This document shows positions 1 through 64,000 of a stretch of DNA of 64,000 bases, piece after piece. The notes under the pieces were generated by a model. That model saw only the letters and a program-made list of their open reading frames with translations. It made no database searches and was not told the origin of the DNA. Numbering within the stretch: the first letter of the stretch is position 1; every line of letters starts with the position of its first letter. Location of the stretch: NCBI GenBank assembly GCA_012839295.1, contig DUNO01000036.1, positions 1-64,000 on the forward strand, given 5' to 3'. The position numbers were made by a program, and so were the translations under genes. Source of the stretch: Clostridiales bacterium (GTDB lineage Bacteria > Bacillota > Clostridia > Lachnospirales > Lachnospiraceae).

Positions 1-168
1 TTCCAAGCAGTGAAAGCCTGATTGTCACGGGGTTGTCCCTATATGGGACTGAACGGGCTAAAAAACCTAATTTCCCGACAGCCCCTTTTATCCGTGAAGC
101 CCTCTGGGCTTGTCTTTATGAAGGTATGTCCAAGAACTGGGATACTACAATTAAATTAAGGCACCCCG

Positions 169-861
169 CTAGATGTTTGACAGCCCTTCCCTGCGGGCTC
201 TTCTGTCTGCCATGACCTTGCTCCAGTCGGGTACGTAAACAATCAGGTACATTACAATATTGAGTGCAACCGCACCAAAAATATCCAGTACGGAATGCTG
301 CTTTAACAGGACTGTTGACATACAGATTAAAACGGTAAGTATCAGGGCCGAGTTCTGGATCCATTTATATTTTTTCAGTTTTTCACTCTTACTGATGGCC
401 AGGTAGGAGGCAATTGAGTTAAATACATGGATGCTCGGGAATACATTGGTAGCTGTATCCACAGAATAAATATAAGATAACAAATGTGTAAAAATATTGG
501 ATCTGCCAAGGGCGCGCAAATCCACCCTGAGATGGTGCCCGTTGGGCCATACGGTATAGATGATGAGGCAAATGGTCATACCGACAAAGATATTCACGCA
601 ATATTTGTAAAAATCATGCTTTGAGGCAAACAAAAAGTATATGATGGTTACGGCGATATAAAGGAACCACAAAAAATAAGGAACGATAAATACCTCACAA
701 AAGGGGATATAGTCATCCAATTTTGTATAAATTGTATTAAAATGCGTGGTTACAGTATGCTCCAGTTTAAAAAACCAGATGAGGTATACAAAAAAGTATA
801 ATAATATGAAACCATGCTTATATTTGATAATAAAATCTTTAAGGGAACCCAAGGGCTTCAT
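169..861 (-). CDS. PAP2-superfamily membrane phosphatase
   Basis: Integral membrane protein of the type 2 phosphatidic acid phosphatase superfamily, which acts on lipid phosphates or transfers phospho-head groups at the membrane. About six hydrophobic segments are visible. The family's motif 2 appears as FPSIH at residues 141-145 and motif 3 as KQHSVLD at 187-193, whose histidine would be the nucleophile. The classical motif 1 (K-x6-R-P) is not visible, which suits the PAP2_3/inositolphosphotransferase-like branch better than undecaprenyl-pyrophosphate phosphatases. The start at 861 is preceded by GGAAAGG at a suitable distance. The gene stands alone at the left edge, so its substrate cannot be inferred from neighbours. 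Confidence 0.8.
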   Translation of the reverse strand: MKPLGSLKDFIIKYKHGFILLYFFVYLIWFFKLEHTVTTHFNTIYTKLDDYIPFCEVFIVPYFLWFLYIAVTIIYFLFASKHDFYKYCVNIFVGMTICLIIYTVWPNGHHLRVDLRALGRSNIFTHLLSYIYSVDTATNVFPSIHVFNSIASYLAISKSEKLKKYKWIQNSALILTVLICMSTVLLKQHSVLDIFGAVALNIVMYLIVYVPDWSKVMADRRARREGLSNI

Positions 862-1244
862 GTCTGCACGACCTTTCCGAAAAACAGTACGTTCTGGTGA
901 CGTTTTTAACTCCGTAAATTATATCATGAAACGAATTTGATAACAACATATTTATTTGTACCGGAAGCTATAGGCTACAGTAAATAGTATGTGGATCGTT
1001 TCATAAAATATAACGCAGTTCTGGGATAAAGTTCTTCAACTTTTTTCAAATATCATAAAATCCGCTGTAAAAGAAACTTGTATTTTCCACTAATTGATAT
1101 ACAATAAAATAGGTTCCAAATAAAATTAAAATTATATCATTATGAAATTAAAATAATTGATATCATACGTAGTTTCCAAACATGGGATTTGAAGAAAAAG
1201 GGGTATTAAATCCTAATACTATTTTAAAAAAGGAGAGCGGGTTC
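862..1244. other. AT-rich intergenic stretch
   Basis: About 380 bases of AT-rich DNA between the start of the PAP2 gene and a pair of tiny ORFs. It must contain the PAP2 promoter. No gene, repeat or convincing RNA structure was seen. Confidence 0.5.
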
Positions 1245-1292
1245 ATGAAAAAAACAGGGTATGTTATTTGGGGCGGGGTGTTTACGTTATGA
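1245..1292 (+). CDS. tiny ORF, 15 codons, coupled to the next
   Basis: A 15-residue ORF (MKKTGYVIWGGVFTL) preceded by a strong AAAAGGAGAG ribosome binding site at about 1228-1238. Its stop codon overlaps the start of the next tiny ORF (ATG at 1289, TGA at 1290). The peptide has the look of the N-terminus of a small membrane protein. Either it is translationally coupled to the next ORF or the two are halves of one 45-residue single-pass protein split by a one-base frameshift. Confidence 0.4.
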   Translation: MKKTGYVIWGGVFTL

Positions 1293-1378
1293 TAATTGTT
1301 TGTATGGCGATCTTTATAGCCTCCATAGTATATTTGTATAAAAGTAGAGATAAATACATAGAAAAAGAAGAAGCTTGA
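1289..1378 (+). CDS. small single-pass membrane protein, 29 aa
   Basis: A 29-residue ORF with a hydrophobic segment (residues about 1-16) followed by a charged tail ending KYIEKEEA. It starts inside the stop codon of the 15-codon ORF upstream and has no ribosome binding site of its own, so translation would depend on coupling or on the two reading frames being one gene. A hairpin (GAAAAGGG-ATAA-CCCTTTTC, about 1415-1434) and a terminator follow, so this is probably a complete small transcription unit. Function unknown. Confidence 0.4.
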   Translation: MIIVCMAIFIASIVYLYKSRDKYIEKEEA

Positions 1379-1441
1379 GAATATCACCGGATGAAGAAGT
1401 ATAATTTTTCTGAAAAGGGATAACCCTTTTCATATATTATT

Positions 1442-1477
1442 AAAAAATTCCCTATTTTATAAAGTGGGGAATTTTTT
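1442..1477 (+). terminator. rho-independent terminator after tiny ORFs
   Basis: AAAAAATTCCC pairs with GGGAATTTTTT around a loop of about 14 bases. Symmetric A and T runs could make it work in both directions. It closes the unit at 1245-1378. Confidence 0.7.
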
Positions 1478-1581
1478 AATTTGTAAGGGTTTAATTTGTA
1501 AGGGTTTAATTTGTAAGGGTTTAGGTTGCAAGGATTTAGTTCGCAAGGTTTGATTTACAAGAATTTAATTTACGGGGTTTT
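1477..1581 (+). repeat. 15-bp tandem array, about 7 units
   Basis: Direct repeats of TAATTTGTAAGGGTT with a 15-base period. The first three copies (1477-1521) are identical and about four further copies decay progressively to the right. The array begins on the T run of the preceding terminator. No coding function; it lies about 280 bases before deoB. Confidence 0.8.
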
Positions 1582-1860
1582 AATTCCGGGAATAAGAGAA
1601 GGATGGACAATGGAAAGAAAAATAATTATAATATCTTTATCAGCAAGGATGAACAATTATGAGTCGGCAGGCTTAATTTAGATTATGGGAAACCGCTTTT
1701 TTAATTTCCCATAAAGGGCGTTGCACTTGCACCGTTCAAAGTGTGCCAGGAGGCGTGCGCGTATCGGAATATACATTTGATTCCGGTAATTCAATAAGGT
1801 AATTTGAATTATTTCTTTTAATAACAGAAAATGTTCCCTGAGAGAATAGGAGGAATAAGA
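1582..1860 (+). promoter_or_regulatory. deoB upstream region
   Basis: Contains a small inverted repeat (ATGGGAAA ... TTTCCCAT, about 1684-1713) and a GC-rich stretch around 1715-1765. It must hold the deoB promoter, but no clear -35/-10 pair was picked out. Confidence 0.3.
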
Positions 1861-3051
1861 ATGAAGCGTGTATTTATTGTAGTATTAGACAGCGTTGGGA
1901 TCGGTGCATTGCCGGATGCAGACCTTTATGGGGATGTGGGCAGCCATACCCTCTATTCAGCCTCAACAAGCGGGTATTTCCATATGCCCAATATGCAGAG
2001 GCTGGGACTGTTCCATATTGACGGAGTGAGGGGAAAGGTTTCCCCGGATACATCTATGCAAACCAGGGATGGCCAGCCCTTTGAAGGGGCAGTTGCCCGA
2101 ATGCTGGAACAATCAAAGGGGAAGGATACTACGACAGGGCACTGGGAGATTGCGGGGATCATATCGGAGCAGCCATTTCCCACCTACCCTGAGGGTTTTC
2201 CTGAAGAGGTGCTGAAGCCCTTTGAGGAAAGGACGGGGAGGAAGGTGCTTTGCAACCGGCCCTATTCCGGTACGGATGTGATCCGGGATTATGGAAAGGA
2301 GCATGTGGAGACAGGGGCTTTAATTGTCTACACATCCGCGGATAGCGTTTTTCAGGTTGCAGCCCACGAGGATATTATTCCGGTCCAGGAATTATACCGT
2401 TACTGTGAGATTGCCCGTGAAATATTGACGGGGAAACATGCGGTGGGACGTGTCATAGCCAGACCCTTTACCGGGGAGTATCCGGATTACAAACGTACCT
2501 CTAACCGGCATGACTTTTCCCTGGAGCCCTCTACGACCCTGATGGACCTGTTAAAGGAAAAGGGCTTTGATGTCCTCGGTGTCGGAAAAATTTATGATAT
2601 CTTTGCAGGAAAGGGTATTACGGATACGGTACGCACCCGTGATAATGCAGAGGGTATCGAGAGGCTGATTGAACGTACGGAACGTGATTTTGAAGGGCTG
2701 TGCTTTGTAAATCTGGTGGATACGGACATGATTTACGGCCACAGAAATGATATCGACGGATATGCGAAGGCATTGACCTATTTTGATGAACAATTGCCGA
2801 GAGTTCTGGCGGGGCTTAGAAAGGAGGATATCCTGATTGTGACGGCGGACCATGGCTGTGATCCGGCAACACCTTCAACGGACCATTCCAGGGAATATGT
2901 CCCCCTTGTGGTTTACGGTGAAGGGATCAGGCCGGGGATTAACCTTGGTACCAGAAGCACCTTTGCGGATATCGCAGCCACAATACTGGATTATTTTAAG
3001 GTAGAAAGCAGGGTAGCAGGCAAGTCCTTCCTACCGGAGATTTTGAAATGA
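1861..3051 (+). CDS. deoB: phosphopentomutase
   Basis: Interconverts ribose-1-phosphate or deoxyribose-1-phosphate with the 5-phosphates, feeding nucleoside sugars into central metabolism. Belongs to the alkaline phosphatase superfamily and uses two manganese ions. The metal sites are recognisable: VVLDSVGIGALPDA at the N-terminus, DTTTGHWE near residue 90 (the threonine that carries phosphate), and TADHGCDPATPSTDHSRE towards the C-terminus. At 396 residues it has the usual length. The start at 1861 is chosen over an in-frame ATG at 1831 because TAGGAGGA sits just upstream of 1861 and the protein then begins MKRVFIVVLDS as family members do. The stop overlaps the next gene by 4 bases (ATGA), implying an operon. 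Confidence 0.95.
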   Translation: MKRVFIVVLDSVGIGALPDADLYGDVGSHTLYSASTSGYFHMPNMQRLGLFHIDGVRGKVSPDTSMQTRDGQPFEGAVARMLEQSKGKDTTTGHWEIAGIISEQPFPTYPEGFPEEVLKPFEERTGRKVLCNRPYSGTDVIRDYGKEHVETGALIVYTSADSVFQVAAHEDIIPVQELYRYCEIAREILTGKHAVGRVIARPFTGEYPDYKRTSNRHDFSLEPSTTLMDLLKEKGFDVLGVGKIYDIFAGKGITDTVRTRDNAEGIERLIERTERDFEGLCFVNLVDTDMIYGHRNDIDGYAKALTYFDEQLPRVLAGLRKEDILIVTADHGCDPATPSTDHSREYVPLVVYGEGIRPGINLGTRSTFADIAATILDYFKVESRVAGKSFLPEILK

Positions 3052-3542
3052 GCCGAATAGAGCATCCAATACCACCATTATATGATAAGGATTCCAAAAT
3101 TCTGGTTTTGGGATCCTTTCCCTCAGTAAAATCCAGGGAAGGCCAGTTCTTTTACCACCATCCCCAAAACCGGTTCTGGAAGGTTATAAGCTCTGTCTAT
3201 GGTGTGCCTTTGCCGGCGGACATAGAGGAGAAACGGAGCATGCTTAAAAGCTGCCGCATTGCTGTCTGGGATGTTATCCAGAGCTGTGAGATCACCGGAT
3301 CCTCCGACAGCAGTATTAAAAATGTTATTGCCAATGATCTGTCGGCTATTTTAAATACCGCTGATATCAGGCAAATATTTTGTAACGGCAATACTTCCCA
3401 TAAGCTTTATATGAAGTATATTTTTCCTGCAACGGGCATAAAAGCGGTTAGGCTGCCCTCTACAAGCCCTGCAAATGCAGGCAGCGGGCTGGAGCAGCTC
3501 ATAGGGGCCTGGTCTGTTATCAGGGAATATACAGAGGGATAA
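3048..3542 (+). CDS. DNA-deoxyinosine glycosylase (UDG superfamily)
   Basis: Base-excision repair enzyme that removes hypoxanthine (deaminated adenine) from DNA. Recognised from the uracil-DNA-glycosylase fold signatures of the deoxyinosine glycosylase family: ILVLGSFPSVKSREGQFFYHHPQNRFWKVI at residues about 18-47 (loop with the catalytic region) and LPSTSPANAG near the C-terminus, equivalent to the DNA-intercalating loop. 164 residues is the usual length. It overlaps deoB by 4 bases, so a gene for deoxynucleoside salvage is coupled to one for repair of deaminated purines. Confidence 0.85.
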   Translation: MSRIEHPIPPLYDKDSKILVLGSFPSVKSREGQFFYHHPQNRFWKVISSVYGVPLPADIEEKRSMLKSCRIAVWDVIQSCEITGSSDSSIKNVIANDLSAILNTADIRQIFCNGNTSHKLYMKYIFPATGIKAVRLPSTSPANAGSGLEQLIGAWSVIREYTEG

Positions 3543-3635
3543 CACAAAGGGATAACAAAAGAATAACAAAGGAATAACACATGGAGCCGGGTTAAATTCT
3601 ATCGGGCATAAGAACGGAAAGGCAAGGATACAGAA

Positions 3636-4085
3636 ATGAGAATAGTGATACAGAGGGTATCGGAGGCAAAGGTAACTGTTGAAGGCAGGGTTACCGGTGA
3701 GATTGGAAAGGGCTTTTTAATTTTGCTGGGAGTCGGAGGGGATGACACGAAGGAAATTGCAGATAAATATATTGATAAAATACTGAAGCTGCGGATATTT
3801 GAAGACGAGAAGGGCAAGACAAACCTTTCCCTTCAGGACGTGGGCGGTGAGGTGCTTGTCGTATCCCAATTCACCCTTTATGCTGATTGCAGAAAAGGAA
3901 ACCGGCCGGCCTTTACCGGTGCCGGAAATCCTGTATTGGCGCAGGAGCTTTATGAATATTTTCTAGATCGGGTCAAGGAGAGCCTGGGCAGTGTACAGGC
4001 AGGAGAATTCGGCGCGGACATGAAGGTAGCCCTGGTGAATGATGGTCCCTTTACAATAGTCCTTGATGAAAAATCTTTAGGATAA
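3636..4085 (+). CDS. dtd: D-aminoacyl-tRNA deacylase
   Basis: Hydrolyses D-amino acids wrongly attached to tRNA, a proofreading step of translation. The protein starts [17 protein letters not shown] as family members do and carries the two signature stretches of the dimer active site: [17 protein letters not shown] (SQxT motif, about residues 77-93) and [14 protein letters not shown] near the C-terminus (the NxGP motif). 149 residues is normal. It lies 93 bases after the glycosylase gene and is probably read from the same promoter. Its stop codon touches a 94-bp repeat element (4084-4177). Confidence 0.95.
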
Positions 4086-4177
4086 GTTTGAAAGAAGGTC
4101 ACTTTCAAACTCTTTATTAAGGCCTGTTCACTTTCTGATATAGGTCATCAAAAAGTGAAAGGCACGGGTGTAGGAAT
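4084..4177 (+). repeat. 94-bp two-hairpin repeat, copy 1
   Basis: First copy of an element also found at 6405-6498, with a partial copy at 47401-47438. It holds hairpin 1 (GTTTGAAAG/CTTTCAAAC, 4086-4110) and hairpin 2 (GCCT-TTCACTTT paired with AAAGTGAA-AGGC, about 4122-4163). It ends with an ATG at 4175 in the position where rqcP starts in copy 2. Here that ATG opens only a 6-codon ORF. Confidence 0.75.
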
Positions 4178-4307
4178 GCAAAGAAAGTCAAATTAAATAA
4201 TTCTTTGAAATATATGTATAAACTTCCCCATATTACAAACAATATTAACAAATAATATTAAATAATTATTTGCATAACTAAACTACGTAAATGGAGGAAG
4301 ATCATGT

Positions 4308-4856
4308 ATGAAAGCAACTGGTATTGTAAGAAGAATAGATGACCTGGGACGTGTTGTAGTACCAAAAGAGATTCGACGCACCTTAAGGATTCGCGAAGGA
4401 GATCCCTTGGAGATTTTTACAGACCGGGAAGGTGAAATTATATTAAAGAAATACTCACCTATCGGTGAACTGGGACAATTTGCGAAGCAGTATGCAGATT
4501 CTTTGGCACAGACAACAGGACACATTGTAGCAATCGCAGACAAGGATCAATTTATAGCTGTAGCGGGACCGACAAAAAAGGATATCATATCAAAAAGCAT
4601 CAGCCATGATCTGGAGGAAGTGATCAATGAGCGGGAAACCGTCGTTGCTGCAAAAGAAGATAAGAATTTTGTAAGGATCATGAATGAGGATGATTCAGAA
4701 TTTACATTCCAGGTCGTAACCCCGATTATCAGTGAGGGTGATGCCATTGGTGCCGTTATACTCTTAACCAAGGATGCAAAGACCAAATTTGGTGATGTGG
4801 AAGTAAAGCTCGCCAGTACGGCTGCTGCGTTCTTAGGCAGACAGATGGAACAATAG
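4308..4856 (+). CDS. spoVT: stage V sporulation protein T, AbrB-type regulator
   Basis: Transcriptional regulator that adjusts forespore gene expression late in sporulation. The N-terminal 50 residues are an AbrB/MazE swapped-hairpin DNA-binding domain (MKATGIVRRIDDLGRVVVPKEIRR...), followed by a GAF-like C-terminal domain to residue 182; length is typical. The start follows GGAGG with a spacing of about 10. CATAACTA at 4273-4280 resembles the -10 of forespore sigma-F/sigma-G promoters, but its -35 match is weak, so that is only a suggestion. A terminator follows directly. Confidence 0.93.
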   Translation: MKATGIVRRIDDLGRVVVPKEIRRTLRIREGDPLEIFTDREGEIILKKYSPIGELGQFAKQYADSLAQTTGHIVAIADKDQFIAVAGPTKKDIISKSISHDLEEVINERETVVAAKEDKNFVRIMNEDDSEFTFQVVTPIISEGDAIGAVILLTKDAKTKFGDVEVKLASTAAAFLGRQMEQ

Positions 4857-4865
4857 AAAAAAGCA

Positions 4866-4916
4866 TACCCTGAACTGTGTTTTTGCAAGATTAAAATACA
4901 TCAGGGTACTTTTTTG
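4866..4916 (+). terminator. terminator after spoVT
   Basis: TACCCTGA (4866-4873) pairs with TCAGGGTA (4901-4908), followed by a run of T. Confidence 0.75.
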
Positions 4917-5032
4917 TATTTTCCCCTATTTTAAGTTGTATGTGGGCAAAAGATCCGATATAATACATGGCATAGGCTTGTAAAGTGGATAAATCTGGTA
5001 TGCAGAAAAGGCTGAGGATAAAGAGCATTATT

Positions 5033-5203
5033 GAGAAACGGAGGAAAAACTCCAAAACAGGAGGGAATTCTCCCGGGAAGGAGGATGAATCTTCCAGAAC
5101 AGGAGGACAATTCCCCTAAAACAGGAGGACAAATCCCCCTAGAAAAGGAGGACAAATCCTCCTAGAAAAGGAGGACAAATCCTCCTAGAAAAGGAGGATT
5201 AGG
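5033..5203 (+). repeat. tandem Shine-Dalgarno hairpin array before mazG
   Basis: Seven tandem units of 21-23 bases plus a final half unit. Units start at about 5033, 5054, 5075, 5096, 5118, 5141 and 5164; the half unit is 5187-5203. Most contain a Shine-Dalgarno core (GGAGGA or GGAGGG) followed by a complementary CCTCCT-like arm, so each can fold into a short hairpin hiding the GGAGG. Units near the gene are identical and those further 5' are increasingly diverged. The last unit lacks its complementary arm, leaving GGAGG at 5193-5197 free 6 bases before the mazG ATG. Confidence 0.85.
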
Positions 5204-5980
5204 ATGGCAGGTTATACTTTTGAGGAATTTATGGATATTATACGGAAGCTCCGCAGTAAGGAGGGCTGTCCCTGGGATAGGGAGCAGACCCATGGGAGCC
5301 TGAAAAACTGTTTAATTGAAGAATGCTATGAAACGATTGAGGCGATTAACAATGAGGACAGTGAGAATCTGTGTGAAGAGCTGGGAGATGTTCTCCTGCA
5401 GGTAGCCCTTCATAGCGTCATAGCAGAGGAAGCCGGCGAGTTTACCATAGAAGAGGTGGTTTCTGCGGAGGCTGAGAAAATGATCCGGAGGCATCCCCAT
5501 GTCTTTGGTGACGCGGTGGTGGAGGATTCCGAGGGTGTAATCCAAAGCTGGGAGGAGATCAAACAGGAGGAGAAAAACACCTCCAGTGCAATCGACGACC
5601 TGCTCCGTGTGCCGAAAGCCCTACCGGCCAATATCAGGGCAGAGAAAATCCAGAAAAAAGCCGCCAAGGCAGGGCTGGATTTTGAGGGTGTCCCCCAGGT
5701 GTTTGACATGGTTAAGGAGGAGCTGGAAAAGCTCTCAGAGGCTGTTAAAATGGGGGATAAAGGCCAAATGGACGAGAAATTTGGTGATGTTATGTTCTTA
5801 ATCGTTAATTTGTCTCGAGTTTTACAATTAAATGCAGAAAATTCCTTGACAAATGCCACTAATAAGTTTATAAATAGATTTGTAGATGTCTTTGCTCTAG
5901 CGGAGAGTAGGGGCCAGAATCTATGTGAACTCCCCCCTACATCGCTGGAAGAATTGTGGCGGGAAGTAAAATATCGTTAG
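5204..5980 (+). CDS. mazG: nucleoside triphosphate pyrophosphohydrolase
   Basis: Hydrolyses NTPs and dNTPs to monophosphates and pyrophosphate, cleaning damaged or surplus nucleotides from the pool. The alpha-helical MazG fold appears twice. The N-terminal copy has the metal-binding acidic motif (EECYETIEA ... CEELGDVLLQ, residues about 45-72) and the start LRSKEGCPWDREQTH typical of the family; the second copy has EELEKLSEA ... EKFGDVMFL. 258 residues is normal. It is the first gene of the mazG-hup-rqcP-yabP-yabQ-divIC block. The start is set by the free GGAGG of the repeat array upstream. Confidence 0.95.
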   Translation: MAGYTFEEFMDIIRKLRSKEGCPWDREQTHGSLKNCLIEECYETIEAINNEDSENLCEELGDVLLQVALHSVIAEEAGEFTIEEVVSAEAEKMIRRHPHVFGDAVVEDSEGVIQSWEEIKQEEKNTSSAIDDLLRVPKALPANIRAEKIQKKAAKAGLDFEGVPQVFDMVKEELEKLSEAVKMGDKGQMDEKFGDVMFLIVNLSRVLQLNAENSLTNATNKFINRFVDVFALAESRGQNLCELPPTSLEELWREVKYR

Positions 5981-6018
5981 ATGAAAAAATTTTTAATACC
6001 TTAGAGGAGGAGCAATCC

Positions 6019-6294
6019 ATGAACAAAGCAGAATTAGTAGCAGCTATTGCAGAGAAAACAGAATTTTCAAAGAAGGATTCAGAGAAGGCATTAAAGGCTT
6101 TCATTGATGTAGTTACAGAGGAATTAACAAAAGGTGAGAAGGTTCAGTTAGTTGGATTCGGTACTTTCGAAGTATCTGAAAGACCTGCTAGAACAGGAAG
6201 AAATCCTTTAACAAAGGAAACCATCACAATCGCTGCTTCTAAAGCACCTAAGTTTAAAGCTGGCAAGGCTTTAAAGGACGTTATCAACGCATAG
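6019..6294 (+). CDS. hup: HU-family DNA-binding protein
   Basis: Histone-like protein that bends and compacts DNA, acting as a dimer. The sequence MNKAELVAAIAEKTEFSKKD... with GFGTFEVSERPARTGRNP is the standard HU core including the beta-arm that enters the minor groove. 91 residues is the usual length. The ATG at 6019 is chosen over an in-frame upstream start at 5956 because GAGGAGG lies just before it and the family begins here. It follows mazG by 38 bases and is closed by its own terminator. Confidence 0.97.
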   Translation: MNKAELVAAIAEKTEFSKKDSEKALKAFIDVVTEELTKGEKVQLVGFGTFEVSERPARTGRNPLTKETITIAASKAPKFKAGKALKDVINA

Positions 6295-6308
6295 TAGATT
6301 GAAGACGA

Positions 6309-6367
6309 AGGGCTGTTTTTAATTCCGTAACGCACTAAGGGTTGAGGAATTAAATACAGCCCTTTTT
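6309..6367 (+). terminator. terminator after hup
   Basis: AGGGCTGT pairs with ACAGCCCT, extended by an inner TAATTCC/GGAATTA stem, and is followed by TTTTT. Confidence 0.8.
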
Positions 6368-6404
6368 ATACGTGGGGTTGTAGGTTTTCAGGCATGTGGA
6401 GGTA

Positions 6405-6498
6405 AAGTTTGAAAGAAAGTCACTTTCGAACTATTTATTAAGGCCTATTCACTTTTTAAACAGGTCATCAAAAATTGAAAGGCATGGGTATAACAATG
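6405..6498 (+). repeat. 94-bp two-hairpin repeat, copy 2, at rqcP start
   Basis: Same length and layout as copy 1 at 4084-4177. Hairpin 1 is GTTTGAAAG (6407-6415) with CTTTCGAAC (6423-6431), where the base change relative to copy 1 keeps a U-G pair on the + strand. Hairpin 2 is GCCT...AGGC at about 6443-6483. The last three bases are the rqcP start codon. Confidence 0.75.
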
Positions 6499-6735
6499 AG
6501 ATTAGACAAGTTTTTAAAGGTATCACGGTTAATCAAGCGCCGAACTGTGGCAAATGAGGCCTGTGACGCAGGAAGAGTAACCATAAATGAAAAACCGGCC
6601 AAAGCGTCTGCCAATGTAAAGGTTGGGGATGTGATTGAAATTGGCTTTGGTGCAAAGAGCGTTAAGGTGGAGGTCCTGGATGTACAGGAAACCACCAAAA
6701 AGGATGATGCAAAAGAGCTTTACAAATATCTATAG
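6496..6735 (+). CDS. rqcP: S4-domain RNA-binding protein (RqcP/YabO)
   Basis: Small S4 RNA-binding protein. In Bacillus this protein (YabO, renamed RqcP) helps elongate alanine tails on stalled nascent chains with RqcH on free 50S subunits. MRLDKFLKVSRLIKRRTVANEACDAGRVTINEKPAKAS is the S4 fold. 79 residues from the ATG at 6496; in-frame starts at 6475 (TTG) and 6484 (ATG) exist but lie inside the repeat element. Family members begin MRLDKFL, which supports 6496. Followed after 157 bases by yabP, as in Bacillus. Confidence 0.88.
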   Translation: MRLDKFLKVSRLIKRRTVANEACDAGRVTINEKPAKASANVKVGDVIEIGFGAKSVKVEVLDVQETTKKDDAKELYKYL

Positions 6736-6892
6736 GGCAGGGAAGGGAACGCTGGCGGTTCCCGGGAAGCCTTATACAGCTTGTAATAAATGTACGTCAT
6801 GAAGTGGCAGGTCTCCTCATATACTTAAAAAGATAAAGAATCACCGTTAATGGCGGGAGCTATCTTTGGTAAGGATATGAGGAGGTTTTTTT

Positions 6893-7180
6893 ATGGAAGA
6901 GAGACAACCAATTTTAAAAGGGCATAAGCTTAATATTAATGCAAGGAAAACAGCAGCGATTACCGGAGTTAACGATGTGCTGTCCTTTGATGCAGGGGAA
7001 GTGCTGCTCCAGACGGAGCAGGGGATCTTGATGATCCGTGGAAGCGAGCTCCATGTTAACCGTCTGACCTTGGAAAAGGGCGAGGTGGACATTGACGGAA
7101 AGATTGACAGCCTAACCTACTCCGATTCCTCCAGCTTGGGAAAATCCTCTGAGAATTTGTTTGGCAGGCTTTTTAAATAG
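6893..7180 (+). CDS. yabP: sporulation protein YabP
   Basis: Small conserved sporulation protein of the spore-coat/cortex-related YabP family. MEERQPILKGHKLNINARKTAAITGVNDVLSFDAGEVLLQTEQGILMIRGSELHVNRLTLEKGEVDIDGKIDSLTY is the family core, and 95 residues is normal. AGGAGG stands just before the ATG. In Bacillus it is transcribed by the mother-cell factor sigma-E together with yabQ, and the same adjacency holds here. Confidence 0.92.
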   Translation: MEERQPILKGHKLNINARKTAAITGVNDVLSFDAGEVLLQTEQGILMIRGSELHVNRLTLEKGEVDIDGKIDSLTYSDSSSLGKSSENLFGRLFK

Positions 7181-7259
7181 GAGTCAAAGTGACTTTCTTT
7201 AAAATTTACTTTTCAAATATTGTATCTGCAGTCCTAAGTTTGCAGATACTGGAAAGGCC

Positions 7260-7778
7260 ATGGTCACTTGTATGAATGAAGAAATCATGCTGCAATTACG
7301 GTTTTTTGCAATATCTATTTTATGGGGCGCAATTGTGCTGCTTACCTATGATGGCTTTCGCATCCTGCGAAGGTTAAAAAGGCATGGGAATATTATGGTC
7401 GCAATTGAGGATATACTATTCTGGATTGCAGCCGGCCTCTTTATCTTCGCCATGATCTATCAGGTAAATGATGGGATCATCCGCGGCTTTTGCGTCATGG
7501 GGATGGCGATTGGGATGGTATTGTACCACTTTACCCTCAGTGAGCTCCTTGTAAAATGGATCACGAAGCTAATCCAGCTGCTGCTAAAGCCCATCGGGAT
7601 AGCAATAGGTGCAATCAGAAAGGTGGCCGGCTTTGTCCTGGGCAAGATTAAGAAAGCTGTAAAGTTCATAATTATACAATTGAAAAAAAAGAAAAAATCA
7701 ATTAAAATAACTAAAGGGGAAGACAACAAGGAAAGGGCAGGGAAGGGCAGCAAGGAAAGAACAAAAAAGAAGAAATGA
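7260..7778 (+). CDS. yabQ: sporulation membrane protein YabQ
   Basis: Membrane protein needed for spore cortex formation in Bacillus. About four hydrophobic segments occupy residues 1-110, followed by a strongly basic lysine-rich tail (residues about 135-172). The tail is rich in short A runs. The start is uncertain: ATG at 7260 has GGAAAGG only 3 bases upstream, and ATG at 7272 would be 15 bases away. The start region lies inside a long imperfect hairpin (inner stem GTATCTGCA/TGCAGATAC, about 7220-7249). Confidence 0.88.
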   Translation: MVTCMNEEIMLQLRFFAISILWGAIVLLTYDGFRILRRLKRHGNIMVAIEDILFWIAAGLFIFAMIYQVNDGIIRGFCVMGMAIGMVLYHFTLSELLVKWITKLIQLLLKPIGIAIGAIRKVAGFVLGKIKKAVKFIIIQLKKKKKSIKITKGEDNKERAGKGSKERTKKKK

Positions 7779-7811
7779 TTTTCGCGGTTTTGTGGAGGAA
7801 TGGAGATTATT

Positions 7812-8108
7812 ATGAGGAGAAAAAGACGTAAAAATGGTACAGGCTTTGGGATTATCGCATTGGTAGTATGCATTTTTGCTGCTATTGTTTCATATAGCAG
7901 GATTGGACTCCAGGAAAGGTATGACCAGGCTGAGATTAAAATGAAAAGACTCCAAGGACAAATCGATGAACAAAAGGAACGTGCCCTCGATATCAGCAAC
8001 CTAGAGGCATATGTGCAGACCAAGGCCTATATTGAAAAAGTGGCAAGAGAAAAGCTGGGGCTGGTATACCCGGATGAAATCATCTTCACTCCGGAAGAGG
8101 AGCAGTAA
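7812..8108 (+). CDS. divIC: septum formation initiator DivIC
   Basis: Bitopic division protein that works with FtsL and DivIB at the septum. A basic cytoplasmic start (MRRKRRKNG), one membrane segment (about residues 11-29) and a coiled-coil extracellular part (about 30-62) ending AREKLGLVYPDEIIF match DivIC/FtsB. An in-frame ATG at 7800 lies only 3 bases after GGAGG; the ATG at 7812 is preceded by GGAG at 6 bases and gives the usual N-terminus, so it is preferred. Position after yabQ is conserved in spore-formers. Confidence 0.9.
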   Translation: MRRKRRKNGTGFGIIALVVCIFAAIVSYSRIGLQERYDQAEIKMKRLQGQIDEQKERALDISNLEAYVQTKAYIEKVAREKLGLVYPDEIIFTPEEEQ

Positions 8109-8167
8109 TAGAGAGCAGAAGCCGGAAATCTTGTTATAAATCCCGTTAATTTTCCTGTTGTAATTTT

Positions 8168-8222
8168 CCGGGCAATTTTCTGTAGAGAAAGTCGTATCCG
8201 GGCAATTTTCTATAGAGAAAGT
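8168..8222 (+). repeat. 30-bp direct repeat before tRNA promoter
   Basis: Two nearly identical 25-base units (CCGGGCAATTTTCT-TAGAGAAAGT, starting at 8168 and 8198) with a 30-base period. Each holds a small TTTCT/AGAAA hairpin. The second copy ends 3 bases before the -35 of the tRNA promoter. Confidence 0.75.
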
Positions 8223-8224
8223 GA

Positions 8225-8253
8225 TTGACAATCCATCGGAAAGCAGATATAAT
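8225..8253 (+). promoter_or_regulatory. sigma-A promoter of tRNA-Met
   Basis: TTGACA (8225-8230) and TATAAT (8248-8253) separated by exactly 17 bases, a perfect consensus. Transcription would start about 10 bases before the tRNA. Confidence 0.9.
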
Positions 8254-8268
8254 AAAGTTCGTCACTTT

Positions 8269-8342
8269 GGCGAAGTAGCTCAGTTGGCGAGAGCACGCGG
8301 TTCATACCCGCGGTGTCGGCGGTTCAAATCCGTCCTTCGCTA
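8269..8342 (+). tRNA. tRNA-Met (anticodon CAU)
   Basis: 74-base cloverleaf: acceptor GGCGAAG/CTTCGCT with a first G-U pair, D arm GCTC...GAGC, anticodon stem CGCGG/CCGCG around loop TTCATAC with anticodon CAT, T arm GGCGG-TTCAAAT-CCGTC, discriminator A. CCA is not encoded. The anticodon stem lacks the GGG/CCC pairs of initiator tRNA, so an elongator tRNA-Met is the likeliest identity. A lysidine-modified tRNA-Ile with the same anticodon cannot be excluded by anticodon alone. Confidence 0.93.
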
Positions 8343-8360
8343 TTAAAGGTTCAACAACGC

Positions 8361-8412
8361 AAAAAAGGCTGTAGTCCCACGAACAAATTGTTTGTGAAGC
8401 TACAGCTTTTTT
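8361..8412. terminator. bidirectional terminator, tRNA and chemoreceptor
   Basis: AAAAAAGGCTGTAG pairs with CTACAGCTTTTTT, with a second inner hairpin (ACAAA/TTTGT). The A and T runs on the two sides let it serve both the tRNA from the left and the reverse-strand chemoreceptor gene from the right. Confidence 0.85.
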
Positions 8413-8432
8413 AATTCCCGGATCCTTCTATT

Positions 8433-10142
8433 TTAAATCTTAAATTTCTGCACCAAAGCATTTAAGCTGTCCGCAATCTCCGACTGCCTGACGGACATGG
8501 CGGAAATCTGATCCACGGCCTGGGTGGTCTTGCCCATGCTGCTTAGGATGGCTTCAGAGCTGTTGGTGGTATTTTGCATATTGCCGGCAATGCTCTGGAT
8601 TACGCTGCTGATTTCTTCCGTGGAGGCGTTCATTTCCTGTGACATGGAAGCGGTATCCTGTGAGAACTCATTTACAAAGATGGCGTCATGGTCATAGCTT
8701 TCACCGGTGCTTACCAACAGGTCGTAATCGGAGAGAACCTGCTGGTCAATAAAATTAAGCAGTTCCGTAGAGCTTACCTCCAAATCCCGGAAGGCTCCCT
8801 GGACATCAATGATGACGTGGTTGATTTCGTTTGCATATTCCGTTGATTTTTCTGCCAGCTGGCGGATTTCATTGGCAACCACGGCAAAGCCCCTGCCTGC
8901 CTCCCCGGCCCTTGCAGATTCGATGGAGGCATTTAAGGACAGCAGGTTGGTCTGCTCCGCAATATTTGAAATGGCGTTCAATATCATCAGAACCTCGTCT
9001 ACCACCTTACCCTTATCAATTGCCTTTACCATGCTCTCATGCTTTTCTGAATAGATCTGCTCAGCCCGGGTCCTGGAGGTCATGCCCTGGGATTTAACGC
9101 TGTCCGCACGTTTTCTGATCTCATTAGACTGCTCGTGGCCGTTATCAGCGATGGAGGCCAGCTGGGTGATACCGGAATCCACCTGCTCAATTGTGGCGGA
9201 TAATTCCTCGGTCACGGCATTGATATCCATAACATCCTTGACGATGCTTTCCGTATTGTGGTTGATATTGCTAAAATCCTCTGACAATTCTTCAATCGTC
9301 GCAGACAGCTCCTCGCTGGAAGCGGATACCTCCTGTGCCTGGGAGATTATCTGGTTCACTAACTGCTTCAGGTTTTGCTGGGATTGGTTCAGGGCGCTGA
9401 TTAAGGTACCGAATTCATCCTTGTTCCTGGAGGTAACCTGGAGGGTTAAGTCGCCGTTTCCAATGGACTGTGCTAATAAAATTCCCTTCTTTAAGGAATT
9501 TTTGATGTACCTTGACATCAGGATTCCCAGCAGGACCGATAAGACAAAGCTGACAGCAAGTGCGGTATACATAAATAGGATTACCGAATTGGAATAGGCT
9601 TCGTTTTGGTCATGTGATTCATCAGCTCTTTGGATATTGCCGCTGATTAAGGAATCTAAGGACTTTTCCATGTCAAACCTTGTGTAGGTTATGTTTGGGA
9701 GGATATGGTTAGCGCTTTGAAAATCACCATCAACTGCATATTCAATCAGCTTCTGGGTTCCCTCCCTGTATTTTTCCAGGTTGTTTTGAAAGAGTTCCCA
9801 GGTAACAATATCATTTTCGTCAACGATACGGGGAGTTAAGTCGTTTATTGAGGTCAGGATACTACCCATGAGAATGTTGATTTTTTGGGCGTCTGCCTGG
9901 ACGGTATGGGAATTATCTGAACCGACCAGCTCAATCAGGTAGCCCCTTATTTCCAAAAGATCTTCTTTGATTTCATGGAAATCATTAATATTTTGAAGGT
10001 GGACGTTATACATGGTGGAGGTATTGCGTCCCATTTCCTTGATACAGAATATGCCGATGAGGCATACCGCACTTATTATGATACTTGTTGTTAGAAAGCT
10101 AAGAATCAATTTGGTTCTAACTGATATTTTTTTTAATAGCAT
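8433..10142 (-). CDS. methyl-accepting chemotaxis protein
   Basis: Transmembrane chemoreceptor that controls the CheA kinase. Layout: first membrane segment at about residues 12-34, a roughly 150-residue helical extracellular domain of the four-helix-bundle type, second membrane segment at about 190-212, a HAMP linker, then a long coiled-coil signalling domain. The hairpin tip is visible as [42 protein letters not shown]. 569 residues is normal. It is a single gene inserted between the tRNA and spoIIE in opposite direction, interrupting the usual block. Ligand unknown. Confidence 0.92.
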
Positions 10143-10577
10143 AACTTCTCCATTCCGACCTTACGTTGTAGTTTCTAAATTCAGCTGCCCAAAGATGATA
10201 TCAGGAAGCATTTTCCAAGTATGGCTTGGCTAAATCTATTTTATGATTATAACAAGTTGTTCGACTTTTTTCTAGATTTATTTCCATAAAATACATTTGT
10301 TTAATTAAAAAAAATTCAGTATATTTCCATAATATATGCTTTTGGAAGGTGATTTCCTAGTATTCCCATATAAATACATAAAAACATATATTTTAACAGC
10401 CTTATAATGGCTAAATTATAATTTTGAACTGTAGCTTTAGGAAACAATTTAAGGGGGCGCTTTAGGAGGCTAGGGGACAGGCTGATGGTCTTAACGATAA
10501 TTAGGGCTTTTTTTATGAGGTTTTTCGAGATTGTATGGTTTTCTTGTCAGAAAGTTTTAAGGAAACAGGGATTTGTT
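10143..10577. promoter_or_regulatory. divergent promoter region, chemoreceptor/spoIIE
   Basis: AT-rich spacer. On the reverse strand TATAAT (10242-10247) with a weak -35 (TAGAAA, 17 bases further) may drive the chemoreceptor. Heptamers resembling the Spo0A box occur at 10524-10530 (TTCGAGA, 6 of 7 to the reverse box TTCGACA) and 10545-10551 (TGTCAGA, 5 of 7), just upstream of the spoIIE promoter. Confidence 0.45.
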
Positions 10578-10610
10578 TTGACAAAGATTTTAAAAAGCGC
10601 TCCCTATAAT
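10578..10610 (+). promoter_or_regulatory. spoIIE promoter with 21-base spacer
   Basis: TTGACA (10578-10583) and TATAAT (10605-10610) are both perfect but 21 bases apart. A 17-base spacer would be normal. Spo0A-activated sigma-A promoters of B. subtilis such as spoIIG and spoIIE are known for 21-22 base spacing, so this looks like the conserved Spo0A-dependent promoter. Confidence 0.7.
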
Positions 10611-10738
10611 TACAACACGACCTTTAAGCACAATCTGCTTTGACGGGAATAGTGCTACACGTTTTTATTTTTTATTATTAGAGATTGTATGCATTGTATG
10701 TATTTACATCCAGGTGAATCAGGAGGAGAGTATGTAAT

Positions 10739-13027
10739 ATGAAAGGTATCAGCAGCAAAGCATTTTTAGTTTATGTGATTGGATTTATGGTAGCCAGGGC
10801 ATCTTTTTATGGTATTGATCCTTTGGCGATTGCATATTTTATGGCAGTTTGTACGACGGGCCTTAGTAAGGGGCTAAATTGTCTTGTGATTTTTCTTAGC
10901 CTTGTTACAATCATGGAGCCTATGCAGGCGGTGAGATATACTTTAGCCATGGTAGCGACAATCATCTTATTGGAATCACCCCTGCTACGGAAACGCAATA
11001 TACCGAAAATAATCCATTATTCCATGGCTCCCATATTACTTGGGATCATTTCATTAACGGATCTGTTCTCACAGGGGATAACAGGCAGGGGAGCCTGGCT
11101 GGCAGCCCTGGAGTGTGTGGTGGCAGTAGTTGCCGTATTCATATTCAAGCATGGCATTGACTATATCCTGCAGGGAGGGAAGGGCTACAAGATGACGAAT
11201 GAGCAGATGGTCAGTGTAGCAGCCCTCATGGCCATTGTCATTTATGCAATTCCCCAGTATCACAACAGTTATTTTTCGCCCCTGGAAACCGTTGTTTATT
11301 TTACAATCTTATTTTTTACGTATAAATACGGGGTGGGCCAGGGAACAATTACAGGTGCGGTTTGTGGTTTTGCCCTATTTTTGCGGGGGGCGGATGTGGC
11401 AGATATCGGAGTCTATACGATGATGGGAATTGTAGCAGCCATTTTCCGTGAAATGGGCAGATTCCCGACGGCAATGATCTATATGATAGTGGCGGCAGTC
11501 ATGGGGGTTGTTAATAAGGAAATGGAATTGACAATACCTCAGATCAGCGCATTAGTTTCCGCCGTCCTTGTATTTCTTTTGATTCCCGGGAGTCTGATCT
11601 ATAGAACGGATGCCGCCGGCGGCACAGGGCGGCAGGAGCAGCTTGCAGCGCAAAATTTAAAAAAGATAGCAAAGGCGAGAATGAAGATATTTTCCGAATC
11701 CTTCCTGAAGCTCTCCAAAACTCTGGATACCATAGCGGAGCAGCAGACAAAGCTAAAGCAGCAGGAGGTTAACCGGATTTTTGAGGATATTTCAGAGAAG
11801 CTTTGTAAAAACTGTGACCAGTGCACTGATTGCTGGGAGCATAATTTTAAGCAGACCTATGAGGCAGCCAGCCTGATGTTTGAAAAGGCCCAGGAGAAGG
11901 GTGTCCTCAGTGTGGAGGACATTCCCGCCCAGTTCCTGTCGGACTGTATCAGTGCGGAGGAATTTATTGCAGAGACAAACCGGGGCTTTGAGATTGCGAA
12001 GCTTAACCGTATCTGGCATAACCGTATCTCGGAGAGCAGGGAGGTAATCGCGGAGCAGCTAAAGGAGGTATCCTCCGTCATCCAGGAGATTACAGGGGAT
12101 ATTTATGAGACAGCCCAGGGAGCAAGATCCGACGAAGAGCGTGTGGTCAGGGCACTTAAGGCAGAGCATATCCATGTAAAGGATATTACTATCTTCGAAC
12201 GGGGGGAGAACAGGAAGGAAATTTACCTCAGTGCCGCCTGCCAGGGCGGGCGCTGCGTGACGGCGAAGGAGGCGGCCGCTGTTATTTCAGAGGTGCTTTC
12301 TAATAAAATGAAGGTATCTGAGGCTTCTAAATCCGTTATCACCAAGGACTATGAGAATTTTGCATTTATGACGGATACCAAATTCAAGGTATTAACGGGG
12401 GTCGCCCGTGCGATGAAGGAAAATGTATCCGGTGATAATTTTTCCCTGCTTAAGCTTGACTCAGGGGAATTCATGATTGCGATTTCGGATGGAATGGGGA
12501 CAGGAAAGGAGGCGGCCCAGGAGAGCGAGACAGTAATGTCACTGCTGGAGCAGATGATCGAAGCGGGCTTTCGGGCAGAGACGGCAATTAAGCTGATTAA
12601 CTCCAGCCTGGTACTTAAGGCCGACCAACAGATTTTTTCCACCGTTGATTTAAACCTGATCAATTTGTTCTCCGGAATGTGTGAATTTATTAAGATCGGT
12701 GCGGCTGCAACCTTTATTAAACGGGATAACTGGGTGGAGACAATCACCTCCACCACACTGCCCATCGGCATGTTTGGCAATGTGGATTATGACACCGTTA
12801 CGAAGAAGCTGTATGAAGGGGATATCATCATCATGGTGACGGACGGGGTATTGGACTGCATTGAAGAAGAGGACAAGGAGGCTTATATGGAGAAGCTCAT
12901 CATGGAAATCCGGAGCAATAACGTCCAGGAAATTGCAAACCGAATCCTGGAGGCAACACTTTCAAAGAGTAATTATGTCCCAAGGGACGATATGACGGTA
13001 ATAACTGCCGGAATATGGTTAAAATAG
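10739..13027 (+). CDS. spoIIE: stage II sporulation protein E, phosphatase
   Basis: Membrane-bound PP2C-type phosphatase that dephosphorylates SpoIIAA in the forespore and so activates sigma-F; it also acts at the polar septum with FtsZ. About ten hydrophobic segments fill residues 1-300, then a central regulatory region with a cysteine cluster (CKNCDQCTDC, about 358-367), then the PP2C domain from about 570 with the metal motifs ISDGMGTGKEA and VTDGVLDC. 762 residues is slightly short of the Bacillus protein but typical for clostridia. AGGAGG precedes the ATG. Confidence 0.95.
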   Translation: MKGISSKAFLVYVIGFMVARASFYGIDPLAIAYFMAVCTTGLSKGLNCLVIFLSLVTIMEPMQAVRYTLAMVATIILLESPLLRKRNIPKIIHYSMAPILLGIISLTDLFSQGITGRGAWLAALECVVAVVAVFIFKHGIDYILQGGKGYKMTNEQMVSVAALMAIVIYAIPQYHNSYFSPLETVVYFTILFFTYKYGVGQGTITGAVCGFALFLRGADVADIGVYTMMGIVAAIFREMGRFPTAMIYMIVAAVMGVVNKEMELTIPQISALVSAVLVFLLIPGSLIYRTDAAGGTGRQEQLAAQNLKKIAKARMKIFSESFLKLSKTLDTIAEQQTKLKQQEVNRIFEDISEKLCKNCDQCTDCWEHNFKQTYEAASLMFEKAQEKGVLSVEDIPAQFLSDCISAEEFIAETNRGFEIAKLNRIWHNRISESREVIAEQLKEVSSVIQEITGDIYETAQGARSDEERVVRALKAEHIHVKDITIFERGENRKEIYLSAACQGGRCVTAKEAAAVISEVLSNKMKVSEASKSVITKDYENFAFMTDTKFKVLTGVARAMKENVSGDNFSLLKLDSGEFMIAISDGMGTGKEAAQESETVMSLLEQMIEAGFRAETAIKLINSSLVLKADQQIFSTVDLNLINLFSGMCEFIKIGAAATFIKRDNWVETITSTTLPIGMFGNVDYDTVTKKLYEGDIIIMVTDGVLDCIEEEDKEAYMEKLIMEIRSNNVQEIANRILEATLSKSNYVPRDDMTVITAGIWLK

Positions 13028-13084
13028 AAATAGTCCTTGAAAAACCGTTGAAATATCGTAACAAATAGATTATGATACTACAAG

Positions 13085-13195
13085 ATGAACCAGCGGCGGC
13101 TTGCCATGGATGCGGCCCCGGCGAGCAGCGTTCTTCCCAATTATGTTTGTGCTGCCTACGGCAGCATGTCGGGAAGGTTGGAAGAAGTAAAATAG
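13085..13195 (+). other. structured spacer with a possible 36-codon ORF
   Basis: GC-rich stretch between spoIIE and tilS. It can fold as two hairpins: GCGGCTTGCC with GGCGAGCAGC (9 of 10 pairs), and CTTCCC...TGCTGCC-TAC-GGCAGCA...GGGAAG. The same bases also read as an open frame from ATG 13085 to TAG 13193-13195, but without a visible ribosome binding site. RNA structure or a small protein are both possible; neither is established. Confidence 0.3.
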
Positions 13196-13197
13196 GT

Positions 13198-13269
13198 GAA
13201 CGAAGGTGGGACCGGGTCCATGCCGGCACGTTCATAGGATTGTGTTGTATAAAGGGCATGGACATTATT
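13198..13269 (+). promoter_or_regulatory. SD-hairpin-start element, copy A (tilS)
   Basis: Shine-Dalgarno-like GAAGGTGGG (13202-13210), then ACCGG, then stem GTCCATGCC (13216-13224) paired with GGCATGGAC (13255-13263), then ATTATT and the tilS ATG at 13270. With the hairpin folded, the Shine-Dalgarno and start codon are 11 bases apart. Related copies lie at 24822-24889 and 28566-28633. Confidence 0.7.
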
Positions 13270-14715
13270 ATGGTTAAAAAAGTATTCGACTATGTAAAGA
13301 AACATCATATGATAAACCAGGGGGATAGGATTGTCGTCGGTGTATCCGGGGGCGCTGATTCTGTCTGCCTTTTGTATGTGTTAAAGGCGCTTTCCCTGGA
13401 AATTCCCTGCACCTTATTGGCGGTGCACGTAAACCATGGAATCCGTGGAGAGGCAGCAGCCGGGGATGAACAATATGTGAAGGAAACCTGCCTGGAGCTG
13501 GGTATCGATTTTTATGCCTTCCATATTGATGTCAGGGGTATGGCCGCAGTGCAGGGCTTATCGGAAGAGGAAGCAGGAAGAAATGCCAGGTACCAGGCAT
13601 TTCTGGAAATATGTAAGAGAAATAAGTGTAATAAAATTGCGGTTGCGCATAATATGAATGATAATGCTGAGACAGTTCTTTTCCATCTGCTGCGGGGTGC
13701 CGGGATGAAGGGCCTTTCCGGCATTGAACCGGTACGCAGCCTAAAAACGGAGGCAGGAAAGGTGCTGCTGGTACGGCCCCTCCTGCAGGTAGAAAGGTAT
13801 GAAATAGAAAATTATCTCAGGGAAGAGGGTATCACCTACCGGACGGATGCCACGAACCTTACGGAGGATTATAGCAGAAATAAGATCCGCAATGTGATAC
13901 TTGCCTATGCGGTAAAGGAAATTAATTCAGGTGCGGTCCGTAATATCAATGAATCTGCCCTGAAAATAGGTGAGGCGCTGGAGTTTATTGATGCCTGTGT
14001 GGCAGATAAATATCCGGGGGTTGTAAGTAAAGAGAAGGATAGTTATTTTATTAAGATAGAGGCGCTGGGAAAGGAAGCGGAGGTTATCAGGAAGGGCCTG
14101 GTCCGCAAGGTGCTTGGGCAGCTGTCCGGTAATCTGAAAGGACTGGAAGCAAAGCATGTGGAGGCTGTCCTTAAGCTTACAAAGAAGCAGGTGGGGAAAT
14201 TAGTCCATTTGCCCCGTGGGATCCTGGCCAGCCGTGAATATGGGTCAATCAGACTATTTAAGAAAGAAGAAACCGCCGAAAAGGAGGCGGGGGAGGGGAT
14301 GTCTCCGATCCGCCCCAGCATCCCGGGAAAGTGTTTTATTCCTCAAAAAGGAAAGTTTTTGGAGACCCAGATATTAAATTACGAAAAAAACATGCCAATC
14401 CCGAAAAACAGTTGTATGAAGTGGTTTGATTATGATAAAATAGAGAATGCTGTTGAAATACGAAATCGTAGGGAAGGCGACTATATCCAGATTAATTCGG
14501 AAGGTGGAAGAAAAAAGCTAAAGGATTTTTTTATTGACCAAAAAATTCCCAAACACCTAAGGGATAGTCAAATTCTGATCGCAGATGGAAGTCATATTAT
14601 GTGGATCCCCTTTGGAGGGGAGCGTATGAGTGAAAGATATAAGGTGGATGAAGCCACCGTAAAAGTACTTTCGATGAAATTGATTGATTTGGAGGAAAAC
14701 AGGAATGACAGGTAA
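13270..14715 (+). CDS. tilS: tRNA(Ile)-lysidine synthetase
   Basis: Joins lysine to the wobble cytidine of tRNA-Ile(CAU) using ATP, changing its reading from AUG to AUA. The PP-loop SGGADSVCLL (about residues 27-36) identifies the N-type ATP pyrophosphatase; the motif HxxNDNAET (AVAHNMNDNAETVLF) and a C-terminal TilS domain ending in ERYKVDEATVKVL follow. 481 residues from the ATG at 13270 is normal; ATG 13258 is an alternative inside the hairpin arm. No good Shine-Dalgarno lies next to either start. It overlaps hpt by 11 bases, as in many Firmicutes. Confidence 0.94.
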   Translation: MVKKVFDYVKKHHMINQGDRIVVGVSGGADSVCLLYVLKALSLEIPCTLLAVHVNHGIRGEAAAGDEQYVKETCLELGIDFYAFHIDVRGMAAVQGLSEEEAGRNARYQAFLEICKRNKCNKIAVAHNMNDNAETVLFHLLRGAGMKGLSGIEPVRSLKTEAGKVLLVRPLLQVERYEIENYLREEGITYRTDATNLTEDYSRNKIRNVILAYAVKEINSGAVRNINESALKIGEALEFIDACVADKYPGVVSKEKDSYFIKIEALGKEAEVIRKGLVRKVLGQLSGNLKGLEAKHVEAVLKLTKKQVGKLVHLPRGILASREYGSIRLFKKEETAEKEAGEGMSPIRPSIPGKCFIPQKGKFLETQILNYEKNMPIPKNSCMKWFDYDKIENAVEIRNRREGDYIQINSEGGRKKLKDFFIDQKIPKHLRDSQILIADGSHIMWIPFGGERMSERYKVDEATVKVLSMKLIDLEENRNDR

Positions 14716-15226
14716 AGTTAAGGAAATGATATCGGAGCTTCAGGTAAACGCGAGAATTAAGGAATTGGCAGAGGAGATCAGCGAGGATTATAAGGGTAAA
14801 GGCATCCATCTGATCTGTATCTTAAAGGGCAGTGTATTTTTTACCTGTGAGCTTGCTAAGAGGCTCACGATTCCGGTAACCATGGACTTTATGTCCGTAT
14901 CCAGCTATGGCAGTGAGACGGTCAGTTCAGGAAGGGTCCGTATTTTGAAGGATTTGGATGAATCTATTCAGGGAAAAGACATATTAATTATAGAAGATAT
15001 TATTGATTCCGGCAACACCCTGTCTTATTTAAAGGAGTTACTTGGGACCAGGGCGCCAAAGTCAATGGAAATCTGTACCTTACTGGATAAGCCGGACCGC
15101 AGGGTTACCAATGTGGATGTTAAATATGTCGGCTTTGTAATTCCGGATGAATTCGTGGTAGGTTATGGACTGGATTATGACCAATACTATAGGAACCTCC
15201 CATTTGTCGGGGTAGTCGGGCAGTAA
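14705..15226 (+). CDS. hpt: hypoxanthine phosphoribosyltransferase
   Basis: Salvages hypoxanthine and guanine with PRPP to IMP and GMP. The PRPP loop is seen as ILIIEDIIDSGNTLSYL (about residues 93-109), with an early LKGS loop and the C-terminal DYDQYYRNLPFVGVV. 173 residues is typical. The start is 14705 because GGAGG lies at 14691-14695 within the end of tilS and the protein then begins as family members do. The tilS-hpt-ftsH order is conserved in Firmicutes. Confidence 0.96.
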   Translation: MTGKVKEMISELQVNARIKELAEEISEDYKGKGIHLICILKGSVFFTCELAKRLTIPVTMDFMSVSSYGSETVSSGRVRILKDLDESIQGKDILIIEDIIDSGNTLSYLKELLGTRAPKSMEICTLLDKPDRRVTNVDVKYVGFVIPDEFVVGYGLDYDQYYRNLPFVGVVGQ

Positions 15227-15312
15227 ATATTAAGCCTTGTATTTAGTTCCGGTAATATAGTAGAATTAGGATAGAGAGCAGCAAGAGAATGCATTAATAA
15301 GGAGGTTGTTTA

Positions 15313-17157
15313 GTGAGAAAACAGATGAAAGGATATGGTTTCTATATCATCATTCTGCTGATTGTGATAGCTACGGTTTATTTATCCCAAAGCTTTGAGT
15401 TTAGCAATTCGGATGAATACTCTTATTCCCAGTTTGTAGATGATATAGACGAGGGGAATGTAAAATCCATTGAGATCAATCCGAATAAGGAGGTGCCGAC
15501 AGGCAGCGTTACAGTTACCCTAACGAGTGATTCGACAAAAACCTTTTATGTACCGGATGTAAAGGACATTGAAAAGCTTGCAGTGGAGAATGACATCGTT
15601 TCCCATATGAATGATGTTCCGCAGGAAAACTGGTTTTTGACCTCAGTACTGCCGTATATTCTGGTATTTATTATTATCATTGTATTATTTTCCTTCCTGT
15701 CCAATCAGGCTTCCATGGGAGGCGGTAACAGCAAGGTCATGAATTTTGGCAAAAGCCGTGCCAAGATGACGACAGAGGAAAATAAAACTACAACATTTAA
15801 GAATGTGGCGGGTTTAGATGAGGAAAAGGATGAATTAAAGGAAATCGTGGATTTCCTTAAATCGCCTAAAAAATATATCCAGGTAGGGGCAAGGATCCCG
15901 AAGGGCGTCCTTTTGGTTGGACCGCCAGGAACCGGTAAGACCTTGCTTGCGAAGGCTGTTGCCGGTGAAGCAGGCGTACCCTTCTTCTCCATCTCAGGCT
16001 CTGACTTTGTTGAGATGTTCGTAGGTGTTGGTGCATCCAGGGTCAGGGATCTGTTCGAGGAAGCGAAGAAGAATTCACCCTGTATCGTATTTATTGATGA
16101 GATTGATGCTGTAGCAAGGAGAAGAGGCACCGGGCTTGGTGGCGGTCATGATGAGAGGGAGCAGACCTTAAACCAGTTGCTGGTGGAGATGGATGGCTTT
16201 GGTGTCAATGAAGGCATTATCGTTATGGCAGCTACAAACCGTGTGGATATCCTGGATCCGGCTATCCTGCGTCCGGGACGCTTTGACCGTAAGGTTACCG
16301 TTGGCCGCCCGGATGTTAAGGGCAGGGAAGAGATCCTGGCAGTACATGCAAAGGGAAAGCCCTTAGGGGATGATGTTGACCTAAAGCAGGTTGCACAGAC
16401 AACGGCGGGCTTTACGGGAGCAGACCTTGAAAACCTGTTAAATGAGGCGGCTATCGGGGCGGCCAGGGAAAACCGGAGCTATATTAATGATGAGGATATT
16501 AAGAGGTCTTTCATCAAGGTTGGAATCGGTACCGAGAAAAAGAGCAAGGTTATTACAGATAAAGAAAAAAGAATTACGGCATATCATGAGGCGGGGCACG
16601 CAATCTTGTTCCACAAGCTTCCTGATGTGGGTCCGGTATATACTATTTCCATTATTCCTACGGGTAACGGAGCAGCCGGCTTTACCATGCCGCTTCCGGA
16701 AAAGGATGAGATGTTCCATACAAAGGGCAGGATGAGACAGGAGATTATCGTAGATCTTGGCGGAAGGGCAGCAGAAGAAATGGTTTTTGATGATGTCACT
16801 ACGGGAGCTTCCCAGGATATCAAGGTTGCAACCAAGGCGGCAAGGGCGATGATTACCCGTTACGGCTTCTCAGAGGCAATCGGTATGGTGAATTATGAGA
16901 ACGATGATGATGAAGTATTCATCGGAAGGGATCTGGCCCATACCAGAAGCTATAGTGAAAGCGTGGCGAACCGCATTGATGATGAGGTCCGTAAGATCAT
17001 TGATGAATGCTATGCAGAGGCTAAGAGGATTCTGCTGGAGAATAAGGATGTCTTAGAAGCTTGTGCCGACCTTTTGATTAAGAAGGAACGGATTACAAGG
17101 GAAGAGTTTGAAGCCTTGTTTGAGGATAAGGCTGCTGCTGGCTCTGGTCAGGTATAA
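15313..17157 (+). CDS. ftsH: ATP-dependent zinc metalloprotease FtsH
   Basis: Membrane-anchored AAA+ protease that removes misfolded membrane proteins and regulators. Two membrane segments (about residues 7-26 and 113-135) flank a short extracellular part. The AAA module has Walker A GPPGTGKT, Walker B FIDEID and the second region of homology ending RPGRFDR; the protease domain carries the zinc motif HEAGH. 614 residues is normal. The start is GTG at 15313, 7 bases after GGAGG. It closes the sporulation block. Confidence 0.97.
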
Positions 17158-17317
17158 GGCATGGATAGATAATTGTGCAATATGACGAAAAAAAGAGCAA
17201 AATTTTGTGAAGTTTGTGCACACTTATTTATAGAAGCGTGTTATACTATGTTTGTAAACCCCAATACATTATATAGTTTTTGCTACACCCCCATAAGTAA
17301 CAAAAATACCTTCTCCG

Positions 17318-17348
17318 AAAAAGGGCAGTCCCATAACTGCCCTTTTTT
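17318..17348 (+). terminator. terminator after ftsH
   Basis: GGGCAG/CTGCCC hairpin flanked by A and T runs. It lies 160 bases after ftsH. TATACT at 17242-17247 could also start a short RNA that ends here, but no -35 at proper spacing was found. Confidence 0.75.
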
Positions 17349-17523
17349 ACGTTTAAAAAATTGTGGGATTTGAGTGTTAAAAGCTCCTATTCATCTTTTT
17401 AAGTATTTGTTGGCTTCTGACACCCAAATCTGGTGTAGTTCCCGCGATGACGTAAAAGAATAAAAATAACGACCGGGGATGATTTGCTTGGCCGGCCGTT
17501 AATATAAAATTCTTATTTGTTAT

Positions 17524-17594
17524 TTGCAGTAACGTAGATAGGGTAGTGGTTTACATACTTGCAGTAACGTAGGTAGGATTAGTGGTTTACATAC
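17524..17594. repeat. 35/36-bp direct repeat, two copies
   Basis: Two adjacent copies (17524-17558 and 17559-17594) of TTGCAGTAACGTAG...TTTACATAC differing at a few positions. They lie between the ends of ftsH and the reverse-strand DUF2156 gene. A weak hairpin (ACGACCGG/CCGGCCGT, about 17470-17500) just before may terminate that gene. Confidence 0.8.
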
Positions 17595-17639
17595 AATTAT
17601 TATAGCATGGTGATGAGTGTGTGTTTTATGATATATTAG

Positions 17640-18530
17640 CTACGATACTAGGACACAGTTTTTATCGAGTAGCTGTATGGGGTGGTAGGATAGTTTTGAG
17701 GTACGCAGACCAGGGTCACCGACGTCCTCTTCCCGGTTGATGTACTGGATTCCATAGGAATTCATCATGTCGCTGGAGAATTCCTTTACAATTATTTGGT
17801 AGGAGCCCTCATATTCCCGGTTTGCTTTTTCGATATGAGTGTATAGTGTATCCTTTACGATTTCTCCAACCGACATGGCGACGATATTACCGTCTACTTC
17901 GACAAAGCCGCCGGGGAGACCGAATTTTTCAATAAGGGGAAGCAGCTCCAGGGTTCTAGCCAGCTCTTCCTGTGCAAGAGAGGCTTCCTTTCCATGGTGC
18001 TTTTCGAAGTCCATCAGGAAGTCGATAACCCGTGGCAGGTTCTCCTTTGTAATTCGCCTATAGCTGTAATCCGGATAGAGCTTTTTAAACTTATTAATAT
18101 GGTTTCTTTGTCCGCTGTACCTTCTGCCGGCCATATTTGCCAGGTCGGTGGCATTATACAGATAGTCAGCCCAGTCACGGCTTGGGGGACATGGGATGCT
18201 GCCGTTAAAATCATTTACCAGGATCTTGGCCGCTTCCTCAGGAATAGTGCAAAACCACAAAGGGATCTGATGTTCCCGGGTATATTCCTTGAGTGCATCC
18301 ATGGCTTTTTTCAGGGAGCCTCCGCCAATGGGCAGGGTGAAAGCGGTGTGGTCGATGAACTTTACTTTAAACATGAGCATGTCATCATAGATGGCAAAGT
18401 GGGACTGATAAAAATCCCTCCACATATATAAAGCACCGATGGTATAATCGCTGGTGCGGCTGATTTTATATTTAAAAAATTCAGCGGTTTTTAAAATGTT
18501 GTCTGCGTTAATTGGTTCAAATGTAAGCAT
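17640..18530 (-). CDS. DUF2156 protein, GNAT-like acyltransferase
   Basis: Belongs to the DUF2156 family, related to the catalytic part of phosphatidylglycerol lysyltransferase (MprF) and built of tandem GNAT-type acyltransferase folds. Seen: LMFKVKFIDHTAFTLPIGGG in the N-terminal half and GNIVAMSVGEIVKDTLYTHIEKANREYEGSYQIIVKEF in the C-terminal half, the acyl-donor-binding type of strand-loop. 296 residues is the usual length for the stand-alone family, which lacks membrane segments. The start at 18530 is fixed by GGAGGATACTT directly before ATG; an upstream in-frame extension to 18653 is part of the structured leader. Substrate unknown. Confidence 0.82.
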   Translation of the reverse strand: MLTFEPINADNILKTAEFFKYKISRTSDYTIGALYMWRDFYQSHFAIYDDMLMFKVKFIDHTAFTLPIGGGSLKKAMDALKEYTREHQIPLWFCTIPEEAAKILVNDFNGSIPCPPSRDWADYLYNATDLANMAGRRYSGQRNHINKFKKLYPDYSYRRITKENLPRVIDFLMDFEKHHGKEASLAQEELARTLELLPLIEKFGLPGGFVEVDGNIVAMSVGEIVKDTLYTHIEKANREYEGSYQIIVKEFSSDMMNSYGIQYINREEDVGDPGLRTSKLSYHPIQLLDKNCVLVS

Positions 18531-18859
18531 AAGTATCCTCCATAGTGATTGTATTGCAATCACTTTATTCATGTCAGGTGAATCAACTGATTCATCTATT
18601 TGGGTCCTTTCGTCCTCCTTGACCCATTTTGTGCGATGCTTTAGTCCTTGCATCCTTTATCATTCAATCTAACGATCATTTGGCCCTTAGGCCACGGGGT
18701 GTCGGATGTGAAATGACCTTCATTTCACACTAAGCTCTTGTTCTGACGGGATAGCTGGAATCAATGGAATACCAGAAGGGCTGTTCGACCTTTTTTGATA
18801 AAATAATTTGGTTTGCGGCATATAAACTATATTATATCATTTGATTTCTGTCTAGACAA
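18531..18859 (-). promoter_or_regulatory. long structured leader and promoter of DUF2156 gene
   Basis: On the reverse strand TTGTCT (18854-18859) and TATAAT (18831-18836) are 17 bases apart, giving a 5' untranslated region of about 290 bases. It holds at least five hairpins: 18707-18729 (perfect 10-bp stem TGTGAAATGA), 18681-18694, 18601-18626 (TGGGTC/GACCCA enclosing AAGGAGG), 18579-18594 and 18544-18564 (AGTGATTG/CAATCACT, ending just before the Shine-Dalgarno). No known riboswitch was recognised. Confidence 0.55.
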
Positions 18860-19026
18860 CATCAAATTCTTCTTAGTTGATATCATTCCACGCAGGTATC
18901 TTGCTTATCCATCCAGGGTAAGGGATATATGAATATAATATTAAATTTTACGAATAGGGTAGCTTGTGAATAATTAATTGTGTTAGAATGAAAAAGTGAT
19001 GGAAAAGGGTAGGATTTAGGCTGTGA

Positions 19027-19148
19027 GGTGAATCTGAGTGGATCCATATCCACCTGGGCTTGCCTTTAACCTCCCGTAATTGCCAAGTTCAGGCAATCAC
19101 GGGAGGCCCGGTCTGCGCCCAGATGGATATGGATCCACTCAGATCACC
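19027..19148. repeat. 122-bp imperfect palindrome
   Basis: Outer arms 19027-19059 and 19117-19148 form 31 standard pairs with one bulged A (19031) and one non-standard pair (C19053/A19123). A symmetric 10/10 internal loop leads to an inner 15-bp stem (19070-19084 with 19092-19106), again with one non-standard pair, and a 7-base loop. Both non-standard pairs are A-C on the + strand but G-U on the reverse strand. No T run follows. It lies between two divergent genes. Confidence 0.85.
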
Positions 19149-19261
19149 GCGTTAGTGTAAAGAAGCTTTTTGTCGGGGGAGTTTGTAAATAATAATTTAA
19201 TCTTGTAAAAAATAATTTAAATTTGGGTATGTGAGTGTATCCTAGGTAGAATTGAGGAATC

Positions 19262-21031
19262 ATGAAAATATTACTTGTAGCTTTGAATGCAAAATACATC
19301 CATTCCAATCTGGCAGTATATAGCTTGATGGCATTTGCAAATAAATATAGGGATAGCATTAGTTTGGTAGAATTGACGATTAACCATTCGGAGGAAGAAC
19401 TGTTGAAGGAAATTTATAAGGAAAAGGCTGATGTAGTGGCATTTTCCTGCTATATCTGGAATATCGGCATCATCCTAAGGATATCCTCGGAATTGAAAAA
19501 GGTTGCTCCTGGGTTAAAGATCTGGTTCGGCGGGCCTGAAGTGTCTTACGATGCCAGGCAATGCCTGTTGGAAAATGACCAGCTGGACGGTATTATGTGT
19601 GGGGAAGGGGAGCAGACCTTCCTGGAATTGGTGCAGTATTATACGGAAGGAAGGGGAGGGGCAAAGCCTCCTGTCAGGAGGCTTAAGGAGATTCCTGGCC
19701 TGGCCTTTAAAGAAAGCGCAAAGCTGGATGGCGGTTTTGGGGAACGGAGAGGAGAGATATGGATAACGCAGCCCAGGGATCCGATGGGGCTGGATGAGAT
19801 TTCCTTGCCCTATGAGGATATGGAGGCTTTCCGTAACCGGATTATATATTATGAGAGCAGCAGGGGGTGCCCCTTTTCCTGCAGCTACTGTCTGTCCTCC
19901 GTTGATAAAAGGGTACGCTTTCGCAGCATTGACCTGGTGAAAAAGGAACTGAAGATATTTCTTGATTACCGGGTGCCCCAGGTGAAGTTTGTGGATAGAA
20001 CCTTTAATTGCAGCAAGAGGCATGCAATGGATATCTGGGAGTTTATCAAGGAGAATGATAATGGGATAACCAATTTTCATTTTGAAATAGCGGCAGATCT
20101 TCTGGAGGAGGACGAGATAGCATTTTTGTCCACCCTAAGACCTGGACAGGTTCAGTTTGAAATCGGGGTTCAGTCAACAAATCCGGATACGGTGGAGGCT
20201 ATCCGCCGGAAGATGGATTTTGACCGGGTGGCATATAATGTAAGAAGGATAAAGCAGGCGGGAAATATACACCAGCATCTTGACCTGATTGCAGGCTTGC
20301 CATTGGAAGGCTATGAATCCTTTGAAAAATCCTTCGGCCAGGTCTATGGGCTGGAGCCGGACCAGCTTCAGCTGGGTTTTTTAAAGGTTCTAAAGGGCTC
20401 CCCCATGGAGACGGACAAGGATTGCTATGGCATAGTGTTCCGGAGCACGCCGCCCTATGAGGTGTTATGCACCAACCATCTTAGCTTTGAGGAGGTGCTA
20501 AGGCTCAAGGGTGTCTGCGAGATGGTTGAAATCTATTATAACAGCGGACAATTCACCTATTCGATGAAGTTCCTGGAGCATTTTTATGGCGCTCCCATGA
20601 GGCTGTACCAGAGCCTCGGTGATTACTATGAGGGCACCGGCATTGCAATGCTGGCACATAATAGGATAAAAAGGTATGAAATACTATTGGATTTCTGGAA
20701 GGAAGCCGTGTTAGAATCATTAACTGGGGAGGATAGAACCAGCCTCACGGAGGTATTTGGGGAAATCCTGTTATTGGATCTGTATCTCAGGGAAAATATT
20801 AAATCAAGACCGGCTTTTTCCCCCGCAAAGAGTTCAACAAATGAGCTTCGCGGGCTTTATGATAAATACAGGGCAAGGCATAGCCTGATCCACATTGAAA
20901 AGTTTACCTTTGACATCCTCCGGTCTGCAGCCACCGGAACAGCAGTCAGGAAGGAGACCACAATCCTTTTTGATTATGGGAACCGTGATATGCTTAGCAG
21001 GGCAGCCGATATGACGGTGTTGGAGGATTAG
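19262..21031 (+). CDS. B12-binding domain radical SAM protein (DUF4080 type)
   Basis: Radical SAM enzyme with an N-terminal cobalamin-binding-like Rossmann domain (residues 1-140; MKILLVALNAKYIHSNLAVYSL is typical). The radical SAM motif C-x3-C-x2-C is SRGCPFSCSYCLSS at about residues 198-211, which holds the 4Fe-4S cluster. The C-terminal region resembles the DUF4080 extension common in Firmicutes. 589 residues is normal. Members of this group methylate or otherwise modify unknown substrates. It is followed 68 bases later by nth and may share its transcript. Confidence 0.88.
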   Translation: MKILLVALNAKYIHSNLAVYSLMAFANKYRDSISLVELTINHSEEELLKEIYKEKADVVAFSCYIWNIGIILRISSELKKVAPGLKIWFGGPEVSYDARQCLLENDQLDGIMCGEGEQTFLELVQYYTEGRGGAKPPVRRLKEIPGLAFKESAKLDGGFGERRGEIWITQPRDPMGLDEISLPYEDMEAFRNRIIYYESSRGCPFSCSYCLSSVDKRVRFRSIDLVKKELKIFLDYRVPQVKFVDRTFNCSKRHAMDIWEFIKENDNGITNFHFEIAADLLEEDEIAFLSTLRPGQVQFEIGVQSTNPDTVEAIRRKMDFDRVAYNVRRIKQAGNIHQHLDLIAGLPLEGYESFEKSFGQVYGLEPDQLQLGFLKVLKGSPMETDKDCYGIVFRSTPPYEVLCTNHLSFEEVLRLKGVCEMVEIYYNSGQFTYSMKFLEHFYGAPMRLYQSLGDYYEGTGIAMLAHNRIKRYEILLDFWKEAVLESLTGEDRTSLTEVFGEILLLDLYLRENIKSRPAFSPAKSSTNELRGLYDKYRARHSLIHIEKFTFDILRSAATGTAVRKETTILFDYGNRDMLSRAADMTVLED

Positions 21032-21099
21032 CCTTATGAAAGCTGCGCCGGTTTTTGGAAACGGACTATCATCCGATGAAAAGGAAAGGGGAGCTACAT

Positions 21100-21933
21100 T
21101 TGACAAAGAAGAGAATATCAGCAAAAGAGAAAGAACGCACGCAACGGATTATAGAAGCGCTTAATCAGGAATATACCATAGAGTACCGGAGCTTTTTGAT
21201 AGCTGAGACACCCTGGCAGCTGTTGATTGCTACTATTTTGAGCGCACAGTGTACGGATGAACGGGTGAACCTTGTGACAAAGGATTTATTCCAAAAATAC
21301 CGGAGTCTTGAGGATTTTGCAAATGCGGACCAAACGGAGCTGGAGCGTGATATCCATTCCACCGGGTTTTACCGCAATAAGGCGAAGAATATCATAGCCT
21401 GTGCAAAGCAGCTGATAGAATTACACAATTCCGAGGTGCCAAATGATATTGATGCCCTGACAAAGCTTGCCGGGGTGGGAAGGAAAACGGCGAATGTCAT
21501 CCGGGGCAATGTCTATAAGGAGCCCAGCATTGTAGTGGACACCCATGTAAAACGGATATCGAAGCGGCTTGGCTTTACCAAGGAAGAGGATCCGGTAAAA
21601 ATTGAATTTGAATTAATGGACCGGTTGCCCAGGGAACAATGGATTTTGTACAATTTGCAGATCATTACCCATGGAAGGAGCATCTGCACGGCAAGAAACC
21701 CGAAGTGTGAGGAATGCTTCTTGAAGGAAGATTGCGTCTATTATAATACACAGAAGAAAAAGATTGAAAGAAAAGCACCTCCCAAGGTTGAAGGAAAAGC
21801 ACTTTCTAAGGTTGAAAAAAATACATTTTCCAAGGTTGAAAAAAATGCATTTTCCAAGGTTGAAAAAAACGCATTTTCCAAGGTTGAAAAAAACGCATTT
21901 TCCAAGGTTGAAAAAAACACATTTTCAACCTAG
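21100..21933 (+). CDS. nth: endonuclease III with octapeptide-repeat tail
   Basis: DNA glycosylase/AP lyase that removes oxidised pyrimidines. The helix-hairpin-helix LAGVGRKTANVI carries the catalytic lysine, the aspartate is in VVDTHVKRIS, and the 4Fe-4S cluster motif C-x6-C-x2-C-x5-C is CTARNPKCEECFLKEDC. The core ends near residue 219. A tail of seven near-identical octapeptides (consensus KVEKNAFS) follows, encoded by 24-bp DNA repeats, which is not normal for the family. The start is taken as TTG 21100, 6 bases after AAAGGGGAG; an ATG at 21076 has no comparable site. Confidence 0.9.
   Translation: MTKKRISAKEKERTQRIIEALNQEYTIEYRSFLIAETPWQLLIATILSAQCTDERVNLVTKDLFQKYRSLEDFANADQTELERDIHSTGFYRNKAKNIIACAKQLIELHNSEVPNDIDALTKLAGVGRKTANVIRGNVYKEPSIVVDTHVKRISKRLGFTKEEDPVKIEFELMDRLPREQWILYNLQIITHGRSICTARNPKCEECFLKEDCVYYNTQKKKIERKAPPKVEGKALSKVEKNTFSKVEKNAFSKVEKNAFSKVEKNAFSKVEKNTFST
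21760..21927 (+). repeat. 24-bp tandem array inside nth
   Basis: Seven 24-base units starting at 21760, 21784, 21808, 21832, 21856, 21880 and 21904, consensus AAGGTTGAAAAAAA then GCATTTTCC. The first two are diverged and the last five nearly identical. The final unit ends as a perfect inverted repeat, AGGTTGAAAA with TTTTCAACCT, directly before the stop. Confidence 0.92.
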
Positions 21934-22053
21934 AAAAAAGTCTTGCCGGAAAGGATAAAGTGTCATAGAATATTCCTTACAGCAAAGGGTCTTTTGTGGC
22001 ATAATTCCAGTATAGGATAAGGGATAGCGGATATACTATAGAAGCAAATGCGG

Positions 22054-22665
22054 CTAGAAAAACTTAATTACCTTTAAGTCCTCGATTAGCTTCTCCCGGT
22101 CATGTACCGATAATTGGGCTACGGTTTGAATCAGGGTATCAATTTTTTCCGGCATGTCCTGCTTTCTATAAATCTCTGCAAGGAGCTTATAGGTATTTGT
22201 TACGTCAGATCCCAGGGTCACGGCATATTCAAGGATGGCCTTGGCGTCTTGTATATCACCGTTATGGTAAAGGCGCTCAGCCCATTTTTGCAGTATGCTC
22301 ACAAGGATGGTATAATTATTGTCATACTCCGTAAGAAGGGAAATATTGGCGACACCATATTTATTCTTTAAATCCGTATTCGTATACCCGGACAGATTTA
22401 ATATTTTTTTATCTGCTAAGCCGAGAATGGTATCGCGGTAAGAATTTATGGTTCCGTCCGCCTTATCCTCCATCGGCAGCAGCCCTGGATTGAGGGTAAT
22501 ATAGTCAAGGCCTGAAATATCGGCGCGGCGTACAAGGTTGGATTTGGTTTCCCGGTCCCAGAAGGTGTCGGCAGTAGTTTTTTCCTTTTTGTAAGATTTC
22601 TTTATTTCATACTGCAGCCATAGGATAAAGATGATTATGAGAGCCGATATTATTGGAAGAGGCAT
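22054..22665 (-). CDS. membrane-anchored TPR-like protein, unknown function
   Basis: 203 residues with one N-terminal membrane segment (MPLPIISALIIIFILWLQYEI). The C-terminal half is helical with repeat-like spacing (ILQKWAERLYHNGDIQDAKAILEYAVTLGSDVTNTYKLLAEIYRKQDMPEKI) resembling tetratricopeptide repeats, which usually bind proteins. The architecture suggests a cytoplasmic scaffold held at the membrane. It is a single gene facing the end of nth. No function can be assigned. Confidence 0.7.
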   Translation of the reverse strand: MPLPIISALIIIFILWLQYEIKKSYKKEKTTADTFWDRETKSNLVRRADISGLDYITLNPGLLPMEDKADGTINSYRDTILGLADKKILNLSGYTNTDLKNKYGVANISLLTEYDNNYTILVSILQKWAERLYHNGDIQDAKAILEYAVTLGSDVTNTYKLLAEIYRKQDMPEKIDTLIQTVAQLSVHDREKLIEDLKVIKFF

Positions 22666-22794
22666 TGAAAAGCACCACCTTTCTTAGTATGGAAGATTAA
22701 ATATCACATTATAAAACAACTTATTTAAAAGATGGACCAGCAGTCTGGTCCGCCAAAAATGAACGCTGCCGGTGCGGCAAAAAGGAGGTATCCC

Positions 22795-22899
22795 ATGAAT
22801 TTTCATAACAGAAAAACCCAGAGAATCATTTCAACCGTAATTGTTGTAGTAATGGTCTTATCCTTTGTAGCTTCCTATGTTTTAAGCGTGATTAATTAG
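22795..22899 (+). CDS. 34-aa single-pass membrane protein
   Basis: Small ORF: a short basic start (MNFHNRKTQRI) then one membrane helix (STVIVVVMVLSFVASYVLSVIN). The ribosome binding site AAAGGAGG is excellent and correctly spaced. A hairpin (GGACCAG/CTGGTCC, about 22736-22753) lies upstream. The layout resembles DUF4044-type small membrane proteins of Firmicutes, but it is too short for a firm family call. Confidence 0.6.
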   Translation: MNFHNRKTQRIISTVIVVVMVLSFVASYVLSVIN

Positions 22900-23070
22900 A
22901 TCACCTGGATCTGTTTATCCCCCGCCATCTGCGATCTTTTAATCAAATATATACAATTGGGGGGCAAAAGTCAATGAAGGAAAGAATATCTTGAATAATC
23001 TTAGGTTTATGATAAAATAAAAAGAAGTTACATAAAAATACAACCGATAATTATTTCAAGGAAATATGTA

Positions 23071-23223
23071 TGGCGCAAATGCAGCGCTTTTATCGGAGGT
23101 TAATGGACAACTTCTGGTAATCTATATTATTGAATCAAAACCATGATTCAATAATCGGGATGCACGGCGCAAGTGCGGCGCCTTTTATGAGAAGTTAAAG
23201 TGCAACTTCTCATAACTTATATT
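23071..23223 (+). repeat. modular multi-hairpin repeat, copy 1
   Basis: Order of parts: GGCGC-type hairpin, TTTTAT, CTTCT-type hairpin, (T)AATCTATATT, a variable hairpin (ATTGAATCA/TGATTCAAT), AATCGGGATGCA, GGCGC/GCGCC hairpin, TTTTAT, GAGAAGTT/AACTTCTC hairpin, ATAACTTATATT. The same parts in the same order occur at 27691-27825 with different bases in the variable stem. It ends about 28 bases before the VanW gene. Confidence 0.85.
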
Positions 23224-23250
23224 TATTGTTAATAGAAAAGGAGGATGAAT

Positions 23251-24783
23251 ATGGGCAGGAATAGAAAGCTATTTTCAGCGATATTATTTTTATCGCTTTC
23301 CCTATTTATGGGGAATGCTATGTATGCATCTGCTGAAGAAGAGAAGACGATATGCCAAGGAGTAGTAATAGATGAGGTGGATGTCAGCGGGATGACAAGG
23401 GCTCAGGCGGAAGAGGCCGTAAAGGGCTTTGTTGATACCCTGCGGGCAAAAGGGATTGCTGTCAGGGTACACGATAATACGGTATATGCGACCTTGGGCG
23501 ATCTGGGGTATACATCGGATTACAGCGGTATTGTAGAGGAGGCCCTGGATCTGGGTCAGTCCGGTAACCTGATTAAGCGGTATAAGGATTTAAAGGATAT
23601 CGAACAGGGAAGCTATACCTACTCCCTGGAATTTACCTATGATGAGGAAAAGATCCGGGAGCTCGTCTCAAAGGAAATCAGTTCCTATAATATAGAACCG
23701 GTGAATGCTTCGGTGAAAAGGGAGAGCGGAGATTTTGTCTATACGGATCATGTTATAGGCAGCAAGGTAAATGTGGATAAGACGGTGAAATTAATAGAAG
23801 ATGCAATTAATAACTGGGACCGTCAGGATATCTTAGTGGATGCAGTTGTAGATGAGGATATGCCAAAGTACACCATGGAGGATGTTAAAAAGTGCAATAC
23901 CCTGCTTGGTTCCTATACAACAGAGTATACCACCTCTGCGCAGGGCAGGGCAGCGAACCTGGCAAACGGCGCAAGGCTGATTAATAATACAGTGCTTTAT
24001 CCGGGGGATGTTTTTAACTCCTATGATAAGCTTACACCCTTTACGAAAGAAAATGGATATTTTACTGCAGGCGCATACCTGAATGGAATGGTAGTGGATA
24101 GTGTGGGCGGAGGAGCCTGCCAGGTTACCACTACCCTGTATAATGCTGTATTGGAAGCGGAGCTGGAGGTAGTGGAACGCTTTCCCCATTCTATGACCAT
24201 TGCCTATGTGGATTTATCCAGGGATGCGGCAATTGCCGGAACCTATAAGAATTTCCAGTTTAAGAATAACACGGATGCACCGATTGTGGTTGAGGCAACG
24301 ACATGGGACCGGAGAATTACCTTTAAGCTCTGGGGGCATGAGACCAGGGATGAAAATAGGAAGATTAAGTATGTAACAGAGATACTTTCCAAAACAAATC
24401 CTCCGGCAGACGTTATTAAGAAGGATCCGACCCAGCCTACCACCTTCCGTCAGGTAACACAGACGGCCCATATTGGTTACAAGGCTAAGCTATGGAAGAT
24501 TGTATATGAGAATGGCAAAGAGGTAAGCAGGGAAGTGGTTAACACCAGCAACTATGCAGCAGCGCCCCAATATGTAACAGTGGGTACGAAGGAGCCGGAA
24601 GAGGAGACAGATCCGGATACCCCTCCGACAGGAGATCCAAAGAATCCGACCAAGACACCGACGAAAGCGCCGACTAAGACACCGACAAAGGCGCCAACCG
24701 ATGATTCAGGAACCGATGATTCAGGGGATGATAATTCAGAGGCCGATAACCCGGGCTGGGACTATACGGAAATAGAAGAATAA
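23251..24783 (+). CDS. VanW-family secreted protein
   Basis: Exported or membrane-anchored protein of the VanW/YoaR family. A signal peptide of about 28 residues ends at MYASA-EE. A domain resembling the putative peptidoglycan-binding type 4 domain follows (residues about 30-200), then the VanW domain (about 210-345) with YPGDVFNSYDKLTPFTKENGY and GGGACQVTTTLYNAVLEA. The tail is rich in Pro, Thr, Lys and Asp (KTPTKAPTKTPTKAPT repeats). Cell-wall association is a fair inference; the biochemical role is unknown. ATG 23251 is preferred over 23245, which directly abuts GGAGG. Confidence 0.9.
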   Translation: MGRNRKLFSAILFLSLSLFMGNAMYASAEEEKTICQGVVIDEVDVSGMTRAQAEEAVKGFVDTLRAKGIAVRVHDNTVYATLGDLGYTSDYSGIVEEALDLGQSGNLIKRYKDLKDIEQGSYTYSLEFTYDEEKIRELVSKEISSYNIEPVNASVKRESGDFVYTDHVIGSKVNVDKTVKLIEDAINNWDRQDILVDAVVDEDMPKYTMEDVKKCNTLLGSYTTEYTTSAQGRAANLANGARLINNTVLYPGDVFNSYDKLTPFTKENGYFTAGAYLNGMVVDSVGGGACQVTTTLYNAVLEAELEVVERFPHSMTIAYVDLSRDAAIAGTYKNFQFKNNTDAPIVVEATTWDRRITFKLWGHETRDENRKIKYVTEILSKTNPPADVIKKDPTQPTTFRQVTQTAHIGYKAKLWKIVYENGKEVSREVVNTSNYAAAPQYVTVGTKEPEEETDPDTPPTGDPKNPTKTPTKAPTKTPTKAPTDDSGTDDSGDDNSEADNPGWDYTEIEE

Positions 24784-24821
24784 TATAGGTTGGAAGGCTA
24801 AAAGAAACAGAATTAATAAGC

Positions 24822-24889
24822 GGAAGGAGGGCCGGGTCCATGCCAGAACTTTTATGGTTAGTTGTGCGGTGATGGGCATGGACATAAGC
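24822..24889 (+). promoter_or_regulatory. SD-hairpin-start element, copy B
   Basis: Shine-Dalgarno GGAAGGAGG (24822-24830), then GCCGG, stem GTCCATGCC (24836-24844) paired with GGCATGGAC (24875-24883), then ATAAGC and ATG at 24890. As in copy A, the folded spacing from Shine-Dalgarno to start is 5 plus 6 bases. The element also contains a 10-codon ORF (24840-24872) ending in TGA. Confidence 0.7.
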
Positions 24890-25873
24890 ATGAACCTTGG
24901 AAAAGTATCTGAAACGGTCCTGAAAAGATCGGTACTCAATCAAATAAAGCATAGGCGCGGGGAGGTTTTAGTAGGCCCGGGTATAGGAGAGGACTGCAGT
25001 GTCCTGGCAGTTGCGGAGGACGAGGTCCTTGTAATATCGACGGATCCTATTACGGGGACAGTCCAGGATATCGGTACACTTGCCGTGCATATCACGGCCA
25101 ACGATATTGCCTCCAATGGGGCAGAGCTGATTGGAATTATGCTGACCATCCTGTTGCCGGAGGGAACCTCAGAGGCGGACCTAAGAGCAATGATGCAGGA
25201 AATCGAAGGTGTATGCTGTAAACTCAATATGGATGTTATTGGAGGACATACTGAGATCACGAAAGCAGTCCATCAACCAATTATAACCGTGACCGGCGTG
25301 GGGAAGATGAAGCGCCGGGAAGTAATTAAAACTGCCGGTGCAAGGCCGGGACAGGAAATAGTAATGACCAAATGGGCCGGCCTGGAGGGCACGGCAATTA
25401 TAGCGGCTGCCAAAGAGGAGGAGCTTAAGACAAAATACAGCTCCAGCTTCATCGAAGGGGCGAAAAGACTGATGGATTATCTCAGTGTAGTTCCTGAAGC
25501 GATGGTCGCCCGCTCCTACGGTGTGACCTCCATGCATGATGTTACGGAAGGAGGAGTCTTCGGAGCCTTATGGGAAATCGGGGCGGCTTCCAAGGTAGGC
25601 TTGGAAGTGGATCTAAAGAAGATTCTTTTAAAGCAGGAAACAGTGGAAATCTGTGAATTCTATGATATTAACCCATACATGCTGATTTCCAGCGGATGTA
25701 TGCTGATAATAACCGATAAAGCGAATCAGCTGGTGGATCAGCTAAGGGCAGCGGGGATTGCCAGCGCTGTAATCGGACGGATTACGGAAGGAAATGACCG
25801 TATTATCATAAATGAGGATGAAAGACGTTACCTGGAGCCGCCAAAGAGCGACGAGCTTTATAAAGTAATGTGA
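24890..25873 (+). CDS. AIR-synthase-related protein (HypE/ThiL/PurM fold)
   Basis: ATP-binding enzyme of the PurM superfamily, which activates a substrate oxygen or sulfur with ATP. Visible: VGPGIGEDCSVLAV with ISTDPITGTV (N-terminal metal/ATP segment), ITANDIASNGAELIGIMLTILLP, DVIGGHTEITKAV and MHDVTEGGVFGALWEI in the C-terminal half, a HypE-like signature. It lacks the catalytic Cys/Sec start of SelD and the C-terminal Cys tail of true HypE, so hydrogenase maturation is not proven. In-frame ATGs at 24854, 24872 and 24878 exist; 24890 is chosen for its place after the hairpin element. Confidence 0.8.
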   Translation: MNLGKVSETVLKRSVLNQIKHRRGEVLVGPGIGEDCSVLAVAEDEVLVISTDPITGTVQDIGTLAVHITANDIASNGAELIGIMLTILLPEGTSEADLRAMMQEIEGVCCKLNMDVIGGHTEITKAVHQPIITVTGVGKMKRREVIKTAGARPGQEIVMTKWAGLEGTAIIAAAKEEELKTKYSSSFIEGAKRLMDYLSVVPEAMVARSYGVTSMHDVTEGGVFGALWEIGAASKVGLEVDLKKILLKQETVEICEFYDINPYMLISSGCMLIITDKANQLVDQLRAAGIASAVIGRITEGNDRIIINEDERRYLEPPKSDELYKVM

Positions 25874-25883
25874 TGTTATGGTT

Positions 25884-25968
25884 AAAAAAGGAGGCCAAAG
25901 CCTCCAAAAAAAAAGGAGGCCAAAGCCTCCAAAAAAAAGGAGGCCAAAGCCTCCAAAAAAAAGGAGGC
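25884..25968 (+). repeat. tandem Shine-Dalgarno hairpin array before lrp gene
   Basis: Three perfect hairpins GGAGGC-CAAA-GCCTCC (25890-25905, 25915-25930, 25939-25954), separated by runs of 9 and 8 A. After a further 8 A comes a fourth, unpaired GGAGGC (25963-25968), 5 bases before the start region. Periods are 25, 24 and 24 bases. The array also reads in frame with the gene from an ATG at 25878. Confidence 0.92.
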
Positions 25969-25973
25969 TTGTG

Positions 25974-26456
25974 ATGAGGGAAAAAATCTTGGCAGCGATT
26001 GATAAAAACAGCAAAATACCCGCCGCAGACCTGGCTATCATGCTGGGAACGACGGAGGAGGAGGTTGTTTCTACAATCAGGCAATTGGAAGAGGAATCGG
26101 TTATCTGCGGATATCCCACGCTGATTAATTGGGATAAGGTAGAGTGTGAAAGGGTTACCGCATTGATTGAATTGAAGGTGACACCACAGCGTGGTCTTGG
26201 ATTTGATAAAATAGCGGAACGAATTTATCAGTTTGACGAGGTACAGTCGGTTTATCTCATGTCCGGCGGTTTCGACCTGACAGTGATACTGGAGGGAAGA
26301 ACCATGAGGGAGGTTGCGAGCTTCGTATCGGAAAAGCTGGCTCCAATGGAGGCTATCCTGAGCACGGCAACACATTTTGTATTGAAGAAATATAAGGAGC
26401 ATGGCCTGCCCCTGGTACAGACCAAGCATGATGAAAGGATGCTGATTACGCCTTGA
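25974..26456 (+). CDS. Lrp/AsnC-family transcriptional regulator
   Basis: 161-residue regulator: an N-terminal helix-turn-helix (residues about 1-50, MREKILAAIDKNSKIPAADLAIMLGTTEEEVVSTIRQLEEE) and a RAM ligand-binding domain (IAERIYQFDEVQSVYLMSGGFDLTVILEG). Such proteins respond to amino acids as octamers. ATG 25974 sits 6 bases after the free GGAGG of the hairpin array; a longer form from 25878 would add 32 basic residues made of repeat. It overlaps the aminotransferase gene by 4 bases (TTGA), suggesting that it regulates amino-acid metabolism. Confidence 0.92.
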   Translation: MREKILAAIDKNSKIPAADLAIMLGTTEEEVVSTIRQLEEESVICGYPTLINWDKVECERVTALIELKVTPQRGLGFDKIAERIYQFDEVQSVYLMSGGFDLTVILEGRTMREVASFVSEKLAPMEAILSTATHFVLKKYKEHGLPLVQTKHDERMLITP

Positions 26457-27616
26457 GAAACCCATTAGCTAAAGTAGTTGTTGATATGCCGCCATCCGGC
26501 ATACGTAAATTTTTTGATATTGTCAGTGAGATGAAGGATGCGATTTCCCTCGGTGTGGGGGAGCCTGATTTTGATACACCCTGGCACATCCGGGAGGAGG
26601 GCATCTATTCCCTGGAAAAGGGAAAGACCTTTTATACCTCGAATGCGGGCCTGAAGGAATTAAAGCAGGAGATCTGCAGCTATTTGAAAAGAAGGTTTGA
26701 CCTGGATTATGACTATAATACGGAGACGATGGTAACCGTCGGAGGCAGCGAGGCCATTGATATCGCCATGCGCGCCATGCTGGAGCCGGGGGATGAGGTT
26801 TTGATACCCCAGCCCTGCTATGTGTCCTATCATCCCTGTGCGGTTCTGGCAGGAGGGAAACCGGTAGTTATTGAGCTAAAGGGTGAAAATGATTTCAAGC
26901 TGACAAGGCAGGAATTAATTGCTGCCATCACGGATAAAACAAAGATCCTGGTTCTGGCATTTCCGAATAATCCGACGGGAGCCATTATGGATTATGAGGA
27001 TTTGAAGGATATCGTTGACGTTATCCTGGAGCATGACCTTATTGTCATTTCAGATGAAATTTACTCTGAGCTTACATATGGCAGGGGGCATGTATCCATT
27101 GCATCCTTTCCCGGGATGAAGGAAAGGACCATAGTGATAAACGGCTTTTCCAAGTCCTATGCCATGACTGGCTGGAGGCTGGGATATGCGGCTGGTCCGG
27201 CGATGATCATTGAACAAATGGTGAAAATCCATCAATTTGCTATTATGTGCGCCCCTACAGCAAGCCAATATGCAGGCGTTGAAGCCTTAAAGAACGGTGA
27301 TCCCGATGTGGAAATGATGCGTGATGCTTATGATAAACGCCGCAGGTATGTAATCCACTCCCTGCGGAGTATGGGGTTGGAGTGCTTTGAGCCTTATGGT
27401 GCATTCTATGTGTTCCCATGCATTAAGAGCCTGGGCATGACATCGGAGGAATTCGCAACAAAGCTTCTTCAGGAAGAAAAGGTTGCAGTGGTTCCTGGAA
27501 CCGCATTTGGTGAGTGTGGAGAAGGCTATTTAAGAATATCCTATGCATACTCTATTGAGAATTTAAAGATTGCCCTGGAGAGAATTGAAAAATTTGTGGC
27601 ACGGCATAAAAAATAG
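26453..27616 (+). CDS. pyridoxal-phosphate aminotransferase, class I/II
   Basis: Fold type I aminotransferase of the aromatic/PatA-like group. The cofactor lysine is in INGFSKSYAMTGWRLGYAAGP, the substrate-carboxylate arginine in GYLRISYAYS, and NNPTGAI and SDEIYSELTY are the other pocket motifs. 387 residues is normal. It begins with TTG overlapping the stop of the Lrp gene, with AAAGGA upstream, so the two are translationally coupled. Exact amino-acid specificity cannot be read from sequence alone. Confidence 0.93.
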   Translation: MRNPLAKVVVDMPPSGIRKFFDIVSEMKDAISLGVGEPDFDTPWHIREEGIYSLEKGKTFYTSNAGLKELKQEICSYLKRRFDLDYDYNTETMVTVGGSEAIDIAMRAMLEPGDEVLIPQPCYVSYHPCAVLAGGKPVVIELKGENDFKLTRQELIAAITDKTKILVLAFPNNPTGAIMDYEDLKDIVDVILEHDLIVISDEIYSELTYGRGHVSIASFPGMKERTIVINGFSKSYAMTGWRLGYAAGPAMIIEQMVKIHQFAIMCAPTASQYAGVEALKNGDPDVEMMRDAYDKRRRYVIHSLRSMGLECFEPYGAFYVFPCIKSLGMTSEEFATKLLQEEKVAVVPGTAFGECGEGYLRISYAYSIENLKIALERIEKFVARHKK

Positions 27617-27645
27617 GATACGAATAAAAGTAAAGAATAAAAGGT

Positions 27646-27686
27646 CAGCCTGCCAGCTGTATTGTAGTTAGCTGCAGGCTGTTTTT
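27646..27686 (+). terminator. terminator after aminotransferase gene
   Basis: CAGCCTG...AGCT paired with AGCT...CAGGCTG, followed by TTTTT. Confidence 0.8.
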
Positions 27687-27690
27687 ATGC

Positions 27691-27825
27691 GTTTTATCAG
27701 AAGCTAAAAAACAACTTCTGATAACCTATATTACAGGAACAAAAAATGTTCCTGTAATCGGGATGCACGGCGCAAAAGCAGCGCCTTTTATCAGAAGTAA
27801 AAATCAACTTCTGATAACCTATATT
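27691..27825 (+). repeat. modular multi-hairpin repeat, copy 2
   Basis: Same modules as 23071-23223: CAGAAG/CTTCTG hairpin, ATAACCTATATT, variable hairpin (here ACAGGAAC/GTTCCTGT), AATCGGGATGCA, GGCGC/GCGCC hairpin, TTTTAT, CAGAAG/CTTCTG hairpin, ATAACCTATATT. Stem bases differ from copy 1 on both sides so that pairing is kept. Confidence 0.85.
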
Positions 27826-27856
27826 GATGACAATTGTGGGAATAATTCGAAAAAAA

Positions 27857-27929
27857 TGTCGAAATGGGCTCTAATGGTATGATATCTTGACTATAATAGT
27901 TGAAATAACGGTGGGATATGTGTTACAAT
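27857..27929 (+). promoter_or_regulatory. cheX promoter with a Spo0A-box-like heptamer
   Basis: TTGAAA (27900-27905) and TACAAT (27924-27929) with an 18-base spacer form a good sigma-A promoter about 90 bases before cheX. TGTCGAA at 27857-27863 matches the Spo0A box perfectly, but a 7-mer can occur by chance. Confidence 0.5.
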
Positions 27930-28018
27930 AGGGGACAAAGGGGCATAGAAACCAATACCTATGTCTCCCCGAGACGAAATAGAAAAATCCTTCTTTAAAA
28001 GGATTAGGAGGTGTTGTA

Positions 28019-28489
28019 ATGGCCAGTGTTAATGTTGATCATATTAATCCATTCTTAATGGCATCAACAAGAATTTTGAAGGATATGTGCTTTATCGATG
28101 TCAAGATTGGTAGGCCATATATTAAAAACCCAGCATTTTTTGAAGATACCTTGATTATTTTGATTGGTTTTACCGGTGAAATGAAGGGGCAGGCGATGAT
28201 TGCCTTCAGCAATGAGGTTGCCTGTGACATTGCTTCAAAAATGATAATGATGCCTATCACTGTTATGGATGATTTGGCTAAGAGTGCCATAAGCGAATTA
28301 GGTAATATGATCATGGGCAATACGGCAACCATATTCTCCACCAAAGGGATTGCAATTGATATCACACCTCCAACAGTAGCAAACGGATCCATGTCCTTTA
28401 CAACGAATTATGCATCCAATATCTGCGTTCCCTTGAATTATGACGAGAATAAAACAATTGAAATCAATATAGCTATAAAAGGTGATTAG
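28019..28489 (+). CDS. cheX: CheX-like chemotaxis phosphatase
   Basis: Member of the CheC/CheX/FliY family that removes phosphate from CheY-P. 156 residues with a single E-x2-N active-site motif in ISELGNMIMGN (about residues 91-101); CheC has two such motifs, so CheX fits. FTGEMKGQAMIAFS and the C-terminal MSFTTNYASNICVPL are family features. AGGAGG precedes the ATG. It stands alone, away from other chemotaxis genes, though two chemoreceptors are in the window. Confidence 0.85.
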   Translation: MASVNVDHINPFLMASTRILKDMCFIDVKIGRPYIKNPAFFEDTLIILIGFTGEMKGQAMIAFSNEVACDIASKMIMMPITVMDDLAKSAISELGNMIMGNTATIFSTKGIAIDITPPTVANGSMSFTTNYASNICVPLNYDENKTIEINIAIKGD

Positions 28490-28565
28490 TTCACCTTTTT
28501 TCATTGTGTGGTAAAGGACAGGGACATATATAGGGAAAAGGGTGAAGGAAATAAAATTAATAAAC

Positions 28566-28633
28566 GAAGGGGGAACCGGGTTCATGCCAGCACTTTCATG
28601 GCATTTTGTGCGGTAAGCGGCATGGACATAATT
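28566..28633 (+). promoter_or_regulatory. SD-hairpin element, copy C (trmL), start lost
   Basis: GAAGGGGG (28566-28573), AACCGG, stem GTTCATGCC (28580-28588) with GGCATGGAC (28619-28627; one U-G pair), then ATAATT. The position that is ATG in copies A and B is ACG here (28634-28636), and trmL instead uses its own AAGGAG further downstream. A 10-codon ORF (28584-28616) ends in TAA at the same place as in copy B. Confidence 0.65.
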
Positions 28634-28660
28634 ACGATATAAAAAGGAGCAGGTTAGATT

Positions 28661-29158
28661 ATGAATATTGTATTATTGGAGCCTGAGATACCTGCCAATA
28701 CAGGTAATATCGGCAGAACCTGTGTGGCTACAGGGACCAGGCTGCATCTCATTGAACCGATGGGGTTCCGCCTGAATGAGAAGGAGATTAAGAGGGCGGG
28801 TCTTGATTATTGGAAGGACCTTGACGTTACAGTTTATGATAATTACCAGGACTTTCTGGACAGGAACCCAAATGCCAGGATTTATATGGCTACCACCAAA
28901 GCGCAGCATTCCTATACCCATGTGGAGTATGACCCGGACTGTTACATTATGTTTGGCAAGGAGAGTGCCGGGATTCCGGAGGAGCTGCTGCTGGCCAATA
29001 AGGAGAACACGATCCGTATACCTATGGTCGGAGACATCAGATCCTTGAATTTGGGGAATTCAGTAGCGATTATTCTATACGAGGCTTTGAGACAGAATAA
29101 CTTCGAAGGGATGCGTATGGAGGGAAAGCTTCATAGGTATAGCTGGGATGAAGCGTAG
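28661..29158 (+). CDS. trmL: tRNA (cytidine(34)-2'-O)-methyltransferase
   Basis: SPOUT-class methyltransferase that adds a methyl group to the wobble ribose of tRNA-Leu. The family start MNIVLLEPEIPANTGNIGRTC, the FGKESAGIPEELL segment and the knotted SAM site IRIPMVGDIRSLNLGNSVAIILYEALRQ are all present. 165 residues is normal. The Shine-Dalgarno AAGGAG is 11 bases before the ATG. It is followed directly by a strong terminator. Confidence 0.93.
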   Translation: MNIVLLEPEIPANTGNIGRTCVATGTRLHLIEPMGFRLNEKEIKRAGLDYWKDLDVTVYDNYQDFLDRNPNARIYMATTKAQHSYTHVEYDPDCYIMFGKESAGIPEELLLANKENTIRIPMVGDIRSLNLGNSVAIILYEALRQNNFEGMRMEGKLHRYSWDEA

Positions 29159-29192
29159 CCAGGGTATGCCTGATGGCATACCCTGGTTTTTT
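29159..29192. terminator. terminator between trmL and histidine kinase gene
   Basis: CCAGGGTATGCC-TGAT-GGCATACCCTGG with TTTTTT, a perfect 12-bp stem lying between two converging genes. Confidence 0.9.
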
Positions 29193-30600
29193 ACTCTGCT
29201 GTTTTTGTCAGTGAAAATGTGAATTCCGTTCCGACCCCTTCGGTGCTGATTACATTGATATTCTCATTATGGGCCTGTAGGATTTCCTTGGTGATGGATA
29301 AGCCTAATCCGGTACCCCGTTTATCCTTTCCCCTGGAAGGGTCGGTTTTATAAAACCGTTCCCAGATTTTCTTTATGGATTCCTTTGGAATGCCGACGCC
29401 ATGGTCTTTGACGGAGATGAATATCTTATCCCCCTTTTCCTCTGTGGAAACCTTGATCTTTGAGTTGGGGTGGCTGAACTTTATGGCATTGTCAATCAGG
29501 TTATAAAGCACCTGCTGGATTTTCCCCATGTCTGCATCCACGTACATTTCCTTGGAGGAGAAGATTAGGTTCAGGGTTATTTTTTTATCACGGCAGCGGC
29601 CTTCAAAGCTTTCTGCCGTCTTTTTTATGATATTGTTGATGTCAAAGGAGGTTATGTCAAGGAAGGTGCCCTTCGTTTCAAAGCTGTTTAATTCCAGCAG
29701 GTTCGAGGTCAGCTTTGTCAGGCGTTCCGTTTCAAACAATATAATATCCAGGTATTTGTCCTGCATTTCGTGGGGAATGGTTCCATCCTTGATGGCTTCC
29801 GCAAAGCCCTTGATTGAGGTCAGGGGGGAGCGGAAATCATGGGAGATATTCGCCACGAATTTCTTCTGGTAATCATCCAGCTTGCTTAATTCGCTGGCCA
29901 TATAAGAGATCGCTGCTCCAAGGTCACGGTATTCGCTTAACCCCTTTTGCTTCAGGGGATAATTATAATTACCGGAGCTGTATTTCATGGCGGCCTTCAT
30001 CAGGTTCTGCAGCGGTATGGCAGTGATGTAATACAGGTAGAGGAACACCAAAAACATCAGGGGAAGGAAGATTAACAGGCAGATATTTACCACATCGATA
30101 TATTTCATGGTCTCCCTTGTAATCCCGTTCTGGGAGGTGAACAAAATAATATAGCCCCGGATACGCTGGTTATAATCCAGGGTTTTTGTATAGCTGAGCA
30201 TGGGTTCGTTGAAAATTCCGGGAAAATAGTTATTTTCCGTAATTACATGGTCCAGGAAATCAGGATTCAAATCAAAAATATTCTTCCCAAGAGCCCGTCC
30301 CGTGGAGGAGGAGTCAGCTATGACGGTTCCGTCCGTACTCACTGTCCATACACGGATGCCAAGAAAGGTTTCAATTGATTTTAGCTGGGTTTTCAAATCC
30401 TCCAGGGTCAGCCTGCTGTTATAATAATTGGATATATACTCTGCCGAGATGAGCTTGGCTTCCTTTTCAAGCAGAACCAGCTTATCATTCCTTAAGCGAT
30501 TTTCCAGAAAATTAACACCGTATGTATTCAAAAGCGAAAAAAATATTACCCCTACAAATAAGTAGCATATAATAAGCCTTGACCATAAGGTTCTTTTCAT
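29191..30600 (-). CDS. sensor histidine kinase
   Basis: Two-component sensor. First membrane segment at about residues 8-29, an extracellular sensing part of about 140 residues, second membrane segment at about 172-192, a HAMP-like linker, then HisKA with the phosphorylated histidine in NISHDFRSPLTSIKGF and an HATPase domain (N box NLIDNAIKFSHP, G boxes DHGVGIPKE and GTGLGLSI). 469 residues. It lies 17 bases after the response regulator gene, in the same direction, and will be its partner. Signal unknown. Confidence 0.93.
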   Translation of the reverse strand: MKRTLWSRLIICYLFVGVIFFSLLNTYGVNFLENRLRNDKLVLLEKEAKLISAEYISNYYNSRLTLEDLKTQLKSIETFLGIRVWTVSTDGTVIADSSSTGRALGKNIFDLNPDFLDHVITENNYFPGIFNEPMLSYTKTLDYNQRIRGYIILFTSQNGITRETMKYIDVVNICLLIFLPLMFLVFLYLYYITAIPLQNLMKAAMKYSSGNYNYPLKQKGLSEYRDLGAAISYMASELSKLDDYQKKFVANISHDFRSPLTSIKGFAEAIKDGTIPHEMQDKYLDIILFETERLTKLTSNLLELNSFETKGTFLDITSFDINNIIKKTAESFEGRCRDKKITLNLIFSSKEMYVDADMGKIQQVLYNLIDNAIKFSHPNSKIKVSTEEKGDKIFISVKDHGVGIPKESIKKIWERFYKTDPSRGKDKRGTGLGLSITKEILQAHNENINVISTEGVGTEFTFSLTKTAE

Positions 30601-30617
30601 GGAAACACCTGCCCCTT

Positions 30618-31340
30618 CTATCTCTTTGTAGTCTTTGCTTCGAATTTATAGCCGATTCCCCAGACAGTGGCCAAACTCCACTGCTGGTGGTCCTTAATCT
30701 TTTCCCTAAGACGCTTGATGTGGACATCCACGGTTCTGGTATCGCCAAAATATTCATAGCCCCAGATATGGTCAAGCAGCTGCTCCCTGGTAAATACCTG
30801 GTTTGGGTTAGAGGCCAGGAAATATAACAGCTCAAGCTCCTTCGGGGGCATTTCTATGGTAGCACCATAATACTGGACGGAATAATTGCTCAAATTTATG
30901 ATTAAATCAGGGTAGGCCACATAGTTGCCCGTCGGGGCAGGGGCGGAGGTCTCTTCCTCCCTAATCTCAGGCTGGAAGCGCCTTAATACAGCGCGTACCC
31001 GTGCCACCAGTTCCTTTGAATCAAAGGGTTTAATCATGTAATCATCCGCACCCAGCTCAAGGCCCAGAACCTTGTCAAAGATTTCACCCTTTGCCGATAG
31101 CATGATGATGGGTACCTTTGAGGTCTTGCGGATTTCGCGGCATACCTCATAGCCGTCGATGCCGGGCAGCATCAGGTCCAGCAGGACCAGGTTCGGCTGG
31201 TAAACAGCGAACTGTTTGATTGCCGCCTCCCCGTCATTTACGGTTAAGGTATCAAAGCACTCCTTTGTTAAATAGAGTGATATTAGTTCGGCGATATTGA
31301 CATCATCATCAACAACCATTATTTTTTGCTTTGCGATCAT
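30618..31340 (-). CDS. OmpR/PhoB-family response regulator
   Basis: Receiver domain (residues 1-120) with acidic pair DDD near the start, phospho-aspartate in LVLLDLMLPGIDGYEV, conserved lysine in MIKPFDSKELVARV. A winged-helix DNA-binding domain (about 140-240) follows, with REQLLDHIWGYEYFGDTRTVDVHIKRLREKI. 240 residues is normal, with a proline/alanine-rich linker near 133-140. It forms an operon with the kinase gene downstream and possibly mutS2 upstream (36 bases). Confidence 0.95.
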   Translation of the reverse strand: MIAKQKIMVVDDDVNIAELISLYLTKECFDTLTVNDGEAAIKQFAVYQPNLVLLDLMLPGIDGYEVCREIRKTSKVPIIMLSAKGEIFDKVLGLELGADDYMIKPFDSKELVARVRAVLRRFQPEIREEETSAPAPTGNYVAYPDLIINLSNYSVQYYGATIEMPPKELELLYFLASNPNQVFTREQLLDHIWGYEYFGDTRTVDVHIKRLREKIKDHQQWSLATVWGIGYKFEAKTTKR

Positions 31341-31376
31341 GAAGCTACTCCTTTCAGTTATGAGTTTCCCAACTCC

Positions 31377-33755
31377 CTATTTGAATTCAACAATCGTAAC
31401 GCCATGGTCACCTTCCCCGAAGCCGCCAACCCGGTACGATTTTACATAGTTCAGTTTCTTAAGATGGGCATGGACTGCATTTTTTAAGGCTCCTGTGCCC
31501 CTGCCGTGGATGATGGTCACCTGGGGCAGATGAGCAAGATATGCGTCATCCAGGTATTTATCCAGCTCCGGAAGGGCTTCGTCTACCGTCTTTCCTATCA
31601 GGTTAATATCAGGGTGGATGTTGGCGGACTTGGACATCTTAATCTTTCCGCTTTGGGTCTTATTGTAGTTTTGCTCTGCTATAATCTCTTCCTCAAGAAT
31701 TTCAATATCCTTTAGGTTCACCTGGGACCGCAGGATACCCATCTGGACATAGAGATCCCCTTTTGCATTGGGAAGGGTGCTGATGGTACCCTTAAGACCC
31801 AGGCTGATGACATTGACCGGGGTGCCGATCTTTAAATCCTTAACCGGGGGTTTCTTATTCTGTTTGGCAGCCTTCTTAAACTGGGAGGCCTGCTGGTCAT
31901 TCAGCTTTTCACGCAGGCTGCCCCGCTCGGATTCCATATCCTTGATATTGCCGCCCTCCTGCAGCCATTTATTATACTTACGGATACTCTGGTCGGCGTA
32001 TTCCTTTGCATCAAGGAGGATCTTAGCGGCCTGTTCCTTCGCTTCATTTAGCATACGTTCACGGCTTGCATCGAAGGATTCGTTCTTTCGGGCCAGGCTT
32101 TTCTTCAGCTGTTCAATCTCGGCCTTATATTTGGCGATGGCATCCTGCTCCCTCTCGATGGTAATCCGGCTGGACTCCAGGTCACTGATGACATCCTCAA
32201 AGCTTTTATCCTTAGTTCCGATCAGCTCCTTGGCGTCAGCGATAATATAGTCCGGCAGGCCAAGCTTGGAAGAGATAGCAAAGGCGTTGCTCTTTCCCGG
32301 TATACCGATTAATAACCGGTAAGTCGGGCGCAGGGTCTCTAAGTCAAACTCACAGGAGGCATTGGCCACGCCCTCCGTGGACAGTGCATAAATCTTTAAT
32401 TCACTGTAGTGTGTGGTCGCCAGGGCACGGATATTCCTCTTGTGCAGATGGGAGAGGATGGACATGGCCAGGGCAGCTCCCTCCGTCGGGTCCGTACCGG
32501 CACCCAGCTCATCGAATAACACCAGGGAACGGTCATCGGCCTGATCCAGTATTTTAACGATATTAGTCATATGGGAGGAGAAGGTACTAAGGCTCTGCTC
32601 AATGCTCTGCTCATCCCCGATATCTGCGTAGACCTCCTCAAATACGGCAAGCTCGGAGCCATCAAAAGCAGGGATATGAAGTCCTGCCTGTCCCATCAGG
32701 GTTAGCAGCCCCACGGTTTTTAAGGTGACCGTCTTACCGCCGGTATTGGGGCCGGTGATGATCAGCATGGTAAAATCCCTGCCCAGGTGAATGTCAATCG
32801 GCACCACCTTCCTGGAATCAATCAATGGATGGCGGCCCTTCTTGATATTAATAATCCCCTTGGAATTAAACATGGGCTCGGAGCCCTTCATCTGCTTTGA
32901 AAGGGATGCCCTTGCAAAGATAAAATCCAGCTCCGACAAGGTTGAAAAATTATACTCCAGGCTCTCCGTGTATTCTGCCGCCACATTACTTAGCTCTGCC
33001 AGGACCTTCTCGATTTCCTCCTGCTCCTTAATAGCTAATTCCCTCAATTCATTATTCAGGCGGACAATGGCCATGGGCTCGATAAACAGGGTGGAGCCGG
33101 AGGAGGACTGGTCATGGATCATCCCCTGGAACTGGCTCTTAAATTCAGCGCGGACAGGAAGGCAATAACGGCCATTCCTCATGGTAATGAGGTTGTCCTG
33201 GAGCATGGTCTTGGAGGAACCCAGTATGGAGGAAAGCTCGGTGTGGATACGGTCGTTCGCGACCCGGATGGACCGGCGGACGGATTTTAGGGCGGGGCTT
33301 GCGTCATCTGCAATCTCCTCTTCCGATATGATACAGCGTTTGATCTCATTATTCAGGGGCGTCAGGGGTTCAAGGCCTGAGAAATATTCCGTAAGGGAAT
33401 CCTCGGTCTGTTCCTCGCCATCCTTGCCGGTATAGCCTCCGTAGGCTTTCAGCCTAAGCGTGGCGTCCAGGTCGGAGCTGATGTGGAGAAGCTCGGCTGC
33501 ACTCAGGGAAGAACCAACCTTTAAGCGCATAAGGGATGGTCTGATATCATGTATTCCGCCAAAGGATACGCTACCCTTGCGAAGGCTCCTGGAGAGGGCA
33601 TCAGAGGTTTCCCTCTGGAGGCGCTTGATTTCGCCAAGCTCTGAGGAGGGCAAAAGATTCGCGCATAGCTCCCTGCCAAAGCTTGTCCCGGCCAGGGTGC
33701 ATAATTTATCTATAATTTTATTGTATTCTAAGGTTCTTAATGCTTTTTCATTCAT
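31377..33755 (-). CDS. mutS2: MutS2 ATPase/nuclease
   Basis: Homologue of MutS without the mismatch-recognition domain. In Firmicutes it limits recombination or splits collided ribosomes. The ATPase has Walker A ITGPNTGGKTVTLKT (about residue 333) and Walker B LVLFDELGAGTDPTEGAAL; the long coiled coil follows (about 515-640). The C-terminal Smr nuclease domain shows DINLIGKTVDEALPEL and IIHGRGTGALK. 792 residues is normal. It leads the reverse-strand group with the two-component genes. Confidence 0.95.
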   Translation of the reverse strand: MNEKALRTLEYNKIIDKLCTLAGTSFGRELCANLLPSSELGEIKRLQRETSDALSRSLRKGSVSFGGIHDIRPSLMRLKVGSSLSAAELLHISSDLDATLRLKAYGGYTGKDGEEQTEDSLTEYFSGLEPLTPLNNEIKRCIISEEEIADDASPALKSVRRSIRVANDRIHTELSSILGSSKTMLQDNLITMRNGRYCLPVRAEFKSQFQGMIHDQSSSGSTLFIEPMAIVRLNNELRELAIKEQEEIEKVLAELSNVAAEYTESLEYNFSTLSELDFIFARASLSKQMKGSEPMFNSKGIINIKKGRHPLIDSRKVVPIDIHLGRDFTMLIITGPNTGGKTVTLKTVGLLTLMGQAGLHIPAFDGSELAVFEEVYADIGDEQSIEQSLSTFSSHMTNIVKILDQADDRSLVLFDELGAGTDPTEGAALAMSILSHLHKRNIRALATTHYSELKIYALSTEGVANASCEFDLETLRPTYRLLIGIPGKSNAFAISSKLGLPDYIIADAKELIGTKDKSFEDVISDLESSRITIEREQDAIAKYKAEIEQLKKSLARKNESFDASRERMLNEAKEQAAKILLDAKEYADQSIRKYNKWLQEGGNIKDMESERGSLREKLNDQQASQFKKAAKQNKKPPVKDLKIGTPVNVISLGLKGTISTLPNAKGDLYVQMGILRSQVNLKDIEILEEEIIAEQNYNKTQSGKIKMSKSANIHPDINLIGKTVDEALPELDKYLDDAYLAHLPQVTIIHGRGTGALKNAVHAHLKKLNYVKSYRVGGFGEGDHGVTIVEFK

Positions 33756-34206
33756 TACAGTAAAGGCCTTTCCTATATTTTATAATTAATTAAGCTTATT
33801 ATTGGTGAAACCTATAATTGCTTAAGCCTCCCGTCACTTAAGTTTAGGATTACTTAAGTTTAGGGTAACTTAAGGGGTGAAAACTGGCTGTTTTAAAGAA
33901 AATAACAGCTACCTCTATTTTACCTTATGTCGAAGGAAAATAAAACATAAAAATAAGGAAATTATTTGTGTACTTCCTATGGGGCAGGCGGCACGGAATC
34001 CCTGATTGCGGCAGATGTTTTTTGTCCAAGAAGTTTCAGTGGATTATTTTATGGTTCTATGGTAATATAGGTTATTAGAAGTTGTTTTAGTACATACCTT
34101 AGAACGAGAAGTTATTTGTTTACCATAGTTTACCGCTTAGTGCTTACAATGAATTCTTTACAATTAATTCATAATATGTTCATATGTAAGTTGTATAATA
34201 AATCTT
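33756..34206. other. mutS2/HtrA-like divergent spacer
   Basis: Repeat-rich non-coding region. About 33836-33875 shows short direct repeats of ACTTAAGTTTAGG. At 34064-34090 there is a degraded reverse-strand copy of the modular repeat (AATATAGGTTAT plus AGAAGTTG). No gene was found. Confidence 0.5.
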
Positions 34207-34220
34207 ACGCATCAGTAGGA

Positions 34221-34377
34221 ATAGTCTCGCAAAAGAAATGCTGGCACATGATCTCGCAAAGAAATGTGGGTAAATAGTCCCGTGAAGAAATGCAAGCACA
34301 TAGTCTCACAAAGACATGCGAGTAAATAGCACTCGCAAGAGCATGCGGGCATATAGTCTCGCAAAAGCATGCGGGCC
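34221..34377 (+). repeat. 26-bp tandem array before HtrA-like gene
   Basis: Six units of 25-27 bases starting at 34221, 34248, 34274, 34300, 34326 and 34353, consensus ATAGTCTCGCAAAG-ATGCGGG. Unit ends alternate (GCAC, GTAA, GCAC, GTAA, GCAT), which suggests duplication of a two-unit block. The array ends 37 bases before the ATG. Confidence 0.85.
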
Positions 34378-34413
34378 ATTGGGAAATAACCCGGTTCCAT
34401 AAGGAGAAAGTAA

Positions 34414-35781
34414 ATGTCTGAGATTGATAAAGACAATAAAAACTTCGAATTTATTAAAGAGCAAGTAATCGAAAATAAGCGCAGGAAATGGAAAAAGCGT
34501 CTGTTTCCCCTTGCGATGACTGGTTCCCTGGCAATTCTCTTTGGAGTTATTGCCGCAACTACTTTTGTTTTAGTGGAGCCTGGGCTATATAAGTTGTTAA
34601 ATAAGAACATCGAGACAAAAACCCCGGTGAATTTTCCGAGCATATCTCCGGAGGCCGGATCGGACAACACCGGCAACGGTACTACGGGTACGGGAAATAC
34701 AGGGAATACCGGGAATGGAAATACAGGTACCGGCACTGGTAATCCGACGGACAATCCTGGGGAAACATCACAGACAGTCACCAACACGGTAATACAGAAG
34801 CTGGATGTGAGTGTCGAGGACTACGTGGCAATGTATGACCAAATCCACGGTATGGTAAACAAGGTGGATAAGTCCATTGTTACGGTCACAAGCAAGTTCC
34901 CGGTCAAGGACTGGTTCGGGGATTCTGAAAAGACGGTTAATACGACCGGCGTCATTGTCGCAAGCAATACGTCGGATTATCTGATATTAGTAAGCCTGGA
35001 CAGGGTAAAGGGTGCGGACAGCATCCGGGTGAAATTCTCGGAAGACAGCTATGTCAATGCAGTGCTGCAGGATTATGAAGCAGATTTGAATATCGGGCTG
35101 CTTGCCCTTAAAATTATGGACATCCCGGAACTGTATGTAAATGGTTTGGAGGTGGCAGACCTTGGGGAATCCTATGGGTTATCCGTTGGCAATCCGGTGA
35201 TTGCGGTCGGCAATCCCAATGGACATATTAATTCCATGGACGTGGGAATTGTGACCAGTAAAGGAAGCTGTGCCTGCATTACGGATAACAGGCTGGAATT
35301 GTTCAACACCAATATGATGACAAATGAGAACAGTGACGGAATCATTCTTAACTTTGATGGTAAGATTGTCGGATTAATCACGAGGACCCTGAAAGAGGAT
35401 CTGAATGACGGCCTAAGCACGGCCATAGGAATTAGCAGGGTAAAGCAGATCATTATCCAGATGGGACTGCAGGAGCCCCGGATTTATTTTGGAGTGAAGG
35501 CTGATGATATGACGGAGGATGTGAGGAAGCAGAACTCCATCACCAATGGCATTTATATCAATGAGGTACAGGCTGATTCACCCGCCTTTAAGGCTGGCCT
35601 CCGGGACGGTGACATCATACTCTCCATCAATGACCAGACCGTACTGAATACTAATAATTTTTATAATATCATATCTTCTTACGAGCCAGGTGATAAGCTG
35701 ACAGTAAATGCGAAGCGCACCTCCGGGAATACCGATAAGGAGATGGAGGTTCAGGTTGTACTGACGGAAAAGGTCCAGTGA
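34414..35781 (+). CDS. HtrA/DegP-like protein, probably inactive protease
   Basis: Membrane-anchored trypsin-like domain plus PDZ domain. A cytoplasmic basic start and one membrane segment (about residues 31-53) are followed by a Gly/Thr/Asn-rich linker (about 75-118), the protease fold (about 140-350) and a PDZ domain (about 355-450, SPAFKAGLRDGDIILSINDQTV). In the protease fold Ser307 (NSDGIIL in place of GNSGGPL) and Asp224 (EADLNIGLLAL) remain. The histidine position, LTNNHVV in active members, reads LVSLDRV with Asp196. With no catalytic His it is unlikely to cleave proteins and may act as a sensor or chaperone. Confidence 0.85.
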   Translation: MSEIDKDNKNFEFIKEQVIENKRRKWKKRLFPLAMTGSLAILFGVIAATTFVLVEPGLYKLLNKNIETKTPVNFPSISPEAGSDNTGNGTTGTGNTGNTGNGNTGTGTGNPTDNPGETSQTVTNTVIQKLDVSVEDYVAMYDQIHGMVNKVDKSIVTVTSKFPVKDWFGDSEKTVNTTGVIVASNTSDYLILVSLDRVKGADSIRVKFSEDSYVNAVLQDYEADLNIGLLALKIMDIPELYVNGLEVADLGESYGLSVGNPVIAVGNPNGHINSMDVGIVTSKGSCACITDNRLELFNTNMMTNENSDGIILNFDGKIVGLITRTLKEDLNDGLSTAIGISRVKQIIIQMGLQEPRIYFGVKADDMTEDVRKQNSITNGIYINEVQADSPAFKAGLRDGDIILSINDQTVLNTNNFYNIISSYEPGDKLTVNAKRTSGNTDKEMEVQVVLTEKVQ

Positions 35782-36286
35782 CAGCAGCCGTATAAGGCTT
35801 TGTAAATAGCAGGCCTAACGGCTAAAGATCGTTAGTATGCAAATAACATTTATGGAATAAAACATTTAATTGTAAAGCCAAGGAAGACATTCCGATATTA
35901 CGTGAGGGAATGAGATGCTGCAAACCGAAGGAACAGGTCTGGCATGCCAAAGGGGATACCGGCCGGATGAAACTCGGGTTGCAGTATTTTTATGGCATTT
36001 TTTATGCCATATCAGAAGAATAGTCAGATTTTATGGTGCTTATTTTTTAATTTATGCTTTATCTATCTTTCCGTGTGGGTTATAATAAGGTTGCCCAAAG
36101 GGTGTAACTATGGCAACGAATCCAGGAAAAGGGTGGAGGTGTTGTATTAGGATAGGCCATTGAGGTTGGAAGATACGGTACAGGTGAGAAAATAAAAAGT
36201 AATTTTCACACGCAGGTTTGTGTTTGCGCACCACAAACCGGATAATGCATATTGTCTTGAAAGAGAGATAAAGAAGGTGCGCAAGA
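35782..36286 (+). other. long leader region before yhaM
   Basis: 505 bases without a gene. It holds the candidate structured RNA described separately (35885-35995), a TATGGCAT/ATGCCATA hairpin after it, and a GGTTTGTG/CACAAACC hairpin at about 36212-36239 shortly before yhaM. Confidence 0.5.
35885..35995 (+). ncRNA. candidate structured RNA, unrecognised
   Basis: Hairpin CATTCC/GGAATG (about 35890-35914) is followed by a long stem (ATGCTGCAA-CCG with CGG-TTGCAGTAT, 12 of 13 pairs) that encloses a bulged inner stem (GGTCTGGCATGCC with GGATACCGGCC, loop AAAGG). The outer stem runs directly into ATTTTTATGGCATTTTTT, as an intrinsic terminator would. It does not match the riboswitch classes I know. 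It may be a small RNA or a leader. Confidence 0.4.
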
Positions 36287-37252
36287 ATGGGGACTGGAAT
36301 GAGATTTATACAGGAATTAAGAGAAAATGATTTTATTAAAAATGAGATATATTTATGCAAGTCCAAGCAGGTGCTGACAGGAAAAAGCGGGAAAAGCTAT
36401 GTTTCCTTGATGCTACAGGACAAGACGGGCATGATTGATGCGAAGATATGGGACCTTAATGCGGAGACCACACAATATGAGGCGATGGACTTCGTACATA
36501 TTGACGCACGTGTGACCAGCTTCCAGGATGCCTTACAGCTTAATGTCAGCAGGATATATAAGGCAAGGGAAGGGGAATACTATCCGGAGGATTATTTTCC
36601 TGTAACGACAAAGAATGTTGATACAATGTACAGCGAGGTCAAGGAATATATTGCTTCCATCAAAGAGCCAAACTTAAAGGCATTGGCGGAGGAATTCTTT
36701 ATTAACAATCCGGATTTTATTAAAAGCTTCCGTTACCATTCCGCGGCGAAGGCAGTTCACCACAGCTTCGTGGGAGGACTGCTGGAACATACCTTAAGCG
36801 TGGTAAAGCTCTGCGACTTCTATGCGGGGCACTATCCGGTCTTGAACCGGGACATACTGATTACCGCCGCATTATTTCATGATATTGGAAAAATGCAGGA
36901 GCTGTCCACCTTCCCGGAAAATGATTATACGGATGACGGTCAGCTATTAGGGCATATTTTCATTGGGGCCAATATTGTGAGCAACTATGTTAAGAAGGCA
37001 AATAAGTTTCCGGCAAAGCTTGCAAATGAATTGATCCACTGTATCCTGGCGCATCACGGGGAGCTGGAATACGGTTCTCCCAAGAAGCCGGCGACAGCAG
37101 AGGCAATGGCCTTACATTTTGCTGATAACCTGGATGCCAAGCTGCAGACAATGACGGAATTATTCGCTTCTGCAGATAAGAAATTGGAGTGGATGGGCTA
37201 CCAGAAGCTGTTCGAATCGAATATTAGGCGCAGTACGAAGATGAAGGAATAA
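36287..37252 (+). CDS. yhaM: 3'-5' exoribonuclease YhaM
   Basis: Nuclease with an N-terminal OB fold (residues about 15-90, nucleic-acid binding) and a C-terminal HD domain (about 155-300). The HD metal residues are visible in HHSFVGGLLEHTLSVV, FHDIGKMQEL and ILAHHGELEYGSPKKPATAEA. 321 residues is normal. AAGGTG lies 8 bases before the ATG at 36287; a second ATG at 36299 would remove only MGTG. rlmD follows 8 bases later, so both are on one transcript concerned with RNA. Confidence 0.93.
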   Translation: MGTGMRFIQELRENDFIKNEIYLCKSKQVLTGKSGKSYVSLMLQDKTGMIDAKIWDLNAETTQYEAMDFVHIDARVTSFQDALQLNVSRIYKAREGEYYPEDYFPVTTKNVDTMYSEVKEYIASIKEPNLKALAEEFFINNPDFIKSFRYHSAAKAVHHSFVGGLLEHTLSVVKLCDFYAGHYPVLNRDILITAALFHDIGKMQELSTFPENDYTDDGQLLGHIFIGANIVSNYVKKANKFPAKLANELIHCILAHHGELEYGSPKKPATAEAMALHFADNLDAKLQTMTELFASADKKLEWMGYQKLFESNIRRSTKMKE

Positions 37253-37260
37253 TAAAATAT

Positions 37261-38646
37261 ATGCAGACAAGATTGAAGAAAAACGATCAGGTTGAGATAT
37301 TAATAGAAGACATCGGCTCCGAAGGAGAGGGGATTGGCAGACATGAGGGATATACCCTGTTTGTCAAGGATACGGTAATGGGTGACCGGGCTCTTGTCCA
37401 GGTGATGAAGACCGGAAAGACCTATGGCTATGCGAGGCTCATCAAGCTGACCGAGGCCTCAGTATTTCGGGTAGAGCCGAGATGCGGGGTGGCTGCAAAA
37501 TGCGGCGGCTGCCAGCTAATGCACGTGGATTATCAAAAGCAGCTGGAATATAAGGAGAATAAGGTGCGCAACTGCCTGTCCAGGATAGGCGGTTTTACGC
37601 AGATCCCGATGGAGCCCATCAGCGGCATGGAGGAGCCCTATTACTACCGTAATAAATCCCAATATCCGGTGGGACGGAATAAGGATGGCAGCCTGGCAAT
37701 CGGGTTTTATGCGGGGCGGACGCACTCCATCATCGATACAAGGCATTGCCATATCGGAGCAAGAGTAAATGAAGAAATCCTTGCTTATCTGCGCCCCTTT
37801 ATCCAGGATAACCAGATCGAGCCCTATGACGAGGCGGAGCATAGGGGATTGCTACGGCATATCTTAATCCGCGTCGGCTACAGCAGCGGTGAGGTTATGG
37901 TCTGCCTTGTGGTAAATGGGACGGACATCCCCAACAAGGAGGAACTAGTCCGTGGATTAAGAAAAATACCGGGCATGAAGAGCATTTGCCTGAATGTAAA
38001 TAAAGAGAAGACCAATGTCATTCTTGGGAGCAGGATTATTCCCCTCTGGGGCGAGCCATATATTACGGACTCCATCGGGGATGTGAAATACCAGATCTCC
38101 CCGCTGTCCTTCTATCAGGTTAATCCTGTCCAGACGAAGAAGCTGTACGATATCGCGCTGGAATATGCGGATCTAAGCGGTGATGAAATCGTCTGGGATC
38201 TATATTGCGGGATCGGAACCATATCCCTGTTCCTGGCACAGAGGGCAAAGCAGGTGTACGGCGTTGAGATTATCCCCCAGGCAATCCTGGATGCGAAGAA
38301 GAATGCGCAGATCAATGGGATCCAGAATGCGGAATTTTTCGTGGGAGCGGCAGAGGAGGTTCTTCCGAAGAAGTATGCCGGGGAAAAGATCAAGGCAGAT
38401 GTTATTGTGGTAGACCCTCCCAGGAAGGGCTGTGACCAGAGCCTGCTTGAGACGATCCTTGCTATGGCACCGGAGAGGGTAGTGTATGTCTCCTGCGACC
38501 CGGCGACCTTGGCTAGGGATCTTAAGGTGCTTTGTGGGAGGGATTATAGGCTGGAGAGGGTGAGGGTCGTAGACCAGTTTTGCCACTCGATTCATGTGGA
38601 GACGGTTGTTCTTTTGTCCCGACAAAAACCGAACAATAGGATTTGA
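37261..38646 (+). CDS. rlmD: 23S rRNA (uracil-C5)-methyltransferase, RumA/RlmD family
   Basis: SAM-dependent methyltransferase that makes 5-methyluridine in 23S rRNA. An N-terminal TRAM domain (about residues 1-60) is followed by the iron-sulfur cysteines C-x5-C-x2-C in PRCGVAAKCGGCQLMH with a fourth in TRHCHIG. The SAM site is VWDLYCGIGTISLFLA, the uracil site DPPRKG and the catalytic cysteine VYVSCDPATLARDL. 461 residues is normal. Firmicutes often carry several paralogues (RlmCD, RlmFO), so the exact uridine is uncertain. Confidence 0.92.
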   Translation: MQTRLKKNDQVEILIEDIGSEGEGIGRHEGYTLFVKDTVMGDRALVQVMKTGKTYGYARLIKLTEASVFRVEPRCGVAAKCGGCQLMHVDYQKQLEYKENKVRNCLSRIGGFTQIPMEPISGMEEPYYYRNKSQYPVGRNKDGSLAIGFYAGRTHSIIDTRHCHIGARVNEEILAYLRPFIQDNQIEPYDEAEHRGLLRHILIRVGYSSGEVMVCLVVNGTDIPNKEELVRGLRKIPGMKSICLNVNKEKTNVILGSRIIPLWGEPYITDSIGDVKYQISPLSFYQVNPVQTKKLYDIALEYADLSGDEIVWDLYCGIGTISLFLAQRAKQVYGVEIIPQAILDAKKNAQINGIQNAEFFVGAAEEVLPKKYAGEKIKADVIVVDPPRKGCDQSLLETILAMAPERVVYVSCDPATLARDLKVLCGRDYRLERVRVVDQFCHSIHVETVVLLSRQKPNNRI

Positions 38647-38724
38647 GGTTGATTTGGACTTAGAGTTGTTTTTCTTATATATTGGGGTGTATAATTGCCT
38701 TATGGCGGATGCTGGGAGGATTTT

Positions 38725-38893
38725 ATGGGTTATAAGACGACCGATGGTCTGATGCGTCATTTGCGTAACAATGGAATTGCAATATCAGGAAGTGCACAAA
38801 AACGGTCAATTAATGAATACAGGATATTTTCATGGATATAAAGGCTACCGCTTTTTTAAGAATACACAGAATAGTTTGCCTTTTGAATTGTAA
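38725..38893 (+). pseudogene. remnant of an Abi-family phage-resistance gene
   Basis: A first frame from ATG 38725 (after GGGAGGA) reads MGYKTTDGLMRHLRNNGIAISGSAQKR and stops at 38839. One extra base at about 38806 moves the match into the next frame, which continues QLMNTGYFHGYKGYRFFKN and ends at TAA 38891. Together they equal the first 55 or so residues of Abi_2 (AbiD/AbiF-like) proteins, which are about 300 residues long. The rest is missing. It is thus both frameshifted and truncated, and probably dead. Confidence 0.65.
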
Positions 38894-38966
38894 GGTCTAA
38901 ACAGTTATGGTAAGATATATGGAGATATTAGAAATGGAAATATTAGAAAAGGAAGGGATATCAATT

Positions 38967-39326
38967 ATGGAAAGAGAAATCTTAAATTATGCTGTTGAAA
39001 AAACACATAAATTAATAAGTGCGCCATCCTGTAGCAGAGAAGCAAAAATAGCAGCCCAGGCCTGGTTGGATGCTATCGGAAGCGAAAGGGAAGCGGAAGA
39101 AACGAAAAGATATATTGATGAGCTGGAAGCAGATATTATGCCAATTGACGGTTTAATTGCTTTTGCAGAATCCGACCATGGAATTCAGGTTTTCGGAGCG
39201 GACACTGCTAAGAATATCGCAGCGCATGCGAAGGAAATCAAATCTGCCGGAGGAAAATATTGTGATTGTCCGGCTTGTGCGGCTGCAGCGGAGATTCTCG
39301 AAAAGAAGGACATCCTTCTTAAATAA
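38967..39326 (+). CDS. small cysteine-tailed protein of unknown function
   Basis: 119 residues, acidic, helical, with a C-terminal CDCPACAAAAEILEKKD segment whose C-x-C-x2-C could bind metal. The pattern REILNYAVEKTHKLISAPSCSREAKIAAQAWLDAIG is common in Lachnospiraceae, where such proteins are sometimes named heat-shock protein Hsp90. Nothing here resembles Hsp90 (no ATPase domain, far too short), so that name should not be transferred. GGAAGGG precedes the ATG at 38967. Two upstream in-frame starts fall in a short duplicated stretch (GAGATATTAGAAATGGAAATATTAGAAA). Confidence 0.7.
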   Translation: MEREILNYAVEKTHKLISAPSCSREAKIAAQAWLDAIGSEREAEETKRYIDELEADIMPIDGLIAFAESDHGIQVFGADTAKNIAAHAKEIKSAGGKYCDCPACAAAAEILEKKDILLK

Positions 39327-39371
39327 GAAAAAATTAATAGCCAACGCTTCACTGGACATCAGTACATGAGT

Positions 39372-39404
39372 AAGGAGATACCTTTCCAATGGGGTATCTC
39401 CTTT
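39372..39404. terminator. hairpin between converging genes
   Basis: AAGGAGATACC paired with GGTATCTCCTT. No T run on either side, so termination is likely but not certain. Confidence 0.5.
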
Positions 39405-39494
39405 CCAAAATCCGATCAGCTCCTGTGCCACTTTTATCCCCCAAAACAGCTATGCCAAGCGCAACCTGATAGCACAGCGGCAAGAAATTAACAA

Positions 39495-40184
39495 TTATAC
39501 CGGTTTTGAATTGCCGGGACAAAAAAGGCGTTCGAGCTTTGCGACATTATCCTTTTTTCCTATAACAACAATAACATCACTGGTACTTAACTTCAAATCG
39601 GGGTGGACTTCAACAATGGTTTCATTCCCTCTGACAATCGCAATGATGTTTAGGTTAAATTTTTTACGGAAATCCAGCTCCATAATGGATTTCCCATGAA
39701 CCTTGTCGTTTAGCCGAAGCTCGGATATCACATGTTCACTTGACAGGTCGAGGAAATCCATTGCGCCAGATCTTGACAGCGAGTTCGCAAGGCGGATAGC
39801 GCGATCCCGCTCGGGATACACTGCCTCCGCACCAATCTTTTGCAGTACCCTGCCATGCTCGGTACTGATCGCCTTGGCAATAACCCGGGGTACGCCTAAC
39901 TCAATCACATTGAGCGTTGTCAGAATACTGGCTTCCACCTGCTCACCAATACACACAATAACAGTGGCGCAATTCTGTATCCCGGCTTCCTCAAGGGTCG
40001 TTTTATCCAATTGAGATACGACAAAAGCTTGCTGCACCTTGTCTTGGATTTGCTTAATCTTGCTTCCGTTGATATCCAACGCTAAAACTTCTTTTCCGTT
40101 TTCCGCAAGCGTCTCTGCAAGCGCGAATCCAAAAAGGCCAAGTCCAATGACACCAAAATCAATACTTGCTTTATATTCCAACAT
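39495..40184 (-). CDS. ktrA: potassium uptake regulatory subunit KtrA
   Basis: Cytoplasmic ring-forming RCK protein that gates the KtrB channel. RCK-N has the nucleotide-binding GLGLFGFALAETLAENGKEVLALD (about residues 12-35), and RCK-C (about 140-225) ends VSTSDVIVVIGKKDNVAKLE; in other bacteria RCK-C binds c-di-AMP. 229 residues from the ATG at 40184, which has AAGGAG at the right distance; 40205 is an earlier in-frame start that would overlap ktrB. It follows ktrB by 13 bases in one operon. Confidence 0.92.
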   Translation of the reverse strand: MLEYKASIDFGVIGLGLFGFALAETLAENGKEVLALDINGSKIKQIQDKVQQAFVVSQLDKTTLEEAGIQNCATVIVCIGEQVEASILTTLNVIELGVPRVIAKAISTEHGRVLQKIGAEAVYPERDRAIRLANSLSRSGAMDFLDLSSEHVISELRLNDKVHGKSIMELDFRKKFNLNIIAIVRGNETIVEVHPDLKLSTSDVIVVIGKKDNVAKLERLFCPGNSKPV

Positions 40185-40197
40185 ATTTTTCTTCTCC

Positions 40198-41487
40198 TTA
40201 TCCAATGGTTACTCTTTCTTCTGCATAAGAAAGGTTCGACGGGGCTTTATATACCCAGATGCTTGCCATAGTGAGTGGGCCAACCCGCCCAATAAACATA
40301 GTCAGGCATAAAAGGATTTTACTCATATCTGCCAAATGTGGGGTGATACCTGTTGAAAGGCCAACCGTACCAAATCCCGATACGACTTCAAAAAGAACCT
40401 GCATAAACGTAAGCTGGGGCTCGATGATACAAATTACAAGGGTTATGAAGCAAACGACAACTGCTGCCAAAATGGTGACGGTAAACGCCTTCAAGATACT
40501 TTCGTGGTGAATCTTGCGCCGAAAAGCCGTGCAATCACGGTTAGTGGAAAACGCAAAAATACTTTTAATAATGGTGAATGCAGTTGTGGTCTTTATACCG
40601 CCGCCTGTCGAACCCGGCGAAGCGCCGATGAACATCAGTATAATCAGAACAAACTGTCCTGCTGCGGTGAATTCCCCAATTGAATAAGTACTAAATCCTG
40701 CGGTCCTTGCGGAAGTGCTTTGGAAAAAGGCTCCTAACCAAGTTACATCATCCGTAAGCTTTAGTAAGACCGTACCGATTACCAATAATGACACCGTCAT
40801 TGTTAAAACAATTTTCGTATTCATACTAAGATTTCGCCAGGAGCGTTTATGCAATATCTCCCGGATTACGTAAAACCCTAAACCGCCAAAGATGATCAGG
40901 CCGCAGGTCGTCAAATTCAGCAGAACATTATCCCGATAGGGAATCAGGTTCCGGTATCCGCCTAAAATATCAAATCCGGAGTTATTAAAGGCTGCTACGG
41001 AATGGAAGGCGCTGATACCCAAGGCCGGCAGCGGCGAATAATCCTGTGAGAATACGGCATAGCTGAGTATCATGCCTACAAATTCAAAGCATAACGTCAC
41101 AAGCATAATAGATTTTACCAGACGTACTATGCCTTGGAGGGTATGCAGATTCAATGCCTCCCGCACAAGGACGCGCTCCTTTAGCCCTACTTTTTTGCGG
41201 GCCAGCAAGATAATAGCGACACCAATAGATGTGATCCCCAATCCTCCGATTTGAATCAAAAATGCAACCACGGTCCGACCAAAAACACTGAAATGATCGG
41301 CAGTATCTATGGCAATCAGACCAGTCACGCAAACGGCGCTGGTTGAAGTAAACAATGCGTCCACAGGGCGAATCGTAACGCCCGGGTTCGCGGAAATGGG
41401 CAAAAGTAATAATATTGTGCCAAGAAGGATCACGCTTGCAAATCCCAGCGCAAGCACCCTTCCTGGATTTAACCATCTTATATGCAT
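40198..41487 (-). CDS. ktrB: potassium transporter membrane subunit KtrB (TrkH family)
   Basis: Potassium-translocating subunit built of four M1-P-M2 repeats. Selectivity-filter glycines are seen in TSAVCVTGL, NNSGFDILGG, SARTAGFSTY and SGFGTVGLSTG, one per repeat. About 430 residues, typical of KtrB and shorter than TrkH. The start at 41487 (MHIRWLNPGRV) lies 11 bases after AAGGTG; a GTG at 41499 is possible but abuts that site. Upstream lies a small ORF and a set of direct repeats that probably regulate the operon. Confidence 0.92.
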   Translation of the reverse strand: MHIRWLNPGRVLALGFASVILLGTILLLLPISANPGVTIRPVDALFTSTSAVCVTGLIAIDTADHFSVFGRTVVAFLIQIGGLGITSIGVAIILLARKKVGLKERVLVREALNLHTLQGIVRLVKSIMLVTLCFEFVGMILSYAVFSQDYSPLPALGISAFHSVAAFNNSGFDILGGYRNLIPYRDNVLLNLTTCGLIIFGGLGFYVIREILHKRSWRNLSMNTKIVLTMTVSLLVIGTVLLKLTDDVTWLGAFFQSTSARTAGFSTYSIGEFTAAGQFVLIILMFIGASPGSTGGGIKTTTAFTIIKSIFAFSTNRDCTAFRRKIHHESILKAFTVTILAAVVVCFITLVICIIEPQLTFMQVLFEVVSGFGTVGLSTGITPHLADMSKILLCLTMFIGRVGPLTMASIWVYKAPSNLSYAEERVTIG

Positions 41488-41615
41488 GAGTCCACACACC
41501 TTTTTTACATAATTGTACAGGGGTTCTTTGTTTAACCCGTAAACTACCCAATACCTGCATTAAATTGCAGGCTTTGTATTCGTAACCTATTTTTATTAAC
41601 TAAACCTTCCCGTCT

Positions 41616-41726
41616 TCATCCGCCCGGAGCATTCGGTGACCGATGCAGGAATGCGTTTGAATATATTTTGTCTGCGAAGGCGTTTTTTCCGGCTTCCTTC
41701 TCAGGTCGCCACAAAAAAACGGTCAT
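41616..41726 (-). CDS. possible 36-aa leader ORF of ktrBA
   Basis: Reverse-strand ORF with AAAGGAGG 9 bases before its ATG, encoding MTVFLWRPEKEAGKNAFADK and 16 more residues. It has no membrane segment and no recognised family. It lies between the putative ktr promoter and ktrB and could be a leader peptide or a small accessory protein. Support is the strong ribosome binding site and position only. Confidence 0.4.
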   Translation of the reverse strand: MTVFLWRPEKEAGKNAFADKIYSNAFLHRSPNAPGG

Positions 41727-41770
41727 TTTGCCGAGCCTCCTTTCCTTTGGTATTGGATACGTATGCTGGT

Positions 41771-41837
41771 AGTATAACATGTGCGATATTATGATAGTAT
41801 TAAGGTTTACCCCTACAGTATTAAGATAGTATAAAGA
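41771..41837 (-). promoter_or_regulatory. ktr promoter with phased direct repeats
   Basis: Reverse strand: three octamers TTTATACT, TTAATACT, TTAATACT whose starts are 11 and 21 bases apart, on one face of the helix. They lie just upstream of a TATACT -10 (41771-41776) with no good -35. This is the pattern of a promoter activated by a response regulator bound to direct repeats. Confidence 0.45.
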
Positions 41838-41945
41838 TTCCAGGGCACTAAAAAACTAACCCATGACTTATAAAAGGAGATGGGTTAGTTTCGTTAAGGT
41901 TAATTTGCGTTAAGGTTGGTTTGGTCTGGTAGCGTGTAGCGTGAT

Positions 41946-42656
41946 TTAAGCCTCGTATATTTCCTTAGAGCCGGAGATGGAGGCAGAGATTGCTTTCTCC
42001 ACGGACGCCACAGCTCCCGCTTTATCATGGTTTTTCAGTGCCTTTAAGATTTCCCTTGCACTGTTGCAGACAACTTCATTACCATATTTTTGAATAAACC
42101 GTATCCAGAGGTGGGTAACGGGAACGCGGAAAGAACGATAAATCAAGGGAAGCAAAGTGTTTTGGCTGGTCATGGCCAATTCATGGTAAAAAGAGAAAGC
42201 GGCATCGGCAGCTTTTTCACTATTATCGTTTAGACGTTGCATTTTATCTAAATAGCGCTCCAGGGAGGCAATATCCTCATCTGTGTGACGGTCCACAGAC
42301 AATTCTACGGCCAGTTTATCCACGATCATCTTAATTTCCAGGATAGAGCGGATCTCGTCCCGGCGCAGCTGTCCGCCGTTGTAATTCATGATGGAGAGAA
42401 GTGTCTCAACGGTACCATAGCGGCGGTAATCCATTACAAATACTCCGGAACGGGGTTTTACCTTTAAAAAACCTTTCCTGGAAAGCTCAGCAATTCCACT
42501 GTTTACCACAGCCCGGCTGACCTGCATCTGCTCAGCCAGGATGCGTTCAGGTGGAAGCTTTTCACCAATTTTCAATTTTCCGGAAAGAATCATAGTCTCG
42601 AATTCCCTGACAAAAAGTTCTTTTAATGTAGGGGCTTTTAATTTTGCAAAGTCCAT
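41946..42656 (-). CDS. GntR/FadR-family regulator
   Basis: Winged helix-turn-helix (residues about 8-75, with GEKLPPERILAEQMQVSRAVVNSGIAELSRKGFLKVKPRSGVFV) plus an all-helical FCD effector domain (about 90-225) that usually binds a carboxylate through a metal ion. 236 residues from the ATG at 42656, which has AGAAAGGA in front; the longer frame to 42692 starts with TTG inside an operator. It diverges from the DUF5692-hypB-oxidoreductase-hypA operon and probably represses both sides through two matching palindromes. Confidence 0.9.
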   Translation of the reverse strand: MDFAKLKAPTLKELFVREFETMILSGKLKIGEKLPPERILAEQMQVSRAVVNSGIAELSRKGFLKVKPRSGVFVMDYRRYGTVETLLSIMNYNGGQLRRDEIRSILEIKMIVDKLAVELSVDRHTDEDIASLERYLDKMQRLNDNSEKAADAAFSFYHELAMTSQNTLLPLIYRSFRVPVTHLWIRFIQKYGNEVVCNSAREILKALKNHDKAGAVASVEKAISASISGSKEIYEA

Positions 42657-42693
42657 TTGTATTCCTTTCTGAAGTCCAATATTATTCCCCAAA

Positions 42694-42706
42694 CTGGTAT
42701 AACCAG
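42694..42706. promoter_or_regulatory. FadR-type operator 1
   Basis: CTGGTATAACCAG, a 5-3-5 palindrome in the leader of the regulator gene. It matches the T-GGT-n3-ACC-A pattern of FadR-subfamily sites and occurs again at 42917-42929. Confidence 0.75.
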
Positions 42707-42868
42707 ATATTCAAAAAATATCATAATACAAAATAAAAATCAATAGAATATCCTTAAATAGACAAAATTGTAATAGTTCTTTAAACTATCGCTGGCGGGA
42801 TGATGGGAAAGTCCCTGACGGAGCAGGCTGAGCTGTCATATAAATCTGGTAAGAAGTTTGATAAATAC

Positions 42869-42897
42869 TTGACAATCTAAACAAAACTTTATAGAAT
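42869..42897 (+). promoter_or_regulatory. promoter of DUF5692-hypBA operon
   Basis: TTGACA (42869-42874) and TAGAAT (42892-42897) with a 17-base spacer. The second operator lies about 20 bases downstream of the -10, where a bound repressor would block elongation. Confidence 0.75.
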
Positions 42898-42916
42898 TGA
42901 AATATAATTGCACTAC

Positions 42917-42929
42917 TGGTATGACCAGA
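42917..42929. promoter_or_regulatory. FadR-type operator 2
   Basis: CTGGTATGACCAG, identical to operator 1 except for one central base. It is placed just after the transcription start of the downstream operon. Confidence 0.75.
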
Positions 42930-42966
42930 ATGAAAACAGTGCATTTCCTAAAAGGAGGAAAAAATC

Positions 42967-43953
42967 ATGTTTCAGTTTAATTATGAGGAGGGTGCAGGGT
43001 TTCTAAGCGTTTGGCTGGTGTGGATTGGTGTATTTCTCATTCTGTTTTTGCTGAACGAGGTTACCCGCAGGTTTAAGGTGGCCGGAATTTTGGGCTTTAT
43101 GGTATTACCAGCTGTACTTTCGGTACTTTGGTTCACGGTGATGAGGGAAACCACCTACACAGACTGGTTCCATTTGGCAAAGGTATATTCGTCGACGGCC
43201 GGCTGTATCGGCTTCTGGTGTATCCGCCATGTACGTGGAACCAACAAGAAGACAGGGAAGGAATGGGCACTGGCTGACAATAAAATAGCGCTTTGCTTTC
43301 CTCCGTTAATACTGGCTATCAATATTTTAGAAGCGGTAATACGTGATTTTGAAGTGGGCAGCAGGTATGCTGTAATGGCCCAGGATGCAACCGCTGATGC
43401 ACCTGTAATGCTGATGGGTGGATCCTGGAACTATATGAATGCAATTGCCGGCATCTTGAATATTGTAATTATTACAGGATGGTTTGGTATTAAGCTTAGG
43501 AAAAAGACAGAAAAAGATGGCAGCCGGGATATGCTCTGGCCGGATATGCTGTGGTTTTACATCCTTGCGTACGATTTATGGAACTTTGCGTATACATATA
43601 ACTGCTTACCCCACCATGCATGGTATTGTGGATTTGCGCTGTTGTTGGCACCGACCCTGTGTGCATTTACAGTCGGTAAGGGAGCATGGCTGCAGCACCG
43701 GGCCCAGACATTGGCACTGTGGTGTATGTTTGCCCAGACCTTCCCCTTATTCCAGGATTTTGGAAAATGGCGTGTAGACTCTACCTATAATCCTACCATA
43801 TATTTCGTAGTAAGCTTTTTAGCATTGGCAGTTAATATTGCTGTGGTTGTTTACATGATTTATAAATGGAAAAAGACAAAACGCAATCCTTATAAGGGTG
43901 AACTGTATACAGATCTAAAGGAATACCAGACAATAGCAGCATTGGCAGAATAA
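42967..43953 (+). CDS. polytopic membrane protein (DUF5692-like)
   Basis: 328 residues with about eight or nine membrane segments and many aromatic residues. I recognise it as resembling DUF5692 proteins, which have no known function. A conserved-looking cluster CLPHHAWYC (Cys213, His216, His217, Cys221) lies at the end of a membrane segment and could bind a metal. It is the first gene of an operon with hypB, an iron-sulfur flavoprotein and hypA, under the two GntR-type operators. A role in transport of nickel or of the operon's substrate is only an inference. Confidence 0.65.
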   Translation: MFQFNYEEGAGFLSVWLVWIGVFLILFLLNEVTRRFKVAGILGFMVLPAVLSVLWFTVMRETTYTDWFHLAKVYSSTAGCIGFWCIRHVRGTNKKTGKEWALADNKIALCFPPLILAINILEAVIRDFEVGSRYAVMAQDATADAPVMLMGGSWNYMNAIAGILNIVIITGWFGIKLRKKTEKDGSRDMLWPDMLWFYILAYDLWNFAYTYNCLPHHAWYCGFALLLAPTLCAFTVGKGAWLQHRAQTLALWCMFAQTFPLFQDFGKWRVDSTYNPTIYFVVSFLALAVNIAVVVYMIYKWKKTKRNPYKGELYTDLKEYQTIAALAE

Positions 43954-43995
43954 AATTTGCACGTGTGCACAGAGGAGCACAGATAGGAGCAGGAA

Positions 43996-44658
43996 GTGAA
44001 AGAAATTCGGATTTTGGAAATCAAGGAAAGCATATTTGAGGATAATAACAGGGACGCACAGCGCCTCAGGGAACAGTTAAAAAGTGAGAATACCTTTTTG
44101 CTGAACCTGATGAGTTCTCCGGGAGCAGGGAAGACGACCACATTGGTAAATACGATCAATCGTCTGAAGGACAAACTTAGCATTGCGGTTATGGAGGCAG
44201 ATATCGATTCTGATGTGGATGCAAGGACTATTTCCGAAACCGGTGTAAAGGTAATCCAGTTACATACAGGCGGAATGTGCCATTTGGATGCAGATATGAC
44301 CAGGCAGGGACTTAGGGGACTTGATGCCAAGGGAACCGATTTGGTGATCCTGGAAAATGTGGGGAATCTGGTCTGTCCTGCCGAATTCGATACAGGCTCC
44401 ACAAAAAATGCAATGATCCTAAGTGTTCCCGAGGGAGATGATAAGCCTCTGAAATATCCGCTCATGTTCCAGATATCTGACGCCCTGCTTATTAACAAAA
44501 TAGATACCATGGAGGTGTTTGATTTTAATCTGGACCTGTGCGTGGAGAGAGTTAAAAAACTGAATCCAGATATGGCCATATTTCCGGTTTCTGCTAAAAC
44601 AGGCGAGGGTATGGAGGCGTGGACGGAGTGGTTATATAGAGAGGTTAAAGGAGAGTAG
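43996..44658 (+). CDS. hypB: nickel-insertion GTPase HypB
   Basis: SIMIBI-class GTPase that, with HypA, loads nickel into [NiFe]-hydrogenase or urease. Walker A SSPGAGKTT is at residues about 41-49. The metal-binding Cys95-His96 at the dimer interface appears in TGGMCHLDADM, and the base-recognition motif is INKID. The N-terminus lacks a His-rich nickel store. 220 residues is normal. The start is GTG at 43996 behind AGGAGCAGGA. No hydrogenase or urease structural genes and no hypC, D, E or F are within the window. Confidence 0.93.
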   Translation: MKEIRILEIKESIFEDNNRDAQRLREQLKSENTFLLNLMSSPGAGKTTTLVNTINRLKDKLSIAVMEADIDSDVDARTISETGVKVIQLHTGGMCHLDADMTRQGLRGLDAKGTDLVILENVGNLVCPAEFDTGSTKNAMILSVPEGDDKPLKYPLMFQISDALLINKIDTMEVFDFNLDLCVERVKKLNPDMAIFPVSAKTGEGMEAWTEWLYREVKGE

Positions 44659-44662
44659 AACT

Positions 44663-47392
44663 GTGGGGCAAGCAATTACAAAGATGTATTTTCCGGAAGG
44701 ATATGAATGTAAGTACAATGAAAAGGTAATGGCCCTGGCAAATATGCTGGGCCGGAAGGATCCCAAAAAGAACGGATACCAGTGGGATGATCCGGAATAT
44801 GTTATTTTAGAGGCCGGTGTTGATGATGATATGGCTGAGGTAGGCCTGGCCATGGGATATTATACCAAGAGGACTGCCAAGGAAATGGCCCGGATTATGG
44901 GAAAATCCGAGGAATACTGCCATGAGCAGATGATGAAGCTGGCGGTGTACGGTACTTGCTTTGTGAATGCCATCGATGGAGTGGATACCTTCTGGCATGC
45001 GGAGAGCTGGATTCCGGGCATTATGGAGATGATTGTAAACAATCTGGAGGTTGTAAAGAAATATCCGGTTGTAGCCTATGCCATGGAGGCATACGGAAGA
45101 GTTAGGGGACCTATGAGTGCAGGCATGTTTCCTCCCGGAATCGGCCTGATGAGGGTAATTCCCATTGAGACGGCCATCGAAGGCAACAGCCGCAGGGCCA
45201 GCTATGAAGAGGTTTCTAAATATTTAAACGATAATACGGTTTTCTCCTGTTCTCCTTGCTCCTGCCGCACTGACAGAGAGGCCATGGGAGAGGGCTGCGG
45301 CCATCTGAAGGAGGATATGTGTATCCAGATGGGACATGCGGCAGAATATTATATCCGTACAGGGCGCGGAAGGGAAATTACCAGGGACGAAGCCTTTGAA
45401 ATCATTAAGCGGGCAGAGGAAAATGGTCTGATGCACCAGATTCCTAATATTGACGGATCCGGTAAAACCCATGCTATCTGTAACTGCTGCGGATGCTCCT
45501 GCCTGTCCCTGCGTTCCGGGACGATGTATAAGAACGTGGATATGGTACGCTCTAACTATGTTTCCAGGGTGGATAAGGAAAAATGCGTGGCCTGTGGCCA
45601 GTGCGTGGAAAACTGCCCTATGAATGCCATGAAGCTGGGACAGAAGCTTTGCTCCAGCGGGCCTGTTACAGAGGATATTACAACAAAATATACCCCGAGA
45701 AACAATTCCTGGACACAGGAAGACTGGAATCCGGACTACCGGATCAACCGTCAGGAGGTTGTGGATACCGGTACGGCTCCTTGTAAAACCAGCTGCCCCG
45801 CCCACATTGCGGTGCAGGGATACATAAAATTGGCAGCCCAGGGCAAGTACACAGAAGCCCTTGAACTGATTAAAATGGAAAATCCATTTCCCGCAGTCTG
45901 TGGATATGTCTGTAACAAGCGTTGTGAGGATGCCTGTACCAGAGGGAATTTGGATGAGCCTATCGCAATTGATGATATCAAACGCTTTATTGCGGATCAG
46001 GATTTGAACAAAGAGACCCGGTTTATTCCTAAGAAACGCCATAATTATAGTGATAAAAAGATTGCCGTTGTGGGATCCGGCCCGGCGGGCTTGTCCTGCG
46101 CATACTATCTGGCTATCGATGGATATGACGTGACGGTATTTGAAAAAGAAAAGGTAGCCGGTGGAATGCTGACCCTTGGGATTCCCTCTTTCGTCCTTGA
46201 GAAGAAGATTGTAGAAGCAGAAATCGACATTTTAAGAGAATTGGGTGTTACCTTTAAAACCGGAGTAGAAGTGGGAAAGGATATCACTCTGGACCAGTTA
46301 AGGGCAGATGGATATGCAGCCTTCTATTTGGCAATTGGAGCCCAGAAGGGCCGGAAGATAGGCGTAGAGGGAGAAGACTATGAGGGTGTGGTTTCCGGAA
46401 TAGAATTCCTCTCCCGTGTCAACCAGGACGAAAAAGAAACCATTTCTGGTAACGTAGTAGTCATCGGCGGTGGTAATGTGGCGATCGACGTAGCCCGTGT
46501 GGCAGTCCGTGCCGGTGGGGAGAAGGTCAGCATGTTCTGTCTGGAAAGCAGGGAGCAGATGCCTGCCCTTGACGAAGAGATTGAAGTTGCGGAAAGTGAG
46601 GACATTACCATCAATAATTCCTGGGGACCTAAGCGCATCCTCGGAGAGAATGGCAAGGTGACAGGAATCGAACTCATGCGCTGCATCAGTGTCTTTGATG
46701 AGCACGGACGTTTTGCCCCTAAGTATGATGAAAATGATACGATGGCCGCAGAGGCAGACTATGTCCTGTTATCCGTAGGCCAGTCTATTGACTGGTCTGG
46801 TATCTTGGAGGGCAGCCAGGCAGCTTTGAATCCTAATAATACCATCCAGGTAGATGATACCACCTATCAGACGGGCCAGCCCGATGTATTTGCAGGTGGG
46901 GATGCGGTGACCGGGCCCCGTTTTGCAATCGACGCCATTGCAGCAGGAAAGCAGGCAGCTATCTCGATCCACCGTTTTGTCCAGGTAGGGCAGGATCTGC
47001 TGATCGGCCGCAGCCGCCGCCAGTATATCGAATTAGACAAGAGGGCAGTTATTATCGATAGCTTTGACACGACTCCCAGACAGAGGGCGGCAAAGATTGA
47101 TGGTCAGGAAGCGAAGAAAACCTTCCGTGACATCCGGGCAGCCCTTACGGAGGAGCAGATGAAAAAGGAAACTGAGAGATGTCTCGGCTGTGGTGCTACC
47201 GTAGTGGATGAGTACATGTGTGTAGGCTGTGGAATGTGTGCCACAAAATGTAAGTTTGGAGCTATCACCCTGGAACGTGTTTATGACGGTAAGGGTGTGG
47301 AGTTTCTGGGCATAAAAAAGGCAATTTTACCTCATGTAATTAAGCGTAAAGTAAAGATAACCGCCAAAAAAGTACTTGGAGGGAAAGCGTAA
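44663..47392 (+). CDS. large Fe-S/FAD NAD(P)H-type oxidoreductase (GltD-like)
   Basis: 909 residues in three parts. Residues 1-340: a domain with cysteine clusters CSPCSCR (196-201), CNCCGCSC (about 275) and a ferredoxin motif CVACGQCVENCP (about 312). Residues about 370-830: a GltD/NfnB-like module with the Fer4_20 start CKTSCPAHIAVQGYI, FAD site GSGPAGLSC (about 470) and NAD(P)H site GGGNVAIDVA (about 602). C-terminus: two more cysteine groups at 840-843 and 853-863. It would move electrons between NAD(P)H and a low-potential partner through several 4Fe-4S clusters. GTG start after AAAGGAGAG, 4 bases past hypB. Substrate unknown. Confidence 0.85.
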   Translation: MGQAITKMYFPEGYECKYNEKVMALANMLGRKDPKKNGYQWDDPEYVILEAGVDDDMAEVGLAMGYYTKRTAKEMARIMGKSEEYCHEQMMKLAVYGTCFVNAIDGVDTFWHAESWIPGIMEMIVNNLEVVKKYPVVAYAMEAYGRVRGPMSAGMFPPGIGLMRVIPIETAIEGNSRRASYEEVSKYLNDNTVFSCSPCSCRTDREAMGEGCGHLKEDMCIQMGHAAEYYIRTGRGREITRDEAFEIIKRAEENGLMHQIPNIDGSGKTHAICNCCGCSCLSLRSGTMYKNVDMVRSNYVSRVDKEKCVACGQCVENCPMNAMKLGQKLCSSGPVTEDITTKYTPRNNSWTQEDWNPDYRINRQEVVDTGTAPCKTSCPAHIAVQGYIKLAAQGKYTEALELIKMENPFPAVCGYVCNKRCEDACTRGNLDEPIAIDDIKRFIADQDLNKETRFIPKKRHNYSDKKIAVVGSGPAGLSCAYYLAIDGYDVTVFEKEKVAGGMLTLGIPSFVLEKKIVEAEIDILRELGVTFKTGVEVGKDITLDQLRADGYAAFYLAIGAQKGRKIGVEGEDYEGVVSGIEFLSRVNQDEKETISGNVVVIGGGNVAIDVARVAVRAGGEKVSMFCLESREQMPALDEEIEVAESEDITINNSWGPKRILGENGKVTGIELMRCISVFDEHGRFAPKYDENDTMAAEADYVLLSVGQSIDWSGILEGSQAALNPNNTIQVDDTTYQTGQPDVFAGGDAVTGPRFAIDAIAAGKQAAISIHRFVQVGQDLLIGRSRRQYIELDKRAVIIDSFDTTPRQRAAKIDGQEAKKTFRDIRAALTEEQMKKETERCLGCGATVVDEYMCVGCGMCATKCKFGAITLERVYDGKGVEFLGIKKAILPHVIKRKVKITAKKVLGGKA

Positions 47393-47400
47393 AAAATGCA

Positions 47401-47438
47401 GGCCATCAAAATTTGAAAGGCACGGGTATAAATAAGGG
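47401..47438 (+). repeat. partial copy of the 94-bp repeat before hypA
   Basis: GGCCATCAAAATTTGAAAGGCACGGGTATAA-type 3' half of the element seen at 4084-4177 and 6405-6498, ending at the hypA start codon with a few extra bases. The first hairpin is missing. Confidence 0.6.
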
Positions 47439-47780
47439 ATGCACGAACTAGGTATCATGTACCATATTGTTGAACAGGTGTTGAGAGTGGTGGAAACAAA
47501 CCAGCTTTCAGAGGTGGAGGCCATTGTCCTGCAGGTGGGAGAATTATCTTCGGTGGTTCCAAGGTATCTTCATGCCTGCTTCCCGGCTGCGGTAGATGGT
47601 ACCATACTTGAAAATACCAAATTGGAAGTAGAAATACTCACAGCCAATGGAATTTGTGGAGGTTGTGGAAAAGTATATCCATTACTGGAGCACTCGAGAA
47701 TGTGCCCTGAGTGCCAGGGCGAAGAGCTTGAGATGATTAGTGGAGGAGAGTTTTACCTGAAAGAAATCAGGGCATATTGA
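47439..47780 (+). CDS. hypA: nickel metallochaperone HypA
   Basis: Small chaperone that carries nickel to the target enzyme with HypB. The nickel-binding start Met-His-Glu (MHELGIMYHIVEQV) is present, which fixes the start, and the zinc site is Cys73-x2-Cys76 with Cys89-x2-Cys92. 113 residues is normal. It lies 46 bases after the oxidoreductase gene, inside a partial repeat element, and no strong Shine-Dalgarno is close to the ATG. It is last in the operon, before a terminator. Confidence 0.95.
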   Translation: MHELGIMYHIVEQVLRVVETNQLSEVEAIVLQVGELSSVVPRYLHACFPAAVDGTILENTKLEVEILTANGICGGCGKVYPLLEHSRMCPECQGEELEMISGGEFYLKEIRAY

Positions 47781-47792
47781 GCTAATGAAAGA

Positions 47793-47832
47793 AAGGGTTT
47801 TCGGTTATATTTTAGCCGGAACCCTTTTTTTC
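47793..47832 (+). terminator. terminator after hypA
   Basis: GGGTT-TTCGG paired with CCGG-AACCC (one bulge), followed by seven T. Confidence 0.75.
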
Positions 47833-47972
47833 GCGTGCCCGGAGGGCGCACGTTCCAAATAAAATGCCTATAGTGGTGGAGGTTCTATTTGTTTATATTG
47901 TAAAGAAAGAGGGAAGCATGATATGATAGATTTTAGTAAAATACTTATTTAAAAGCAAAGGAGAATTTCAAA

Positions 47973-48323
47973 ATGCAGAATACACGAGTTTTTAAAATGT
48001 CTTTTTCAAGCATCTATCCGCTCCTTGTACAAAAAGCAGAGAAAAAAGGAAGAACGAAAGAGGAAGTAGATGAAATCATTTTCTGGCTTACCGGTTATGA
48101 TGAAGCTTCATTACAGCAGCAAATAATGAACGAAGTGACCATGGAAACCTTTTTTAAGGAAGCACCTCAGATGAATCCGAATGCGTCACTTATTAAAGGG
48201 GTAATCTGCGGATACCGGGTGGAGGAAATAGAAGATGAATTAATGAGACAAATCCGGTATTTAGATAAATTAGTCGATGAGCTGGCGAAAGGCAAAGAAA
48301 TGCAGAAAATCTTAAGAAAATAG
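47973..48323 (+). CDS. DUF2200 family protein
   Basis: 116-residue cytoplasmic protein of the DUF2200 family. The pattern [37 protein letters not shown] and [37 protein letters not shown] is characteristic. No function is known for the family. AAAGGAG precedes the ATG. Single gene with its own terminator. Confidence 0.88.
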
Positions 48324-48325
48324 CT

Positions 48326-48364
48326 AAAAACACAGGAGCAGTGCCAAGCTCTCCTGTGTTTTTT
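48326..48364 (+). terminator. terminator after DUF2200 gene
   Basis: AAAAACACAGGAG paired with CTCCTGTGTTTTT. A second hairpin (CCGTTAAA/TTTAACGG, about 48406-48435) probably serves the converging reverse-strand gene. Confidence 0.8.
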
Positions 48365-48439
48365 AGTTCCTAAAATGGACCGATAAGTTTTTTGCATCTT
48401 TATACCGTTAAAGATATTATGACAATTTTAACGGATACC

Positions 48440-49960
48440 CTATGGCTCATTCCTGTCCACTGTCCTTATCTCGAAATAATAATGCTCGGTGGTGGGGTCA
48501 AGCGTCACCCTGTCAATGCCGTTTGTTAAATCAAAGCCGTAATTCTGGCGCACAATTTCAATCAGTTCCGTGTTAATCAGCTCCGCGGTAAGCTCCCGGA
48601 GGGTAAGATTGCTGCCGAGCCTCGTCACCATATCGTAGCCCTGTACGCCCACATTGTCAGAGCCGGTGCAGGTAAAATCAAAACTGGGCTGCTTGTGCAT
48701 ATCGGCCTTTACCGTAACGGCTTCACCGGCAGGGATAGTAACTTCAAAGGACAGGTACATCACACGGTCAAAGCTAAAGGCTTCAGAAATCATATCGTCC
48801 ATGCGTCCCCACTGATAGCGGTCAGGCCCGGAATCGGAAAGCAGACCGTAAGCGAGCATAAACTCCGAAACGGCGCCCGAGAACATCTCCTGGGACACGG
48901 TAAGACTATTATCCTCGCCATACATACGGAAAAAGTCCGCAACCAGCAAGCCCAGCACGTCGGATAGCACCTCTTCCGAACGTATAACAGTGGTGGATAC
49001 CCCCTCCAACCCATTGCCATCCTCACAGGCACCGTTTTTGTAGCCCTGCAAGGTGTATTCTCCGATGTCATCCCCAATGACAATCAAAACCTTAGTTTCT
49101 GTTTCCCGCCTTATATTGTCCGGTACAAAATAGCTGTATCGGCGAAATCCGTTTTCACCAATCTCTCCGCCGTTGAAACCATAGCTTAAAATGGTGGTTT
49201 TATTAGGGTCTATGGTAAAGGAAATCGCCTGTGTTGCGGCGGGATATTCTTCAGTAGGTGCTTCAAAATCGGTGAAGGTATAGACAGTTACCGGCACATT
49301 CAACACCGGATACTTTGCAAATGCCCCTGCCTGGTAACTGCCATCCTGTAATAGTGCTTTATAACCCTCCCAGCTATCTAGCCTTGCAGGGTTAAGGCTG
49401 CCCTGCTCTTCACCCATTGCACCGGCAAAGCCGCCGGAATAGCCGCCAGCATACAGGCTTGGTACAATTTCCTGTCCGCCCACTGTAACGGTTGGCATCA
49501 ATTTTTCCAGGTCTTGAAAGCTGCTGGCAAATGGATAGATGGCAGTAACTGTTTTTTCCACGGCAGAATCATTGTAAAGGGTATAGCTGTCCTCCACCTC
49601 TGAGCCCCAAACACGCAGATCATCTTCGTTTGCCAAAGCAAAATCATAGGCAATGTTGCGGGTGGCCGAAATATCATGATCAGCTTGGGCAAGGGTGAGA
49701 GGAAATAATGGCCCTGCATAAGACATGAAGATACTGCCCTCTCCGTGCCCGGATCCACCTGCTCCCGAATTACCACCCAAGGGCAGCATATTTTGCAGCA
49801 GTGCCACACTGCCTAGGCCTAACATAAGCACAGCGCAGGCGGCAATAGCCGTCCATTTTTTCCAGGCAATAGATTGTCTTTTTAGGGGAGTGGTGGCGGC
49901 TTCCTCTATATATTCCTGCCGGACATCTGTGATGGCATCAAAAACCTTTTTTTCTTTCAT
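48440..49960 (-). CDS. membrane partner of the ECF sigma factor (probable anti-sigma)
   Basis: 506 residues: a cytoplasmic start of about 40 residues (MKEKKVFDAITDVRQEYIEEA), one membrane segment (WTAIAACAVLMLGLGSVALLQ, about 39-59) and a large extracellular part with no recognised domain. A short cytoplasmic domain, one membrane helix and coupling to an ECF sigma gene (ATGA overlap) are the layout of anti-sigma or sensor partners; the sequence itself was not matched to a zinc-binding anti-sigma domain. The start at 49960 follows AGGAGGGG; an open frame continues upstream into the sigma gene. Confidence 0.65.
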   Translation of the reverse strand: MKEKKVFDAITDVRQEYIEEAATTPLKRQSIAWKKWTAIAACAVLMLGLGSVALLQNMLPLGGNSGAGGSGHGEGSIFMSYAGPLFPLTLAQADHDISATRNIAYDFALANEDDLRVWGSEVEDSYTLYNDSAVEKTVTAIYPFASSFQDLEKLMPTVTVGGQEIVPSLYAGGYSGGFAGAMGEEQGSLNPARLDSWEGYKALLQDGSYQAGAFAKYPVLNVPVTVYTFTDFEAPTEEYPAATQAISFTIDPNKTTILSYGFNGGEIGENGFRRYSYFVPDNIRRETETKVLIVIGDDIGEYTLQGYKNGACEDGNGLEGVSTTVIRSEEVLSDVLGLLVADFFRMYGEDNSLTVSQEMFSGAVSEFMLAYGLLSDSGPDRYQWGRMDDMISEAFSFDRVMYLSFEVTIPAGEAVTVKADMHKQPSFDFTCTGSDNVGVQGYDMVTRLGSNLTLRELTAELINTELIEIVRQNYGFDLTNGIDRVTLDPTTEHYYFEIRTVDRNEP

Positions 49961-50514
49961 AGGGAAATCCCCTCCTTTTCCAAGAACATTTTCAAACTCT
50001 GGCGCAGGCGAAATAAACGCCCTGCCAGTTTGTTGGAGGCTGTTCCGCATTCTTTGGCGAGTACATTCACTGCATCTGAAAACCAGTACCGGCGCAGGAA
50101 AAGAACACGGTCATCCACAGATAAACTGCTTAGCCAGCGGTCAATGGCAAGGGCAAGCTCTTTCCTTTCCAATTCACTCTCCACATTGTTGTTTGCCGGG
50201 ATGCAGTCGGTCAACTCAGAAAGCAGCAGCTCTGCACCGTTATAGCGTTTTTTTGCCCGCTGCTTATGCCAGCGGTTGATAGAAAGATTGCGCGTGATGC
50301 GCCCAAGATATGCCCGCAGGGAGTTAGGCTGCTGAGGCGGTATGGTGTTCCAGGCACTATTGTAGGTGTCGCTTACGATCTCCTCACTATCCTCACGGTT
50401 TGATAGAATGTTAAAGGCAATCCTGTGAAGCAACCTCCCGTATTTTGAATCGGTTTCACTAATTGCCGTTTCTACTCTGGAATTGTATAGAGCAATAATA
50501 TCCATGTCCTCCAT
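49957..50514 (-). CDS. ECF-type RNA polymerase sigma factor
   Basis: 185 residues with region 2 (LYNSRVETAISETDSKYGRLLHRIAFNILSNREDSEEIVSDTYNSAWNTIPP) and region 4 (LSVDDRVLFLRRYWFSDAVNVLAKECGTASNKLAGRLFRLRQSLK), the minimal extracytoplasmic-function type. The start at 50514 is preferred over 50520 because GGGGG then lies 6 bases upstream. It overlaps the membrane partner gene by 4 bases, so both are made together. Target genes are not evident here. Confidence 0.92.
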   Translation of the reverse strand: MEDMDIIALYNSRVETAISETDSKYGRLLHRIAFNILSNREDSEEIVSDTYNSAWNTIPPQQPNSLRAYLGRITRNLSINRWHKQRAKKRYNGAELLLSELTDCIPANNNVESELERKELALAIDRWLSSLSVDDRVLFLRRYWFSDAVNVLAKECGTASNKLAGRLFRLRQSLKMFLEKEGISL

Positions 50515-50820
50515 GCTCATCCCCCTTTCTTTCTAAAAATGAAGTCCTTCACCTATATAGACAGAATTTTTTGAAGAATATTCGCAGGTTTGTTATATTT
50601 ATTATATCATTTGTTTATAAATATTCCCATGACGTATCGTGGATACCCATTTTGGGACTTGTTTATGCGCTATGAGGTTTGGGAGCCCTGAGGAATTTAT
50701 CACGGTTTTTGTCCATTGACTTTATTGCGATCGATAACATATAATATTACTATATTTTGGTAATCAAATGTGTGTATCTGCATTGTTTATACGATGCTTG
50801 ATCCTAGGGGGAACTATAAT

Positions 50821-51822
50821 ATGTTTATTCAGTGTAAAAACAGAAAGAAACCAAAGATCATCTCATTAATTCTATGCCTATTCCTGCTATGCCTGCTTCC
50901 TGGATGCGAGTTAAGGAAAACTGCCAACGAGTCCAATAGTGACCAAGTTACTTTGACGCCAGAACCGACAAGTACTGACAAGGTTTCCGACAAAAAGGAG
51001 GAAGCAGATCCAAATAAAAATAAAGTAACGGTTGCCCCGTCTGATGTCCCTAAAGCCACTGAGGATCCTAAGCTTGAAGATTTTTCAGAACTGGATAAGT
51101 ATTTTAAAGATTATACCTTTGATATTTCATATGACGAGAAATTAGAATATTATGAACGTACTTATAGTGTTCATGGTGAATACGACCTGGATGGGGATGG
51201 AAAAGCAGACCGGATCAATGCTGTATTAAAAGCCAACTATGAGGAGGATGACATTTATATTGAAGTAAATGATAGAAAGGTCGCGTTAAATCGGGGCAAT
51301 CCATCCGGTGAAGTAAGGGTTATTGACTTAGATAGCAGGGACAGCTATGTGGAAGTTGCTATTTTTGATGACGGGCCAAGCGGTGATCCTAATTTTGTCT
51401 TCTTTCGCTATGATGGGAAGGAGCTCTCTCTGATAGGATCAATCGATCGGTATGCATTGATGGATGGACAGGGGAAATTTATCTCATGGTTTCATTTGGC
51501 AAATAATTTTAAGCCCCAATTTTTTTCTGCATGGGGAGAATTTAAGAACGGACAATATGTTATAACAAATCATGATGTGGAACAAAACATAGGGAAAACC
51601 TATGAGGTTGATGGCAGCGGCTACTTTATACCCTTGGATGAAAATCCGGAAAGCTATTTTGAGCATACGGTGTGGGATTCCGAAAGTATGAGGGAATTTA
51701 AAGCAACGAAGATAAAGATCTTAGATATCCATATTGAGGAGGATGACCGGATCCTAAACTGGTTTTATGTTGAGCTGCCGGATGGGGAGAGAGGGTTGCT
51801 GTATTTTTGGATAGGGGATTAG
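50821..51822 (+). CDS. lipoprotein of unknown function
   Basis: Signal peptide with lipobox LLPGC (cleavage at about residue 26) followed by a Thr/Pro/Lys-rich linker (about 30-75). The folded part begins with DLDGDGKADR, a calcium-loop-like motif often seen in VCBS/EF-hand-like surface proteins. 334 residues from the ATG at 50821, which has AGGGGGA 8 bases upstream; an upstream in-frame start at 50770 would bury the signal peptide. The rest is beta-rich and unrecognised. Confidence 0.75.
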   Translation: MFIQCKNRKKPKIISLILCLFLLCLLPGCELRKTANESNSDQVTLTPEPTSTDKVSDKKEEADPNKNKVTVAPSDVPKATEDPKLEDFSELDKYFKDYTFDISYDEKLEYYERTYSVHGEYDLDGDGKADRINAVLKANYEEDDIYIEVNDRKVALNRGNPSGEVRVIDLDSRDSYVEVAIFDDGPSGDPNFVFFRYDGKELSLIGSIDRYALMDGQGKFISWFHLANNFKPQFFSAWGEFKNGQYVITNHDVEQNIGKTYEVDGSGYFIPLDENPESYFEHTVWDSESMREFKATKIKILDIHIEEDDRILNWFYVELPDGERGLLYFWIGD

Positions 51823-51940
51823 AGTATTCAGAAGAAACAAAAGTTTTGCAGGGTTTAGAAATTTTTGCTATCTACTTTATTTGTATTAGATTATGATATA
51901 AGTATTAGAGTTTGTATAGCATTGTATTGGAGGTAGAGAG

Positions 51941-52246
51941 ATACTGTTTGAAGAAATAAAAAAAGGTGAATCAATTCACATGGAGTTAAAAGCTGGATTA
52001 CCCCAAAAGAGAAGTTCACCGGAAAGTTCACTAAAAGATTTAAATACTACACAGCAAAGTATTTTAGAAATCGTTGCACAAAATCCGGCAGCAACGCAAA
52101 TGTTTATGGCGGAAAAACTTGGATTAACGATAAGGGCAGTAAAAAAGAGTATAAAAGATTTAACTGACAAAGATATTTTAAATCGTGAAGGCTCTGCGAG
52201 AAATGGGCGTTGGGTAATTATGAATAAGAATGATCGGACAGTGTAG
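51941..52246 (+). pseudogene. internally deleted Schlafen/AlbA_2-type protein remnant
   Basis: In frame from about 51941 the reading is (I)LFEEIKKGESIHMELKAG, the usual N-terminus of AlbA_2-domain (Schlafen-like) ATP-binding regulators. It then jumps after about 25 residues to a helix-turn-helix (TTQQSILEIVAQNPAATQMFMAEKLGLTIRAVKKSIKDLTDKDILNR) typical of their C-terminus. The 300 or so residues between are missing. Where the family has ATG before CTG-TTT-GAA, this sequence has ATA, behind a good GGAGG. An 87-residue peptide could still start at ATG 51980. Confidence 0.55.
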
Positions 52247-52326
52247 TCTGCTTTTTGAAAATCAATTTCACCAAAATAATAACAGAAGAAAAGGTTCTAA
52301 ACTATATGAATAAAGGTGGCGTTTGA

Positions 52327-53082
52327 ATGAAAAGCTTTGAACAGCAAATCTATGAACTTGCGGAGGTAATTAAAAAAGCCCGGAACATCTGTGTCTTTTC
52401 CGGGGCAGGCATCAGCGTACCATCCGGGATTCCGGATTTTCGGTCAACGGGCGGCCTTTACAGTGCCCGGGATGAAAGCGGTTATTCACCGGAGGAGATG
52501 ATTTCCCATACCTTTTTTGTCCAAAAGCCTGGGATTTTCTATCGTTTTTATAAGGAAAAGATGATTTATAAGGATGCACGGCCCAACATTGCCCATCGTT
52601 TCTTTCCCCTGCTTGAGCAAGCCGGCAAGCAGGTTCCTATCGTAACGCAGAATATTGACGGCCTTCACACCCTGGCAGGGAGCAAGGAGGTATTTGAGCT
52701 GCACGGCAGCATTTACCGGAACTATTGTACAACCTGCGGCACGTTTTACGGCCTGGATGAAGTCCTGTCCCAGCAGGGCGTTCCATATTGCAAAAAGGAC
52801 AGTGGCATAATCAAGCCGGATGTGGTGTTGTATGAGGAGCCGCTGGACGGTGATACGATACAAAAGGCAGTTTCGGCCATTGCTAATGCAGAGGTGCTGA
52901 TTGTGGTCGGAACCTCGCTTACAGTATATCCGGCAGCCTCCTTTGTGGAGTACTTCCGCGGGAAGCACATTGCGGTGATGAATAAATCAACCACGCATTT
53001 AGACCATTCTGCAGAATTTGTGTTTGACTGTGGAGCGGAGGTATGTACCCAGAGGCTGGGGGAGATACTTGGGCTGCTGTAG
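52327..53082 (+). CDS. Sir2-family NAD-dependent protein deacylase
   Basis: Removes acetyl or other acyl groups from protein lysines using NAD. The NAD site GAGISVPSGIPDFRS, the TQNIDGLH segment and the catalytic histidine in ELHGS are intact. Zinc ligands C-x2-C (CTTC) are followed by only one clear cysteine (PYCKKDSG); the fourth ligand position is Asp or absent, which occurs in some members. 251 residues is normal. AAGGTGG precedes the ATG. Confidence 0.92.
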   Translation: MKSFEQQIYELAEVIKKARNICVFSGAGISVPSGIPDFRSTGGLYSARDESGYSPEEMISHTFFVQKPGIFYRFYKEKMIYKDARPNIAHRFFPLLEQAGKQVPIVTQNIDGLHTLAGSKEVFELHGSIYRNYCTTCGTFYGLDEVLSQQGVPYCKKDSGIIKPDVVLYEEPLDGDTIQKAVSAIANAEVLIVVGTSLTVYPAASFVEYFRGKHIAVMNKSTTHLDHSAEFVFDCGAEVCTQRLGEILGLL

Positions 53083-53220
53083 GTAGTATAAGGAGCAAAC
53101 GGGATAATGGCAGTGTATTAGGAGGTGATGGAAGATAAGGTTTGAGGTCAAACAAAAGTGGCCTACGGATTTTTGTTTTCTATAGGCCTGAGCGGCTCCT
53201 TCATTATAAAATTTGTCTGA

Positions 53221-53445
53221 TTAATCTATAAGCTGTTCAATCTCCAGGATAAAATCACTTGGTTTGACGTCAAGGGCGTCGCACATTTTGAATACAATAT
53301 TTATGGTAGGCTTTCTCTTCTTTCTTTCCAGCATACTGATATAGGTTCTGTCAATATTGCAGCGATGGGCAAGCTCCTCCTGGGAAAAACCGGCCAGGCG
53401 CCTTTTATTGCGTAATACGGTTGCTAATGCAGCTTCTAATTCCAA
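53221..53445 (-). CDS. XRE-family helix-turn-helix protein
   Basis: 74-residue single-domain DNA-binding protein: LATVLRNKRRLAGFSQEELAHRCNIDRTYISMLERKKRKPTINIVFKMCDALDVKPSDFI is the Cro/C1-type helix-turn-helix. The start is TTG at 53445 with GAGGTG about 8 bases upstream. Such small regulators often control restriction, defence or mobile functions, but no such partner is adjacent. Confidence 0.88.
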   Translation of the reverse strand: MELEAALATVLRNKRRLAGFSQEELAHRCNIDRTYISMLERKKRKPTINIVFKMCDALDVKPSDFILEIEQLID

Positions 53446-53713
53446 AATTCATCACCTCTTCACCATACTCGTGCATATTCGACAAATAGTCCACGGACTA
53501 TAGTCAACAAAAAAATATTGTGTTATAATGTAAATACTAATTTTGCGCAATATTTACCAATTTATTCATTATCTAAGTTTTATCGTCACTTGTAAAAAAA
53601 ATCCTGGATATGTTGCTGATGGCGAAGGCAGGTAAAGGGGATGGAACAAGGCTTTGTTATATTCTAGCCGATAGGGTGGAATGTAACAATAGCTCTGAAT
53701 TGGAGGAAAAGGT

Positions 53714-55006
53714 ATGGCGTTTAGAAGGAAAGTAGAGCAAGGCAATGAGCAAGTAAAGGATGCAAAGCAACTGATCCAACCGTATTTGCAGCTGGTAGAG
53801 GAAAAGGAGGTCTGTATTCTTGGAACTCTGGGCACTGTAAATGAGTTACTGCAGTTTATGACAAATCTTGATTATGTCAAAGAAATGATTCAGGATGCCA
53901 ATAGCCAGGCAGAAATGATAGAAACAGTAGCATCAAGCAGTGAAGAAATGGCAGCGACAACAGAGGAGATTTCAAGCTATGTGCATGAATCCAACGCGAA
54001 GATGCAGCAGGCGACGGATGAGGCGGGCAAGAGTCTTAACCAGGTAGACAAAACCTTTGAAAGAATTGAAAATAATATTAATGAAATTGATACCGTCAAG
54101 GGAATCATGGCAGAGGTAACAGCCGAAACAGTTAAGATTAATGAGCTGGTTAATGTGATTAAAGCAGTTGCAGACCAAACGAACCTATTATCCTTAAACG
54201 CATCAATTGAAGCAGCAAGGGCTGGCGAGCATGGCCGAGGCTTTGCAATAGTGGCGGGAGAGATTAAGAAGCTGGCTGAAAATACCACAGAGCAGGTAGA
54301 TGTAATCAGGAGAATTGTGGAAGGGCTTAATGAAAAGATTGGAAAGGCTTCCGGGGAAATCGACAGGGTTGTGAATACCTTTAGCAGCTCCAGGGCAGCT
54401 ATTGATGAAGCAACCGGAGGGATTAAGGGAATTAATGTTACCATGGGCAATGTAGAGGCCAGCTTTACATCAATTTCAGCAAATGTGGAGGAGCAGGCGG
54501 CAACAACCCAGGAGATGTCGGCCCATTTACAGATTATTAATGAAAAATCAGCAAAGCTGAGATCTGAAGCGGATAGGACGGGACAGGCCTTTTTTGACAT
54601 TTCGCAAAAGGTGGATGGCATCAGGCTTAAAGCTTTGAATTGTTGTTCCGGCAAGGTCGACGCCGGTACAATGATTGAATTAAGCATCACAGACCATTTA
54701 ATGTGGAAATGGCGGGTTTATAATATGATCCTTGGGTATATCCAGTTGGACGTTACGGCTGTGGGCGACCATCATGGCTGCAGACTGGGCAAGTGGATTG
54801 CAACCTTGGATCAAACGGGTAGTGGAATTAAGAACGTGATTATGAAAATGGAGCAGCCCCATTCTGAGGTCCACAAAACTGCGAAAAAGGCAATCCAGGA
54901 ATATAATAACGGAAACAAGGTCTCTGCAGAACATCTGTTATTAGAGATTGAGAAGAATTCACAAATGGTAGTTGATGCCCTTACGGAGCTAAAAAAATAT
55001 ATATAA
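53714..55006 (+). CDS. soluble chemoreceptor with zinc-binding CZB domain
   Basis: 430 residues without a membrane segment. The signalling domain of a methyl-accepting protein (about residues 60-300) is shown by [39 protein letters not shown]. The C-terminal CZB domain (about 320-430) has the zinc pattern His...HHGCRLGKW. CZB receptors sense zinc or hypochlorous acid in other bacteria. GGAGG stands 8 bases before the ATG. Single gene. Confidence 0.93.
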   Translation: MAFRRKVEQGNEQVKDAKQLIQPYLQLVEEKEVCILGTLGTVNELLQFMTNLDYVKEMIQDANSQAEMIETVASSSEEMAATTEEISSYVHESNAKMQQATDEAGKSLNQVDKTFERIENNINEIDTVKGIMAEVTAETVKINELVNVIKAVADQTNLLSLNASIEAARAGEHGRGFAIVAGEIKKLAENTTEQVDVIRRIVEGLNEKIGKASGEIDRVVNTFSSSRAAIDEATGGIKGINVTMGNVEASFTSISANVEEQAATTQEMSAHLQIINEKSAKLRSEADRTGQAFFDISQKVDGIRLKALNCCSGKVDAGTMIELSITDHLMWKWRVYNMILGYIQLDVTAVGDHHGCRLGKWIATLDQTGSGIKNVIMKMEQPHSEVHKTAKKAIQEYNNGNKVSAEHLLLEIEKNSQMVVDALTELKKYI

Positions 55007-55044
55007 AAATTCGCAGGGTTTCAGCGGGAAATATGGGAGAATAA

Positions 55045-55100
55045 ATTGTATCGGATAAAGTCTTCGAATAAGTGGTTGGGAAGGTTTTATTCGATACAAT
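55045..55100. other. 15-bp hairpin after chemoreceptor gene
   Basis: ATTGTATCGGATAAA (55045-55059) pairs with TTTATTCGATACAAT (55086-55100) with one G-T pair and a 26-base loop, between converging genes. No T run, so whether it terminates is unclear. Confidence 0.5.
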
Positions 55101-55119
55101 CTATTCACGGCTACCATGC

Positions 55120-55938
55120 TTACAGACGTCCTGCTATATTGATTATGGCATTCTTTAGAAGTCTTTCGGAGGAATGCTCTTCTTTTTCATACTCAAACAG
55201 CTCACAGCTTTTAAGAAGCCTGGAGCTTTTGAGCGCAATCTCAAAAGGAATCATCTCATCATCCCGGCTGTGGTAAATATATATTTTCTTTTGGAGTAAG
55301 CTGGCTGCAAAGCCCCAGTTTTTATACTGCAGATTAGTCGATTGCCCGAGGCCGTACCAGTTGGGGTAAACGTATTTCTGGAAGATGCTATCCATGCTTT
55401 CCCCATCCTCCGTATCTTTCCATCCCTTTTTTCTTTCCCCAGCCTCTATGGCCTTTACACCGTACTTTCCAATGACATATGGGGGCAAATGTCTGGATAG
55501 GAAAAATAAAAACCTTTCCTGCCGGGCATTCATCCGGTAAATTTCTTTATTATTTACCAGCGGAATTCCAGCACATATATTAACCCCATCCACAAGCTGG
55601 GGATAGGCGGCTGCAAGGGCATAGCAATAAGGAGAACCGGCGGAAAGTCCCAGTACATCAAAGCGCTTTAGCTGAAGATGTGAGATGAACTCCTCCAGCT
55701 TCAAGGTATATCCGTATACACTTCTATGGTTTAAGCGGGAGGATGATCCGTAGCCGGGGCGCAGGATAGTGATGAGGTATAGATTATGTTTTTGTACAAT
55801 TGCCAGCAGGCTCTTTGAAAAGGGCATGGGAACAGCTCCATGCATATATAGCACCGGATAACCGTTTTCAGGGCCATAGGTATAATATTCAAATCTATTA
55901 CCCTGGCTGTCCCGGAAGATAAAATGTCTGTATTCCAT
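55120..55938 (-). CDS. alpha/beta hydrolase
   Basis: Soluble hydrolase of 272 residues. The nucleophile elbow is GLSAGSP (Ser near residue 100), the acid is probably Asp in YHSRDDEMIPF and the histidine in KEEHSSER. HGA near residue 33 is the oxyanion loop. It lies 25 bases after the NrdI-like gene in one iron-box-controlled transcript opposite the siderophore-type transporter genes. A role in opening an imported siderophore is a reasonable guess from position only. Confidence 0.85.
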   Translation of the reverse strand: MEYRHFIFRDSQGNRFEYYTYGPENGYPVLYMHGAVPMPFSKSLLAIVQKHNLYLITILRPGYGSSSRLNHRSVYGYTLKLEEFISHLQLKRFDVLGLSAGSPYCYALAAAYPQLVDGVNICAGIPLVNNKEIYRMNARQERFLFFLSRHLPPYVIGKYGVKAIEAGERKKGWKDTEDGESMDSIFQKYVYPNWYGLGQSTNLQYKNWGFAASLLQKKIYIYHSRDDEMIPFEIALKSSRLLKSCELFEYEKEEHSSERLLKNAIINIAGRL

Positions 55939-55963
55939 AGTTAAATTCCTTTCCTTCCTACCA

Positions 55964-56314
55964 TTAATTTCCCTGTCCTTTTAGAAATTGCTTCACAAAT
56001 TCAACATCCTCCTGATCCCCTGATCCGCTGATTTTCCGGATTACAGGAATATGATAAAGCTTATTTATCTTATCAGCAGCCTTGCAGTAAAAGGGGCCAA
56101 ATTTTTTATTGCCGTTTACTACAACCCCGGTTACAAGCTCTTTATGCCGGTCTAAAAATAAGCTGGTCGTATCCGGGATTTTACCTAAACCAACATTCCG
56201 GGTGACAAGGAGGCAGGCCTCATTAAGATCCATATCAACAGATTGTGCCGGGTATCCCAAAGCCTCAGCAAATTCCTTACCCAGGCCGGTTAAGCTATCA
56301 TAAACAACTATCAT
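55964..56314 (-). CDS. nrdI: NrdI-like flavodoxin
   Basis: 116-residue flavoprotein resembling NrdI, which supplies oxidant to the manganese cofactor of class Ib ribonucleotide reductase. Seen: MIVVYDSLTGLGKEFAEAL (FMN phosphate loop), VVVNGNKKFGPFYCKAADKINKLYHIPVIRKISGSGDQEDVEFV (FMN ring loops and family C-terminus). The nrdE and nrdF genes that normally accompany it are not adjacent. GGAGG precedes the ATG. Its promoter carries an iron-box-like palindrome. It could serve a distant NrdEF or act as a flavodoxin reductant in iron uptake. Confidence 0.82.
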   Translation of the reverse strand: MIVVYDSLTGLGKEFAEALGYPAQSVDMDLNEACLLVTRNVGLGKIPDTTSLFLDRHKELVTGVVVNGNKKFGPFYCKAADKINKLYHIPVIRKISGSGDQEDVEFVKQFLKGQGN

Positions 56315-56367
56315 AAAAACCTCCGCAATAATATTCTCTTAAGGTGATATTCAGGAAAAACAAATTG

Positions 56368-56423
56368 GTTAGTTAATGCTAACTAACAGAGCTTATTATA
56401 TACGAAAAGCAAGAAAAACACAA
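56368..56423 (-). promoter_or_regulatory. nrdI promoter with iron-box-like operator
   Basis: Reverse strand: TTGTGT (56418-56423), 17 bases, TATAAT (56395-56400), then the palindrome GTTAGTTA-ATGC-TAACTAAC (56368-56387) at the transcription start. The core resembles DtxR/IdeR boxes. Confidence 0.7.
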
Positions 56424-56600
56424 GCTGGAAAACAGAATCTTTTTTTCCATAGATTAAACCCGGGTAGGCTATTTATAATAACGGAGCTATTCTTTGGATT
56501 GACAGCATGGGCTATGCCACTGACAGTATTGGGCTTAGGCCGGTAAAGCAATTGCGGTAATTGCTGCAAGGTAAAATTCAACAAATCCATGGAAAAGGGA

Positions 56601-56655
56601 TTGACACAAAATGGGGAATCTGGTATATTGGTCTTTGGAGTTAGCCTAGGCTAAC
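56601..56655 (+). promoter_or_regulatory. ABC transporter promoter with iron-box-like operator
   Basis: TTGACA (56601-56606), 17 bases, TATATT (56624-56629), then the perfect 16-bp palindrome GTTAGCCTAGGCTAAC (56640-56655) at the transcription start. Very close to the IdeR consensus core TTAGGTTAGSCTAACCTAA. Confidence 0.8.
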
Positions 56656-56736
56656 CATATTTTGCATATTAGGACATTAAAAAGTCAGGGAACGCTTCTT
56701 GATACCCTGAAAGTAAAGAGGTGGTTTGCAATGGCA

Positions 56737-56754
56737 GGTTAGTTTTGGCTAACC
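56737..56754 (+). promoter_or_regulatory. second iron-box-like site before ABC genes
   Basis: GGTTAG-TTTTGG-CTAACC, about 80 bases downstream of the first site and 115 bases before the first ABC gene. Confidence 0.65.
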
Positions 56755-56868
56755 ATAATAAAAAAGCAGGTACTTAAATTAGCTGCGAACATAGCTAAGA
56801 ACGAAAGTATAATGCGAAAGATCCTTTAATGAGAACATATTTATTCATAAAAAATAGGAGAAATGACC

Positions 56869-58683
56869 ATGAAGCAGAAAAATAATCCTAAAACCGGTAT
56901 AGCGCGTCTTCTTGAGCTGGCTGCTACGAAAAAGCCCTTAATGATCGGTTCCGTTATTCTGTCATCGCTGGCTTCCGTTGCCAGCTTTATTCCTTACATT
57001 GCCATATATTTTATGGTAAGGGAGATCCTAAGTGTTTGGCCTGATGTGGGGGAGCTTAACGCTGCGCTTGCCATCCGTTATGGGGGGCTTGCCTTCGGAG
57101 GTGTTGTACTTAATATCCTGCTCTATTTTGGCGCCCTGGTGTGCTCCCATCTGGCAGCCTTTGGCACCCTATATGAGCTGAAGGTGAATTTCGCCACACA
57201 CCTTGCAAAGGTGCCACTGGGCTTTCATGTCCTTGTTGGGAGCGGGAAATTAAGGAAGATCATGGATGAGAACATTGAAAAGATAGAGGAATTCATTGCA
57301 CACCAGCTCCCTGATATTGTGGCGGCCTTTGTTGCTCCCGTAGTGATGGTGGTAATATTGCTGGCGGTAGACTGGCGTTTCGGTCTGGCAGCTATGGCAG
57401 GAGTGGTTATTTCCTTTGTGCTGCAGATATCCATATATGGCAATGAGGGAGCAAAGAGGATGATGGACCAGTACCAGGTATCCTTGGAGAACATGAATAA
57501 TGCTTCCGTAGAATACATAAGGGGTATTGCAGTGGTAAAGGCCTTTAAGCAGACGGTATATTCCTTCCGGCGGCTGCACGATACCATTAAGGAATATACC
57601 AGCATGGTAATCCCCTACACCCTCAGCTGGCAAAATGGTTTCTCCGCCTTTATAACACTAATCAATAATATTTACCTGTTTATCCTGCCGGTGGGCATTT
57701 TGGTCGGGATGAAAACTACGGATTATGCTACTTTCGCCGCAACGCTGATCTTTTACCTGATTTTTGTGCCGGCTATCGCAGGTATTTTGATGAGGGTCAT
57801 GTATGTTAATTCCAACAGCATGCGTATTTTAAATGGGGTGGAAGCCATGGACAGCCTGCTGGCAGAGCCGGTGATGCCCCAGCCAGCCCAGTCTAAGAAG
57901 GTTGAAAGCTATGATGTAGAATTCCAGAATGTATCCTTTGCCTATGACAAAGCGAAGGATACGAGGGCACTGAACGGTGTATCCTTTACAGCCAAACAGG
58001 GGCAGGTTACCGCCATCGTGGGGGCTTCCGGCAGCGGTAAAAGCACCGTCGCCCATCTGATTCCCCGCTTTTTCGATGTTACAGACGGAGCGATCCTTCT
58101 GGGCGGAGTGGATGTGAGGAAAATGAGTACCTCCTATTTAATGGAGCAGGTAAGCTTTGTATTCCAGGATGTGTTCCTGTTTAAGCAGAGCATCAGGGAT
58201 AATATCCGGTTGGGCAACCCGGAAGCCAGTGATGAGGAGATCGTAAGGGCAGCCAAGGCTGCCCAGTGCCATGAATTTATCATGAAGCTGCCGAAGGGCT
58301 ATGATACGGTCATCGGAACCAAAGGGGTGCATCTGAGCGGAGGAGAAAAACAGCGGGTAGCCATAGCCAGGGCCATTGTGAAGGATGCGCCGGTCATTGT
58401 GCTGGATGAGGCCACTGCCTTTGCGGATCCTGAGAACGAGCACCTGATTCAGAAGGCTTTTGAGAAGCTGATGAATAATAAGACTGTAGTTATCATTGCA
58501 CACCGCCTGTCCACCATTCGCAGTGCCAATAAAATTGTAGTGATGGATTCTGGAAAAGTGCTGGAGGAAGGCACCCACGGGGAGCTGCTGGCCCGGAAGG
58601 GAAAATATGCCCTCATGTGGCAGACCTATAATGAGACTGCCAGCTGGACGATGAAGGGGAAGGGGGGAACTGTAAATGCCTAA
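56869..58683 (+). CDS. ABC transporter, permease-ATPase fusion, first half
   Basis: Half-transporter of the exporter-fold type: six membrane segments (residues about 20-310) and a nucleotide-binding domain with Walker A GASGSGKST, signature LSGGEKQRV, Walker B VIVLDEATAFADPENE and switch IIAHRLSTI. 604 residues. It pairs with the next gene (8-base overlap), a layout shared with YbtPQ and IrtAB, which import iron-siderophores despite the exporter fold. Iron-box sites upstream and siderophore genes downstream support iron uptake. ATG 56869 is preferred over 56863 for spacing to AGGAG. Confidence 0.9.
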   Translation: MKQKNNPKTGIARLLELAATKKPLMIGSVILSSLASVASFIPYIAIYFMVREILSVWPDVGELNAALAIRYGGLAFGGVVLNILLYFGALVCSHLAAFGTLYELKVNFATHLAKVPLGFHVLVGSGKLRKIMDENIEKIEEFIAHQLPDIVAAFVAPVVMVVILLAVDWRFGLAAMAGVVISFVLQISIYGNEGAKRMMDQYQVSLENMNNASVEYIRGIAVVKAFKQTVYSFRRLHDTIKEYTSMVIPYTLSWQNGFSAFITLINNIYLFILPVGILVGMKTTDYATFAATLIFYLIFVPAIAGILMRVMYVNSNSMRILNGVEAMDSLLAEPVMPQPAQSKKVESYDVEFQNVSFAYDKAKDTRALNGVSFTAKQGQVTAIVGASGSGKSTVAHLIPRFFDVTDGAILLGGVDVRKMSTSYLMEQVSFVFQDVFLFKQSIRDNIRLGNPEASDEEIVRAAKAAQCHEFIMKLPKGYDTVIGTKGVHLSGGEKQRVAIARAIVKDAPVIVLDEATAFADPENEHLIQKAFEKLMNNKTVVIIAHRLSTIRSANKIVVMDSGKVLEEGTHGELLARKGKYALMWQTYNETASWTMKGKGGTVNA

Positions 58684-60433
58684 GAAGACAAATTTACCGC
58701 GGCTGCAGGATGCCCTGATGCTGACGGACAAAGGCTATAAGGATTTAAAGAAAGCGATTGCCGCTTGTACTCTTACTAATTTTGCTATGATGCTCCCCAC
58801 AATCGTGATGCTGCAGGTAATTATGGAGCTTATCAAGCCTTTTACAGGAGGGGAAATCTCCTGGAACAAGCTGTGGCTTCTCTTCGGGTCAGGCATTGTG
58901 GCAGCTCTTCTTGTGTTTCTATGCAGCAAAAACGATTATAAGAAGACCTATATTGTGTCCTACCTGGAGAGTGAGAATGCCCGTACCTCACTGGCAGAGC
59001 ATATCCGCAAGCTCCCTATGAGCGTATTCAACTCGAAGGACATTTCAGAGCTGACCACCAACCTTATGGGCGATGTGGCAACTACGGAGCACGTATTAAG
59101 CCATATTTATCCCCAGCTGTTTTCCAACGCTATAACGGTGACTGTGATCTGCATTATGATTGCATTTTTTGATTGGCGTATCGCCTTGGCAATCTTTGTC
59201 TCGGTGCCGGTGGCGTTCCTGATTATTGTCGGCAGCCGGGGATTGCAGAGGAAGCTGGGGAAAAAGCATGCTGCTGCAAAGCTTTCCGCCTCGGAGCAGG
59301 TGCAGGAATATATTGAGGGCCTAAAGGTGATTAAGGCCTGCAATATGGACGGTGAGAGGTTTAAAACCTTGGAAAATGCCCTGCGGACTATGCGCAACCT
59401 GGCAATTAAGTTTGAATTTGGCACCGGTGTCTTTATTACAGGGGCACAGGTCGTGTTACAGGCAGGCGTGGGAATTACGGTATTTGTCGGCATCACCTTG
59501 CTGGTGGGCCGGCAGATCGAACTGATCCCCGTTCTGATGTGCCTTCTGATCGTTACCCGTATTTACGGGCCGATCCAAACGGAGCTTACTTTATTGCCCG
59601 AGCTTCTGTATCACCAGATTGCCATAAAACGTATGCGTGGGTTGATGAATATTGCACCAATGGATGGCAGCGAAACACCCGTTGGACAATTTGATATTGA
59701 ATTCGATAATGTGAGCTTCCGTTATAATGCAGGAGGGGAGGAGACCTTGAAGGATGTGAGCGTGTCCATTCCATCAGGAGGTATTACAGCTCTGGTAGGT
59801 CCCTCCGGCAGCGGCAAAAGTACCATGTCCCGGTTGATTGCGAGATTTTGGGATGTGGATAAGGGAAGTATTGCCATTGGAGGGGTTAATGTCAAAACCT
59901 TGGATCCGGAGCACCTGATGGGCTATATGTCCTTCGTTTTCCAGGACGTAGTGCTGTTTAATGATACGATTTACAACAATATCCGTATCGGTAATATGGA
60001 TGCAAGCTATGAGCAGGTAATTGCAGCCGCCAAGGCAGCGCGCTGTGATGAATTTGCCAGCAAGCTGCCCGATGGATATGATACCCTGCTTGGCGAAAAC
60101 GGAAGTACGCTGTCCGGCGGTGAGCGGCAGCGGCTGTCCATCGCACGGGCGCTTTTGAAGGACGCCCCCATCGTGCTGTTAGATGAAGCAACAGCTTCCC
60201 TTGACCCGGAAAGTGAAGCCTATATCCAGCAGGCGATTAGCGCCTTAATCGAAAAAAAGACAGTAATCGTGATAGCCCATCGTCTACGTACCATTGTGGA
60301 CGCGGATAAAATTATTGTAATGGATGAGGGAAGTGTAGCGGAGCAAGGCACCCACCAGGAGTTAATGAATAAAAAGGGATTATACAATAAGCTATATACG
60401 ATCCAGCAGGAAAGCCTTGGCTGGAGCATCTAA
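58676..60433 (+). CDS. ABC transporter, permease-ATPase fusion, second half
   Basis: Partner of the preceding gene, overlapping it by 8 bases. Six membrane segments (about residues 25-310) and an ATPase domain with GPSGSGKST, LSGGERQRL, VLLDEATASLDPESE and IIAHRLRTI. 585 residues. Both halves have complete catalytic motifs, so both ATP sites should work. The likely complex is a heterodimer in the cytoplasmic membrane. Direction of transport cannot be read from sequence. Confidence 0.92.
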   Translation: MPKKTNLPRLQDALMLTDKGYKDLKKAIAACTLTNFAMMLPTIVMLQVIMELIKPFTGGEISWNKLWLLFGSGIVAALLVFLCSKNDYKKTYIVSYLESENARTSLAEHIRKLPMSVFNSKDISELTTNLMGDVATTEHVLSHIYPQLFSNAITVTVICIMIAFFDWRIALAIFVSVPVAFLIIVGSRGLQRKLGKKHAAAKLSASEQVQEYIEGLKVIKACNMDGERFKTLENALRTMRNLAIKFEFGTGVFITGAQVVLQAGVGITVFVGITLLVGRQIELIPVLMCLLIVTRIYGPIQTELTLLPELLYHQIAIKRMRGLMNIAPMDGSETPVGQFDIEFDNVSFRYNAGGEETLKDVSVSIPSGGITALVGPSGSGKSTMSRLIARFWDVDKGSIAIGGVNVKTLDPEHLMGYMSFVFQDVVLFNDTIYNNIRIGNMDASYEQVIAAAKAARCDEFASKLPDGYDTLLGENGSTLSGGERQRLSIARALLKDAPIVLLDEATASLDPESEAYIQQAISALIEKKTVIVIAHRLRTIVDADKIIVMDEGSVAEQGTHQELMNKKGLYNKLYTIQQESLGWSI

Positions 60434-60450
60434 AATCTAAATACCCAAAA

Positions 60451-60489
60451 CAAGTGGCTGCCGCAAAGCTATTTTGCGGCAGCCACTTG
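60451..60489. terminator. 17-bp perfect hairpin after ABC genes
   Basis: CAAGTGGCTGCCGCAAA (60451-60467), loop GCTAT, TTTGCGGCAGCCACTTG (60473-60489). No T run follows on either strand, but the stem is very stable and lies between converging genes. Confidence 0.6.
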
Positions 60490-60551
60490 CTGGCTAAGGG
60501 AAGGAAATCTGTCCCTGCAATCGTAGGATAGCAACGGATTGGCCGGTATCC

Positions 60552-61523
60552 TCACAATCCGAAACTCTTACGGAATTCACTTGGTGTGATCCCGTGGATT
60601 GCTTTAAATGCGGCGCTGAATTTTGCCGCATTTTCATAGCCGCACCGGTGGGCAATGTTTTTAATATTTAATTCGTCGTCGGCTAGCATCTGCATGGCAC
60701 GCTTCATAATGGATTCCCTGATATAGGAATTCAGCGTAACGCCGTACAGGCTTTTAAATGCAATGCGCAGTTTACTTTCACTCATTTCGGCAAGATGGCA
60801 TAACTCTTCTGTGGCAGGAAGCGAAAGAGGACTTTGGTCTATCCGCTCCTTTACCCGGTAGAGTTTTTTTTCGTCATTCCAGGTAACATAGCTGCGGCGG
60901 CTGCGTTTTTGCTTTTCCCTGTCCAAATTGTGGGCAAAGAGGCAAAGAAGCTCGATTGCCTTGCATGGATAGGCAGGGGGAGGGAGGCGGTTGCCGCGTA
61001 CACCCCATCGGAGCTGTTCCATAACCAGCATTACGTTTGGGGTATCAATGTGCTGGGGTCTCCAGCAGGCTGCATCCTTGATCCTGATCGGGTAGGAGTA
61101 GCCGGTGGCATTCAAAAAGGCTTCAATGCAGGAATCAAAGATCAGCATACTGGTGAAGCAGGCATGCATTCCGGCAGGAATTGTAAGGCGTACCGGACTC
61201 CCGGGATTGATCCATAGATGTGTGAAGGGAGTAAGGGTGCGGGAGGCCTTCCCCTTCTGTGTCAGGGTAATTTCTCCCGTATCAATACACAGGATTAAAA
61301 GGCAGGGCTGCTTGATATGCATGGTATAATCCAGCGCTTTCTGGGTTGTAAGCCAGGCACTGGCTACAAATAGACCGTCACAGGGATGGACCTCATGAAT
61401 CCAGCCGTTTTCCCAGGTGCCCGGAAGGGTGTAAAAGGCATAATGGTCCTGGTATTTTGTATCAAAATTAAAATGCTTTGCCAGGGCGCCAAGACCCAGC
61501 TCATATTCCTTGGTATAATCCAT
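60552..61523 (-). CDS. AraC-family regulator
   Basis: 324 residues: an N-terminal sensing domain (about 1-200) without a recognised fold and a C-terminal AraC DNA-binding domain with two helix-turn-helix motifs (LCHLAEMSESKLRIAFKSLYGVTLNSYIRE and IAHRCGYENAAKFSAAFKAIHGITPSEFRK). The layout matches YbtA/PchR-like regulators that activate siderophore genes when the siderophore is present, which fits its place between two iron-uptake units. The start at 61523 has GGAGGGG 7 bases upstream; 61529 is too close. Confidence 0.9.
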   Translation of the reverse strand: MDYTKEYELGLGALAKHFNFDTKYQDHYAFYTLPGTWENGWIHEVHPCDGLFVASAWLTTQKALDYTMHIKQPCLLILCIDTGEITLTQKGKASRTLTPFTHLWINPGSPVRLTIPAGMHACFTSMLIFDSCIEAFLNATGYSYPIRIKDAACWRPQHIDTPNVMLVMEQLRWGVRGNRLPPPAYPCKAIELLCLFAHNLDREKQKRSRRSYVTWNDEKKLYRVKERIDQSPLSLPATEELCHLAEMSESKLRIAFKSLYGVTLNSYIRESIMKRAMQMLADDELNIKNIAHRCGYENAAKFSAAFKAIHGITPSEFRKSFGL

Positions 61524-61726
61524 AAGCATCCCCTCCTCATGTCAGTTTAGTCAGATTATAGCATGCAAACAGAAAATGATTCAAGTGATTATAATCCAAA
61601 ATGTGATAAAAGTAATCCGAAATAGGAGTATAAAATATTAGAAAATACATAGCAACACCCTATAGTTAAAGAGTTTTATGAAAAACAACAGGCAAAGTAA
61701 CCTTGAAGGATATACTCCAATCTGGA

Positions 61727-61784
61727 TTGACACAGAAAAAAGGGCATGATAGAATAGCTCCATAAGTTAGTGGTATCTAACTTA
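61727..61784 (+). promoter_or_regulatory. fec-type operon promoter with iron-box-like operator
   Basis: TTGACA (61727-61732), 17 bases, TAGAAT (61750-61755), then TAAGTTAG-TGGTAT-CTAACTTA (61763-61784) at the transcription start. Same geometry as the promoters of nrdI and the ABC pair. Confidence 0.75.
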
Positions 61785-61859
61785 GTCTGGCGGCGCGCAC
61801 CAGGTTTTTATCATTGGCTCAACAATATTGAATCAACAATAAGGAGATAATAGGTTATT

Positions 61860-62876
61860 ATGAAAAAATCAGATAAAAAGTTTCTCGCGGTCCTGCTAGG
61901 GATTTCTTTCATATTAATGGCTTCGGGTTGCCAGAAGGCTAAGCCGGCAGGAACGGATGCCGTATCGTCAACTCCAAAACCCACACAGGCAGCAGTATCC
62001 GGGGAAACCCAGGATACACAGGAAGAGACCGGCAAAACACGTACGGTCAGTACGGTAATGGGAGATATTGAAGTTCCTGTGGATCCTCAAAGAGTAGTCG
62101 TTAACTGGTATATTGGTGATGTGCTCGCACTTGACCTTAATGTGGTAGGCTATTATTGCTGGTCGCATGAAGCAATGCCGTTTTACGATAGGATGATGTC
62201 TACTACAGCAATTGAAAATTGGGATCAGGAAGAGGTTATGTCACTTGATCCGGATTTGATTATTACATACAGTGAAGATGATTATAACACCTTTAAAAGT
62301 ATTGCACCTGTGCTTGTTGTACCGGAAGGGGATATGACCTCCCTCGAACGGGTGCTCTTTATCGGGGAAGCGACGGGAAGAAGCTCAGTGGCCGGGGACG
62401 TGGTAAATACCTTTGGAACAAAGCTTGCAGCTGCAAAAGAAACCCTGCAGGGAGAGGCCTTCCAGGGAAAATCATTTAGCATTAATGAGGACTGGGGTTC
62501 TGCTTCCTACGGTGTGTATTATGAAACAGGCTCCAGAGGGGGTACTTTGGTATATGAGTACCTTGGGCTGAAGAAGCCGGAGAAGCTGGTGGAGCTCGTT
62601 GAAAAGACCGGAGAAGGAAGGGGCGGATTAAGCTATGAGGTAGCGGCGGACTATTTCGGAGATTATATGATTTGGTTCCGCCCTTATGATGCAGTGGAGG
62701 ATGCCCCTTCCGAATATGAGAAAACTCCGATTTGGGAAAGCCTCCCGGCAGTACAGGCGGGACGGGTAATTACAGTCCCGGGAAATATGAGCGGCTTATT
62801 CTACTATTCCGATATATTGAGTCTGACAGCACAGCTTGATTATATTGTAGGCAAGTTAGATGAGACCGTTAAATAA
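61860..62876 (+). CDS. iron-siderophore substrate-binding lipoprotein
   Basis: Extracellular binding protein of the FhuD/FecB class. Signal peptide with lipobox MASGC (Cys near residue 22), a Thr/Pro-rich linker, then the two-lobed fold starting TVMGDIEVPVDPQRVVVN and including EEVMSLDPDLIITYSEDDYNTFKSIAPVLVV. 338 residues is normal. It hands ferric siderophore to the permease encoded next. AAGGAG lies about 12 bases before the ATG, slightly far. Regulated by the iron-box-like operator at 61763-61784. Confidence 0.92.
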   Translation: MKKSDKKFLAVLLGISFILMASGCQKAKPAGTDAVSSTPKPTQAAVSGETQDTQEETGKTRTVSTVMGDIEVPVDPQRVVVNWYIGDVLALDLNVVGYYCWSHEAMPFYDRMMSTTAIENWDQEEVMSLDPDLIITYSEDDYNTFKSIAPVLVVPEGDMTSLERVLFIGEATGRSSVAGDVVNTFGTKLAAAKETLQGEAFQGKSFSINEDWGSASYGVYYETGSRGGTLVYEYLGLKKPEKLVELVEKTGEGRGGLSYEVAADYFGDYMIWFRPYDAVEDAPSEYEKTPIWESLPAVQAGRVITVPGNMSGLFYYSDILSLTAQLDYIVGKLDETVK

Positions 62877-62937
62877 GGAGCCTGCGACACGGCATAAGCA
62901 ATATCAGCAATATTGGAAGAGAAAGGATCTAAATATT

Positions 62938-63960
62938 ATGCAACAAAACTCCAACAAGCGCCGGGGCGGGGCACGCTTTGCGTTATATATGCTTGCGGGA
63001 GCAGGGCTTTTGGTTCTGATGTCGGCGTCGTCGATTTCCTTCGGCGCCGCCGATATGGACTTATCCACCGCCTGGGGGGCGATTTTTCGTTTTAACCCAG
63101 GACTGACGGAGCACCAGATTATTAAAACCCTGCGGTTTCCCAGAACCATAGCGGATATTATGGTCGGTTGCAGTCTTGCTATTTGCGGTGCATTGATGCA
63201 GGGAACAACGAGAAATCCTTTGGCGGATTCCGGCCTGATGGGCATCAGCAGCGGTGCAACCTTCGCTATTGCGCTGGCAATGGCATTTGTACCGGGCCGC
63301 AGCTATGGGCAGACCATGATTTTTGCCTGTCTTGGCGCAGCTGTGACTACAGGAATGACTTACTTTATTGCCTCTTTTGGAAAGCGTGGCATGACACCGC
63401 AAAGATTGGTGCTTGCGGGTATTTCAATCTCCATGCTTTTTGGTGCGTTCAGTCAATATATTTCCATTAAATATAATCTGGGGCAGGCGCTGGCCTATTG
63501 GACTGCCGGCGGAACCGCAGGGGCTAAGTGGAGTGAGCTTGCAATTGTGGCTCCCTTTTTTCTGGCTTCGGTGTTGGCTGCCCTGGCACTTTCTCCTTCC
63601 GTTACTGTTATGAGCCTGGGAGAAGAGGTTGCGGTCGGTCTTGGTATGAAAACCAGCCTTGTAAAGGGGGGCTCAACGCTGATTGTATTAATGCTTACAG
63701 GTCTTTCGGTCATTGTGGTCGGACCTGTTGGCTTTGTGGGGTTAATTACACCCCATATTGTACGGTATCTGGTCGGGGTGGATTACCGGTATATCATTCC
63801 GGCCTCCGGCCTATACGGTGCGCTTTTAACCGTATTTGCAGATTTGGCCGGAAGATTGATTAATAGACCATACGAAACACCCATCAGCGTCATTTTTGCG
63901 GTAATCGGTGTTCCGTATTTCCTCTACCTTGCGAGAAAGCAAAGGAGGGAGTTTGAATGA
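62938..63960 (+). CDS. FecCD-family iron-siderophore permease
   Basis: Ten-helix permease of the BtuC/FhuB family. LRFPRTIADIMVGCSLAICGALMQGTTRNPLADSGLMGISSGA is the family signature and VGPVGFVGLITPHIVRYLVGVDYRYIIPASGLYGA the conserved loop that meets the ATPase. 340 residues from the ATG at 62938, which follows GAAAGGA; an earlier in-frame start at 62860 would overlap the lipoprotein gene. It overlaps the following gene by 4 bases (ATGA). Confidence 0.94.
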   Translation: MQQNSNKRRGGARFALYMLAGAGLLVLMSASSISFGAADMDLSTAWGAIFRFNPGLTEHQIIKTLRFPRTIADIMVGCSLAICGALMQGTTRNPLADSGLMGISSGATFAIALAMAFVPGRSYGQTMIFACLGAAVTTGMTYFIASFGKRGMTPQRLVLAGISISMLFGAFSQYISIKYNLGQALAYWTAGGTAGAKWSELAIVAPFFLASVLAALALSPSVTVMSLGEEVAVGLGMKTSLVKGGSTLIVLMLTGLSVIVVGPVGFVGLITPHIVRYLVGVDYRYIIPASGLYGALLTVFADLAGRLINRPYETPISVIFAVIGVPYFLYLARKQRREFE

Positions 63961-64000
63961 AAAAGCAGCGTTTTACAATAAAACGGGGAATTATGGTTTT
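63957..64000 (+). CDS. partial gene, start only, likely next uptake component
   Basis: ATG at 63957 overlaps the stop of the permease gene (ATGA) with GGAGGGAG just upstream, and the frame MKKQRFTIKRGIMV is open to the window edge. By position it is probably the second FecCD permease subunit, otherwise the ATPase. Too short to identify by sequence. Confidence 0.6.
   Translation, partial: MKKQRFTIKRGIMV

Follow-up and report, generated by a model that had tools for sequence, protein, structure and literature searches.

The 64-kb window, that is, the whole stretch of DNA analysed here, carries three related elements on its + strand, located upstream of tilS, of a gene related to AIR synthases and of a trmL-like gene ("trmL" being the label used in the initial annotation), together with two copies of a second family:

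4084..4171 (+): second-family copy; an ATG 4 nt later opens just 6 codons
6405..6491 (+): second-family copy, similar termini; an S4-domain gene starts 4 nt later, at ATG 6496
13174..13265 (+): element copy 1 (family 1), before tilS; nhmmer/CM match C40:13174-13272, 3' boundary by analogy with element-free sites of relatives
13203..13210 (+): internal Shine-Dalgarno (SD) of copy 1, AAGGTGGG
13216..13224 (+): 5' arm of copy 1, GTCCATGCC, supported by covariation in the family
13255..13263 (+): 3' arm of copy 1, GGCATGGAC
13270..14715 (+): tilS, open reading frame with Pfam PP-loop and TilS_C; starts 6 nt downstream of the stem
24794..24885 (+): element copy 2, before the AIR-synthase-related gene; the element-free ortholog in a relative (G012) reads GGAGATA AAGC ATG
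24823..24830 (+): internal SD of copy 2, GAAGGAGG
24836..24844 (+): 5' arm of copy 2, GTCCATGCC
24875..24883 (+): 3' arm of copy 2, GGCATGGAC
24890..25873 (+): AIR-synthase-related gene, open reading frame with Pfam AIRS and AIRS_C; same ATG as start in relatives
28538..28629 (+): element copy 3 (profile match), with ACG (28634) at the expected ATG position
28567..28574 (+): internal SD of copy 3, AAGGGGGA
28580..28588 (+): 5' arm of copy 3, GTTCATGCC, U-G pair
28619..28627 (+): 3' arm of copy 3, GGCATGGAC
28661..29158 (+): trmL-like SpoU methylase, open reading frame with Pfam SpoU_methylase

All three elements of the first family lie where the initial annotation had placed them and contain the parts that it had described, namely an SD, 9-bp arms, an interior of about 30 nt (exactly 30 nt between the arms) and a 6-nt spacer. 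As it had also reported, this spacer leads straight to ATG 13270 of tilS in copy 1 and to ATG 24890 of the AIR-synthase relative in copy 2, while ACG 28634 occupies the start position in copy 3, whose single arm change (GTTC) retains a U-G pair. The trmL-like gene has its own SD, AAAAAGGAGCAGG, downstream of copy 3. The true element nevertheless starts about 24 nt upstream of the limits first drawn, at 13174, 24794 and 28538. The three copies form one 94-nt direct-repeat family (D3), with 65% and 78% identity to the middle copy, and the pattern GGGTYCATGCC-N20..50-GGCATGGACAT is found at three places in the window but in 0 of 100 shuffled windows. An Rfam scan of the window at the gathering score matched a tRNA only, leaving the element unmatched, and Rfam gave no match over positions 24700-25000 at E<=5. 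The predicted folds of the three copies are just 1.4-1.9 standard deviations below those of shuffles. Note that the SD of the element also lies 9 nt before an AUG within the 5' arm, which was overlooked initially and opens a rival reading, an upstream ORF, considered below.

Dispersal and insertion site of the element

With a length of about 92 nt, the cassette is a mobile and probably non-autonomous element. At least 84 dispersed matches at E<=1e-4 were found in the host genome (a lower bound, with 150 candidates scored) and the flanks of these copies are mostly unrelated; together with the element-free sites in relatives, this bears out the initial proposal of a "mobile or duplicated" module. 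Host matches number 94 in all, three of which (E 0.012, 0.013 and 4.5) were excluded from the flank analysis. The common long form adds 20 nt, copies with extra loop sequence measuring 112 nt and more. Among the 89 host copies analysed, 69 are closely followed by an open frame that starts with ATG; in 60 of them, the stem and this ATG are 6 nt apart. Relatives of the element occur in Ruminiclostridium, Lutispora and other Clostridia. The search of relatives gave 61 distinct matches, one of which, truncated by a contig end, was excluded; of the 94 matches in genomes G127 and G161, 70 were examined and 67 used (the larger Ruminiclostridium set). The search queries R1 and R2 contain the SD and the ATG, so that matches are biased toward carrying both. 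A pattern match in a Chitinophagaceae genome (L148), which has no SD and whose frame stops after 4 codons, was discarded as due to chance. The genus under which the host genome is listed also contains a Herbinix MAG.

In relatives, sites that lack the element show where it was inserted, namely downstream of the native SD and about 4 nt short of the ATG. In G012, start regions were read for 12 genes; 11 of them lack the element, and each of the five readable junctions (murG, clpC, rapZ, C11:48346 and, on its 3' side, C40:24794) falls between SD and ATG; four start regions (three in G012, one in G029) were left unplaced in this comparison. With a gap of about 4 nt left before the ATG, the element does not supply the start codon, which comes from the gene; this corrects the initial description, as the inserted module lies between an SD and a start codon that are both native. 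Immediately before the element, 40 of 69 host copies and 14 of 17 Lutispora copies have an SD-like stretch (17 and 1, respectively, 40 nt further up), as do 12 of 16 R. hungatei copies and 3 of 13 R. sufflavum copies, the latter versus 2 at the control position. By eye, the ends AAGGTTGAAAG and GGCATGGACAT are not inverted copies of each other, and no target-site duplication is visible at the four junctions readable on both sides, where a 1-base duplication would be indistinguishable.

Conservation of the stem, the internal SD and their spacing

The arms covary copy by copy, 93.0% of cells being paired versus 90.4% after shuffling within genomes (0/1000), in a set where 3 of 151 copies had no arm recognised by sequence. 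The A2 rows were preselected (at least 8 of 9 pairs, 6-nt spacer, 26-33 nt loop), which biases their percentage paired. The diverged Ruminiclostridium arms also covary (90.5% versus 86.2% shuffled, 0/2000); in the gatB copy of G161, the sequence-only arm finder missed a better arm pair. The initial annotation had named the lack of covariation in homologues as an observation that would speak against its reading; covariation is present both in the host family and in diverged Ruminiclostridium copies, and this check did not refute the reading. A helix between SD and AUG is thus conserved by covariation, as expected of a T4-type split site, although its predicted probability is just moderate, averaging 0.62 in the host (with 45 of 69 copies exceeding 0.5) and 0.33 in G012. 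Real folds are better than a shuffle in 45 of 70 cases, and RNAalifold gives the host alignment a small covariation term (-0.33).

Stem pairing is no better in gene-start copies (0.932) than in the 20 others (0.917, p 0.28), and some of its conservation may therefore be due to mobility or to the young age of the copies. This lack of a difference fits a reading in which the hairpin is kept for mobility, e.g. as a transposase binding site, and translation relies either on the displaced native SD or on the weak purine stretch of the 3' arm base (AAAGGG..ATG, about 13 nt). The R. hungatei copies agree with it: a near-ATG SD is present in 12 of 16, and an SD directly preceding the element likewise in 12 of 16. 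So does the small effect of exchanging arms between orthologous insertions, which leaves 123 of 144 pairs, versus 128 in the native combination. Elsewhere, however, a near-ATG SD is rare: it occurs in 0 of 17 Lutispora copies, 1 of 13 in R. sufflavum, 13 of 69 in the host and, in the larger Ruminiclostridium set, 7 of 67 (or 7 of the 64 with an internal SD). In addition, an SD-like stretch precedes the element in R. sufflavum hardly more often than it occurs at the control position. Note that the initial statement that no good SD lies nearer to the start codon is accordingly valid for most of the family but fails for these 13 host gene-start copies, whose near-ATG SD reaches -6 kcal/mol or lower.

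Two further observations argue against this mobility reading, which we regard as improbable. First, the internal SD is stronger exactly at gene starts (-10.8 versus -7.4 kcal/mol elsewhere, 0/5000 permutations). It reaches -6 kcal/mol or lower in 66 of 69 gene-start copies of the host, in 14 of 17 from Lutispora and in 64 of 67 from Ruminiclostridium; in G185 it does so in just 3 of 6 copies, via purines further from the stem, the single copy of G319 has neither SD nor start codon, and the main R. hungatei burst (13 copies), a recent subfamily, has no internal SD and carries GGGAGG at the base of the 3' arm. Second, arms and spacing persist at vertically inherited sites: eight insertions are orthologous between two Ruminiclostridium genomes (about 0.3 expected, p 2e-10), and all of them keep SD, stem and spacing. 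Compensatory changes are few in these pairs: six two-sided and six one-sided changes retain pairing, and 12 positions pair in one partner only. Altogether, the Ruminiclostridium copies show that SD, stem and spacings are kept through divergence, whereas the loop is not, nor is the native SD in R. sufflavum. In the Ruminiclostridium copies, the SD-to-stem distance is 5-6 nt (standard deviation 0.8) and the stem-to-AUG distance about 6 nt (0.9), while loops range from 11 to 52 nt (5.8). The linear SD-AUG distance has a median of 60 nt (range 40-81) in 66 Ruminiclostridium copies and ranges from 56 to 133 nt in 69 host copies, which, as in T4-type split sites, is too far; after folding, the residual gap would be 11-12 nt in 53 of 69 host copies.

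In leader-peptide and coupled short ORFs, an SD and a short frame precede the gene. The SD of the element could likewise serve the AUG of the 5' arm, at an ideal spacing, with ribosomes re-initiating at the ATG of the gene; the short peptide (often MPALSWRFVR in the host) would end near this ATG and the hairpin would just block independent starts. In the host short copies, the stop indeed falls within -30..+12 of the ATG in 32 of 47 cases (20 and 17 in the control frames). A near stop is also found in 3 of 4 other R. hungatei copies (controls 3 and 0), and in the main R. hungatei group a frame other than that of the arm AUG has one in 10 of 12, but the frame of the arm AUG itself in 0 of 12. 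Likewise, near stops do not exceed both controls among host copies with long loops (8 of 22; controls 4 and 9), in R. sufflavum (5 of 13; 5 and 5) or in Lutispora (9 of 17; 2 and 14), so that a frame ending near the start codon is seen above both controls in the host short copies but not in these groups; the larger Ruminiclostridium set gives 34 of 64 (24/58 and 31/60). Moreover, 18 Ruminiclostridium copies out of 67 no longer have the arm AUG (five carry GTG instead), 19 of 47 host short copies are off the usual loop length, just one of these by a multiple of 3, and the common long form is longer by 20 nt. Given these stop positions and indels, and unlike leader-peptide or coupled ORFs, neither frame nor stop position is common to the family, and we rejected an upstream ORF as the main reading; it is unlikely overall but may apply to the host short copies and the R. 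hungatei groups. The presence of AUG in both arms, by symmetry, might instead suggest that initiator tRNA binds the arm AUG and that the ribosome then hops to the AUG of the gene, which is very improbable and was rejected since the arm AUG is not fully conserved. A promoter reading, judged by eye only, was also rejected.

Probable hairpin bridging and a possible class of start-codon-targeted elements

The most probable reading, in our view, is that of a mobile element that rebuilds, via hairpin bridging as in T4 genes 25 and 38, the ribosome-binding site it destroys. As comparison with relatives shows, the element inserts in the gap between the gene's own SD and start codon, so that about 4 native bases remain ahead of the ATG and the native SD is moved about 100 nt away. 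The SD that it brings usually lies 5-6 nt upstream of a 9-bp stem, and 6 nt separate the far side of this stem from the AUG. If the stem forms in the mRNA, the SD about 60 nt upstream would come within about 11-12 unpaired nt of the AUG, a residual gap equal to that of T4 gene 25, so that one 30S subunit could engage both. Covarying arms, nearly fixed SD-stem and stem-AUG distances and a free loop length thus lend support to the bridging suggested initially.

Inserts bypassed in Magnusiomyces mitochondria are mobile. The element resembles them in that it would be made harmless at the translation step, but those inserts lie within coding sequence and are hopped, whereas the element lies before the AUG and carries initiation signals (PMC5009743, in excerpt). 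In T4, hairpins reduce the SD-AUG distance from 27 to 11 nt in gene 25 and from 22 to 5 nt in gene 38 (PMC3014915, in excerpt). Here too, a hairpin between SD and AUG would shorten the effective distance, from about 60 to 11-12 nt; unlike the single phage genes, the element is dispersed at tens of different host genes and has long loops of free length. Like MITEs, Correia, BOX, RUP and RPE, it is short, multicopy, structured and near genes, but insertion between SD and start codon with the SD rebuilt sets it apart from these repeats as excerpts of PMC10969869, PMC3049150 and PMC2229807 describe them, as does, by eye, the lack of terminal inverted repeats and target duplication relative to MITE-type repeats. 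The titles and abstract openings covered, with subscription journals and preprints mostly outside, held no recognised description of an element inserted between SD and start codon.

The second family (13 of 30 loci without a recognised 3' end) tentatively suggests that Clostridia may host a class of start-codon-targeted mobile elements, with at least two families sharing similar ends (AAG[GT]TTGAAAGAAA ... GGCAYGGRYRT, then 4 nt and ATG) but differing in their interiors. A common machinery recognising the SD-AUG region might then have seeded tens of mobile hairpin-bridged ribosome-binding sites, fixed at essential genes. The SD-AUG spacer should be among the places least tolerant of insertions, which raises the question of how a mobile element finds this gap. 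SD predictors that scan only near the start codon will call such genes SD-less. If hairpin bridging is true, the split ribosome-binding site of T4 would turn from a curiosity into a general feature of some Clostridia, and a single genome would offer dozens of natural variants for studying how SD, helix and AUG are read jointly.

A dispersed family of elements at gene starts

The three hairpins that the initial annotation had placed in the window are indeed present there. A 94-nt direct repeat (family D3) is built around them, and their sequence pattern was found in 0 of 100 shuffled windows. The copies, each comprising an internal Shine-Dalgarno (SD) sequence, a 9-bp stem and a loop, are the following:

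13174..13265: copy 1, followed by tilS (ATG at 13270)
24794..24885: copy 2, followed by an AIR-synthase-related gene (ATG at 24890)
28538..28629: copy 3, with ACG where ATG is expected and, as had been noted, a SpoU-type methylase gene downstream with an SD of its own

In the genome to which the window belongs, a covariance model trained on 37 host copies (alignment A1, R1) gave at least 94 matches at E ≤ 10, at least 84 of them at E ≤ 1e-4 (150 candidates scored), with mostly unrelated flanks aside from a third repeat that precedes several of the copies. Counting as gene-start copies those with an ATG 3–16 nt downstream that opens a frame of at least 60 codons, or one of at least 20 codons that runs off the fetched sequence without a stop, we found that 69 of the 89 host copies in which both arms could be placed qualify; the stem-to-ATG distance is 6 nt in 60 of these 69. 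The downstream genes, whose names were read from sequence except for the domain-searched window genes, include tilS, murG, clpC, rapZ, tadA, trmB and a diadenylate cyclase gene, among others. Some host copies carry at least 20 nt of additional loop sequence, often a small palindrome, and one site on contig C14 holds three copies in tandem. Note that one copy (G000:C22:74376-74475, L021) can be read in frame within the N-terminus of an anti-sigma-factor-like gene, with ATG AAT GAT upstream and, by eye, no in-frame stop in the element.

Beyond the host, a pattern scan of the genome contigs collection found the element in Ruminiclostridium sufflavum (two places), R. hungatei, a Lutispora MAG and a Herbinix MAG, the last identified by identical coordinates as the closest relative G012 and listed in the window's own genus; one further match was taken as chance. 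The model matched 3 of 99 genomes of relatives, host included. When 391 Clostridia genomes were drawn evenly and screened under strict filters, with 12 candidates scored in each, at least 11 gave matches at E ≤ 0.001; these include the host and, by coordinates, the genomes of R. sufflavum, R. hungatei and Lutispora. Seven of the 393 genomes in a second draw had matches at E ≤ 1e-5, all already known. In the seven other genomes of the 11, which had no part in model building, an open frame's ATG accompanies 39 of 47 copies and in 36 falls exactly at the model end.

Insertion between the native SD and the start codon

We searched for 21 host protein N-termini in G012 and in the more distant relative G029. 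Among the 12 genes whose start regions were read in G012, 11 are free of the element, the exception being a hydrogenase-type gene at which both genomes share it; in G029, it is absent from all 13 genes read (for each, 150 nt of upstream sequence, in one case partly masked). The junctions are readable at murG, clpC, rapZ and a phosphatase-like gene (C11:48346), and on the 3' side only at window gene 24890. At these genes, G012 displays an SD, a short spacer and the ATG, where the host displays the same SD or a remnant of it, the element (AAGG...GGACAT), four bases and the same ATG. At two genes the four bases are identical (AACT, AAGC); two others show one mismatch (GAAT/AAAT, AAGT/AGGT) and murG shows two (ACAC/ATGC); the match being imperfect, the 4-nt distance is a best fit, unproven to the base. 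These sequence comparisons show the element to be an insertion between the SD and the start codon. An SD-like stretch lies directly upstream of the element in 40/69 host copies (17 forty nt further up), 14/17 in Lutispora (1 further up), 12/16 in R. hungatei (1) and 3/13 in R. sufflavum (2), the last scarcity being as expected if displaced native SDs decay with age.

Conserved parts and the putative bridging hairpin

The internal SD reaches −6 kcal/mol or better in 66/69 host, 14/17 Lutispora and 11/13 R. sufflavum copies, and in only 3/16 of R. hungatei. Host gene-start copies have stronger SDs than the others (−10.8 vs −7.4 kcal/mol, 0/5000 permutations), with no better stem pairing (0.932 vs 0.917 elsewhere, p 0.28). 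In the larger Ruminiclostridium set (G127 and R. sufflavum), an internal SD of −6 or better is present in 64/67 copies and an SD close to the ATG in 7/67; the SD-to-stem distance is 5 or 6 nt in 61/66 and the stem-to-AUG distance 6 nt in 50/67 (standard deviations 0.8 and 0.9), and the loop varies from 11 to 52 nt (standard deviation 5.8).

The stem proposed initially is borne out by homologues. With arms placed from sequence alone and 3' arms shuffled within genomes as the null, 93.0% of cells are paired in 148 copies vs 90.4% after shuffling (0/1000), and 90.5% vs 86.2% in the 67 Ruminiclostridium copies (0/2000). Arm pairs differ between families: GUCC/GGAC in the host, UUCC/GGAA in R. hungatei, and GCCC/GGGC and GACC/GGUC in two other Clostridia genomes, G407 and G185. 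A cross-family alignment of 29 rows, picked for good stems and therefore biased in its percentage paired, gave a covariation score of 0.180 vs 0.094 shuffled (0/500).

Comparison of the proteins downstream of 63 Ruminiclostridium copies revealed eight orthologous insertions in G127 and R. sufflavum (68–95% protein identity; adk-, gatB-, minC- and ftsE-like genes among them), for a chance expectation of about 0.3 (p 2e-10, assuming 4000 genes). SD, arms and spacing are kept, and the loops differ in length and are unalignable by eye. The arms display six two-sided and six one-sided pairing-preserving changes and 12 positions paired in one partner only; swapping arms between orthologs leaves 123/144 pairs vs 128/144 native. 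Given these counts and the small swap effect, compensatory change is only suggestive, and the strength of the ortholog evidence lies in SD, arms and distances having persisted.

The hairpin would join SD and AUG, with a residual gap of mostly 11–12 nt; the near-fixed distances flanking the stem, the free loop length and the frequent absence of a near SD are consistent with such a bridge. The review PMC3014915 describes structures that shorten the SD–AUG distance from 27 to 11 nt in T4 gene 25 and from 22 to 5 nt in gene 38, initiation dropping when they are destabilized. Alternatively, an AUG in the 5' arm, 9 nt after the internal SD, might open an upstream ORF, which would predict a conserved stop near the gene ATG. 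Such stops are found in 32/47 host copies with short loops (control frames, 20 and 17); however, they do not exceed both controls in long host copies, R. sufflavum or Lutispora (9/17 vs 2 and 14), and show no clear excess in the larger Ruminiclostridium set (34/64 vs 24/58 and 31/60). As to the putative bridging hairpin, folding energies are modestly favourable only. In the main R. hungatei burst the internal SD is missing and the 3' arm has a run of purines at its base, and 3/6 G185 copies reach −6 via purines further from the stem; these copies may work differently or poorly.

A second family, neighbouring repeats and novelty

A second family, with similar termini and with palindromes, has copies at 4084-4171 and 6405-6491 in the window, a relic at 47391-47429 and at least 41 matches in the host (40 candidates scored), several at contig ends. 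Its 3' end, GGCAYGGRYRT followed by 4 nt and ATG, is placed like that of the first. The end was recognised in 17 copies; an open frame's ATG follows 10 of these, in nine cases 4 nt past the end. A second-family-like stretch precedes tilS in G012. The host genome contains 79 instances of the 3' signature common to both families, GGCAYGGRYRTNNNNATG, vs one of the reversed control; among 20 sites read, at least two fall within ordinary genes (L318, L334).

The third repeat (..TTTGTGCTGCCTACGGCAGCATGTCGGG; window ~13120-13173, also, for example, host C6:205900, C34:11521 and C18:81993) immediately precedes several first- and second-family copies, as though elements accumulated at the same starts. 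Tandem 23-bp units at 5087-5203 (AGAAAAGGAGGACAAATCCTCCT), each with an SD, form an array of repeated SD palindromes directly preceding ATG 5204 of an ORF that is MazG-like by eye; in G012, AAGGAGTAAAA-type units stand in a row before a tlyA-like gene (L258). The 24-bp repeats at 25878-25970, with GGAGG/CCTCC (AAAGGAGGCCAAAGCCTCC), translate in frame as KKRRPKPP repeats with which a regulator-like ORF begins, and a 24-bp tandem repeat at 21760-21927 encodes a KVEKNAFS-type repeat at the C-terminus of an ORF that is endonuclease III-like by eye. Another dispersed repeat, inverted copies included, lies at 23101-23223, 27689-27825 and 34062-34088 (AACTTCTGATAACCTATATT; CGGGATGCACGGCGCAA..GCGCCTTTTAT).

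Split ribosome-binding sites and small mobile repeats are each already known. Since our paper searches turned up no element described as entering the gap from SD to start codon and restoring the site there, and since two defining MITE features are, by eye, absent from the element, we consider the system to be of a new kind, in which we infer that the hairpin would restore the connection between SD and start codon for translation.
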